Both the position numbers and the translations under genes were made by a program. The notes below the pieces were generated by a model, which was given only the letters and a program-made list of their open reading frames with translations, had not been told where the DNA came from and did not search any database. This document shows positions 1 to 39,712 of a stretch of DNA of 39,712 bases, in pieces. The number at the start of each line of letters is the position of its first letter. Positions within the stretch are counted from its first letter, which is position 1. The DNA lies in contig JBDREC010000083.1 of assembly GCA_043820105.1 (NCBI GenBank), positions 1-39,712 of the forward strand, in the 5' to 3' direction. Source of the DNA: JBDREC01 sp043820105 [NCBI: Pseudomonadota bacterium]. Lineage in GTDB: Bacteria > Bdellovibrionota_F > JAHFAK01.

Positions 1-224
1 TTTTATTAAAATTATATTTTAATATAAAGAACTTTTTCAATTATTTTTCTCGTTTTTTTTTCATCGAAAATCTTCAATAATTATTACTGCCTTTTTTTCA
101 GACTTTTCTTGAAAGGCACATATAATAAGGCTTAAATAATATATATATTATAAAAATTATAGTAACATTTATACACATCTGAATATTAACTTTTATAAAT
201 ATTAAAATATTTAATCTCTTTGTA
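1..224. other. AT-rich gene-free leader region
   Basis: No convincing reading frame or RNA gene is visible. The stretch is extremely AT-rich, with runs of TA steps around 139-160. One 9-mer matching the DnaA-box consensus (TTATACACA, 169-177) occurs, but a single box in such AT-rich DNA is expected by chance. The region most likely carries upstream promoter sequence for the lysine-rich gene that follows. Confidence 0.5.
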
Positions 225-253
225 TTGACAATTGTACATCAAATAAATATAAT
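225..253 (+). promoter_or_regulatory. Consensus sigma70 promoter of the lysine-rich gene
   Basis: A perfect -35 hexamer TTGACA (225-230) is followed after exactly 17 bases by a perfect -10 hexamer TATAAT (248-253). The predicted start of transcription is near 260, giving a leader of about 40 bases before the ATG at 301, with a GAGGAGTG ribosome binding site near 289-296. A full-consensus promoter suggests strong constitutive expression. Confidence 0.75.
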
Positions 254-300
254 TTAGCATAGTTATATTTAATTTACTAAACCTTCAAGAGGAGTGAAGT

Positions 301-546
301 ATGGCAGTTAAAAAAGTACTTAAGAAGAAACCAGTTGCTAAAAAACCAGTTGCTAAAAAACCAGTTAAAAAAGTGGTTAAAAAAGTAGCAGCTAAAAAAG
401 TAGCAGCTAAAAAACCAGCAGCTAAAAAACCAGCAGTTAAAAAAGCAGTTAAAAAAGTGGTTAAAAAAGTAGCAGCTAAAAAACCAGTTGCTAAAAAACC
501 AGTTGCTAAAAAACCTGCTAAGAAAAAAGTTGCTAAAAAAGCATAA
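301..546 (+). CDS. Histone H1-like lysine-rich repeat protein
   Basis: An 81-residue protein made almost only of Lys, Ala, Val and Pro, built from degenerate repeats of the type AAKKPVAKKP. There are no acidic or aromatic residues and no hydrophobic segment. This composition matches the C-terminal tails of eukaryotic histone H1 and bacterial H1-like proteins such as chlamydial Hc2 or the AlgP tail, which bind DNA non-specifically through charge. A nucleoid-packing role is inferred from that. The ATG at 301 follows a good GGAG site. The gene stands alone behind a full-consensus promoter and in front of a hairpin, so it looks like a strongly expressed single-gene unit. The repeats make length variation between strains likely. 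The open frame on the opposite strand here is only a shadow of the repeat. Confidence 0.8.
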   Translation: MAVKKVLKKKPVAKKPVAKKPVKKVVKKVAAKKVAAKKPAAKKPAVKKAVKKVVKKVAAKKPVAKKPVAKKPAKKKVAKKA

Positions 547-571
547 AGATTAAACTCTAGTTTAGTCTTTA
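544..571 (+). terminator. Hairpin overlapping the stop codon of the lysine-rich gene
   Basis: Arms 544-556 and 559-571 are complementary over about 12 pairs with one G-T pair and a TCTA loop. The left arm includes the TAA stop codon. The following bases are only moderately T-rich, so this is a plausible but not textbook intrinsic terminator. Confidence 0.5.
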
Positions 572-713
572 TAAAATTGTTTAATTTGGAATCTAGCAAA
601 ACGTTTCTAGATAGGCCTAAGATTGAGTGCTAAGAACGGGTGTCTAAAAATGGCTGGAATTCTACAAACGACTTTTACACATCTTTAAAAAATTATGTGA
701 AAATACTAGTCTT

Positions 714-735
714 ACGACGAATTCAATTTCGTCGT
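714..735. terminator. Hairpin between convergent genes
   Basis: An 8-bp perfect inverted repeat (ACGACGAA at 714-721 with TTCGTCGT at 728-735, 6-base loop). It lies between the end of the plus-strand lysine-rich gene and the end of the minus-strand lipoprotein gene, so it could stop transcription from either side. T-tracts are weak. Confidence 0.4.
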
Positions 736-779
736 TTATGTGCTTGATATTATAATTTTATTGAAATTTAAGTCTTACA

Positions 780-1598
780 TTAAGGAATACATTTATTGAT
801 ACGATTTAGGATTGAAAGCTTGGCATTTTTTCTATCATTTTCATAGGTAACATCTACAAAAATTTCAAGAGGATTGGCTCTTAGCTTTGCAGGCTCATTA
901 GAACTTAGATAATTAAAATTATTAACCACCTGGGCACTTAATGCTGGGCAAAGTGGATTATTTGGGTCAAGCAAAGCATCTCTAAGAGCATACATTTTAT
1001 CACAATCAACAACAGGTGTTTTACCAATTGCTGTTACGCTATCTGTCAACTCATTATATTGCCCTGCATGTTTATTTCTTAATAAACCAATTTCACATCT
1101 TCTATCAGATATTCTTTTAGGGAGAACACTTTTTATTACCCACTTCCAATCATTTGTTCTTTCATAATCTGGACCTTCATCAACATAGTCAGTATCAATT
1201 GGTGCTGGAGGAGGTGTGTATACTTCTGGACATGGATTTTCATCACCACCACAAGGATCTTCTTCTTCACACTCTCTAGGATCACAACCAACATAACCAC
1301 AGCACATTGGAACTTCAACAACTTGATAAGGTTGAATATATTTAACCTTAACTTGTTTCTTTGTTACATTTACAACTGGTGTTTGTGGCGCTTGATAATC
1401 AGGCATTTGGCCAAGTTGATCAAGAACTGATTGAGCAATAGAAGGACCAGCAGCAGGAGGTGGAGGTGTAATGCCTTGATTATTTGCTGAATTATTAGCA
1501 TTGAAATCTACTGGCATTGGCTTATATTTTTTACATGATGAAAAAACAAGCACTCCGAAAATCAATGTACTAATTAAAATAAATTTTACTATTTTCAT
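780..1598 (-). CDS. Cys-rich hypothetical lipoprotein
   Basis: A 272-residue protein of unknown function. The N terminus is a lipoprotein signal: Lys-containing start, hydrophobic core and lipobox FSSC with the acylated cysteine at 22, so it should be membrane-anchored after signal peptidase II cleavage. A proline-rich linker follows (roughly residues 45-60). The middle (about residues 95-130) is strikingly rich in cysteine and acidic residues, with CC, CDPREC and PCGG motifs that could form disulfides or bind metal. The C-terminal half is an ordinary mixed-composition domain I do not recognise. The ATG has an AGGA site about 8 bases upstream. It lies next to two other small lipoprotein genes with equally skewed composition. 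Confidence 0.65.
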   Translation of the reverse strand: MKIVKFILISTLIFGVLVFSSCKKYKPMPVDFNANNSANNQGITPPPPAAGPSIAQSVLDQLGQMPDYQAPQTPVVNVTKKQVKVKYIQPYQVVEVPMCCGYVGCDPRECEEEDPCGGDENPCPEVYTPPPAPIDTDYVDEGPDYERTNDWKWVIKSVLPKRISDRRCEIGLLRNKHAGQYNELTDSVTAIGKTPVVDCDKMYALRDALLDPNNPLCPALSAQVVNNFNYLSSNEPAKLRANPLEIFVDVTYENDRKNAKLSILNRINKCIP

Positions 1599-1667
1599 GT
1601 GATGTCCTATTAATAGTTAAAAAATTAACTTTACTCCTACCCTTATACCTATCCCAAAAAACTTATC

Positions 1668-1910
1668 TCAGTCAGATTCTGCGGTTTTAATAGCAGCGAG
1701 AAAATACTGAAGTGATTTTCCTGCTAGTTTTGATACATCAAAAGTTTCTCCATCTGCTGCATTTAGGCCACTTGAAACTACAACAGTCTTGGCGCCGTCT
1801 TCGCTAGTTTCTACAGACAATTTAAAACCCACTGATATTAACATTATATCAACACCTTCGTAACAGCCGTCACAGTCTGTCGCATGAATTTTATAAGGTT
1901 TTTTTTTCAT
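1668..1910 (-). pseudogene. Frameshifted 3' part of the repeat lipoprotein gene
   Basis: An 80-residue open frame whose only in-frame ATG lies within codons of the upstream gene. It has no signal peptide of its own. Its sequence is the continuation of the second repeat of the neighbouring lipoprotein: the motif TDCDGCYEGVDIML matches TDCDGCSEGVEIML of the first repeat, and the tail FDVSKLAGKSLQYF matches FDVTKIAGKPLKFY. The two frames meet at a run of nine A on the coding strand (1899-1907). Eight A would fuse them. It is therefore not an independent gene but the detached end of a protein of about 350 residues. Sequencing error, real mutation or slippage expression are all possible. Confidence 0.7.
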
Positions 1911-2730
1911 GTGTGATCAATTCACATACATATGTCTCAGAAGGTTCTACATGTTCTGACCATAGTTTAAAACCTTCAGGCATGAAAAATTCTTCTTCTG
2001 TCCAGCCTTCTAGTTCATATTCTTCGTCATTAACTTTTAATGAAATATCAGTAACCCCGTTTATCATATTTATTGAAACAGCAAGAAGATCCTCTTCAGG
2101 ATCAATTATGGGATCAGTGTTGTCTAGTGCTGCTTCAATACCTTCTATATAGAACTTAAGAGGTTTTCCTGCAATCTTTGTTACATCAAATTCTTCATCA
2201 GCTGCTTTTACAGCTTCGCTTGATATATTAACAACTTCTGCATCGCCCTCACCTTTTTCCAAAGTGAAAGTAAAAGTTACGGCTGTTAGCATAATTTCTA
2301 CACCTTCGCTACAACCATCACAATCAGTAACCTTTATTTTAAAAGGTTCCCCTGTAGATGCTGCTAGGCTTATAACTGCAAGGCCAGCTGGATCAACGCT
2401 TAAGTTATAAGCTTCTGGCAATGAAATTTCATCTTTCCATCCATCAATTTCTGCTTCTGTATCATTAATTTTTACAGTTACATTCCACTTATTATCTTTA
2501 CCTTCAATATTTATTGCTATTTTATTTTCAGTCCCTGGAACAGGGTCTTCTGGATCATCATCTTTTGGGGGTGCTGGAGCTGGTTTTGGATCATCTCCGC
2601 CTTTTTTAGCAGCCTTAGCTGCCTCTGCCTTTTCCTTAGCCCCTGGAATCTCTCTTTTGCAAGATGTTGTTAAAACACTCACAGAAATTATGAATATTAA
2701 GGTAATAAGTATTATAAATAACTTCTTCAT
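1891..2730 (-). CDS. Repeat-containing lipoprotein, frameshifted at its 3' end
   Basis: This 279-residue reading frame starts with a lipoprotein signal (lipobox TTSC, cysteine 24). A charged Ala/Lys/Pro/Asp-rich linker to about residue 70 probably spans from membrane to domain. Two copies of a domain of about 110-120 residues follow. Each copy has a strand-rich start, a GW(K/T)(D/E)E motif, a conserved TDCDGC-EGV motif and an FDVTK-AGK-L motif. The second copy is cut off after HEKK, where the frame runs into a stop just past an A9 run, and continues in another frame (1668-1910). The function is unknown. The paired cysteines in each repeat suggest a disulfide or metal site. An AGGGG ribosome site precedes the ATG. 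Confidence 0.65.
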   Translation of the reverse strand: MKKLFIILITLIFIISVSVLTTSCKREIPGAKEKAEAAKAAKKGGDDPKPAPAPPKDDDPEDPVPGTENKIAINIEGKDNKWNVTVKINDTEAEIDGWKDEISLPEAYNLSVDPAGLAVISLAASTGEPFKIKVTDCDGCSEGVEIMLTAVTFTFTLEKGEGDAEVVNISSEAVKAADEEFDVTKIAGKPLKFYIEGIEAALDNTDPIIDPEEDLLAVSINMINGVTDISLKVNDEEYELEGWTEEEFFMPEGFKLWSEHVEPSETYVCELITHEKKTL

Positions 2731-3069
2731 TAAATAACCCCTATAATAAAATTTAAGTTATTAGAATTTCCAATTTGATATAATTCATATTCAAGAATCA
2801 TACCAAGAAGGATTAAAAACTAATATCTCATATTTCCGGACACTTACACAAGTCGTATTGGAAGATGAAAAGGTTTATTGGGACATGCCATCCTCAAAAA
2901 TCATGTTTTTTTGACCTATTTATGTCTTATAATAAATTTTTCTGAAACTAGCTAAAATGACTCAACATTTTGATTTTTCAAAGAAATTGTTTTAGGACGG
3001 TTTTTGGCGCACTTTGTGCATAATATAAAAATTAAATAAAAAAATCTGACTTTATATTGGAGGCAGTTA
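2731..3069. other. Gene-free divergent intergenic region
   Basis: About 340 bases between two divergent lipoprotein genes. No gene is supported; short open stretches have no start with a ribosome site. It must hold promoters for both sides, but no hexamer pair has good spacing. A TATAAT at 2928-2933 has a TTGACC only 11 bases upstream. A small GCAC-TTT-GTGC inverted repeat (3009-3019) next to CATAAT (3019-3024) could be an operator over the -10 of the plus-strand gene. Confidence 0.35.
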
Positions 3070-3537
3070 ATGAAGAAATTATTTTTAATATTAATATCCA
3101 TTTCAGCAATAGCTGTAATGTCATGCTCTAATTATGACAATAATCCCTGGGGCTATGTAGATGCTGATGGAGATGGCGTAGCTGATGGCTCTGAAACAGG
3201 TTATTATAACTCAACAGAAGTTAACATAGGAATTGAAGCTGGCACTGTATCAGAATTCAAAGAAAACTTTTTACAGTGTGTAGAATATGTTGAAGATTCA
3301 TGTAAAAATGAAAATTATGAGTGTGTTGAAGAAATGGTTGAATACTGCATTGAAGATTATGATGATTATATTGACGATTTATGTGATGAAGAAGATGTTT
3401 GCCAGCCTGAAGTAGTAATTAATTGTGTAGAAAATATTCTTGATGATGAAGACGAAAACGCCGATTTTTTTGAAGCTCTTGAAGACTGTGAAGATGCAGA
3501 TTATGAAAATAACGATAATGATGAAGATGAAAAATAA
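3070..3537 (+). CDS. Small acidic lipoprotein with a calcium-loop motif
   Basis: A 155-residue lipoprotein (lipobox VMSC, cysteine 19). Just after the lipidated end is DADGDGVADG, the DxDxDG calcium-binding loop found in thrombospondin type 3 and dockerin-like repeats, which suggests a metal-stabilised extended segment. The rest is very rich in Asp and Glu and has regularly placed cysteines (about ten after the anchor), probably disulfide-bonded helices. The C terminus is almost entirely acidic. A GGAGG site sits 6 bases before the ATG. I do not recognise the family. It could be a metal-binding envelope protein, but that is inference from composition only. Confidence 0.65.
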   Translation: MKKLFLILISISAIAVMSCSNYDNNPWGYVDADGDGVADGSETGYYNSTEVNIGIEAGTVSEFKENFLQCVEYVEDSCKNENYECVEEMVEYCIEDYDDYIDDLCDEEDVCQPEVVINCVENILDDEDENADFFEALEDCEDADYENNDNDEDEK

Positions 3538-3572
3538 TTTTGAATTTTGAATCTTGAATTTTGAATTATTAA
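3538..3572. repeat. Heptamer array, word TTTTGAA (5 units)
   Basis: Five units of exactly 7 bases (TTTTGAA, TTTTGAA, TCTTGAA, TTTTGAA, TTATTAA). The array starts on the base after the stop codon of the small lipoprotein gene and ends on the base before the stop codon of proS on the other strand, so the 35-base gap between these convergent genes is entirely array. Confidence 0.75.
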
Positions 3573-5006
3573 TCAATACGCTTTGGCGAAAATTACGCGC
3601 CTTTTGGAGTCCTTTTCACATCTAATACACTTTCCTGCTTCTTTTTCATAATCAAAAGTTAGACAGCGAATTGAAGCTTTTGTTTCTGCTGCTATTTTCT
3701 TTTCGCAAGCTCCATCTCCGCACCAGTGTGCATTTATAAAGCCTCCAGGATTTTCGAGCTTTTCTTTAAAATCATCGTAGGTATCAACATTGAAAGTATG
3801 ATCTTCGCGGAGCTTTAAAGCTCTATCAAATAAGGTCTTTTGAATATTATCTAAAGTATCTTTAACAACTTGAACGAAACCTTCTTTAGTTACTGTAAAT
3901 TTTTCTTTTGTGTCTCTTCTTGCAAAGAATAAGGAATTATTTTCCATATCCTTTGGACCAATGTCTATTCTTAAAGGAATACCAACAAGTTCTGCTTCTG
4001 CAAACTTCCAACCAGGTTTATAATTTTCTCTATCATCTAAAATATGATTAATGGAAGCCTTGGTTAATTCTTCAGAAACTGCCTTTGCATAAGCCATAAT
4101 CTCTTCTTTTTGATCATCATTTTTGGAAATAGGTATAATTATAACCTTATTTTCAGCTAGCTTTGGAGGCAGAATTAAACCTTCATCATCTGAATGAGCC
4201 ATTATTAAGGCTCCAATTAATCTTGTTGAAACACCCCAGCTAGTTGCATAAACATATTTCATTTCACCATCAGAATCCTGAAATTTCACATCAAAAGCTT
4301 TTGCAAAATTTTGATCCAAATTGTGACTTGTTCCTGCTTGCAATGCCTTTTTATCTTGCATCATGGCTTCAATACAATAGGTGTGTTTAGCTCCTGCAAA
4401 TTTTTCATTCTCTGTTTTTATGCCCGTTAAAACTGGAACAGCCATATATTCTTCTGCAAACTTTTTATAAACTCCAAGCATCTTTACTGTTTCTTCTTCT
4501 GCTTCTTCAGCAGTTGCATGAGCTGTGTGACCTTCTTGCCATAAAAATTCAGTTGTTCTTAAAAAAAGCCTTGTTCTCATTTCCCATCTAACAACATTTG
4601 CCCATTGATTATATAAAAGAGGTAAGTCTCGATAAGACATTATCCATTTTTTATACATACTCCAAATAATAGTTTCAGATGTTGGTCTAATAAATAATGG
4701 CTCATCAAGCTTTTTACCACCACCATGGGTAACAACAGCACATTCAGGTGAAAAACCTTCAACGTGTTCAGCTTCTTTATGCATAAAGCTTTCAGGAATA
4801 AGCATAGGGAAATAGGCATTTTTATGCCCTGTTTCCTTAAACATCTTATCAAGATTTTTCTGAATATTTTCCCAGATCTCATAGCCATTTGGTCTTATTA
4901 CCATACAACCCTTAACAGGTGAATAGTCAGCAAGTTTTGCATTTATAACAATATCAACATACCATTTTGAATAATCTTCAGACCTAGGCGTAATTCTCTT
5001 TGCCAT
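3573..5006 (-). CDS. proS: Prolyl-tRNA synthetase (archaeal/eukaryal type)
   Basis: A 477-residue class II aminoacyl-tRNA synthetase that charges tRNA-Pro with proline in the cytoplasm. Class II motif 2 is seen as RWE...[16 protein letters not shown] and motif 3 as [10 protein letters not shown]. The anticodon-binding domain follows, and then the C-terminal domain typical of the shorter archaeal/eukaryal-like ProRS form also found in some bacteria, with zinc-ligand-like cysteines (CGDGAC, then C-x13-C-x2-C) and the characteristic terminal tyrosine (AKAY). There is no INS editing domain, in line with its length. The ATG has a GGGAGAA site 6 bases upstream. It lies 71 bases downstream of rho on the same strand and is probably co-transcribed with it, with a heptamer array in the gap. 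Confidence 0.95.
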
Positions 5007-5043
5007 TAAATTCTCCCAAACACTGTTCAGTTGGATAATGTTA

Positions 5044-5078
5044 AGCTGAAGGCTGATAGCCGAAAGCTGACAGCTTCC
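5044..5078. repeat. Heptamer array, word AGCTGAN (5 units)
   Basis: Five 7-base units (AGCTGAA, GGCTGAT, AGCCGAA, AGCTGAC, AGCTTCC) in the rho-proS gap, running up to the last base of the rho stop codon. The same word recurs in an independent array at 16614-16648. Confidence 0.75.
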
Positions 5079-6325
5079 TATTGATTCATTGAAGCTAAGA
5101 ACTCATCATTGGTTTCAGTTTTTGTAAACTTATCAAGTAAAAATTCCATTGTATCAACTGCATTAAGAGGATGCAGCACTTTTCTAAGAATCCAAATCTT
5201 AGCCAAAGTATCTTTATCAAGAAGCAGTTCTTCTTTTCTTGTACCTGACTTATTAATATCCATTGATGGAAAAAGTCTTCTTTCAACAAGTTTTCTGTCA
5301 AGATGAATTTCCAAGTTACCTGTTCCTTTGAATTCTTCAAAGATAACTTCGTCCATTCTTGAACCTGTATCAATCAGAGCTGTTGCTATAATTGTTAAGC
5401 TGCCGCCTTCTTCGATGTTACGAGCAGCACCAAAAAATCTTTTTGGTCTGTGCAGAGCATTAGAATCAACACCACCTGAAAGAATTTTTCCTGAAGGAGG
5501 AACAACTGTGTTATAAGCTCTGGCAAGCCTTGTAATTGAGTCAAGCAAGATAACAACATCTTTTTTATGTTCAACAAGTCTTTTTGCTTTTTCAATAACC
5601 ATTTCAGCAACCTGTACGTGTCTTTGTGCAGGTTCATCAAAAGTTGAGCTTATTACTTCGCCCCTAACAGATCTTTGCATATCTGTAACTTCTTCAGGTC
5701 TTTCATCAATTAGCAAAACAATCAAAGTTGCCTCAGGATTGTTTTTTTCAATTGCATGAGCAATATCTTGAAGTAGCATTGTTTTACCAGTTCTTGGTGG
5801 AGCAACGATTAATGCACGTTGACCTTTTCCAACAGGTGTTAAGAGATCCATAATCCTTGTTGTGTAGTTTCTAGGCGCCCATTCAAGATTAAGTTTCTCA
5901 TCAGGATATAACGGTGTTAAGTTATCAAATAAAACCTTTTGATGCATAACTTCTGGATCTTCAAAATTCACAGTATTAACTTTTAATAGTGCAAAATATC
6001 TTTCATTATCCTTGGGAGGCCTAATCATGCCAGCAACTGTATCGCCTGTTTTAAGACCAAATTTTTTGATTTGTGAAGGTGAAACATAAATGTCATCAGG
6101 ACCAGGAAGATAGTTATAGTTAGGTGCTCTTAAAAATCCGAAACCATCAGGAAGTGTTTCTAAAACACCTTCTCCATAAATTTCACCATCTTTTTCTGCT
6201 TTTGTTTGTAAAAGGGCAAAGATAAGTTCTTGCTTACGCATGGTTGCTGCTGATTCGATTTTAAGATCTTTGGCGAGCTTTAAAAGTTCGCTAGGTTTTT
6301 TTTCTTTTAGTTCGTTTAAATTCAT
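5078..6325 (-). CDS. rho: Transcription termination factor Rho
   Basis: A 415-residue hexameric RNA helicase that ends transcription of untranslated RNA. In order: a Rho_N helical domain (1-45), the cold-shock-like RNA-binding domain (about 50-120, with DGFGFLR and [12 protein letters not shown]), then the RecA-type ATPase with P-loop APPRTGKT (Lys 181), [25 protein letters not shown] and the Q/R-loop segment. The length is typical of Rho without an inserted N-terminal extension. A GGAGT site precedes the ATG. A promoter is visible about 110 bases upstream (6437-6464), giving a long leader. That fits the known attenuation-type self-control of rho, although no leader element can be proven here. 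It is followed by proS. Confidence 0.97.
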
Positions 6326-6436
6326 TATTTGACTCCATTGAAATTATATATATATGAATAATATTATTGTTGGCTAATATGGGTAGTTTTCTTTGCTAAT
6401 TAGTAATAATAAGAATCGTATTATTTATATTGAATG

Positions 6437-6464
6437 ATATTAATCATTTGTTTTAAAATGTCAA
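6437..6464 (-). promoter_or_regulatory. Predicted rho promoter
   Basis: On the minus strand a perfect TTGACA (6459-6464) lies 16 bases before TAATAT (6437-6442). It lies between dprA and rho and would give a leader of about 105 bases in front of rho. Confidence 0.45.
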
Positions 6465-6482
6465 TATGTTTTCATATTTTTG

Positions 6483-7337
6483 TCAAATTTTAATATCTGT
6501 AACAGTTTCAATTGAAATAGCGCCTTCATCAAGAAGCTTAAAATTTCCTTCATTTTCCTTTCTTTTTTTATCCCATTTTACAACAAAAACGTCACGGTTT
6601 TGTTCAAGAGCCATCCTGGCAGTTATTAATGAGCCAGATCTTAAAGAGGCCTCAATAATTATAATAGATTTTGAAAGGCCACTAATAATTCGATTTCTTC
6701 TTGGGAAATGATAAGGAAGAGCTGGCATGCCAATTGGGTATTCTGATAAAAGAAGGTTATCTTTTAGTAATTGAGCATACAGGTATTTATTTGAAGGAGG
6801 ATAAATACTGTCAACTCCTGAACCTAGAACAGCTATTGTTTCGCCATTTGATTTTAAAGCACCAAGATGAGCTGAGGCATCTATTCCAAAAGCCATGCCA
6901 GAGACAATACAAAAACCTTTTTTTGAAAGTTCAAAGGCAAACTCAAAGGCAAAATCTTCAGCTTCACGGGTACATTTTCTAGCTCCAACAATTCCAATAG
7001 TTTTTTTGTTTTTTAAAACAGCTGGATTACCTCTTAAATAAAGCAAGCAAGGAGGATCAAAAAGCTGACCTAAAAGTTTAGGATAATCTTTACTGTAAAT
7101 ATTCAAAAAACTTATGTCATTATTTTTTTCGATAAAAAATGAATTTCTAATGCTTTTTGACTGTTTAAACTTCTCATAGTCATTTAAAAATTCTTTGAAA
7201 AAATCTAATCTTTTATCAATTATATCTTTTGGTTTAAGTTTTTGTGTATATAGATAATTTAATAAAGTGCTATTATTATGAATTCTTTGGCTTAATAAAA
7301 GCCAAATTTTATCTTCATTGTTAAGAAGTGGGCACAT
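6483..7337 (-). CDS. dprA: DNA processing protein DprA
   Basis: A 284-residue single-strand DNA-binding protein that loads RecA during natural transformation. The Rossmann-like DprA core is clear from about residue 100: TIGIVGARKCT, the SGMAFGIDASAH motif, ETIAVLGSGVDSIYPP, LLSEYP, FPRRNRIISGLS and EASLRSGSLITA. An N-terminal helical region of about 95 residues has no clear signature. The C-terminal winged-helix domain found in longer DprA proteins is absent, so this is the short form. The start codon is 6 bases after the nrdJ stop with no strong ribosome site, suggesting translational coupling to nrdJ. No other competence gene is in the window. Confidence 0.93.
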   Translation of the reverse strand: MCPLLNNEDKIWLLLSQRIHNNSTLLNYLYTQKLKPKDIIDKRLDFFKEFLNDYEKFKQSKSIRNSFFIEKNNDISFLNIYSKDYPKLLGQLFDPPCLLYLRGNPAVLKNKKTIGIVGARKCTREAEDFAFEFAFELSKKGFCIVSGMAFGIDASAHLGALKSNGETIAVLGSGVDSIYPPSNKYLYAQLLKDNLLLSEYPIGMPALPYHFPRRNRIISGLSKSIIIIEASLRSGSLITARMALEQNRDVFVVKWDKKRKENEGNFKLLDEGAISIETVTDIKI

Positions 7338-7343
7338 CTTGAT

Positions 7344-9653
7344 TTAAGCGCATTCAGAATAGCCACAAGATTTGCAAATAACGCAGCCAGATTCATGCTC
7401 AAGTGTTCCACCACAATCTGGACAAGCTCCTCTTATATGAAGTTCAGAATCATCAAATAAAAAATTCATCTCAACTTCTGATTCGCCCTTATTTTCCTTG
7501 GCATAAGATTCAAGAGCATAACCAATTGCATCAGCGCAAGAAGATATTCGTGTTCCTGTATCCCAGCATTGTTGGTGGCAAGAGATCCCCTTTAGTTGCT
7601 TGATAATGGTCTCAACTGGAGATCCTGCTCTTAATGAATGTGATATTAAACGAGAAATTGCTTCAGATTGGCTAGCAGCGCAACCACCAGCTTTACCCAT
7701 TTGGCAGAAAAGTTCAAAGGTTCTTCCTTCTGAATCTTTATTTATAGTAACATATAAATTACCGCAACCTGTTTTAACCTTTCTTGTTAAACCATAAGTA
7801 ACAGGTGGTCTTGGTTTAGCTTCACCTTGTGGAGTTGGAGAAACAAGGCCATCTGCCCTGTCCTTGCCCGAATGCCCAACATTTAAAACTTGCTCATCTC
7901 TAGAGCCATCTCTATAAACTGTAACACCCTTGCATTTAAGATTATAAGCCATCATGTAAACTTCTTTTACATCTATCTTTGTTGCTTTATTTGAAAAGTT
8001 TACAGTTTTTGAAACAGCATTATCTGTATACCTTTGAAATGCTGCCTGCATCTTAACATGCCACTCTGGTGCAATGTCATGGCTTGTTACAAAAATTCGT
8101 CTAATTTCAGGAGGAACTTCTTCACAATTTTGAACAGAACCAGATTCTGCTATTTTCTTAATCAATTCTTCAGTATAAAAACCCTTTTCAGTAGCGATTT
8201 CTTCAAAATAAGAATATGTTTCAGGAAGCTTATCTTTATCTAAAACATTTCTATAATAAGAAAGTGCAAACAAAGGTTCAATGCCAGAAGAGCAATTTGC
8301 GATAATGCTGATAGTACCTGTTGGAGCAATGGTAGTTCTTGTAGCGTTTCTCATATAAGAAGAACCATTGTTTTTATATTTACTTTTATGGATATTTGAA
8401 AAAGATCCTCTAACTTTTGAAAGAGCAATTGAAGTTTCCTGAGCTGTTTCATTAATAAACTTCATTACTGATTCGCCAGTATGCAGGCCCTCTTCTGAAT
8501 CATAAGGAATTCCAAGCCGAATGAGCATATCCGCAAATCCCATTACCCCAAGACCAATCTTGCGATTAGAGTTAGTCATTTCTTTTATCTCAGGTATAGG
8601 ATAAACATTTATATCAATCACATTATCAAGGAATTTTGTTGCATTGATAACAGTATGGCGAAGTTTATTCCAATCAATTTCAAGTCCTGTTTCTTCTTTG
8701 ACTATCATGTTTGCCAGGTTTATTGATCCAAGATTACAAGATTCATAAGGCAAAAGAGGTTGTTCACCACATGGGTTGGTGCTTTCAATGTCTCCAACGC
8801 CGGGGGTTGAATTATATCTGTTTATTTCATCAATAAAAACGATTCCTGGTTCGCCATTTTTCCAGGCAGACTCAATGATAAGATCAAAAATTTCTTTTGC
8901 TTTAATTTTATCAGTAATTTCTCCTGTTCTCGGATTACGAAGAGCATAATACGTGTCTTTTTTATATGCTGACATAAACTCATCTGTTAAAGCAATGGAT
9001 ATATTAAAGTTATTCAAAACTTCTTGATCATGTTTTGCTTTTATAAATTCAATAATATCTGGATGATGAACACTCAAAATGGCCATGTTCGCGCCACGCC
9101 TTGTTCCACCTTGCTTTATGGCCTCAGTAGCTGCATCAAAAACTGTCATAAAAGAAATCGGTCCAGATGAAACACCCTTTGTAGAGTGAACAATATCATT
9201 TTTGGGCCTAAGTCTTGAAAAGGAGAACCCTGTGCCACCACCAGATTGATGAATTATGGCTGTTTGTTTAACTGCTTGAAAAATCTCTTCAATTGAATCT
9301 CCTACTGGCAAAACAAAACAAGCCGAGAGTTGACCTAATTTTCTTCCAGCATTCATCAATGTTGGTGAGTTTGGAATAAAGTCAAGTTTTCTCATCATAT
9401 GATAAAATAGCTCTTCATCTCTTTGCCTGGCTTCTTCTCCCTCATGTTTTTCAGAAGCCCTGGCTATGGTCTGAGCTACTCTTCTGAACATATCATCAGG
9501 TTTTTCACTTGTCTTACCATACTCGTCTTTTTTAAGATATCTTCTTTCAAGCACTGTAATTGCATTGCTAGAAATTTGCGGAAAACTAATTTCTTTCTCC
9601 ATCTGAACATTTACACTACTTTTCTCCATGCTGTATTCCTCAGAAGTTTGCAT
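7344..9653 (-). CDS. nrdJ: Adenosylcobalamin-dependent ribonucleotide reductase (class II)
   Basis: A 769-residue enzyme that reduces ribonucleotides to deoxyribonucleotides with a B12-generated thiyl radical, independent of oxygen. Visible are SACFVLPVGDS (Cys 112 of the redox-active pair), QSGGGTGFSFSRLRP, the catalytic NPCGEQ (Asn 293, Cys 295, Glu 297), YESCNLGSINLA, and APTGTISIIANCSSGIEP. The C terminus is the TSCPD-type region (KTGCGNLYVTIN, SCADAIGYALE) followed by a four-cysteine zinc ribbon (CPDCGGTLEHESGCVICKSCG), usual for NrdJ. No ATP-cone domain is visible at the N terminus. A GGAGGG site lies 5 bases before the ATG. No cobalamin riboswitch can be recognised upstream. dprA follows directly. 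Confidence 0.95.
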   Translation of the reverse strand: MQTSEEYSMEKSSVNVQMEKEISFPQISSNAITVLERRYLKKDEYGKTSEKPDDMFRRVAQTIARASEKHEGEEARQRDEELFYHMMRKLDFIPNSPTLMNAGRKLGQLSACFVLPVGDSIEEIFQAVKQTAIIHQSGGGTGFSFSRLRPKNDIVHSTKGVSSGPISFMTVFDAATEAIKQGGTRRGANMAILSVHHPDIIEFIKAKHDQEVLNNFNISIALTDEFMSAYKKDTYYALRNPRTGEITDKIKAKEIFDLIIESAWKNGEPGIVFIDEINRYNSTPGVGDIESTNPCGEQPLLPYESCNLGSINLANMIVKEETGLEIDWNKLRHTVINATKFLDNVIDINVYPIPEIKEMTNSNRKIGLGVMGFADMLIRLGIPYDSEEGLHTGESVMKFINETAQETSIALSKVRGSFSNIHKSKYKNNGSSYMRNATRTTIAPTGTISIIANCSSGIEPLFALSYYRNVLDKDKLPETYSYFEEIATEKGFYTEELIKKIAESGSVQNCEEVPPEIRRIFVTSHDIAPEWHVKMQAAFQRYTDNAVSKTVNFSNKATKIDVKEVYMMAYNLKCKGVTVYRDGSRDEQVLNVGHSGKDRADGLVSPTPQGEAKPRPPVTYGLTRKVKTGCGNLYVTINKDSEGRTFELFCQMGKAGGCAASQSEAISRLISHSLRAGSPVETIIKQLKGISCHQQCWDTGTRISSCADAIGYALESYAKENKGESEVEMNFLFDDSELHIRGACPDCGGTLEHESGCVICKSCGYSECA

Positions 9654-9700
9654 TTAATCCCTCCAAAAATTATAATTTTGATTTTTAAGTTGTAAATTAC

Positions 9701-9730
9701 TATATAAGGTAATAATGATTTGTTTTTCAA
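9701..9730 (-). promoter_or_regulatory. Predicted nrdJ promoter with small inverted repeat
   Basis: Minus-strand TTGAAA (9725-9730) and TATATA (9701-9706) are 18 bases apart. The -10 is flanked by ATTAC (9696-9700) and GTAAT (9709-9713), an inverted repeat that could be an operator. It is not a good match to the NrdR-box consensus. Confidence 0.4.
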
Positions 9731-9803
9731 TTAAAAAATTGAATTTAATTACGATTTTTTTTTTATTTGCATTAAAGTCAGTACTAATTCGTGGTAACTA
9801 TTT

Positions 9804-10247
9804 ATGAAAATAGCTTTTGCTAAAAATATTGTTTTTGATGGAAATAAATTATTTAAAGGTCCCTTTGCTTTTTATATCTTTGGTGATTCTTGTTGTAAAC
9901 TACAAGTATCCTTAATGGAAGACCTCAAACATGGTAAATACCTTAATATAGCCAATTCAAGAAATCTACCAAGAGAATCTTTTGACATATTAGTTGTTAC
10001 TGGAATTATCACCGCCAAGTCAGCACTAATCCTAAAAGATATTTATACAAACATGCTTAATCCTAAATATGTTATTAGTGTCGGTTCTTGTGCAAATTCT
10101 GGAGGTTTGTTTAAAAGCTACAATACAATTAATACAATCAATACCATTATCCCTATTGATATCTATGTGCCGGGATGCCCACCAAGAAAAGAAGCTATTG
10201 TTGAGGCTTTAAATAAGTTATCAATAAAAATGAAGGGAAATAAATAA
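9804..10247 (+). CDS. nuoB: NuoB-like [4Fe-4S] subunit
   Basis: A 147-residue protein of the complex I 20-kDa / small hydrogenase subunit family, which carries the terminal N2 iron-sulfur cluster. All four ligands are present as CC at 30-31, GSCAN (Cys 96) and VPGCPPR (Cys 125). The spacings of 65 and 29 residues between them equal those of E. coli NuoB (64-129-158). IVTAKSALILKDIY and NPKYVISVGSCANSGG follow the family. The N terminus is shorter than in E. coli, starting almost at the first cluster loop. It is the first gene of a tight operon with nuoCD (2-base gap) and nuoF-like. No clear Shine-Dalgarno precedes the ATG. The partner complex is uncertain because no membrane subunits are present. 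Confidence 0.85.
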   Translation: MKIAFAKNIVFDGNKLFKGPFAFYIFGDSCCKLQVSLMEDLKHGKYLNIANSRNLPRESFDILVVTGIITAKSALILKDIYTNMLNPKYVISVGSCANSGGLFKSYNTINTINTIIPIDIYVPGCPPRKEAIVEALNKLSIKMKGNK

Positions 10248-10249
10248 AG

Positions 10250-11869
10250 GTGGCCATTTTTGATAAAATTAAGGAGCTTGTCCTTTCTAAAATTGATTCT
10301 GAAGCAATTAGTTTATCTAGCTCTAATTCAAGGGAAATACAAATACAGGCAAAACAAGAAATTTTAATTAAAACATGTGAATTATTAAAAAACTATTTCA
10401 ATTCTTTAGTCCTATATGACATAATTGCCGTTGACAAACTAAAGCTTGGAAATATTAACATAGCATTTTCACAAAGACGTTTTGAAACTATTTATCATTT
10501 ATTTGCAATTGAATCAAACATTAGAATTTTTATAAGAATAGAATTTAATAAAAATGAACAAATTGAAAGCTTATCAAAGATATTCCCTAATTCCCTCTGG
10601 TATGAGTCAGAATTATTTGATTTCTTTGGCATAGAAACTCTTGATAAGAAAAACAACAAACGAATATTTACACATGAGCATTTCAAAGGTTATCCTCATC
10701 TAAAAGACTATGACCTGCATGCTTTCCAGGAATGCATAAATCCAAATTCTGCTTTTTCAATTCAAATGCACTCAGCAAGCAATGCCCAAATAGCGGAAAA
10801 CAACTGCTTTGAAATCGGCTTTAATCATAGGGGGATTGAAAAGATAGCTGAATCATTAGCATATAAAAAAATTCCTTTTCAAATAGAGAGATTAAGCTTT
10901 CTAGCGAGTACCATAAATACAGTTGCCTATGTAAGTTCAATTGAAAAGCTCCTTGAAATTAAGGTTCCAAAAAGAGCACGCCTCATCAGAGTTTTATTAA
11001 TGGAGCTTTCAAGAATTCTATCACATCTTGCATGTCTAATAAATTGCCTGGAAAGTTTAAATTTTAAATCTTCAATTTATGATTTAGTTAATTTACAAAA
11101 AAAAGTAATGACTATTTTTAAAAGCATCTCCTCTTCTAATTATTGTTTTAATTATATTGAGATTGGTGGTTTCTCTGAAGATATAAAAAGTGAATCCCTT
11201 AAAATGATAGCATTATTTATAAAAGATGTTGAAAAAAACAGCAAAACCCTTGATAAATCACTGAAAAACAATCTTTTATTTTCTAAAAGAACCAAGGGAG
11301 TAGGCATTGCAGACAATATTACTTGTTTAAAATATGGAATAACGGGGCCAAATCTCAGAGCTGCTTCAGTCTCATATGATGTTCGCCAAAATGACTCCTA
11401 TTATTATTCAGATGAAATAGATTTTTCAGTAACAACTTCTGAAAATGGAGATGTTTATGACAGAATAATACAAAGAATAGAGGAAATTAGAGCAAGCTTA
11501 AAAATCCTTAAACAAATTTCAGAAAACCTACCAGAAGGACGGATTAAAATTCTAAGCAACATGATCATCCCACCTGATAAATACAAAGTAAAATACAATA
11601 TCGAGGCAATGATTAATCACTTTATGTTAATTACACACAACTTGGAACCCAAGTCACAAGAATTATATTTTCCTATTGAAAATCCAAATGGTGAACTTGG
11701 TTTCTATATTATTAGCGATGGCTCAAGCAAACCATATCGATTAAAAATAAGATCAAGTTCTTTTGCAAACTTTCAATGTTTTACCGATATTTCAAAACAA
11801 TGTTTGCCATCTGATCACGGCCTGGTTTACCACAGTCTGGGAATAGATACATTGGAAATGGACAGGTGA
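10250..11869 (+). CDS. nuoCD: Fused NuoC-NuoD-like subunit
   Basis: A 539-residue fusion. Residues about 1-155 are a NuoC (30-kDa) domain with the signature WYESELFDFFGI (from 117) and HFKGYPHLKDY. The rest is NuoD (49-kDa): HRGIEKIAESLAY (from His 193), ERLSFLASTINTVAYV, EKLLEIKVPKRARLIRVLLMELSRI-SHL, and a C-terminal SLGIDTLEMDR. The nickel-binding CxxC pairs of NiFe hydrogenase large subunits are absent, so it is of quinone/complex I type, not a hydrogenase. The start is GTG, two bases after the nuoB stop, and an AAGGGA site lies inside the nuoB end. Sequence conservation is moderate for NuoD, so it is a divergent member. Confidence 0.85.
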   Translation: MAIFDKIKELVLSKIDSEAISLSSSNSREIQIQAKQEILIKTCELLKNYFNSLVLYDIIAVDKLKLGNINIAFSQRRFETIYHLFAIESNIRIFIRIEFNKNEQIESLSKIFPNSLWYESELFDFFGIETLDKKNNKRIFTHEHFKGYPHLKDYDLHAFQECINPNSAFSIQMHSASNAQIAENNCFEIGFNHRGIEKIAESLAYKKIPFQIERLSFLASTINTVAYVSSIEKLLEIKVPKRARLIRVLLMELSRILSHLACLINCLESLNFKSSIYDLVNLQKKVMTIFKSISSSNYCFNYIEIGGFSEDIKSESLKMIALFIKDVEKNSKTLDKSLKNNLLFSKRTKGVGIADNITCLKYGITGPNLRAASVSYDVRQNDSYYYSDEIDFSVTTSENGDVYDRIIQRIEEIRASLKILKQISENLPEGRIKILSNMIIPPDKYKVKYNIEAMINHFMLITHNLEPKSQELYFPIENPNGELGFYIISDGSSKPYRLKIRSSSFANFQCFTDISKQCLPSDHGLVYHSLGIDTLEMDR

Positions 11870-11873
11870 TTTA

Positions 11874-13073
11874 ATGATTTTAACAGATTTTTCTGATTTA
11901 TATTGTAGTGATAGTGCCTTTATCATTAAACAATATGAAAATGTCTTTGAGGCTATTAATAAGTGTTATCCAAAACAAATAATTGAAATGATATTAAAAT
12001 CAAAGTTATCTGAACGGTCAGGAGCAGGGTTTTTAGAAAGTCGTTTTAGATCACCTAAAATTGATTATCTAATAATCAATGCCAAGAACTGTGAGCCAAG
12101 AGATCTTAGGGATAAGTTGATTAATGAAAAATTAGCTCATCTTTTAATTTCAGGCATAATTATTTTAGCTTATTCATTAAAAGTTAACACTGTTTTTATT
12201 TACGCTGATGACATGACCGGGCTTAGTGGGGCAATTGAATTTGCCTACAAACACAATTATCTTGGAAATAAAATTTTAAAATCGCGCTTTTCTCTAGATA
12301 TCCACCTATATAATGATAAAGCAATATGCATTTCTGAAAAATCTGAAAACAAAGCGTCTAGCCTAAGCAACCTGATATTGAAGCCTGCTTTTTACTTTGA
12401 AAACATTAGAGGAAAATATAAATACCTGGTACACAATAGTGAAACAGTAATTAACTTACCCTGGATTTTGCTAAATTCTCCTCAAAAATATATACAACAA
12501 GGAAATGATAAACAAAAAGGCACAAAACTATTTTCAGTAACTGGATCCGTTAATTCACCTGGGCTTTTTGAAAAACCATATGGATATAAATTAATGGACT
12601 TAATAAATGACGCTGGTGGTTTTTTAGATAACAATGAAATAAAAGGCATTTTAATTGGTGGTGTATGTGGAGGCATAATACTTCCCGGGCAAATCGAAGA
12701 TTTATGCCTTGGCAATGAGGAGCTGAAAAGATTTGATGCAACAATTGGTTCAGGAAATATATTTATTATTTCCAGTAACTATTGTGCGCCTTTTTTACTA
12801 AAGGAAATATTAATATATTATTCACATGAATCTTGTGGAACCTGCACTCCTTGCAGAGAAGGAACAAGATGGGCTCACAACTTGCTTGATAGAATTATCA
12901 AAGGAGAAGCATCATTAGAAGATTTGGATCAATTATTAGAAATATGCGAAAACATCGCAGGAAAAACAATCTGCACTTTTCCTGTAAACCTATATTCAGT
13001 CTGCAAATCAATTATTCAGGCATTTAGGGAAGAATTTATTTATCATATTAGCTATGGGAAGTGTGATTTGTGA
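11874..13073 (+). CDS. nuoF: Divergent NuoF-like subunit with degraded flavin site
   Basis: A 399-residue relative of the 51-kDa NADH-binding subunit. The [4Fe-4S] N3 ligands are intact: SCGTCTPCREGT (Cys 321, 324, 327) and TICTF (Cys 367). The SLBB-like middle (KLFSVTGSVNSPGLFEKPYG) and PGQIEDL region are also recognisable. The flavin/NADH part is not: GRGGAGFP is reduced to RSGAGF (about residue 50), and the usual AYICGEETALL segment is replaced by an unrelated stretch around residues 165-180. It may have lost NADH oxidation and act only as an electron-transfer or structural subunit, which is inference. It starts 4 bases after the nuoCD stop (TGA). It ends the operon and is followed by an octamer array and convergent genes. 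Confidence 0.75.
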   Translation: MILTDFSDLYCSDSAFIIKQYENVFEAINKCYPKQIIEMILKSKLSERSGAGFLESRFRSPKIDYLIINAKNCEPRDLRDKLINEKLAHLLISGIIILAYSLKVNTVFIYADDMTGLSGAIEFAYKHNYLGNKILKSRFSLDIHLYNDKAICISEKSENKASSLSNLILKPAFYFENIRGKYKYLVHNSETVINLPWILLNSPQKYIQQGNDKQKGTKLFSVTGSVNSPGLFEKPYGYKLMDLINDAGGFLDNNEIKGILIGGVCGGIILPGQIEDLCLGNEELKRFDATIGSGNIFIISSNYCAPFLLKEILIYYSHESCGTCTPCREGTRWAHNLLDRIIKGEASLEDLDQLLEICENIAGKTICTFPVNLYSVCKSIIQAFREEFIYHISYGKCDL

Positions 13074-13078
13074 TTAAA

Positions 13079-13126
13079 GGGAACAAGAGCGCAGGGGAAC
13101 AAGGGAACAGGGGAACAAGGGGAGAA
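13079..13126. repeat. Octamer array, word GGGAACAA (6 units)
   Basis: Six 8-base units: GGGAACAA, GAGCGCAG, GGGAACAA, GGGAACAG, GGGAACAA, GGGGAGAA. It fills most of the 69-base gap between the convergent nuoF-like and lipoprotein genes. The same word occurs in five other loci in the window. Confidence 0.8.
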
Positions 13127-13142
13127 AGCAGTTTGTTAAGAT

Positions 13143-15281
13143 TTAGTATATTGTTTTTACATCTTGTAGAGTAGAATAGTCAAAGATTGTGATGGTGCTG
13201 GAGCCTTTGCTTAGTATGTAGAAATAATCGTTATCATCATAGGAATACTCAAAAGCATCAGCTGGCAAATTGCCTACTGAAACAAAGTCAACGCCCTTGT
13301 AAGTGTCAAAAGAAAAATAATCACCTTCAGTGGCTGGACTTAAAACGGAATTTTGAATTGTAAAAATGACTTCCTCATTATCGCTTAAATATGAGGAATT
13401 ACTGGAAGCTCTGCTGGCTTGAACTCCTGATACAGAGCCATAAACTAAAAAGCTTTCATTTGCTTTTATTTCATATTCAATAGCAGCAGCTTCTAAGTCT
13501 TCTAAACTTTGCTCACTGCTTAATTTCAATTGAGTGTCTGATAAAATACTTGTAAGTTCTATATGATAATCTTCATAAAGTGTTTGTTTGATGATTATTA
13601 AATCAATGGCATCGTTTTCAAGTGTTTCTTCTGTATCATCTGAAACATAATATTTGGGAGAAAGAGCAAGTGAAGTAAAGCTAGCGCTTGCATCTGTTAA
13701 AATATAGTATTCAACATTACCAGCATCGTCTTTAACTGTAGAAATAAAGCCTGTCGTTGATTCTGATGACGGCAAAGTAGCTTCAAATATGACAAGCCAT
13801 TCTTCATCTAAAGTAACTCCGTCTTCAGTAATAACGGAGCGCAATACTGGTTCAGAGGTATCACCTGTATCATGAAAAACAACAGCACTTGATTCAGACT
13901 CTTTTCCTCCTGAATTAATGTAAGGATCAATTACAGGATCAACAGTGGAATCTGAAAAATTCAAGGTATCAATAAAATAAAAATTTCCCAAAATATCAGA
14001 ACTTAATAGCATCCTTCTTACACTGGATCCATAATCAGCAAGCCTTTCAACAGCACTTGTAGTTTTTTCTGAGGTCAAAAACATAAAAGAAAGGTTTTCA
14101 GAAAAGTTGTTTGATCTTTCCAAAAGACCGCTATTATAATTAAAAGAGTTCACTGTTTGAGCAGAATAAAAATAAACAATATTATCATCATCATTAAAAG
14201 AAAAATTAGAAACTTTAGATGATAAATCGAGAGTTTCAAGACTAGTCACATCTAAGGTATCATTCGTAATATTATATAAAGACAATGTATGGGAATCAAT
14301 TATACCGTCACCATCTGCATCAGTATCATTAAAATGACTAATAAATAAAAAAGTTTCATTATCTTTTTCATAAATTTTTATTTTAGAGGGCGTTGAACTT
14401 AAATTTAGGGTTTCAGTTAAGGTTTTATTGGCAATTGAAATCTGCTTTATATACGAAGCAGGAGAATCTTGTTCAATTAAATATAAATAATCTCCACTTA
14501 AAATGGAATTAATAATCTTACCATCTGATACGATAGGATAATATGCAGATGTATAAAAATAAAAAGTGTCATCATCGCTGGTTTCATTTAAGCCGCTATT
14601 AATTTTTATGCTTATTTCACTGTTATTGCTTGAATATTCTACATCCTCTTTTATGGTATTTGTTTGTAAAAGCGCAGAGCTTGAGTCAATTTCATACTGA
14701 TAAACAAAATACCCTGAGATATCTTCATTGTACTTAAGCATCCAGAGATTATTCTCAACAGTAGTATAATCAATACTATAAGATTCAATAGATGGATCAG
14801 ATCCCTGACCCTCATCAATAAAAACCGGGGTACTAATTCCGCCTCTTAAATCATCTGAGGCTTTTAAAAATTCATGTGAAAAGCCTGTTCCACTTGAGTA
14901 ATTTGCTCCAATAAAAACAACACCACTTTCAGCTTCGAAATAGGTTGTAACAATCAGCAAAAAGTCATAAGTACCTGAGGAATCTTGGGCAATATTTATG
15001 GATGTTGGTTGGCCTCCAACAAAAAAAGATTGATCATTATCAAGCCTATCATCAAAATCTTCAAAGCTTCCATCCTGAACATCTAACACTGCGACAAAAC
15101 CACTTGATTCATTTGAAATATAGGCAAATTTAGTTTCATTGAATTCAGCAGTTAGGGCCCATGATGAGGGGTGATCTAAATGGATCTCATTACTTGAACT
15201 ACTTGAAGTACAAGATAAAAATACAACCAATATAAAAAGCATGGAAAAACAAATAAATATATTACTTTTTTTAATTTTCAT
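13143..15281 (-). CDS. Large lipoprotein, probable beta-propeller
   Basis: A 712-residue protein starting, in my choice, at the ATG at 15281. An in-frame TTG at 15287 overlapping the upstream stop is the alternative. Neither has a strong ribosome site, and the 2-base gap suggests translational coupling. Lipobox FLSC puts the anchored cysteine at 24, followed by a serine run. The rest is rich in Ser, Asp, Thr and Tyr with many short strands in repeats such as VAVLDVQDGSF and STITIFDYSTLQDVKTIY, typical of surface beta-propeller proteins, and one DADGDGIID calcium-loop motif. The function is unknown. It is the second gene of a pair with another propeller lipoprotein and is likely expressed with it. 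Confidence 0.7.
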   Translation of the reverse strand: MKIKKSNIFICFSMLFILVVFLSCTSSSSSNEIHLDHPSSWALTAEFNETKFAYISNESSGFVAVLDVQDGSFEDFDDRLDNDQSFFVGGQPTSINIAQDSSGTYDFLLIVTTYFEAESGVVFIGANYSSGTGFSHEFLKASDDLRGGISTPVFIDEGQGSDPSIESYSIDYTTVENNLWMLKYNEDISGYFVYQYEIDSSSALLQTNTIKEDVEYSSNNSEISIKINSGLNETSDDDTFYFYTSAYYPIVSDGKIINSILSGDYLYLIEQDSPASYIKQISIANKTLTETLNLSSTPSKIKIYEKDNETFLFISHFNDTDADGDGIIDSHTLSLYNITNDTLDVTSLETLDLSSKVSNFSFNDDDNIVYFYSAQTVNSFNYNSGLLERSNNFSENLSFMFLTSEKTTSAVERLADYGSSVRRMLLSSDILGNFYFIDTLNFSDSTVDPVIDPYINSGGKESESSAVVFHDTGDTSEPVLRSVITEDGVTLDEEWLVIFEATLPSSESTTGFISTVKDDAGNVEYYILTDASASFTSLALSPKYYVSDDTEETLENDAIDLIIIKQTLYEDYHIELTSILSDTQLKLSSEQSLEDLEAAAIEYEIKANESFLVYGSVSGVQASRASSNSSYLSDNEEVIFTIQNSVLSPATEGDYFSFDTYKGVDFVSVGNLPADAFEYSYDDNDYFYILSKGSSTITIFDYSTLQDVKTIY

Positions 15282-15283
15282 TT

Positions 15284-16504
15284 TCAATTTTCTATAGTTT
15301 TAATTACAGTGTTTGTTGTTAAATCAAGTACAGAAATGGTACTGTCTTCAAAATTGCTAACATATAGCAAATTCCCTAATATGGTCATTTCAATTGGATA
15401 ATTTCCAACCTGAATAGTGCCAGTTGTTTCATTTCGATCCAGGTCAATAATTTCAACTTTATTATTACTTGAGGAAAGAACATACAAAGTATCTTCTGCT
15501 TGATTTAAAATCACGGAACCTGGATTGTCTAAACCCAAGGGAATTGAATCTGTTATTACTCCATAAATTCTATCATTATCTATTCCATTGTCAGTGATAA
15601 GAGTTCCATCAATAATGTAAACCATATCACCATCACGAGAAGAAACATAAACCTGATCATTTGAGTCCACGCTAATGCCTCTTAAACCACCACTTTCAGT
15701 TGCATAAGCATTGTCAGTATAAATATACCCTTCAACACTTGCATCCTCAACATCAACCACAAAAATTACATTATAACTTTTAGTAATAACCAGGGCAAAC
15801 TTACCATCTTGGATTAGTGCTGACTTGATGGCCCCACGGCCTGTTGGAACGAGATTAGATGTATTTGTGTTTAAATATACCCCTTTGTAATCATCCCAGT
15901 CTTCATAATCTAATTCTATTAAACTCCAGGATGCAAGGTCAATTAAGGAAAGAGTCCCAGAAGTAATATTTGATGAAAGCAAATATTTATCACCATTAAT
16001 AGTGCTAAGACTAATCCCATATGGATTTTCTCCAACTTCAATTGACCCTTTAGAGCTATTTTCTTCAATCAAATTAAAAGCATCAGAAGCATCAAAGCTC
16101 ACAGAATAACAATCTATAGTATCAGCATTTCTGTTTGCAACATAAAGGTTACCAGCATCATAGAGCATTTGCCCGGAAAATGAGTCTATTTCAATATATT
16201 TATCAGTTAAAAAAGTATACTCGTTAGTTAAAGTATCATACTTGATAATAGAAATCGAACCAGTAGCATGAGACAATTCATAATTTGTATTATTAACCAA
16301 AAGAAAATGATTGGTACCCTTCTCAATTGCAACTATGGAAATCGGGTCATTCAGATAGCCATCAGTATCAGGAAAGCTGATGGATTCACCATCGCAGGAA
16401 GAGAACAAGAGCACAAGGGAACAAGAGAACAGGAGAACAAGGAGAGTATTTAGTATTCGGTATTTGGTATTTGGTTTAATAATTTTCTTTTTTAAATAAA
16501 GCAT
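15284..16504 (-). CDS. YVTN-type beta-propeller lipoprotein with array-built signal peptide
   Basis: A 406-residue lipoprotein (lipobox FSSC, Cys 37; a second FSC at 28). The body has repeats of about 40 residues of the YVTN/NHL-like kind, for example NNKVEIIDLDRNETTGTIQV, GNLLYVSNFEDSTISVLDL and DNIPIEM-like loops, forming a propeller of perhaps seven blades. Such proteins usually sit on the cell surface or in the periplasm and bind ligands or proteins. Remarkably, residues about 9-35, nearly the whole signal peptide, are encoded by a heptamer array and an octamer array read antisense. The stop (TGA) overlaps or abuts the start of the next lipoprotein gene. An AAAGAGAT site precedes the ATG. 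Confidence 0.75.
   Translation of the reverse strand: MLYLKKKIIKPNTKYRILNTLLVLLFSCSLVLLFSSCDGESISFPDTDGYLNDPISIVAIEKGTNHFLLVNNTNYELSHATGSISIIKYDTLTNEYTFLTDKYIEIDSFSGQMLYDAGNLYVANRNADTIDCYSVSFDASDAFNLIEENSSKGSIEVGENPYGISLSTINGDKYLLSSNITSGTLSLIDLASWSLIELDYEDWDDYKGVYLNTNTSNLVPTGRGAIKSALIQDGKFALVITKSYNVIFVVDVEDASVEGYIYTDNAYATESGGLRGISVDSNDQVYVSSRDGDMVYIIDGTLITDNGIDNDRIYGVITDSIPLGLDNPGSVILNQAEDTLYVLSSSNNKVEIIDLDRNETTGTIQVGNYPIEMTILGNLLYVSNFEDSTISVLDLTTNTVIKTIEN
16401..16446. repeat. Octamer array inside a signal-peptide coding region
   Basis: Units GAGAACAA, GAGCACAA, GGGAACAA, GAGAACAG, GAGAACAA and a partial GGAGAG. Read on the minus strand the array encodes the Leu/Val/Phe/Ser/Cys core of the signal peptide (residues 20-35) of the propeller lipoprotein. 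Confidence 0.8.
16445..16479. repeat. Heptamer array, word GGTATTT (5 units)
   Basis: Units AGTATTT, AGTATTC, GGTATTT, GGTATTT, GGTTTAA, directly next to the octamer array and also inside the 5' end of the propeller lipoprotein gene (residues about 9-20). Confidence 0.75.
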
Positions 16505-16613
16505 ATATCTCTTTATACTTGAACTTCAATTATATTAGAATAAGGCGGTTCTTTTCAAAATATGGGTAAAAGTCAATAAAATTTATACTTGCGGCTGACT
16601 GTGTTTTCTTCCA

Positions 16614-16648
16614 AGCTGAAGGCTGATTGCTGACTCCTGAAGGCTTGC
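16614..16648. repeat. Heptamer array, word AGCTGAN (5 units)
   Basis: Units AGCTGAA, GGCTGAT, TGCTGAC, TCCTGAA, GGCTTGC in the divergent gap between the propeller lipoprotein and the FnIII-like gene. It has the same word as the rho-proS array. Confidence 0.7.
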
Positions 16649-16730
16649 TTGAATAAATCTAGAGTTTTTTTAAGCCATTTTCTTCTAAATTTTCAATTAC
16701 AAGATTTGTAAGTGAGTTAAATCAGGTAAA

Positions 16731-16756
16731 CTAATTGGGTTGACTAATTGGGTTGA
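16731..16756 (+). repeat. Two perfect 13-bp direct repeats upstream of a secreted-protein gene
   Basis: CTAATTGGGTTGA occurs twice head to tail (16731-16743, 16744-16756), about 55 bases before the ATG at 16813. The second copy runs into a possible -35 (TTGAAT, 16753-16758), with TATATT at 16778-16783 as a possible -10. The position suits an activator or repressor site. Confidence 0.5.
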
Positions 16757-16812
16757 ATTGTTTTAATTTTAAATGAATATATTTTATTATATTGAAAAGG
16801 AGGAAATTTAAT

Positions 16813-17901
16813 ATGAAAAAAATATGTTTTTTAAGTCTGCTAATAATATTTAATTCAGCGTTGTGCTATTCTGAGGTTCTATACATTGATTTTGGTGATA
16901 GTCTTACCTCACCTGTAGCCAGCGGTTGGAATGCCGATATTGTAGTAGATGAAACTAGTTATTTAGATAACGACAATGAAGACGCCACAGGTATTGAAAT
17001 TATTACAGATGAAGATTTTAGTGGCTCAATTTCAACTAGTTGGTCAGCGGTCATAAATGTTTGGATGGATGATGATGCCAATGCTTTTACAGACGCATTA
17101 TTTAACAATACTGCTATTTCAACTATTGTATTTGACAATTTAGATGATAATGCAAGCTATACACTTGAGCTTGTTTCAAGTTATTATACTGGTTCTTTTA
17201 CAGCACATTATTTAGTAAATGGGGAATGGGCTGATCTTATTGTTAAAAATATAGATAATGATCCTGATGAAGGTCAAATGACGGTAAATGATTGTACTTT
17301 AATAAATTGCGGACAAAATTATAATGCACAAGAAGGCAATTCAAATAATCAGTGGTTAAAATGGAATAGTGTAACACCTGTAAGTCGTGTAATAACAATT
17401 ACAGTAAACGCTACTGCTTGTTGTGGATTTGTAAATGCTATTAGATTGGAAAATCCATCCGGTCCACTTTTTTCAAAATTTACATCTTTTGATGCAATGA
17501 ATATAGACAACTCAATTGAAATATCCTGGAAAACTTTATCAGAAATAAATTTGTCTTCTTTTAGTATTTTAAGAAGCGAAGCAGAAAATGGTATTTATGA
17601 AAATATCTCAACTGATAGTATTCCTGTTTTAGGGTCTGATTTTTCAGGAGAAAGCTATTCTTTCATTGATAGCAATGTAATTTTAGGTCAAACTTATTAT
17701 TATAAAATTGAAAGTATTGACAATGATGGTTTGAGTACTTTTGAAGGTCCGATTAGTATTACGTATAATAAAGAATATACTGAAGAATTAACATCTACCG
17801 GATGTGCTTATATTGGCAATAATCCTACGTCCCCTATCTTATTTTTATTTTTGTTTTTATTTTTATTTTCATTATTTATAGCACGTTTAGTAAAGGTCTA
17901 G
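16813..17901 (+). CDS. Secreted FnIII-like protein with C-terminal sorting tail
   Basis: A 362-residue exported protein. I chose the ATG at 16813 because AGGAGG lies 9 bases upstream and a signal peptide (MKKICFLSLLIIF) follows at once; the upstream TTG at 16792 has neither. The N-terminal domain (about 20-215) is a strand-rich, Asp/Asn-rich unit with paired cysteines. Residues about 220-325 resemble a fibronectin type III-like domain of the LEW-TASEIDN-GFNLYRS kind (ISWKTLSEINLSSFSILRS, YSFIDS, TYYYKIE). The C terminus is a Cys-containing spacer, a Leu/Phe hydrophobic stretch and a short basic end (IARLVKV), the layout of a protein-sorting signal such as MYXO-CTERM or GlyGly-CTERM, but not identical to those. 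The ligand is unknown. Confidence 0.7.
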   Translation: MKKICFLSLLIIFNSALCYSEVLYIDFGDSLTSPVASGWNADIVVDETSYLDNDNEDATGIEIITDEDFSGSISTSWSAVINVWMDDDANAFTDALFNNTAISTIVFDNLDDNASYTLELVSSYYTGSFTAHYLVNGEWADLIVKNIDNDPDEGQMTVNDCTLINCGQNYNAQEGNSNNQWLKWNSVTPVSRVITITVNATACCGFVNAIRLENPSGPLFSKFTSFDAMNIDNSIEISWKTLSEINLSSFSILRSEAENGIYENISTDSIPVLGSDFSGESYSFIDSNVILGQTYYYKIESIDNDGLSTFEGPISITYNKEYTEELTSTGCAYIGNNPTSPILFLFLFLFLFSLFIARLVKV

Positions 17902-17948
17902 ATTCTATGTCCCCAAAAAGCTGTTTAAAATTATTTGGGTAACCTTAA

Positions 17949-18210
17949 CAATCTATTTGTAATTTAAAAGCAAGAAAAGTCACTGAAGATGTCATAAAAA
18001 AGAAATTAGATCTAACTGAAGCTCTAAAACCCAAACTCAAAGATCTTAGTGAAAAATTAAAGGATAAAAAATTTGAAGATTTAGGTGAAAATAGCAAGCT
18101 CATATCAGTATCTGAAAAATTATGAAAAAGCTGAAGACTATTATTTAAAGACAATCGAGCTTGATCCTGACATGGCGAGTGCTTTTAGGGAACTTGCTAT
18201 GGATGGGTAA
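17949..18210 (+). pseudogene. Remnant of a TPR protein
   Basis: A 5'-truncated, frameshifted fragment. One frame (17949-18125) encodes a Lys/Glu-rich helical stretch ending at TGA. The next frame (from 18118) continues with a clear tetratricopeptide motif, NYEKAEDYYLKTIELDPDMA, and stops at 18208-18210. The switch is at a short A run. There is no start codon or ribosome site. It is debris between the FnIII-like gene and a second FnIII fragment. Confidence 0.5.
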
Positions 18211-18755
18211 AGTTTTCAGAGGCTGGGGTTATCGATTCATTTCATTCAAATTTGGATGGAGATCCAGATGAAACTGGCATTGCTCTTGCTGAAAACAATA
18301 TAAGCCTTAAGGCATCTTTGTCTTCTGGTTCTGTAATTTTAAACTGAGAAAGTTCTCTTGATATGGATTGTGTTGGTTTCAATGTTTTAAAAGGCGAATC
18401 GGAAAATGGAACTTTTGAACAGATAAATACATCCCTTATTCCATCTCAGGGCGATCTTAATGGCAGCTATTCATTTACAGATAACAGCATTAAGGATAAT
18501 ACAGATTATTACTACGAAATTGAAACTGTAAACTATGACGGCTCAAGTATAACATATGATCCCGTTCTAGCAAGCACAGAAAACGAAGGCTCCTTAAAAA
18601 CATCAGCCTCCTGCGCAAGCATCACCAGCACAATTTCAAACACCCCTTCATCAAAACAAGATCTTGGATTTTTAGGCTTACTCTTACTCTCCGTGCTTTC
18701 TTTTAAGGGAATTTTGAGAAAAAAAAGATATATGCAGCCAAGAAAATATATGTGA
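18189..18755 (+). pseudogene. Truncated paralogue of the FnIII/sorting-tail protein, with nonsense codon
   Basis: The frame is open from 18189 except for one TGA at 18345-18347. Around it the sequence reads SGSVILN-stop-ESSLDMDCVGFNVL, and homologous domains have Trp at the stop position (LNWE-), so TGG to TGA is likely. After the stop come FnIII motifs parallel to the neighbour (GESENGTFEQIN, YSFTDNSI, DYYYEIETV). Then follows a C-terminal tail with SCAS, a Ser/Thr/Pro spacer, a GFLGLLLLSVLSF hydrophobic stretch and RKKR. The ATG at 18363 gives a 130-residue frame without signal peptide or ribosome site. It is thus the relic of a once larger secreted protein and is unlikely to be functional. 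Confidence 0.65.
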
Positions 18756-18852
18756 AAAATCATTTAGCTTTAAATATTTCCTTGATTAATACGTAAAACT
18801 GGTGTAAATTCGATATGTATTGCGAAATAATACCAAAAATGCGAGGTGTTGA

Positions 18853-20052
18853 GTGGAATATGTTAAAAGAATAACTAAAATAGAAAAATTTATAAATAAA
18901 AGAAAGTCTATTTTAATCTTAGGTCCAAGAGGAAGTGGCAAATCCTGTTATATAAACCATATTTTAAAGGAGAATAACAGTTTCATGGAAGTAAATCTTT
19001 TAGAAACAGATATCTTTCAAAAATATCTTACAAATCCATCACAGCTTAGAAAAGAGATAGAGTATGCTATTCAAAAGCGCGATAAACTTTGTGTATTTAT
19101 TGACGAAATTCAAAAAATTCCAGCTCTTTTAGATGAAATACATTTGTTAATTGAAAAATATAAAGAAAAGATTTATTTTATTTTAACAGGGTCATCAGCA
19201 AGAAAACTTAAAAAAAGTAATGCAAATCTATTAGCTGGTAGAGCGATTGTTATTCCCTTTTATAATTTTTCTTTTGAAGAAATAGACATTAATCAAAATT
19301 TGAACGATGTTTTGCAATATGGCCTTTTACCAGAGGTTTTTTTAGAAGAAGATCCTGAGTTTAAAATAGAGATTTTAAGAACCTATACTGGCACATATCT
19401 AAAAGAAGAAATTATGCAAGAATCATTAGTTAGAAATGTTGAAGGTTTTAGCAAATTTCTCGAGTTGGCAGCTTTTAACAATTCTGCGCAAGTTAACTAT
19501 TCCAAGCTTTCAAAGCAAATTAATATTTCTGACCAATCTGTTAAAACACACTATCAGATTTTAGAAGATACATTAATTGCGACAAAAATTCCTGCCTGGA
19601 CCTTTTCTTTAAAAAAACAATTACAGCAAACATGCAAATATTATTTTTTTGACAATGGAGTTTTAAATGCGCTGACGGGAGAATTAAAGACGGAGTTAAA
19701 AGAAGCCTCATTTAGATATGGAAAATTGTTTGAAAATTTTATTGTTAATGAAATTATAAAATATAATGATATATATAATTTTAATTATAATATCTTTCAT
19801 TATAAGACGAATCATAGTCAAGAGATTGATTTAATTTTACAGAAAAATTCTAATTCCGATCCTGTTGCAATTGAAATTAAATCTTCTATAATGCCTAATT
19901 ATAAAGATGTGAAAAACTTAGAAGCAATTCTTGAGGATTACCCAAAGGCAAAATGTTATTGTATTTGCAGATGTAAGCAAGCTTATAAAGACAAAAATAT
20001 TACATTTCTTCCCTTTTATGAAGGGATTAAAGAGATCTTTAATGGTCAATAG
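18853..20052 (+). CDS. AAA_14 / DUF4143 family ATPase
   Basis: A 399-residue protein. Residues 1-150 are an AAA-type ATPase with Walker A GPRGSGKS (24-31), Walker B CVFIDEIQK and a sensor-like FILTGSSARKL. Then follows a winged-helix-like region (YSKLSKQINISDQSVKTHYQIL) and a C-terminal DUF4143 domain with a PD-(D/E)XK-like pattern (EIDLIL...VAIEIKSS) that may be a nuclease fold. Such proteins are common, often horizontally spread, and their role is not settled. The start is GTG at 18853 with GAGGTG just upstream. The stop is 2 bases before the next gene, suggesting a two-gene operon. Confidence 0.85.
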   Translation: MEYVKRITKIEKFINKRKSILILGPRGSGKSCYINHILKENNSFMEVNLLETDIFQKYLTNPSQLRKEIEYAIQKRDKLCVFIDEIQKIPALLDEIHLLIEKYKEKIYFILTGSSARKLKKSNANLLAGRAIVIPFYNFSFEEIDINQNLNDVLQYGLLPEVFLEEDPEFKIEILRTYTGTYLKEEIMQESLVRNVEGFSKFLELAAFNNSAQVNYSKLSKQINISDQSVKTHYQILEDTLIATKIPAWTFSLKKQLQQTCKYYFFDNGVLNALTGELKTELKEASFRYGKLFENFIVNEIIKYNDIYNFNYNIFHYKTNHSQEIDLILQKNSNSDPVAIEIKSSIMPNYKDVKNLEAILEDYPKAKCYCICRCKQAYKDKNITFLPFYEGIKEIFNGQ

Positions 20053-20054
20053 TT

Positions 20055-20393
20055 ATGCTAATTCATGAAAAACTTAAGTGTTATCAAATGAGTTTATTTG
20101 TATCAAAAGAAGCGAATCGGGCTTTAGCAAAAAAAATGCCAAAGGGCTATGCTTACCTCAATGATCAGTTGAAAAGAGCGCTCGCGAGTATCGTGCTAAA
20201 TATTGCAGAAGGAGTCTATCGCAAGTCCTCAACTGAACGAAAACGATTTTTTGAGATTGCAATTGGCTCTGCTTCAGAAAGCTCAGCAGTATTTGATCTT
20301 CTCTTTTCTTTTAATCTCATTTCTAAAGCTCTTCATTCTCACTTCAAAGATCAACTCCTCCAAATCGTCAGAATGCTCTACAAAATGAGCTAA
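20055..20393 (+). CDS. Four-helix-bundle protein (S23 / 23S rRNA intervening-sequence type)
   Basis: A 112-residue all-helical protein of the family first seen inside 23S rRNA intervening sequences and common as free genes. Family marks are an LKCYQMSLFVSKEANRA-like first helix, LNDQLKRALASIVLNIAEG and a helix with SASESSAVFDLL. Its function is not known; it forms pentamers in solved family members. It follows the AAA_14 gene by 2 bases and is probably translationally coupled. No rRNA is nearby. A Shine-Dalgarno is not obvious. Confidence 0.85.
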   Translation: MLIHEKLKCYQMSLFVSKEANRALAKKMPKGYAYLNDQLKRALASIVLNIAEGVYRKSSTERKRFFEIAIGSASESSAVFDLLFSFNLISKALHSHFKDQLLQIVRMLYKMS

Positions 20394-20529
20394 TCATCTT
20401 AATCTTAATTCTTAATCTTATTTCCTACTGGTCAATATATAGAAATATTTATTTCAATTTGAATTCATGGAATAGATAGAACAGTGTTTTCTATTTTTAG
20501 AAATATTATTCTTTGTGAGTACTCAAATT

Positions 20530-20561
20530 GGAGATGAGCCATATATTTTTGGATCATCTCC
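20530..20561. other. Hairpin in the gap before the multidomain kinase gene
   Basis: GGAGATGA (20530-20537) and TCATCTCC (20554-20561) pair perfectly, with two more C-G pairs inside and a bulged AATT extension outside. No T-tract follows, so it is not a standard terminator. The role is unknown. A short weak TCTTA-rich repeat (20394-20421) lies just after the preceding gene. Nothing else is seen in this 277-base gap. Confidence 0.35.
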
Positions 20562-20670
20562 GAATTCATATTAGACATTTTTATTTTAAGTAAAAATTAT
20601 GAATTGCTTTCTTTTTTTTAGCTAGGTAAAAATATAATGATTTTTTTTATATATTTACGAAAAAGAGAAA

Positions 20671-23600
20671 ATGGAAAAAAAGTGGCTTAAACTTGGTCAG
20701 ATTCTTATTGCTGATGGCATTATAACTGAAAATAAACTTAATGAAGCCTTGTTAAAACAAGAAAATGATGACAGAAAATTAGGGCTTATTCTTTTGGAAC
20801 TTGGCTATATAAATAAAGAAAACCTTTATAAAGCACTTTCAAAGCAATACAATGTTACCTATCTTACTTTTGATCAAATACAAAAAGATGGCGCCTGCTC
20901 CTATGCTCTTAATATTATCCCTGAAATAATTGCTCAAATGAAATCCGTGCTTCCCCTGGCTTTTGATTCTTCAAAAGGAATTTTTAAAATCGTGGTAGCA
21001 GATCCAACAAACCAGGAAGTTGTTGGAGAAATGAAAGTTCTGGCCAAAGCAAATGCAGTTCACCTTTATGTTTCTGATCCTGAAACAATTGAAAGATGTA
21101 TTTTAAAATTTTATTCTGAATCAAAAAGTGCTAAAGAAAAAAAAGACATCAGTGCAATTGCAGACAGGACATTGTACGAATTAAAAGCTCTTGACAAGAG
21201 ACTAAAGGGCGAAAAAGAAATTGGCTATGTTGGAAAAAAATACAAGTTCATTAAAGATTTTAAGGCAGAGATAGAGCAAAGTGGAATCCAATTTTTCTGG
21301 TATGATCAAATATCAGCTTTGCTGGATGACATAGGCAACAGGAAATTTAAAATTATTTATATCGAGAAATCAATTATTCCAGAAAAAGAACGTCCTGAAA
21401 GCATTAAAAGAGAAATTCTCAATAAAGATTCCTGGGCTCAGGTAAGTTTCGTCGAATCTTTTGGCCAACTGTTCTATTCAGATCCCATTTCATATGACAG
21501 TTTGGCGAGTTTTTCATTCAATTTAATTGATTACATAGTTACTTTTTTTGAACCCCGCTTAGGCGAATACAGAGGCCATGCTCATAATGTTGCAAGATAT
21601 TCTGAAAAAATAGCCCAGGCTCTTAATTTACCAAAACCAATTTCTGATGAAATCAAAATAGCCGCCTTTATTCATGATATCGCCAAAATCCTTCATCAGG
21701 AGAGTGAAGACAGTGGCATTTTATTGTTTGATGATTATCAAATAATGTATAATAAAAATGTGGATGAATTTATTAAATTAATTTCTCCCTCAACCAGAAT
21801 TAATTCCATTATAAAATGCTTAAATGAACACTATAATGGAGAAGGCAGATATGGTTTAAAAGCAAATGAAATCCCAATTGGAGCTCGAATCATCTCTGTT
21901 ATTGATATGTTTGAAGAGATTTCAAAACATGAAACTAACCATGAAGAAGAAGGCACAAGCAACAAAGAACTCGCTTTCAGAGGCATCCGAAAGGAGGCTT
22001 CAAAAAGCCTTGATCCTGAAATTGTGGAAGCTTTTATTAATGTTGTAAAAGGTGAATTGACTATTGAAAATATTTCAAAATCAATGGACACTCCAAAAAA
22101 AGTATTATTTGCAGATGAAATGTCTTATGATCTCAATCTGATGAGGCTTAGATTAATAAACGAGGGAATAAAGGTTTTTATAGAACAAGATCCTGAACAG
22201 GCTTACAAGATCTATAAAAAATATAAACCTCAAATTATTATTTGCTCTGATAGTAGCATAGAAACATTTCAAAACAAAGTAAACAAAGAAACTTGCTTGC
22301 TTGCCTTTACAGAAAACAAATTACTAGAGCAATCCGAAGAGATCATGGCTAAAATCGAAAAGCCTGTAGATATTGAAAAATTTGATGCTATTATAACGAG
22401 CCTTTTCAATAAAATTTTTATGAAAGAAGAAAGAATCACCAGCTCAATTGGCTTTTTCAAAAGATCTGGCAATTATTATCAAGCCGCGGATTTATATAGA
22501 GAACTTGGTGATTTATCAAAAGCTGCAAAGATGTATATTAAGGCAGAAGACTTTAACCAGGCCGCAAAAATGTATCTGTCTTTAGAAAAATACAATGAAG
22601 CTGGCTTACTATATGAAAAAACGCAAGATCTGAACCTGGCCCTTGAATGCTTTCAAAAAAGCGAAAACCTAATAAAACAAAATGAAATATTAATTAAAGA
22701 AGAACGCTTTTATGAAGCAAGTCTTAACCTTTATTCAAAAAATCGCTATGAACAAGCGATAAAATTATTACAAAAAGTAAAAAAAGATAGCAGGGACTAT
22801 AAAGAAGCATCCATTTTACTTGGAAATATCTTTTTCATTCAAAAACGTTATACTTTAGCAATTAGATTTTTAGAAAAAATTGTATTATCTGAAGAATTAA
22901 ATGATGAAAATATAATCAATTTTTATAAACTTGCTTTGGCTTATGAAACAAATAAAGATTTTAATGAAGCCTTAGAAATTTATGAAAAAATCCTTGGAAA
23001 ACGATATGATTTTGAAGATGTTTTATCTCGTGTTGATAAAATAAGAAAAATGAAACATGCGGGAAAAGAAAAAGAAGAGCTTGAAAAAGAAGCAGGAAGG
23101 TTCCTAGTTCCTGAAGATTCAAAATCAGGATCAAGCAAAAGATATGACCATGTAAAGGAAATCGGAAAAGGTGGAATGGGTGTTGTTTACCTTGCTAAAG
23201 ATCTTATACTCGACAGAATGATAGCCTTAAAAGTATTATACGCAAACCTTCAAACCAACAAAAGAATTATTGAAACCTTTATTCGTGAAGCAAAATCAGC
23301 AGCTTCACTTAACCATATAAACATTGTTACAGTTTATGATGCTGGTATTGATCAAGGTAACTACTACATTGCAATGGAATTTATTGATGGTTCAACAATC
23401 CGTGAAATTATAAAACGCAAAAAACTATCAATCCAAAATGTTATAGCCATTTTAAAGCAAATCTGCAGAGGCCTTGATTATGCTCATGCAAATCACATTG
23501 TACATAGAGACCTAACCACAAATAACATAATGCTATCAAAAAATGGTGTGGTAAAAATAATGGATTTTGGACTAGCCAGGGTTATTAGAAGCCTCATGAG

Positions 23601-23907
23601 CGAACAATCAATAATTGGGGGCACACCTTCATACATGTCTCCAGAACAAGTTGATGGTGATCCCATAGACCACAGAACAGATATTTACACACTGGGTGTA
23701 ACTTTGTTTGAAATGACTACAAACCAAGTGCCTTTTACAGAAGGCAACATCGGCTATCATCATTTAAATACACCTCCTCCAACCCCGATAAGCATAGAAC
23801 CATCTATTCCTAAATATCTAAATGATATAATACTAAGGTGCCTAGAAAAAAAACCTGACAACAGATATCAAAATGTATCTGAGATTCTTTTGGATATTCA
23901 AGATTAA
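20671..23907 (+). CDS. Multidomain signalling protein: GspE-N, HD-GYP-like, REC-like, TPR, Ser/Thr kinase
   Basis: A 1078-residue cytoplasmic protein. Residues 1-150 are a GspE/MshE N-terminal domain (LGQILIADGIITENKLNEAL, LGLILLELGYI), which in some proteins binds cyclic-di-GMP. Residues about 300-415 are HD-GYP-like: H303, H335-D336, H387, then NGEGRYGLK where HD-GYP enzymes have DGxGYP, so activity may be altered. Residues about 475-585 resemble a receiver domain with acidic D482-E483 and D527. Residues about 593-790 are TPR-like repeats. Residues 826-1078 are a Hanks-type kinase: GKGGMG (832-837), Lys 854, HRD at 945-947, DFG at 965-967 and SPEQ. The catalytic loop reads HRDLTTNN instead of HRDLKPEN. 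There are no membrane segments. The ribosome site is weak (GAGA). It is a stand-alone gene. Confidence 0.85.
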   Translation: MEKKWLKLGQILIADGIITENKLNEALLKQENDDRKLGLILLELGYINKENLYKALSKQYNVTYLTFDQIQKDGACSYALNIIPEIIAQMKSVLPLAFDSSKGIFKIVVADPTNQEVVGEMKVLAKANAVHLYVSDPETIERCILKFYSESKSAKEKKDISAIADRTLYELKALDKRLKGEKEIGYVGKKYKFIKDFKAEIEQSGIQFFWYDQISALLDDIGNRKFKIIYIEKSIIPEKERPESIKREILNKDSWAQVSFVESFGQLFYSDPISYDSLASFSFNLIDYIVTFFEPRLGEYRGHAHNVARYSEKIAQALNLPKPISDEIKIAAFIHDIAKILHQESEDSGILLFDDYQIMYNKNVDEFIKLISPSTRINSIIKCLNEHYNGEGRYGLKANEIPIGARIISVIDMFEEISKHETNHEEEGTSNKELAFRGIRKEASKSLDPEIVEAFINVVKGELTIENISKSMDTPKKVLFADEMSYDLNLMRLRLINEGIKVFIEQDPEQAYKIYKKYKPQIIICSDSSIETFQNKVNKETCLLAFTENKLLEQSEEIMAKIEKPVDIEKFDAIITSLFNKIFMKEERITSSIGFFKRSGNYYQAADLYRELGDLSKAAKMYIKAEDFNQAAKMYLSLEKYNEAGLLYEKTQDLNLALECFQKSENLIKQNEILIKEERFYEASLNLYSKNRYEQAIKLLQKVKKDSRDYKEASILLGNIFFIQKRYTLAIRFLEKIVLSEELNDENIINFYKLALAYETNKDFNEALEIYEKILGKRYDFEDVLSRVDKIRKMKHAGKEKEELEKEAGRFLVPEDSKSGSSKRYDHVKEIGKGGMGVVYLAKDLILDRMIALKVLYANLQTNKRIIETFIREAKSAASLNHINIVTVYDAGIDQGNYYIAMEFIDGSTIREIIKRKKLSIQNVIAILKQICRGLDYAHANHIVHRDLTTNNIMLSKNGVVKIMDFGLARVIRSLMSEQSIIGGTPSYMSPEQVDGDPIDHRTDIYTLGVTLFEMTTNQVPFTEGNIGYHHLNTPPPTPISIEPSIPKYLNDIILRCLEKKPDNRYQNVSEILLDIQD

Positions 23908-23914
23908 AGCTTAA

Positions 23915-23949
23915 GCGTACAGAGTACATCGTACGGCGTACGGCGAATA
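23915..23949. repeat. Heptamer array, word GCGTACG (5 units)
   Basis: Units GCGTACA, GAGTACA, TCGTACG, GCGTACG, GCGAATA just after the stop of the kinase gene. The unit is itself nearly palindromic (CGTACG), so it can fold on itself and might serve as a terminator element between these convergent genes. Confidence 0.7.
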
Positions 23950-24049
23950 GAGCATGCTTGTAGCTGGCAGATAATTTCATAAAGAAGGCAAGTTAAATTT
24001 ATTTATAGAAATAGAGTATTGTAGGGTAAATTTTTGAAGGATTTAATTA

Positions 24050-24754
24050 CTAGAATCTATAGGCAACTTTTGATTGAAGAGCTTTGATTTCTTCAAGTTG
24101 TTGAATTAAGCTATCGAGTTTGTCTTTTGTAATGTAGTGTGGGTTTTTCTTTAAAAATTCCATTGTTGAATAAAGAGCATCTAGTCTAAAAGATTTGATT
24201 TCAACTGTCATTGCTTCTAGTCTTGCGATTTTTGAAGTAGTGTCAAAAGAATCATGTGTTAGTTTAATAATTTTACCTTCTAATGTTGAAACTTGATCGT
24301 TAATTTTTGCTGTACTTGGTGCATATCCTGAAAATAAAAATAATACTAAAATAAAAGAAATTAGTGATAAAATAAGTGCAATAGCTCCAACTGTTTCAAC
24401 TGGTTTTTTGTATTCAAATTTGTTTGTTTTCTTTACTTCTGTCATGACTTGGTTCTCCTTTTTTGTGTTAGTTTTTGGTTCGTTTACGGTTTTTGTTTCT
24501 AAAACATTTTCTTCCACTTTATTGTCTACTACTTTTTCAGGTGGTGGAACACCCTTTGTAGTTTTTGCTTCCATTGTTACCTCCGTTATTTTTTTTAAAT
24601 TGGTAGTGCTTGTAACCTTTTTTATTTTGCTTGTTTTTGTACTTGCTGTTTTTTTCTTTAAAGGGGTTTTAACTTTTTTTAAAACGACTTTTTTCTTTGG
24701 TGATATTGTTTTATTTTTGATTGGAGTAATTTCTCCAGCATCATATTTTACCAC
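24050..24754 (-). CDS. Membrane protein with Lys-rich cytoplasmic tail and coiled coil
   Basis: A protein of about 234 residues. I prefer the GTG at 24754 (AAAGGA 6-7 bases upstream); a TTG at 24760 has no spacing to that site. The N-terminal 55 residues are a Lys/Thr/Pro/Val-rich tail like histone H1 tails. A Pro/Glu/Lys linker follows, then one transmembrane helix (around GAIALILSLISFILVLFLF) and a coiled-coil C terminus outside the membrane. Two internal ATG codons have better ribosome sites than the first: ATG 24574 after GGAGGTAACA, and ATG 24445 after GGAGAACCAAGTC. So shorter forms without the basic tail may be made. The function is unknown. A link between nucleoid and envelope is a guess from composition. 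Confidence 0.6.
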   Translation of the reverse strand: MVKYDAGEITPIKNKTISPKKKVVLKKVKTPLKKKTASTKTSKIKKVTSTTNLKKITEVTMEAKTTKGVPPPEKVVDNKVEENVLETKTVNEPKTNTKKENQVMTEVKKTNKFEYKKPVETVGAIALILSLISFILVLFLFSGYAPSTAKINDQVSTLEGKIIKLTHDSFDTTSKIARLEAMTVEIKSFRLDALYSTMEFLKKNPHYITKDKLDSLIQQLEEIKALQSKVAYRF

Positions 24755-24844
24755 AATCAATCCTTTATAAAACCGGTTTTTAAAAAAAAATGATTAGAAA
24801 AATATGCATATTTTATTTTGAAGATCAAGCAATAATTTTATTTT

Positions 24845-26893
24845 TTATTTTTCTACAATGACAGGAATCGTCAATATGTCGCCTGGCATTACTTTTGCTA
24901 AATCTTTCCCAATATTTTGCTCTTTAAGTAACCATAGGGGAATGGTAAACTTTTTAAAGCATAAATACCAAAGACTATCACCTTTTTCTAACTTATATTC
25001 AAAGGTTGAGGTAATACTAAAATTATTCCAAAAGTCTTCTTCGATTCCATCGTGGAATTCATTTCTTAGTATATCAAATTTTTCTTTTGTAACTTTTTGA
25101 TAATCAATTTTTATTTTTTGCCCAAGGTGAATATTTTTTCCATAACGAAAACCATTAATTTTTCTCAGATAAGAAGCACTAAGCCCAAGCCAATCCGCAA
25201 AGTGCCCAAGTGTTTCTTCTGTATCAACTCTAATATAGTCAAATGTAGAGGGCGCTTTTGACCTTATTTGTTTGGTTTTTGGTTCTGTTTTCTGAGTTCT
25301 TGGTTCTTTTTTTGCTGTTTCTATTTTCTTAATTTCTTTAGCTTGAACCTTGGTCTCTGCCTTAATAACCGTTTCCTTGTTATCTTGTTCTCCTGTAATC
25401 TTGCGTTCTTGTTCCCCTGCGCTCTTGCGCTCCTGTTCCCCTGCGCTCTTGCCTCCCTGCTCTCTTGTTCCTTTGTCCTCCACCTGAGCTAAATAAACTG
25501 GCTTCTCTGTAACAGGCAATTTAAGCCTTTGTCCTTCGTAAATTCTATTTCCAATTATATGGTTTCCAGCTTTAATAGCTGCAACACTTGTTCTATTTTT
25601 TCTAGCTATCTCACTTAGGGTATCCCCTCTTCTAACCTTATAATACATTGACCTTTTTTGAGCAGAATATTTATGAGCCTTTGGTAATTTTATTTCATAA
25701 TTAGACGCTAGCTCCAAGACCTCTTCTTTGGGAAGCTTTAGCTTAAATCCCCTGGGAATTCTTTGGTAGTTTGAAAAAATTGGTGGGCGCAAAGAATAGT
25801 TATACTTTTTTACTTCATCAATATTAAGCTTAAAAAACTTTTGTAGAGAACCTAAATATATATAATCTGGTAAAATAAAAACTGAATATTCTAAAGGTTT
25901 ATATTTTTCAATATAGCCAAAATATTTATGACTATTTTTAAAAACATCACAAGCTGCCAAAAATTCAGCGTAAAAGTTCTTAGAAGCAAATCCAAAGGTT
26001 CTACCATTATATTGATCTATAATTATGCTAATATCTTTTGTTGAAAGTTTGCGGACTGCAGCCTTCATCCCTCCCAAACCATGATTATAGGCGGTGATTG
26101 CAAGTGGCCAGCTTTGAAGCTCTTCATAGTTTTGTCTTAATAATTTAGCAGCAGCAATCGTTGATAAAATAGGATCAAGCCTTTCATCAACAGCTGAATC
26201 TATATTTAAAAATAACTTTCCAGTGGAGCGAGTAAATTGCCAGATTCCAGCTGCGCCAAACTTTGAATATGCTTGATAATTAAAAGAAGATTCTACATTA
26301 GGAAGATAAACAAGGTCTTTTGGCATATTAAAACGGTCAAAAATATCTTTTATTTCGTCTAGATAACGACCAGATCTCTTAATCCCCTCAATAAACCTGT
26401 CTTTTTGACCTAGTTGAAATCTCACAGATTCTCTGGCTCTATTCAAGCGAGTTATTGAATTATCATCCTTAAATAAAGCTAGAATTCTTTCTTCATCTGC
26501 ATTTAAATTAAGCTTTTTCTTTTTAACTATAGAATAAAGTGTATTAGTTATTCTGGTTTTTGCATTTTTTAATAACTTTTTTCTCTTACTCCCGGAAATA
26601 TTCTGAGGAAGGTCTACTGAGCCATATATAATTGATAAGTCTTCATCATCATGAATTAGCCCTTCAGCTGTTGTATATTTGCTGTAAATCAATTTCCAAA
26701 AATCTACCCTTGCTTGAAGTTTTTCAGGAATTTCAAAAAGATTTTCCTCCAAAGCTTTCTTTGACTGGACTTGATCTTTTGATTGGCCTTGTGCTTGAAC
26801 AAAAAAAACCATTCCTAGAAAAAGAATAAGAAAAATATTTTTTGAAAATTCGATTTTTTTGATTTTATTCAAGTCCGCTTCTTTTTTCTTCAT
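24845..26893 (-). CDS. mltD: MltD-like lytic transglycosylase with LysM domains
   Basis: A 682-residue exported murein hydrolase. I take the ATG at 26893; the longer frame begins with TTG at 26917, and a TTG near 26872 at the dksA stop is another option. All precede the signal peptide (NIFLILFLGMVFFVQA). The SLT domain holds the catalytic Glu 201 in VESSFNYQAYSKFGAAGIWQF and the AYNHG motif, which cleave glycan strands to anhydromuropeptides. Peptidoglycan binding is by LysM 1 (about 417-460, YYKVRRGDTLSEIA), a weaker LysM-like unit (about 546-593) and a C-terminal one (about 630-680). Residues 472-541 are a disordered charged linker almost wholly made of octamer and heptamer arrays. The 5' end overlaps dksA. 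Confidence 0.88.
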   Translation of the reverse strand: MKKKEADLNKIKKIEFSKNIFLILFLGMVFFVQAQGQSKDQVQSKKALEENLFEIPEKLQARVDFWKLIYSKYTTAEGLIHDDEDLSIIYGSVDLPQNISGSKRKKLLKNAKTRITNTLYSIVKKKKLNLNADEERILALFKDDNSITRLNRARESVRFQLGQKDRFIEGIKRSGRYLDEIKDIFDRFNMPKDLVYLPNVESSFNYQAYSKFGAAGIWQFTRSTGKLFLNIDSAVDERLDPILSTIAAAKLLRQNYEELQSWPLAITAYNHGLGGMKAAVRKLSTKDISIIIDQYNGRTFGFASKNFYAEFLAACDVFKNSHKYFGYIEKYKPLEYSVFILPDYIYLGSLQKFFKLNIDEVKKYNYSLRPPIFSNYQRIPRGFKLKLPKEEVLELASNYEIKLPKAHKYSAQKRSMYYKVRRGDTLSEIARKNRTSVAAIKAGNHIIGNRIYEGQRLKLPVTEKPVYLAQVEDKGTREQGGKSAGEQERKSAGEQERKITGEQDNKETVIKAETKVQAKEIKKIETAKKEPRTQKTEPKTKQIRSKAPSTFDYIRVDTEETLGHFADWLGLSASYLRKINGFRYGKNIHLGQKIKIDYQKVTKEKFDILRNEFHDGIEEDFWNNFSITSTFEYKLEKGDSLWYLCFKKFTIPLWLLKEQNIGKDLAKVMPGDILTIPVIVEK
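25272..25306. repeat. Heptamer array, word TTGGTTC, inside the transglycosylase gene
   Basis: Units TTGGTTT, TTGGTTC, TGTTTTC, TGAGTTC, TTGGTTC. In the gene it encodes a 7-residue periodic peptide (EPRTQKT, EPKTKQI) in the linker before the second LysM-like unit. Confidence 0.75.
25385..25480. repeat. Twelve-unit octamer array inside the transglycosylase gene
   Basis: Twelve consecutive 8-base units of the type TTGTTCCC (complement of GGGAACAA), mixed with CTGCGCTC and TTGCGCTC variants. It is the longest octamer array in the window. It encodes a linker repeating every 8 residues (SAGEQERK, SAGEQERK, ITGEQDNK). Confidence 0.85.
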
Positions 26894-27239
26894 TTTCCAT
26901 TTCTGTTTTACATTCAATACATTGAGTTGTAACTGGTCTTGCCTTTAATCTTTGTTCTGAAATCTGCTCACCGCATAACTCACAAGTGCCAAAAGAGCCA
27001 TCGTCAATTCTTTGGATAGCTTCTTTAATTTTTAAAATTAGCTTTCTTTCTCTATCTCGAATTCTTAATAAAAAATTTCTATCAACTTCAAATGATGCTG
27101 AATCTGTAGGGTCAGGAAGGTTTTCTTTAACATCAGTCATGTCACCAATGGTTTCCTGAGCTTCATTTATAAGTTTTGACACCTGCTCATCAAGAATTTT
27201 TCTAAAAGATTCCATTTTTTTCTTGGTCAACTTTGCCAT
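26865..27239 (-). CDS. dksA: DksA/TraR-family zinc-finger protein
   Basis: A 124-residue protein of the DksA family, which enters the RNA polymerase secondary channel and, with ppGpp, tunes rRNA and stress promoters. The N-terminal half is a coiled-coil hairpin (residues 5-80) and the C-terminal C4 zinc finger has Cys 86, 89, 107 and 110 (CELCGEQ, QCIEC). The Asp pair at the coiled-coil tip typical of true DksA cannot be assigned with certainty: the tip has DMTDVKENLPDPTD. A GGAGAA site precedes the ATG. The last codons overlap the beginning of the transglycosylase gene, so the two are co-transcribed. Confidence 0.9.
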   Translation of the reverse strand: MAKLTKKKMESFRKILDEQVSKLINEAQETIGDMTDVKENLPDPTDSASFEVDRNFLLRIRDRERKLILKIKEAIQRIDDGSFGTCELCGEQISEQRLKARPVTTQCIECKTEMENEEKRSGLE

Positions 27240-27273
27240 ATTTATTCTCCGCGGAAATAAAAAAATTAAACAT

Positions 27274-27293
27274 ACTTTTTTATATAAAAAAGT
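27274..27293. promoter_or_regulatory. Perfect 20-bp palindrome in the dksA leader
   Basis: ACTTTTTTATATAAAAAAGT reads the same on both strands. It lies between the predicted -10 (27300-27305) and the dksA start, where a repressor dimer could bind. As RNA it would be a weak A-U hairpin. Confidence 0.4.
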
Positions 27294-27299
27294 TAGAGG

Positions 27300-27329
27300 A
27301 TATTAGCAAATATTAAATTCATTTGTAAA
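27300..27329 (-). promoter_or_regulatory. Predicted dksA promoter
   Basis: Minus-strand TTTACA (27324-27329) and TAATAT (27300-27305) with an 18-base spacer. It is upstream of dksA and would also drive the transglycosylase gene. The same -10 hexamer occurs at the predicted rho promoter. Confidence 0.4.
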
Positions 27330-27602
27330 TAAAAAAATTCTAATAAATTGAAATTATAAAAAAAATACTCTAAATAAGCTTATTTAATTCCAGAATCAAA
27401 CCCGGAAATGGCAAATAATTTGGCCCCAAATAAAAAAATCAGTCCTTTTTAGACACTGAAACAATAAATATAAAAATTACATTCAAATCATAAATACAGC
27501 TTTTAATTCGAATAGATACAGTTGTAATTTTAAACAACCAAAACTTGGTACGTTAATTGTAACAACAAATATTTATATTTTAAAAAAGGGAAAGGTAAAA
27601 TA
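27330..27602. other. Gene-free part of the dksA / hypothetical divergent gap
   Basis: AT-rich sequence without a supportable gene or RNA. It must contain the promoter of the plus-strand gene at 27603, but no hexamer pair is convincing (TTGGTA near 27544 with AATATT 17 bases on is the best). A GGGAAAGG ribosome site lies at its end. Confidence 0.4.
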
Positions 27603-28196
27603 ATGAAAAATATTAAAAGTTTACTACTTTTAGCTTGTTTTTTAATGAGCTCTTTCCCAATTTTTTCAAATACTGAATTTAACGTAACATACACAGAATC
27701 TAATAAAACATATGGATACAAATTTGAAGCTCAAAGCAAAATTGAACTTTATGAAGAAATTATTCAGAGAATGTATATATTTAACAGCGGTTTTTATAAT
27801 GAATTTTATTATCTGCCATTTTCAACATATTTTGACTTAATACTAGAGAATTTTGAACTATTAAAAAAAGCTCAAACGGAAATAAGCACTGAAGCTGACT
27901 ATAATTGGTTTAAGTGGATGGGTTATTATGTTAATATGATGGGAGAATTTTATATTGATATGATACTGGAATTAAGAAGCTTTTTAAGAGATGAAGATCC
28001 ATACACAAACGAAAATGATCTAGAAGCAATAAGATTTTGGATAAAAAATCGACTCCCTTTACATCAGGTAGCAGCAGGATGGATCGTCCAAAGGGATAAG
28101 CAGATAGAACATTTAAATAAACGTTTTGATTGTGTTAGTGAAAAATTTGATGCGCATGAAGAACCAAGCTTTCCGTTTTCCTGCCCCAACATGTAA
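27603..28196 (+). CDS. Hypothetical secreted protein
   Basis: A 197-residue protein with a clear Sec signal peptide (MKNIKSLLLLACFLMSSFPIFS, likely cut near 22) and no lipobox at the cleavage site. The mature part is helical, rich in Tyr, Phe, Glu and Ile, with WFKWMGYY and IRFWIKNRLPLHQVAAGWIV segments, and ends with two cysteines that may pair. I do not recognise a family. It is probably periplasmic. It has a strong AAAGG site and an upstream gap of its own, and does not look co-transcribed with rpmH, which has its own promoter. Confidence 0.65.
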   Translation: MKNIKSLLLLACFLMSSFPIFSNTEFNVTYTESNKTYGYKFEAQSKIELYEEIIQRMYIFNSGFYNEFYYLPFSTYFDLILENFELLKKAQTEISTEADYNWFKWMGYYVNMMGEFYIDMILELRSFLRDEDPYTNENDLEAIRFWIKNRLPLHQVAAGWIVQRDKQIEHLNKRFDCVSEKFDAHEEPSFPFSCPNM

Positions 28197-28227
28197 AAAA
28201 ATCGCTTAATATTAACAACTTTTAGCC

Positions 28228-28255
28228 TTGACAAAAAACTTTTAGCTGCTAAACA
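28228..28255 (+). promoter_or_regulatory. Predicted rpmH promoter
   Basis: TTGACA (28228-28233) and TAAACA (28250-28255) with a 16-base spacer, upstream of the rpmH-rnpA cluster. The hexamer-array hairpin at 28288-28354 would lie within the resulting leader of about 120 bases. Confidence 0.5.
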
Positions 28256-28287
28256 TTGCCCGTTTTTATTGATATTGATCTAAACAC

Positions 28288-28354
28288 GTTGCTGGTTATT
28301 CGTTGCTGCTTGCTGGTTTTATTACTAGCAACTAGCAACAAGCAACTAGCAACC
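28288..28354. repeat. Facing heptamer arrays forming a hairpin before rpmH
   Basis: Left arm 28288-28315 has units GTTGCTG, GTTATTC, GTTGCTG, CTTGCTG. Right arm 28325-28352 has units CTAGCAA, CTAGCAA, CAAGCAA, CTAGCAA. The arms are imperfect reverse complements around a short T-rich loop (28317-28324). The spacing within each arm is exactly 7. Confidence 0.75.
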
Positions 28355-28382
28355 TTGAATTACATACATTTAGGAGAAAACA

Positions 28383-28532
28383 GTGAAAAGAACATACCAA
28401 CCACATAATAAAAAAAGAGTTAGAAAACACGGTTTCAGAAAAAGAATGGCTTCAAAAGCAGGAAGAAATGTTATAGCATCAAGAAGAAGAAAAGGCAGAA
28501 AAAGACTTTCAGTTTCCACTCCCAAGAAATGA
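28383..28532 (+). CDS. rpmH: 50S ribosomal protein L34
   Basis: A 49-residue basic protein starting with GTG at 28383, preceded by AGGAGAAAACA. It shows the L34 signature: [20 protein letters not shown], then [21 protein letters not shown]. It is part of the large ribosomal subunit. The stop (TGA, 28530-28532) overlaps the rnpA start by ATGA, so both are translationally coupled. The gene is short and easily missed. It opens the conserved rpmH-rnpA-yidD-yidC-jag-mnmE-mnmG cluster that in many bacteria lies beside dnaA and the origin; dnaA is not in this window. Confidence 0.95.
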
Positions 28533-28873
28533 ACCAAAAATTAAATAAAAAGAATAAAATAAAAAAAAGAAATGACTTTATAAATATAAAAAAAGAAGGG
28601 TCTAAGAAAAGGGCTGACAATATTTTATTGCTTTTTAGAAAGAACGAAAAGAATAAAGCAAGAATTGGGATCATCGTTACAAAAAAAACCGGGAATGCAG
28701 TAATTAGAAATAAATGGAAAAGATCAATTAGGGAAATTTTTAGAAAGAAGTTCAAAACCAAATATATTGGCTATGATTTACTTTTTATCGTGACTAGAAA
28801 AAAAGATGAAAAGGAAACTTTGAGTATCTCACAAATGGTCAATAAAGACATGTTAAAGCTTTTAAATGCTTAA
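28529..28873 (+). CDS. rnpA: Ribonuclease P protein component
   Basis: A 114-residue basic protein that binds the RNase P RNA and helps mature tRNA 5' ends. The family motif RNxxKRxxRE is seen as [16 protein letters not shown], preceded by [13 protein letters not shown]. The N terminus is lysine-rich ([12 protein letters not shown]), as usual. The start overlaps the rpmH stop. Translation probably depends on rpmH. yidD follows 17 bases later. Confidence 0.93.
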
Positions 28874-28890
28874 GACAAAAAAGAATAAAA

Positions 28891-29097
28891 TTGAATAAAA
28901 TATTTATTTTTTTAATTAGAGGTTATCAGAAACTAATTTCTCCTTTATTTGGAAAAAAATGCAGATTTTATCCAAGTTGTTCTGAATATGCCCTTAAATC
29001 TTTTCAAAAAAAGCCATTTCATATTGCCCTTTTTAAAACTATCTATCGAATTTTAAGGTGTAATCCCTGGAATGATGGTGGTGTGGATTTGCCTTAG
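28891..29097 (+). CDS. yidD: Membrane protein insertion efficiency factor YidD
   Basis: A 68-residue protein, the usual family length, with the strongly conserved pattern RGYQKLISPLFGKKCRFYPSCSEYA and RCNPWNDGGVD. YidD has an amphipathic helix at the inner membrane and assists YidC-dependent insertion. The start is TTG at 28891. No ATG is available in frame before the conserved region, and the ribosome site is weak (AAAGAA-like). It sits between rnpA and yidC, as in most bacteria. Confidence 0.93.
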   Translation: MNKIFIFLIRGYQKLISPLFGKKCRFYPSCSEYALKSFQKKPFHIALFKTIYRILRCNPWNDGGVDLP

Positions 29098-29134
29098 CAA
29101 TCTGGCAAATTAGAATTGGTTATTTATCAATAAA

Positions 29135-29222
29135 ATTAATTATTAATTGTTAATTATTGGTTATTTTAGAAGCCGTTCTTTTGAATAATTAATAATTAAC
29201 AATTAATAAATAATAATTAATG
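29135..29222. repeat. Facing heptamer arrays forming a long hairpin before yidC
   Basis: Left arm 29135-29169 has units ATTAATT, ATTAATT, GTTAATT, ATTGGTT, ATTTTAG. Right arm 29184-29222 has units AATAATT, AATAATT, AACAATT, AATAAAT, AATAATT. A stretch of about 19 bases is exactly complementary, and G-T pairs extend it. It fills most of the yidD-yidC gap, ending about 20 bases before the yidC start. Confidence 0.8.
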
Positions 29223-29241
29223 ACTTTTTAAGGATACCATA

Positions 29242-30924
29242 ATGGACATTGAAAAAAGAATGTTTTTGGCTATTGCTGTTTGTATTTTAATTTGGATAGC
29301 TTTTTCACCTAAAGCAGTGAAAAAAGCTGATAAGCCTGGTGCTAAAGTTGTAGCAGAGCAGAGCCAGGTTGACAATAGCGCAGAGGGACAGGAGCGCAAG
29401 AGCTCAGGGGAACAGGGGAACAAGGAACCAAGTGAACGAGGTAACAAGGCAGAAGAGACTGGAACTCAGAATCTAGAAACTAGGATTATTGAAGAGGTTT
29501 CAGTAAAAGAAAGCTTGCAAACTCTGGAAAATGATCTTTTTAAGATTAGTGTTTTAAATAAAGAGGGGCTTATAAAATCAATTAAACTTAAAAACTATAA
29601 AAGCCAAATTAATAAAAGTTCCTCAAGTGTAGAAATGGTTGGCTTTGATTCTTCACAGTATTATATGCCTTTTTGGAACATTCAGTTAGCCGGGGATGAT
29701 GAAGTTTTAAAATTAACTTATGATTTTGAAAAATCTGAAAAAAATGAAATTATTTTAAAATCTCTTCCAAATCCTTACTTCATAGTAAGCAAAAAATATA
29801 AGGTGGATGAAAATTCTTATGTAATTGAAACATCAATGGATATTGAAAATATTTCTGAAAGTAATATTAATTTTTCAACCATAATAAAAATTCCTCAAAA
29901 CATTCCTGAAGATGAAAAAACTTCTGGGTTTTTATCTTTTGCAACACGTCCTAACATGCAAGTCGGAATGGTAGATATTTTAGGGAAAGTTCAGCGAGAA
30001 ACTCTTTCTTCAATGAAAGAAAATGAAAGCAAAAACTTTGATGGAAGCTTTATCTGGGCAGGTCTTGGTGATAAATATTTTGCAAATCTTGTTCTTCCTT
30101 TAAAGACTGAATTAAAAAGCACCGTTTTTTCGAAAGAATCGAAAGATCTTGCACTGTTCAAAGCTACTCACGCTAATAAAAAACTAGAACCCGGAGAAAA
30201 AACACAAATTGCTTTTAGATTATTCTCAGGCCCCCTTGAAATTGATGTTCTTCAAAATACAGAAAAAGAGCTAGGCAAGGCTATTGATCTTGGAAACTGG
30301 CTTGGACCAATTGCCAGACCAATGTTGAAGTTGATGAAATTTATTCATAATTATATTCCAAATTATGGTATAGCTATCATTATCCTAACAATCCTGGTCA
30401 AATTACTTTTATTTCCTTTAAATCAAAAACAGTATAAATCAATGAAAGCTATGCAATTGCTTCAACCCAAAATAGCTGAACTAAAAGAAAAATTTAAAGA
30501 TAATAAAGAAAAATTAAATATGGAAACCATGAACCTTTTCAAGCAGCACAAGGTTAACCCAATGGGAGGATGCCTTCCAATGCTCTTTCAGTTTCCAATA
30601 TTTATAGCCCTTTACAGAGTCTTATATAACTCAATTGAACTGAGACATGCCCCTTTCATGGGCTGGATAAAAGATTTGTCAGCTCCTGATCCTCTTTATA
30701 TTTCACCAGTAATTATGGGTATTACAATGTTTTTACAACAACAAATGACTCCAACAACAACAATGGATCCAGCCCAGGCAAAAATGATGAAAATAATTCC
30801 ACTTGTTTTTGCTTTATTTATGATCATGTTGCCTTCTGGGCTAGTTATTTATATTTTTATAAACTCTCTACTATCCATCCTGCAACAATGGTTAATTACC
30901 AGAAAAAAGGATGTCAAAATTTAA
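29242..30924 (+). CDS. yidC: Membrane protein insertase YidC (Oxa1 family)
   Basis: A 560-residue inner-membrane insertase of the Gram-negative type. An N-terminal transmembrane anchor (about 7-22) is followed by a linker. A large periplasmic beta-sandwich domain (about 80-345) comes next, then the conserved C-terminal hydrophobic core: GIAIIILTILVKLLLFPL, QPKIAELKEKFKDNKEKL, NPMGGCLPMLFQFPIFIALY and LVFALFMIMLPSGLVIYIF. The linker at residues 46-69 is an octamer array read in frame, continued by a heptamer array (29461-29488), so this essential gene has tolerated repeat insertion. An AAGGA site precedes the ATG by 7 bases. Confidence 0.95.
   Translation: MDIEKRMFLAIAVCILIWIAFSPKAVKKADKPGAKVVAEQSQVDNSAEGQERKSSGEQGNKEPSERGNKAEETGTQNLETRIIEEVSVKESLQTLENDLFKISVLNKEGLIKSIKLKNYKSQINKSSSSVEMVGFDSSQYYMPFWNIQLAGDDEVLKLTYDFEKSEKNEIILKSLPNPYFIVSKKYKVDENSYVIETSMDIENISESNINFSTIIKIPQNIPEDEKTSGFLSFATRPNMQVGMVDILGKVQRETLSSMKENESKNFDGSFIWAGLGDKYFANLVLPLKTELKSTVFSKESKDLALFKATHANKKLEPGEKTQIAFRLFSGPLEIDVLQNTEKELGKAIDLGNWLGPIARPMLKLMKFIHNYIPNYGIAIIILTILVKLLLFPLNQKQYKSMKAMQLLQPKIAELKEKFKDNKEKLNMETMNLFKQHKVNPMGGCLPMLFQFPIFIALYRVLYNSIELRHAPFMGWIKDLSAPDPLYISPVIMGITMFLQQQMTPTTTMDPAQAKMMKIIPLVFALFMIMLPSGLVIYIFINSLLSILQQWLITRKKDVKI
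29377..29488. repeat. Octamer and heptamer arrays inside yidC
   Basis: Nine 8-base units (29377-29448; for example GGAACAGG, GGAACAAG, GTAACAAG) encode an 8-residue periodic peptide (GQERKSSG, GNKEPSER). After 12 bases come four 7-base units (29461-29488; GGAACTC, AGAATCT, AGAAACT, AGGATTA). Confidence 0.75.
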
Positions 30925-30958
30925 ACATAACATTTTTAAATAGATGAAAGGACAAATA

Positions 30959-31765
30959 ATGTCAGAAAAAATTTATGAAGGTGAAACCTTAAAAGAAGCC
31001 ACACAAAAAGCTTGTGAAGATTTAAGGGTATCAGAAGAAATGTTAGAAGTAAAAGTATTAGAAAAACCAGCTGGCTTATTGATGAATTTATTACGATCTG
31101 GAACTTATAAGATTTCTGCTGAAGTTAAAGAAGGGGGCAAGAACGCAAGGGAACAAGAGAACAAGGGGGAAGAAGATGAAGAAAGTATTGGGAATTTGAA
31201 AGAAGAATATAGGAACCCTAGAGGAAATGATGACAAAGGGGAAAAACAAGGAAGAATTTACAAAGTGGTTTCTTATACAGCGGATGAAATTAAAACAACC
31301 ATAATGAGCATAATTAAACACATTGATTCTGATGCTCAGATTGAAACTCAAACAAGAGATGATGAAATGCATTTTAATATAGTGAGTGAAAAAAGCTCTA
31401 TCCTTATTGGAAAAAATGGCGAAACATTATCCGCGCTTCAATACCTTGTTATAAAGATGCTAACAAATAATTCAAGCCTGGAAAAGAAAATTGAAATTGA
31501 TGTTGAGGGTTATAAAAAAAGAAAAAGAAGAAAAATGATAGATATGGCAAAAAGGGTTTGTGATGATGTAAGACAAATGAAAAAACCTATAAGCCTTGAC
31601 CCAATGCCATCTCATGAAAGATGGATAATTCACAATGAACTTACATCTGAAAGAGGTGTTGTAACTAAAAGTTTTGGTGAAGGTAGAGACAGAAGGGTAG
31701 TAATTATCCCTGATAAATTTAAGAACATGGAAGAAAAGCTTTTGGTTAAGTATTTTAAACCCTAA
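30959..31765 (+). CDS. jag: Jag / KhpB-family RNA-binding protein
   Basis: A 268-residue protein. I chose ATG 30959 because AAAGGA lies 7 bases upstream; the ATG at 30944 has no such site. The Jag N-terminal domain (1-50, YEGETLKEATQKACEDL) is followed by a linker, which contains an octamer array (residues 59-72). A KH domain with the GKNG loop (ILIGKNGETLSALQYLV) and a C-terminal R3H domain (MPSHERWIIHNEL) complete it. The family binds RNA and affects cell elongation and division. It sits between yidC and mnmE, the normal position. Confidence 0.93.
   Translation: MSEKIYEGETLKEATQKACEDLRVSEEMLEVKVLEKPAGLLMNLLRSGTYKISAEVKEGGKNAREQENKGEEDEESIGNLKEEYRNPRGNDDKGEKQGRIYKVVSYTADEIKTTIMSIIKHIDSDAQIETQTRDDEMHFNIVSEKSSILIGKNGETLSALQYLVIKMLTNNSSLEKKIEIDVEGYKKRKRRKMIDMAKRVCDDVRQMKKPISLDPMPSHERWIIHNELTSERGVVTKSFGEGRDRRVVIIPDKFKNMEEKLLVKYFKP
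31133..31172. repeat. Octamer array inside jag
   Basis: Five units, GGGGGCAA, GAACGCAA, GGGAACAA, GAGAACAA, GGGGGAAG, encoding a linker peptide with NAREQENKG between the Jag-N and KH domains. Confidence 0.8.
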
Positions 31766-31854
31766 CATTGGAAATTGAGAATTGATTATTGAAAATTATA
31801 AACAGTTTAAAATAATCAATAGTCAACAATCAATTTTCAATAATTAATTGTCAG
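31766..31854. repeat. Facing heptamer arrays forming a hairpin before mnmE
   Basis: Left arm 31766-31800 has units such as AATTGAG, AATTGAT, TATTGAA. Right arm 31813-31854 has units TAATCAA, TAGTCAA, CAATCAA, TTTTCAA, TAATTAA. The arms are reverse complements with few mismatches. The array starts right after the jag stop and ends 7 bases before the mnmE ATG, so it may hide the mnmE ribosome site. Confidence 0.8.
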
Positions 31855-31861
31855 AAAAAAC

Positions 31862-33214
31862 ATGAACTCAACAATTTGCGCTATATCAACTCCTCCAGGA
31901 AACTCAGGCATTGGAATCGTACGCCTTTCAGGAAGCAAGTCTTTTGATATTGCAAAAATTCTAATTGAAAAACCAGCCAATTTTAATACTTTTGAACCAT
32001 GGAAATTAAATAGAATTAAATTAATAGATAGTGACTCCTCGATAATTGATGACGCGCTTGCAGTTAAAATGAAGGCACCCAATTCCTACACCGGTGAAGA
32101 CATGGTTGAATTTCAATGTCATGGCAATTTTGAAATTCTTAAAAAAGTCATTTCTCTTTCCAAAGAACATGGAGCTGTTTTAGCCGAACCTGGTGAGTTT
32201 ACAAAACGTGCTTTTCTAAATGGTAAAATAGATCTTGTCCAGGCTGAATCTGTAGCTTTATTAATTGATGCAAAGTCTGAACGTGCCTTAAAAGATGCCA
32301 ATAAAATGCTTGAAGGGTTTTTATCAAAACAGATAAATAAAATTCTTGATGAATTAATAACTATTCAAGCCAGCCTAGAAGCTAACATTGATTTTCCTGA
32401 AGATGAGAATGACTATGATAACTCTGCAGAGATCAGAGATAAATTGAGTCTATGCTTTAGTAAATTTATAGAAATTCAAAGATGGTTAAAAACCGAAAGA
32501 CCTTATTTAGAAAACTTATTAATCTCAATTGTAGGTGATGCAAACTCAGGAAAATCAACCCTTTTCAATCAAATCCTTGAAAAGCAAAGGGCCATTGTTA
32601 CCAAATACCCAGGCACAACAAGAGATGTGGTTTCAGAAAAAGTTCTTATTTATGGATTAAATATTGAATTTCGTGATACAGCTGGAATTAGAAATAGCCA
32701 AGATCCAATTGAGAAACTTGGCATTGAAAAATCTGAAGACGCAATTACACAATCAGATTTAATCTTATTTGTCATTGATGCAAGCCAGGAAATGAGCAAA
32801 GACCAACTCTTGCTTTATGAAAAAATAAAGAATCTTTTGCATATAAAAATTTACAATAAAAAAGATCTGCTAACTAAAGATAAAATAAAAAAGGACCGAT
32901 TATATATATCAGCCTTAAATGGTGATGGAATAGAAAATCTTAAAAATTTAATTAAAGAAAAATTTTTAAATCTTTCTGGATTTGGAGATGAAAACAAATA
33001 TTCAGCCACTGAAAGACAAACTCAAGCTATGAACAAAGCTTTTTTGCATTTTGAAAAGGCAATATTTTATGCAAGCCAAGAAGATAATTTTCCAGGAGAG
33101 CTCGTTTCAGCTGAAATATTTGATGTTCGTTCTGAACTTGAAAAGCTAGTTGGTAAAAAATATTCAGAAGATTTACTTGATAGAATTTTTGAAAACTTTT
33201 GTATAGGCAAATGA
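31862..33214 (+). CDS. mnmE: tRNA modification GTPase MnmE
   Basis: A 450-residue protein that, with MnmG, makes the carboxymethylaminomethyl group on wobble uridine 34 of certain tRNAs. Domains: tetrahydrofolate-binding N terminus (1-118, [22 protein letters not shown]), helical domain, and inserted Ras-like G domain with GDANSGKS (225-232), DTAGIR and NKKD. The terminal FCIGK has the catalytic cysteine. There is no clear Shine-Dalgarno, because the hairpin array runs up to the start. The stop overlaps the mnmG start (ATGA). Confidence 0.96.
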
Positions 33215-35097
33215 AAAATAACTTTGATATAATAATTGTTGGAGGCGGCCACGCTGGAATTGAAGCTGCCTTTGCTGCAGCAAAAATGGGTTTTGATACA
33301 GCACTTGTATCATTATCTCTTGATAAACTAGGAGAAATGCCTTGTAATCCTGCGGTTGGTGGTTTAGCTAAAAGCCATTTAGTAAAAGAAATCGATGCTC
33401 TCGGTGGTTTAATTGGAAAAGTAACAGATCGATGTGGAATACAGTTTAGAACTTTGAATACCAAGAAAGGACCTGCTGTTTGGGCAACACGTGCTCAAGT
33501 TGATAGATTTTTATACCCAAAAATAATGAAAGATTATCTTGAAAAACAAGACCGTCTTTTCTTATTTGAAGATGAAGTTGCTGAAATTTTTATATCAAAC
33601 AACAAAATAAGTTCTATAAGTTTAATAAACAATAACTGCCAATTATTGTGTAAAAAACTTATTTTAACAACAGGCACTTTTTTAAGAGGCCTTACGCACA
33701 TCGGCCTGGATTCAAAAGAAGAGGGACGTTTTGGAGAAAAGCCTGCAAATTATTTATCAGAATCACTAGATAGACTTGGAATAAAGCTAGGCAGGCTGAA
33801 AACAGGCACTGTCCCAAGGCTTGATAAAGATACTATTGATTATTCAAAATTTGTTGAACAAAAAAGCGATGATCCTGCTCCAATGTTTACAAACCTTTTT
33901 AATGGACCTTGCCTTGATCAAGTTTCATGTTTTCAAGGTTATACTAATAAAAAAACCCATGAACATATTCTAACAGGCTTTGAAAAATCTCCTCTTTTCC
34001 AAGGAATAATCAAGGGAATTGGACCACGATATTGCCCATCCATAGAAGACAAAATCCATAGGTTTCCTGAAAGAGAAAGACATCAAATTTTTGTTGAACC
34101 AGAGGGGCTTGACTCTCAGTTTATTTATTTAAATGGTGTTTCTACAAGCCTTGCAAAAGAAACCCAAGAACTAATGATAAAGTCAATTACAGGTCTTGAA
34201 GATGCTAAAATTTTAAGATATGGCTATGCTGTTGAATATGACTATATAAATCCAATAAATTTAAAACCAAGTCTTGAATATAAAAAAATAGAGGGCCTTT
34301 ATTTTGCAGGACAAATAAATGGAACTTCCGGTTATGAAGAAGCCGCGGCCCAAGGTCTTATGGCCGGCATAAACGCTGCATGCAGTTTGCTAGGCGAGGA
34401 AGCCTTTATATTAAAACGATCTGAATCATATATTGGAGTTTTAATAGATGATCTTGTTACAAAAGGAACGAGTGAACCTTATCGAATGTTTACCTCTCGT
34501 GCTGAATACAGGCTTTTATTAAGAGAAGACAATGCTTTTGACCGTCTCGCCAAATATGGAGATAAGCATAAACTCCTTGAAGCCTCCAGATATAAAGACT
34601 ATTTGAATAATAAAAACAAAATTGAATCTGTTATTGAGATTCTAAAAAAGGAAAAAATAAATCCAAATAAAGAGCTTCAAGAAAAGCTTTTAAAGCTTGG
34701 AATTCAAGACTTCAATAGACAAGTTTCATTATATGATTTTTTAAAAAGACCTGAAGTTACATATGAACTACTTTTAAATATTTCAGACCAAATTCCCAAG
34801 ATAACTGGCATTGTTAAAAAGAAGGTGGAAATAATTTCTAAATATGAAGGCTATATAAAAAGGCAATTTGAACAAGTAAAATCATTTGAAAAGCTTGAAC
34901 AAATAAAAATTCCTGATAATTTTGTTTATGATCAATTACCTGGTCTATCATCGGAAATTCAAATTAAATTAAATGAGGTCAGACCTGATAATTTGGGTCA
35001 AGCTTCCAGAATACCAGGAGTGACACCTGGAGCGATTTCGGTCTTGATGGTTTATATTAAGAGAACAAGAGAACAGGAGAACAAGAGAACATGGTAA
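33211..35097 (+). CDS. mnmG: tRNA modification enzyme MnmG (GidA)
   Basis: A 628-residue FAD enzyme and partner of MnmE. I chose the ATG at 33211 overlapping the mnmE stop; a TTG 12 bases upstream is unlikely. The FAD-binding [10 protein letters not shown] is at the N terminus, followed by [33 protein letters not shown], and GRLKTGT. The C-terminal helical tail ends with [19 protein letters not shown]. The last dozen residues ([10 protein letters not shown]) are not part of the family: they are encoded by the first arm of an octamer array that has overrun the end of the gene. Confidence 0.96.
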
Positions 35098-35154
35098 TAA
35101 TTAATTTGCCGCGTATTTTTGTTCCCTTGTTCTCCTGCTCCCTTGTTCCCCTGG
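35061..35154. repeat. Facing octamer arrays at the mnmG-tlyA junction
   Basis: Left arm 35061-35092 (GAGAACAA, GAGAACAG, GAGAACAA, GAGAACAT) lies in the mnmG coding end. Right arm 35119-35150 (TTGTTCCC, TTGTTCTC, CTGCTCCC, TTGTTCCC) lies in the gap. They can pair along their length using G-T pairs, with a 26-base loop. The GGAG before tlyA is at the end of the right arm. Confidence 0.8.
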
Positions 35155-35162
35155 AGTAGTTT

Positions 35163-35897
35163 ATCAAGAAAGAAATCACAAACATCCTCATTCAAAGAGG
35201 CCTTGCAATAGATGAAATTCATGCTCGTAAACTAATCATGGCTGGCCTTGTTTACCTAAAAGACAGAAGAATCGAAAAGGCATCTGAAAAAATCGATTGC
35301 TTATCTGAAATATTTATAAAAGAAAAAAACAAATATGTATCTCGAGGAGGCCTAAAGCTAGAGGGTATAATGCAGGATGCTTCTATAAACCCCAAAGGCT
35401 CAATTTGCCTGGACATTGGGGCATCAACCGGAGGCTTTACTGATTATTTAATCAAAAACAATGCCCAAAAAGTTATTGCCCTTGATGTTGGACATGGGCT
35501 TATAGACCAAGGCTTGAGAAATAATTCTAAAGTTGTATTAATTGAAAAAACTAATTTTAAAAACATTAATTTTAACCAAATAGGTCAGAAGTTCGACCTA
35601 ATAACAATAGATGTTTCTTTTATTTCATTAAAAAATATTCTTCCAAAAACAAAGCTTTTTGTAAAACCAGGAGGAAAAATTATCGCTTTATTAAAACCTC
35701 AATTTGAACTGCCATCTAAAGATGTGCCAAAAGGAATTGTAAAAGATATTAAACTTATTGAAATTTTGAAATTGAATTTTTCTGAATTTATTACTTCTCT
35801 AAACTTAAACTTGCTTGGATTTTATGATTCAAAATTAAAAGGAACAAAAGGAAATCAGGAATATTTTTTAGTAATCGAGGCACCATGGTGCACATGA
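35163..35897 (+). CDS. tlyA: TlyA-family rRNA methyltransferase, apparent ATC start
   Basis: A protein of about 244 residues of the TlyA family: an N-terminal S4 RNA-binding domain and an FtsJ-like methyltransferase (LDIGASTGGFTDYL SAM site, ALDVGHG, LITIDVSFISL, LLKPQFE) that 2'-O-methylates rRNA. The S4 part reads KKEITNILIQRGLAIDEIHARKL, as expected right after the initiator. However, the codon at the initiator position (35163) is ATC, with GGAG 6 bases upstream and an in-frame TAG at 35157. The first ATG is only at 35238, inside the S4 domain, and would delete its first 25 residues. ATC initiation, a start-codon mutation or a base error are the options. Confidence 0.85.
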   Translation: MKKEITNILIQRGLAIDEIHARKLIMAGLVYLKDRRIEKASEKIDCLSEIFIKEKNKYVSRGGLKLEGIMQDASINPKGSICLDIGASTGGFTDYLIKNNAQKVIALDVGHGLIDQGLRNNSKVVLIEKTNFKNINFNQIGQKFDLITIDVSFISLKNILPKTKLFVKPGGKIIALLKPQFELPSKDVPKGIVKDIKLIEILKLNFSEFITSLNLNLLGFYDSKLKGTKGNQEYFLVIEAPWCT

Positions 35898-35918
35898 TGC
35901 CCCAATAGCTTTTTTAAT

Positions 35919-35937
35919 AAATCCTCCTTAAGGATTT
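35919..35937. terminator. Hairpin between convergent tlyA and minus-strand gene
   Basis: AAATCCT (35919-35925) and AGGATTT (35931-35937) form a 7-bp stem with a 5-base loop in the 41-base gap between stop codons. The bases after it on the plus strand are T-rich (TTTCTTATT), so it may end tlyA transcription. Confidence 0.4.
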
Positions 35938-35938
35938 C

Positions 35939-37390
35939 TTATTCAACCCTCTTCACTAGCCAAAAACCCTGAGGATTAGTTATATTGCCTTTTTGCTTAT
36001 AATCTAAAATCCCTATTTCACCTGGTTTTGTCAATGAAAAGACAAAGTCAGAAAGTCCATCAATTACTTCAGCAGAATAAGCCACATTTCCATCTAAGTA
36101 ACTCATTCTTATAATATCATTCCTGGATTCAGGAGTAATGTCAAAATTACTAAGAGCAATATAATCTCTATTTTGATAATCCGAGAAATTATTTGTTAAA
36201 AACCCAAAGTCTTCTCCTGAATAAGCCCTATCTAACACTTCCAAGATAAAAGTATGAGCGTCTTCATAAGTCCTGGTATTTGTTTCACCAATCAAGGCAT
36301 CCTTAAAGCCAATTAATATAGCCTGAAAAACAACTCTTGTAGGCACATTATATTTTGCATATAAACGTCTAATGCCATCTTCATCAATCAAACAGGCCGA
36401 CACGTGATCACCAAATACTGGCAATAAAACCTCTTCAACAAACTGCCTCTTTAAATCAGTTCTAATATAATCCCGATATTGACTGATAGTTCCCAAATAA
36501 ATCTGAAAATCTGGATCTGTCCATCCCCTTTTTTCAAAGGACTCTTGATTTATCCAACCTCTTCTTGCAAATTCTTCAGCCCAAAAAACACCATCTCTAC
36601 CAATGTTTAAAACATAGGCTTGAAATTCATTAATCAAAAGTTCATAATCTGTATCAACAGGATAAAAGGCAGCTAAAAATCTTTTCTCAAACCATTCTGC
36701 AACTACCGGATTTGAAATTTTATAAGCTTTCCAAAAACTATCTACTGCTTTATAATATTCTTCATTAGAAAAGAAAAATCCATGCTTTGATTCGTGAGAA
36801 ACTTGGGTTACTCTCCTCCACACTCTCCATGAAAGGGATTCTTCAGGACGATCATTTTCAAGTTTTTTTCTTAGAACTTGATCAGTTGAAATAATAGCAA
36901 TATTATCTTTATTAAGATTTATCCCATATCCGATAATTTTATCATCAAAATAAGTTTCATGAACAAGCTTCAGGCTCATTAGTTCATCAATAAGCATTTT
37001 TTCTTCTACAAAAAAATCAAATTCGCCAGCATGCAAAACAGCATTAAAAAAATTTACCAGCTTGGCTACAGAATAATCATGTCCGTCAATATAACCACAG
37101 GCGTTTTTATTGGTTTTAGACATCAAGAAATCTTCAGTTACCAAACCATTATTAGTTTCTAAATAATGATACGCTCTTTCAAACATTTTAACTTTTGTTA
37201 GGCAGTTATTAAAATCAAAAAAGATAATATCAAAGCCCTTAATTGAAGTTAAATTATAGTTATCGCTATCCTCAATAAAATCATGATTAAGCAAGTCTGA
37301 TAAGGCCTTGTATTTTGTTATGTTTTTTGCAAATAAAGAAGAAAAGAGAAACATTAAGATAATAATTAAAATGACTAAAAGTCTCTTCAT
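35939..37390 (-). CDS. Secreted protein with HExxH motif, possible zinc metallopeptidase
   Basis: A 483-residue exported protein (signal peptide MKRLLVILIIILMFLFSSLFA). Residues 199-203 are HESKH in the context VTQVSHESKHGFFF, which fits the HExxH zinc motif. Glu 255 in ELLINEFQAYVLN is well placed for the third ligand of a gluzincin. No family can be named; the assignment rests on these motifs only, and the lack of small residues usual around HExxH calls for caution. The rest is mixed, with many aromatic and acidic residues. A GGAGTG site lies 8 bases before the ATG. The gene is alone, converging on tlyA and diverging from hybA. Confidence 0.55.
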   Translation of the reverse strand: MKRLLVILIIILMFLFSSLFAKNITKYKALSDLLNHDFIEDSDNYNLTSIKGFDIIFFDFNNCLTKVKMFERAYHYLETNNGLVTEDFLMSKTNKNACGYIDGHDYSVAKLVNFFNAVLHAGEFDFFVEEKMLIDELMSLKLVHETYFDDKIIGYGINLNKDNIAIISTDQVLRKKLENDRPEESLSWRVWRRVTQVSHESKHGFFFSNEEYYKAVDSFWKAYKISNPVVAEWFEKRFLAAFYPVDTDYELLINEFQAYVLNIGRDGVFWAEEFARRGWINQESFEKRGWTDPDFQIYLGTISQYRDYIRTDLKRQFVEEVLLPVFGDHVSACLIDEDGIRRLYAKYNVPTRVVFQAILIGFKDALIGETNTRTYEDAHTFILEVLDRAYSGEDFGFLTNNFSDYQNRDYIALSNFDITPESRNDIIRMSYLDGNVAYSAEVIDGLSDFVFSLTKPGEIGILDYKQKGNITNPQGFWLVKRVE

Positions 37391-37469
37391 TACTACACTC
37401 CAGAGCTATATTTTACAAGAATGAACTTATACACCCTTGCACGCGCCGTGTCAAATGTTTTTTTCCCCT

Positions 37470-37511
37470 CTTCTGTCTTCGTGCTTCAACATTTTGTCTT
37501 CAGGCTTCACG
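37470..37511. repeat. Heptamer array, word CTTCNNN (6 units)
   Basis: Units CTTCTGT, CTTCGTG, CTTCAAC, ATTTTGT, CTTCAGG, CTTCACG in the divergent gap upstream of hybA. CTTC recurs at exact 7-base spacing except for one degenerate unit. Confidence 0.65.
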
Positions 37512-37585
37512 AATTTAAAATTTGCATTAGCTCTTTTTTTTTATTAGTTTATTCTCACTTTTTTAATTAATTAGGTTAATAACAA

Positions 37586-38503
37586 ATGGATAGAAGAAAA
37601 TTTTTTAAACTTTCTGGTTGTATTGCCTCAAGCTCCTTATTGGGTAGTTGTGGAAAAGAATGGGAGAATTCAAAGCAAATTACAAAAAACAGAAAAGAAC
37701 CTGGCAAGAATTATAACGCTAAACTTATTGATACTGTCAGGTGTGTTGGATGTAGATCATGCGAAGAAGCATGCAATGCTGAAAACAACTTACCCAAGCC
37801 AGAAAAACCCTTTGATGATGAATCAGTATTTGAAAACTATAGGCGCCTTAATGCTGAAAGATACACGGTTGTAAATAGCTTTAATGATGAAAATGCTGAC
37901 GCCGGTCGTTATACAGTTAAAATTTCATGCAACCATTGCACTACGCCTGCTTGCGCATCAGCATGTATAGTAAATGCATTATACAAAGATAAAAGTGGTG
38001 CAGTAGCATATGATCCTTGGAAATGCATAGGTTGCCGATATTGTCAAATCGCATGCCCGTTTCAAATACCAGCTTATGAATTTTCAAATCCATTAACTCC
38101 AAAAGTTAAAAAATGCACCTTATGTTATCCAAGAACAAGACAAGCTGGTGAAATTCCGGCATGTGCCGAAGCATGTCCAGCTGAAGCAATAAAATATGGT
38201 CCAAGAGCAGAACTATTAATTGAGGCAAAACAAAGAATAAAAGATGAACCAGAGCTATATATAAATTATGTTTATGGTGAAAAAGAAGTTGGGGGAACAT
38301 CCGTCTTATACTTAGCAGGCACTGAATTTAAAAATTTAAAGTTCCCTGCTTTTGGAAATACTCCAATTCCAGAGCTTACTGAAAAAATACAACATGGTAT
38401 TTTTAAATTTTTTGTTCCACCAGCTGCGTTATTCGCGACCTTGGGCGCAATAATGTTATTTACAAAAAAGAAAAATGATAAAAAAAACAATGAGGAAGAC
38501 TAA
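37586..38503 (+). CDS. hybA: HybA-like Tat-exported ferredoxin with four [4Fe-4S] sites
   Basis: A 305-residue periplasm-facing iron-sulfur protein. The N terminus has a Tat motif (DRRKFFKLSG) followed by LLGSC, a possible lipobox at about residue 22, so it may be a Tat lipoprotein. Sixteen cysteines form four clusters: CVGCRSCEEAC, CNHCTTPACASAC, CIGCRYCQIACP, and CTLCYP with CAEACP. A single C-terminal membrane helix (PPAALFATLGAIMLF) and a basic/acidic tail match HybA. It would pass electrons between a catalytic subunit and the membrane protein HybB encoded next. The catalytic subunits (hydrogenase or another oxidoreductase) are not in the window. The ribosome site is weak. Confidence 0.88.
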   Translation: MDRRKFFKLSGCIASSSLLGSCGKEWENSKQITKNRKEPGKNYNAKLIDTVRCVGCRSCEEACNAENNLPKPEKPFDDESVFENYRRLNAERYTVVNSFNDENADAGRYTVKISCNHCTTPACASACIVNALYKDKSGAVAYDPWKCIGCRYCQIACPFQIPAYEFSNPLTPKVKKCTLCYPRTRQAGEIPACAEACPAEAIKYGPRAELLIEAKQRIKDEPELYINYVYGEKEVGGTSVLYLAGTEFKNLKFPAFGNTPIPELTEKIQHGIFKFFVPPAALFATLGAIMLFTKKKNDKKNNEED

Positions 38504-38504
38504 T

Positions 38505-39269
38505 ATGCAAAGGCACGCTTTACCAATAAATAATAAATTTCTCACTCCAGGAGTGATTGTATTAATAGTGCTAACGCTGCTTGGACTGGGAACACTTGCC
38601 CTTAGGTTCCTGTTCGGCCTTGGCTATGTAACAAACCTTGACGATAACTATCCTTGGGGCATTTGGATCGCGGTTGATGTGGCCTCGGGTGTGGCACTAG
38701 CAGCAGGTGGTTTTACTACAGCCTTTTTAGCTGAAATCCTTCACAAAAAACATTTTCATGCAATCTTACGCCCAGCCCTGCTAACAGCCCTTCTAGGCTA
38801 TACATTTGTGGCACTTGGCGTTTTTACCGATATTGGAAGATATTATAATATCTGGCATGCCTTAATTCCTTACTGCTGGAATGGCAATTCAGTTATGTTT
38901 GAAGTAGGCACCTGTGTTGTTTTATATTTAAATGTTTTGTATATTGAATTTGTTCCAATTATTATTGAACGTTTTTATAATAAGGTTAATCTTCCAGGTG
39001 TACTATCAAAACTAAATTCTTTATTAAACTCAATCCTTGGATTAATTGATAAAACTTTAGGAAAGTTTATTTTCCTGTTTGTTATTGCAGGTGTAGTCTT
39101 ATCATGCCTACATCAGTCTTCATTAGGAACATTAATGCTCATAGCCCCTTACAAGGTCCACCCCTCTGTGGTTTACTCCCTGGTCCCCTTTGTTTTTCCT
39201 GCTTTCAGCAATAATGGTTGGATATCCAATGGTAATTGTAGAATCTTTGTGGGCATCAAAATCATTTAA
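38505..39269 (+). CDS. hybB: HybB/NrfD-type membrane subunit, 5' part before a frameshift
   Basis: An integral membrane quinone-linked subunit of the NrfD/HybB family. I chose ATG 38505 with GAGGAAG 6 bases upstream, 1 base after the hybA stop, rather than ATG 38475. Several transmembrane helices are visible (IVLIVLTLLGLGTLALRF; NYPWGIWIAVDVASGVALAAGGF; LLTALLGYTFVALG; FIFLFVIAGVVLSCLHQSSLGTL). The motif HQSSLGTLMLIAPYKVHP is typical of HybB. Family similarity ends at about 39185. After that the frame reads a non-family tail of about 27 residues to a stop, while the family sequence continues in the next frame. Confidence 0.85.
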   Translation: MQRHALPINNKFLTPGVIVLIVLTLLGLGTLALRFLFGLGYVTNLDDNYPWGIWIAVDVASGVALAAGGFTTAFLAEILHKKHFHAILRPALLTALLGYTFVALGVFTDIGRYYNIWHALIPYCWNGNSVMFEVGTCVVLYLNVLYIEFVPIIIERFYNKVNLPGVLSKLNSLLNSILGLIDKTLGKFIFLFVIAGVVLSCLHQSSLGTLMLIAPYKVHPSVVYSLVPFVFPAFSNNGWISNGNCRIFVGIKII

Positions 39270-39705
39270 TAAAAAACCTGAAATGCATGTTTTATCATCA
39301 CTTGCAAAGATAATCCCATTCATTTTAGCATTTTATTTATTATTAAAAATAGTTGATAGTATTTACAGAGGATCTTTTTCCTATTTATGCAACAACAATG
39401 TTCAGTCAAATATGTTTATTTTTGAATTATTTTTTGGAGTAATAATACCTCTATTAATGCTATCATTTTCTAAAGTTAGAAATAATCAATTATTACTTTT
39501 TATAGCTGCATTAATGATTGTTTTAGGAGTTGTAATAAACAGAATTAATGTATTTATCATTGCTTACAAGCCACCATTTGCAGACTATTCCTACTTCCCA
39601 ACAATCATGGAAGTAATGGTAACAATAGGATTTATCTCAATGCTAATGCTTTTATATAGAATACTTGTAACAATTTTTCCTGTAATTGAAGCTGATAAAA
39701 GTTAA
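39190..39705 (+). CDS. hybB: HybB/NrfD membrane subunit, 3' part after the frameshift
   Basis: This frame continues HybB: LFFLLSAIMVGYPMVIVESLW, then further membrane helices (IIPFILAFYLLLKIVDSIY, FELFFGVIIPLLMLSF, LLLFIAALMIVLGVVINRINVF) and YSYFPTIMEVMVTIGFISML. It has no start signal of its own; a TTG at 39190 is fortuitous. Removal of one base in CCCCTTTG (39185-39192) joins both frames to give a protein of about 400 residues, the normal HybB length. The gene ends 7 bases before the window edge. Confidence 0.8.
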   Translation: MFFLLSAIMVGYPMVIVESLWASKSFNKKPEMHVLSSLAKIIPFILAFYLLLKIVDSIYRGSFSYLCNNNVQSNMFIFELFFGVIIPLLMLSFSKVRNNQLLLFIAALMIVLGVVINRINVFIIAYKPPFADYSYFPTIMEVMVTIGFISMLMLLYRILVTIFPVIEADKS

Positions 39706-39712
39706 TATAAAG

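Follow-up and report, generated by a model that had tools for sequence, protein, structure and literature searches.

The short-period arrays of the window

Why does a single stretch of bacterial DNA hold so many tandem arrays that share a step of 7 or 8 nt and differ in their words? The short 7- and 8-nt periodic arrays of the window, which is the whole 39,712-nt stretch analysed here, are real. A strict scan (+1/-2, score of at least 13, background of 20 order-3 Markov copies) found 4 arrays of period 7 and 3 of period 8, and the Markov copies had 0 at both. At the other periods there was 1 array at 6 and none at 4, 5, 9, 10 and 11; the small number seen at 12-24 are in many cases multiples of 7 or 8 or belong to a coding repeat present at 305-541. 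In a lenient scan (+1/-1, score of at least 14, 60 copies) there were 9 segments of period 7 against 0.17 expected (maximum 1 in 60 copies) and 5 of period 8 against 0.15 (maximum 2 in 60 copies), with 1 segment at period 5, 0 at 10 and 11, and 2 at 13. These roughly 14 segments come close to the "at least fifteen" arrays claimed in an earlier note on this DNA. Both heptamers and octamers run head to tail without spacers, which sets them apart from CRISPRs, where repeats alternate with unique spacers of similar length. They are tandem 5-11-nt units beyond chance with 7 nt dominant, as in heptanucleotide and other 5-11-nt LSSRs. The STRR sequences of cyanobacteria are tandem heptamers too, and the parallel drawn with them in the earlier note was right in kind. 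The window arrays belong to the heptamer-dominated class of prokaryotic repeats.

Taken singly, the strong arrays (0-0.017 expected) are the heptamers at 3536-3573, 16445-16475, 28324-28353, 29135-29165 and 29184-29221 and the octamers at 13077-13121, 16399-16439, 25371-25476, 29389-29449 and 35059-35091. Borderline arrays (0.1-0.4 expected per window) are GCGTACG at 23914, TTGGTTC at 25271, TTGATTA at 31767 and 31811, AGCTGAN at 5045 and the octamer at 35119. The octamer at 31137 (0.87 expected) and the CTTCNNN run at 37469 and GTTGCTG arm at 28288 (10.6 expected per window for each) have no significance alone, and the arm at 28288 counts solely as the partner of 28324.

The window arrays lie mostly between genes, and several unpaired ones are outside ORFs. 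TTGAATN at 3536 (+ strand, score 23, 0 expected) is found between two stops, that of proS and that of a small lipoprotein-like ORF, and a weak AGCTGAN array (TCRGCTN on the other strand; 5045-5075, unstranded, score 12, 0.38 expected) between the rho stop and the proS start. The octamer ARGRGMRC at 13077 (+) lies in a spacer bounded by two stops, those of a NuoF-like and a lipoprotein-like ORF. GTACNNN (GCGTACG, 23914-23945, +, 0.1 expected) lies just 3' of the stop of a kinase/TPR ORF, and the non-significant CTTCNNN run (37469-37487, +) lies between divergent genes.

Some window arrays are located inside ORFs and not in spacers. An octamer array at 16399-16441 (+) is inside a beta-propeller lipoprotein-like ORF (15284-16504) and, read on the - strand, encodes most of its signal peptide; the heptamer array RGTATTY (16445-16475, +, 0.017 expected) adjoins it in the same N-terminal stretch. 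A linker within a LysM/transglycosylase ORF holds TTGGTTC (25271-25308, +, 0.1 expected) and a long degenerate ARGRGMRC array (25371-25476, -, score 22, 0 expected). Further octamers are found in the N-terminal linker of YidC (29389-29449, +) and, short and weak, in a Jag-like ORF linker (31137-31165, +). Window arrays also appear to contribute coding sequence in the form of a signal peptide and protein linkers.

Fixed and free positions in the units

The earlier note had all octamer arrays share GGGAACAA. That sequence does occur exactly 9 times against 1.0 expected; however, the true unit is degenerate, ARGRGMRC. Between neighbouring octamers of this kind in the window (n=32 cases), mismatches reach 44-66% at positions 2, 4, 6 and 7 and only 0-6% at positions 1, 3 and 8. 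The window octamers are therefore not simple sequence repeats in the sense of near-identical units. The same mixture of fixed and freely varying positions is seen in GTTRCTN of other genomes. Adjacent units that are near-random at set positions disfavour simple copying by slippage. GGG is absent from the window heptamer arrays and present in only some octamer units, which is not the supply of GGG tracts that G-quadruplexes use.

Facing pairs and hairpins

Convergent pairs on opposite strands, the arrangement of the Xanthomonas GGGAATC-type spacer arrays, occur in the window at 28288/28324, 29135/29184, 31767/31811 and 35059/35119. All four hairpins beat shuffled sequence: the fold z of the better strand lies between -5.2 and -11.9. 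Upstream of rpmH, GTTRCTN (28288-28318, +) faces GTTGCTW (ACTAGCA on the + strand; 28324-28353, -), which lies 29 nt before the rpmH start (z -6.6 for 28287-28353). In the yidD-yidC spacer, ATTAATT (29135-29165, +) faces an arm before yidC (29184-29221, -) to which it is 90% complementary (z -9.9). ATTGANN (31767-31797, +, 0.38 expected), 3' of the jag-like stop, is paired with AATNNTC as read on the + strand (31811-31853, -, 0.22 expected), just 5' of mnmE (z -5.2). The octamer arm at 35059-35091 (+) overlaps the mnmG 3' end and its partner at 35119-35153 (-, 0.23 expected) is just 5' of an S4/TlyA-like ORF (z -9.3 and -11.9). Among unpaired window arrays those at 3536 and 13079 did not fold (|z| of at most 0.8) and that at 5040 folded weakly (-2.7).

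The comparative evidence comes from other genomes, mostly Desulfobacterota by the label of each group's central genome (G006 is Desulfobacterales, G019 Omnitrophota and G018 Spirochaetales); no close relative of the window was found. In a 20-row MnmG tree the branch of the window is long and groups only weakly with Omnitrophota (85/89), at a best identity of 50%; a first scan of genome contigs returned nothing and a second returned 58 YidC loci with a best identity of 60%. Periods 7 and 8 and their multiples dominate the array-rich genomes, and the spectrum of the window is the same; 58 unselected loci have no 7/8 peak and are roughly even across periods 5-11. Inverted pairs of the same word make up 69 of the 163 pairs of neighbouring arrays in the array-rich genomes, where about 19 are expected, and direct pairs 23, again with about 19 expected. 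GTTRCTN pairs face each other (+-) in 21 cases, point outward (-+) in 1 and are tandem in 4.

Are the two arms fold-back copies of each other? Their variable positions match at 30/75 and 29/75 against 31.6 and 27.5 expected, and over all offsets at 27.8 against 27.9. This chance-level match rules out fold-back copying and also argues against base-by-base selection for pairing.

Polarity relative to genes

Arrays avoid coding DNA, with 56 of 77 outside ORFs against 10.6 expected. In the array-rich genomes they are also oriented: whatever the word, the G-rich strand has its 5' side turned to the nearer gene in 168 of 221 arrays (38:9, 89:28 and 41:16 in three groups), and the 5' arm is the G-richer one in 52 of 65 pairs. 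There is no such polarity in spacer DNA without arrays (983:1006), at other periods (54:54) or in the 58 unselected loci (5:7). For GTTRCTN pairs the G-C skew gave only 10:4. The window offers just 3 usable arrays, 1:2 by crude gene calls, and the two exceptions adjoin rpmH and the TlyA-like ORF, the starts of which, read from the sequence, were both missed by the gene caller. Gene calls for the coding and polarity tests were the longest ORFs of at least 90 aa and not curated annotation, and the gene-edge test left out arrays with |G-C| below 4 or lacking a called gene on each side. The genome G542 of the Spirochaetota group (L194, L202-L207) is omitted from the pair, arm-G, gene-edge and spacer-control counts; in the period-resolved test L202-L207 stand apart (2:1) and L194 is placed under "others". 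The unselected loci are kept out of the pair and polarity totals and listed apart in the period-resolved test, and the viral loci L059-L171 are in none of these counts.

These results bear on plain replication slippage, in which a preferred 7-nt step, set by polymerase contact length, would be followed by decay of neutral arrays. The general excess of heptamers (also PMC6344855) fits such a process, which others have proposed before (PMC4679880), as do the unit-step differences between copies of an element described below. However, slippage predicts neither facing pairs nor an inward G-rich strand nor fixed and free positions common to several loci, and as a full account it is possible but rather doubtful.

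Words at orthologous spacers

The earlier note regarded a mixed 7/8 system as unusual, a view that the array-rich genomes contradict: at the lenient threshold, the intergenic arrays of period 7 number 64 in 201 kb of G036 and 41 in 73 kb of G006, and those of period 8 number 30 and 14. At orthologous spacers of these genomes arrays are retained and their words are different or have drifted, so the arrays are not merely frozen copies of one element. The comparison of G110 with G036 covers 12 spacers viewed from 16 alignment breaks, two of them for the first 350 nt only.

A lexicon of words common to several phyla was considered and rejected. GTTRCTN is present in 18/198 genomes in the phylum of G006 (up to 382 hits) and 11/145 in that of G019, and its reversed word in 25/198 and 9/145; its incidence is no better than this control and only its abundance is special. 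For the remaining words, sharing between the window and the G006 and G019 groups is not above that of shuffled or reversed words. The octamer is not widespread either (0/198, 0/46, 0/95, 1/145 and 1/149 genomes, where the pattern behind the final two counts was shortened by two bases). An exact three-unit octamer match was seen in 110 viral stretches, mostly GGGGAACA, in G+C-rich contigs.

Could the arrays be opposed binding sites, with a degenerate 7- or 8-nt word recognised by regulatory proteins or by proteins that organise the chromosome? Fixed and variable positions are motif-like, and similar opposed pairs in Geobacter metallireducens were annotated as predicted global regulator sites (PMC2700814). 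However, a single genome has many unrelated words, and orthologous spacers carry different ones; no one factor could recognise all of them, which makes this explanation unlikely.

Copying and mobile elements

In G169 an element of about 105 nt, found in at least 10 places (10 of 197 candidates were scored), carries two arrays of different words. The 8 copies seen differ by whole 7-nt units, and the element is absent from the orthologous xerC-hslV spacer in G140, G110, G074 and G036. The statement that arrays of one period and different words cannot come from copying was therefore too strong, since this element spreads two such arrays together. Copying is also possible for the window octamers, as they share one degenerate word.

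The arrays might then be the terminal inverted repeats or the cargo of small MITE- or REP-like mobile elements, and some arrays in G006, G074 and G110 do adjoin other dispersed repeats. However, masked array flanks in G032, G069, G105 and G420 have no common sequence (matches more than 97% identical and longer than 80 nt were skipped) and words are locus-specific. A single universal element has no support outside G169, and mobile elements are an improbable general source.

Origin of the arrays

The reading that we favour, at a probability of roughly 45%, is that these are spacer-filling arrays of a heptamer-dominated class, turned over in place by a fixed step, paired with the G-rich strand inward and drifting in their words. 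The step, degenerate units, pairing, polarity, orthologous word change and one carrier element are observed, pairing and degeneracy in the window as well and the last three only in other genomes. From the unit-step differences we infer a process that would add or remove whole units in place, 7 or less often 8 nt at a time, keeping part of each unit constant and leaving the remainder free to vary. Often two facing arrays of the same word, one per flanking gene and with the G-rich strand inward, would be kept or repeatedly remade, an arrangement that lets the spacer fold into a hairpin. Words would drift locus by locus, and arrays could spread also when they are caught inside a copied element. 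The earlier note's proposal of in-place production with a fixed step has partial support, from word change at orthologous spacers and from whole-7-nt differences between copies, while its mechanism is deduced from these patterns. The step may reflect a DNA-synthesis event, and pairing may be retained since folding of the spacer brings some benefit, or does no harm, where genes and their mRNAs end. A very improbable origin is from broken or gapped DNA: a bacterial activity would add G-rich 7- or 8-nt repeats, telomere-like, to the 3' end on either side of a break or gap in a spacer, and the ends would then be joined, leaving the facing arrays as scars. This would yield the fixed step, the anchor word shared by both sides, independent variable bases in the two arms and inward G-strands.

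Comparison with known systems

The heptamer-dominated class is already known. In prokaryotic LSSRs the 7-nt class is dominant and intergenic (Mrazek et al. 2007, quoted in PMC4679880; PMC6344855); the passages concerned give the same 7-nt dominance as here, without pairing, polarity or degenerate units. The TAACTGA repeats of Beggiatoaceae, Cyanobacteria and Bacteroidetes are intergenic heptamers beside start codons, and TAACTGA spacers of two Cyanothece strains differ mostly by 7-nt steps (PMC4679880). TAACTGA is a single word, unlike the many described here, with one indirect repeat in the BOGUAY genome (PMC4679880).

In Geobacter metallireducens, GTTGCTYN octamers and MTYCTGA heptamers in tandem form opposed pairs at variable spacing (PMC2700814). 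Its class 1-3 sites are like these arrays in their opposed tandem degenerate units, and GTTGCTYN resembles GTTRCTN (PMC2700814). However, Geobacter has few fixed families in one genome, and the layout of the legend suggests the opposite, outward polarity (PMC2700814). Class 1 sites are opposite-strand tandem GTTGCTYN octamers, whereas the GTTRCTN-like word of the window is a heptamer at one locus and its octamer word differs.

The intergenic GGGAATC heptamers of Xanthomonas form 70 and 75 convergent opposite-strand pairs in two genomes and lie on average 28 nt from the next 5' ORF and 160 nt from the downstream ORF (Rehm et al. 2015, PMC4692102). We read these distances as the same inward G-strand polarity as in the array-rich genomes. 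Xanthomonas uses one G4-forming word (PMC4692102), whereas here there are many words, steps of 7 and 8, free unit positions and few G-tracts. What is added to the known class is unit degeneracy, inverted pairing, word-independent polarity, orthologous word change and a carrier element. The seven-base repeats that abound in bacterial spacers have been described as a periodicity that gives no clear functional clue (PMC6344855). A rule that holds across words and both steps, with facing pairs, an inward G-rich strand and words that change while the arrays keep to the same spacers, constrains any mechanism and turns the statistical oddity of the seven-base bias into something testable in cultured bacteria.

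Periodic arrays of the window

Tandem arrays of 7-nt and 8-nt units occur in the window above chance in both scans used. The strict scan found four arrays of period 7 and three of period 8, with none in 20 order-3 Markov copies, and the lenient scan found nine (0.17 expected) and five (0.15 expected), respectively. The earlier note had listed private words for the heptamer arrays; TTTTGAA, GGTATTT, CTAGCAA and ATTAATT are strong, GCGTACG, TTGGTTC, TTGATTA and AGCTGAN are borderline, and CTTCNNN is not significant. All four inverted-pair loci have predicted folds stronger than shuffles on the better strand: 28288/28324 before rpmH (z -6.6), 29135/29184 before yidC (z -9.9), 31767/31811 before mnmE (z -5.2) and 35059/35119 after mnmG (z -11.9). 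Among the unpaired arrays, predicted folds against shuffles showed none at 3536 and 13079 and a weak one at 5040.

The window has a G+C content of 32% and no tRNA. Its content looks bacterial, with nuo-like genes, rho, proS, an nrdJ-like gene and a rpmH-rnpA-yidD-yidC-jag-mnmE-mnmG run (several names were assigned by eye from ORFs). In a beta-propeller ORF on the minus strand, an octamer array and an adjoining heptamer array supply nearly all the coding of an N-terminal signal-peptide-like stretch (16372-16504), and these repeats look as if they had been converted into an apparent export signal. An S4/TlyA-like frame (35119-35240) starts directly past an octamer arm and has, by eye, no ATG, GTG or TTG before 35238; a GGAG ahead of an ATC codon points to an unusual start codon or to a start further along. 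A lysine-rich repeat protein of histone H1-like look (KKPVAKKPAAKKAVKKV...) is encoded at 305-544 on the plus strand, where the coding sequence contains 15/84-nt repeats. A 1078-aa ORF (20671-23907) matches an MshE-related c-di-GMP domain, TPR-type repeats and a Ser/Thr kinase, and one stretch matches a NosR-family c-di-GMP phosphodiesterase regulator.

Period spectra and polarity in other genomes

Across 58 distant, unselected YidC loci (985 kb), the intergenic arrays fall about evenly into periods 5-11. Certain Desulfobacterota-group genomes and one Omnitrophota-group genome (G420) are dominated by period 7, in some also by 8, and the window spectrum is of this type. Five such genomes, picked for hits to the heptamer word GTTRCTN, were sampled over 418 kb, with contigs taken by number. 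The sample held 9, 2, 5, 1 and 2 arrays of periods 7, 8, 14, 10 and 12, or 7, 2, 3, 1 and 2 without that word. G542, from the phylum of a Spirochaetales genome, is rich in tandem repeats whose many periods range from 4 to 16, and offers a natural contrast with genomes limited to 7 and 8.

Neighbouring arrays often carry a single word in inverted orientation. Among 163 pairs less than 200 nt apart, 69 were same-word inverted and 23 same-word direct, against random-pair match rates of 11.5% and 11.3%; GTTRCTN pairs were facing in 21 cases, outward in one and tandem in four. With each array counted once, the G-richer arm was the 5' arm in 52 of 65 pairs (codirectional spacers 35:10, convergent 4:1, divergent 6:1, elsewhere 7:1), against 66:90 for ordinary intergenic inverted repeats of the same loci. 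Scored by G-C skew alone, GTTRCTN pairs gave just 10:4. Single arrays follow a matching rule, as the nearest gene edge lies 5' of the G-rich strand for most GTTRCTN arrays (38 of 47), other heptamer arrays (89 of 117) and octamer arrays (41 of 57). No such polarity was found in non-array spacer stretches (983:1006), in arrays of periods 5, 6 and 9-13 (54:54) or in unselected loci (5:7). The window arrays scored 1:2 by crude gene calls; with starts judged by eye, the two exceptions abut rpmH and the TlyA-like ORF. Across the other array-rich genomes, the architecture does not depend on the word.

Turnover, copying and slippage

The region upstream of a leuA-like gene (identified by eye) holds a GTTRCTN pair in G110, a GATNCTN pair in G036, several words in G074 and none in G169. 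Over about 30 kb of synteny between G110 and G036, 16 spacers separate the aligned blocks, and 12 of these were viewed; each genome had arrays in five, four of them common by eye (chance about 0.05 by hand). In shared spacers a changed word is mostly the same in both arms, for example GACGGGT, GACGAGT and GACGAGG in three genomes. At the free positions, agreement between the two arms is no better than chance, and therefore one arm is no copy of the other.

Arrays also spread through copying. In G169 an element of about 105 nt occupies at least ten places (10 of 197 candidates scored), such as L314:600-720. It has a conserved core AAAAAAACGTCCGGTCCG between a GTTRCTN array of 4-5 units and another heptamer array with a different word. 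Eight copies were compared, and two cases differed by whole 7-nt units. The element is absent from xerC-hslV in all four genomes compared; without it the G140 spacer is 28 nt instead of 132. Some arrays of G006, G074 and G110 adjoin other dispersed repeats, and masked array flanks of G032, G069, G105 and G420 showed no sharing. Separately, 110 viral stretches (L059-L168), mostly G+C-rich contigs, contain exact tandem GGGGAACA/GGGAACAA-type octamers, often with CTGGAACAG just ahead (by eye).

Plain slippage would leave like neighbours, but neighbouring units differ at set positions. In 32 neighbouring units of the window octamers, positions 1, 3 and 8 differ in 3%, 6% and 0%, and positions 2, 4, 6 and 7 in 66%, 53%, 44% and 44%. 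The 434 neighbouring GTTRCTN units compared in other genomes vary in 2-6% of cases at positions 1-3, in 48% at position 4 and in 58% at position 7; because the unit finder requires positions 1-3, 5 and 6, the evidence lies solely in the variability at 4 and 7.

Comparison with known systems

The arrays are a true observation and belong to a known class. Formation in place in paired spacers is the best account of them, at a probability of roughly 0.45, and it leaves the origin of the step of 7 without explanation. Among the open-licence papers listed, no further title or abstract opening describes a word-independent polarity rule. Intergenic tandem repeats of many prokaryotes are most commonly heptamers, with function unknown (PMC6344855), and a 7-nt polymerase contact is a proposal credited to Mrazek 2007 (PMC4679880). 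A Geobacter genome paper annotates tandem 7/8-mers in opposed pairs, which it predicts to be regulator sites (PMC2700814). For one Xanthomonas word, Rehm 2015 reports convergent pairs and distances of 28 versus 160 nt (PMC4692102), which we interpret as the same polarity rule as in the other array-rich genomes studied here.
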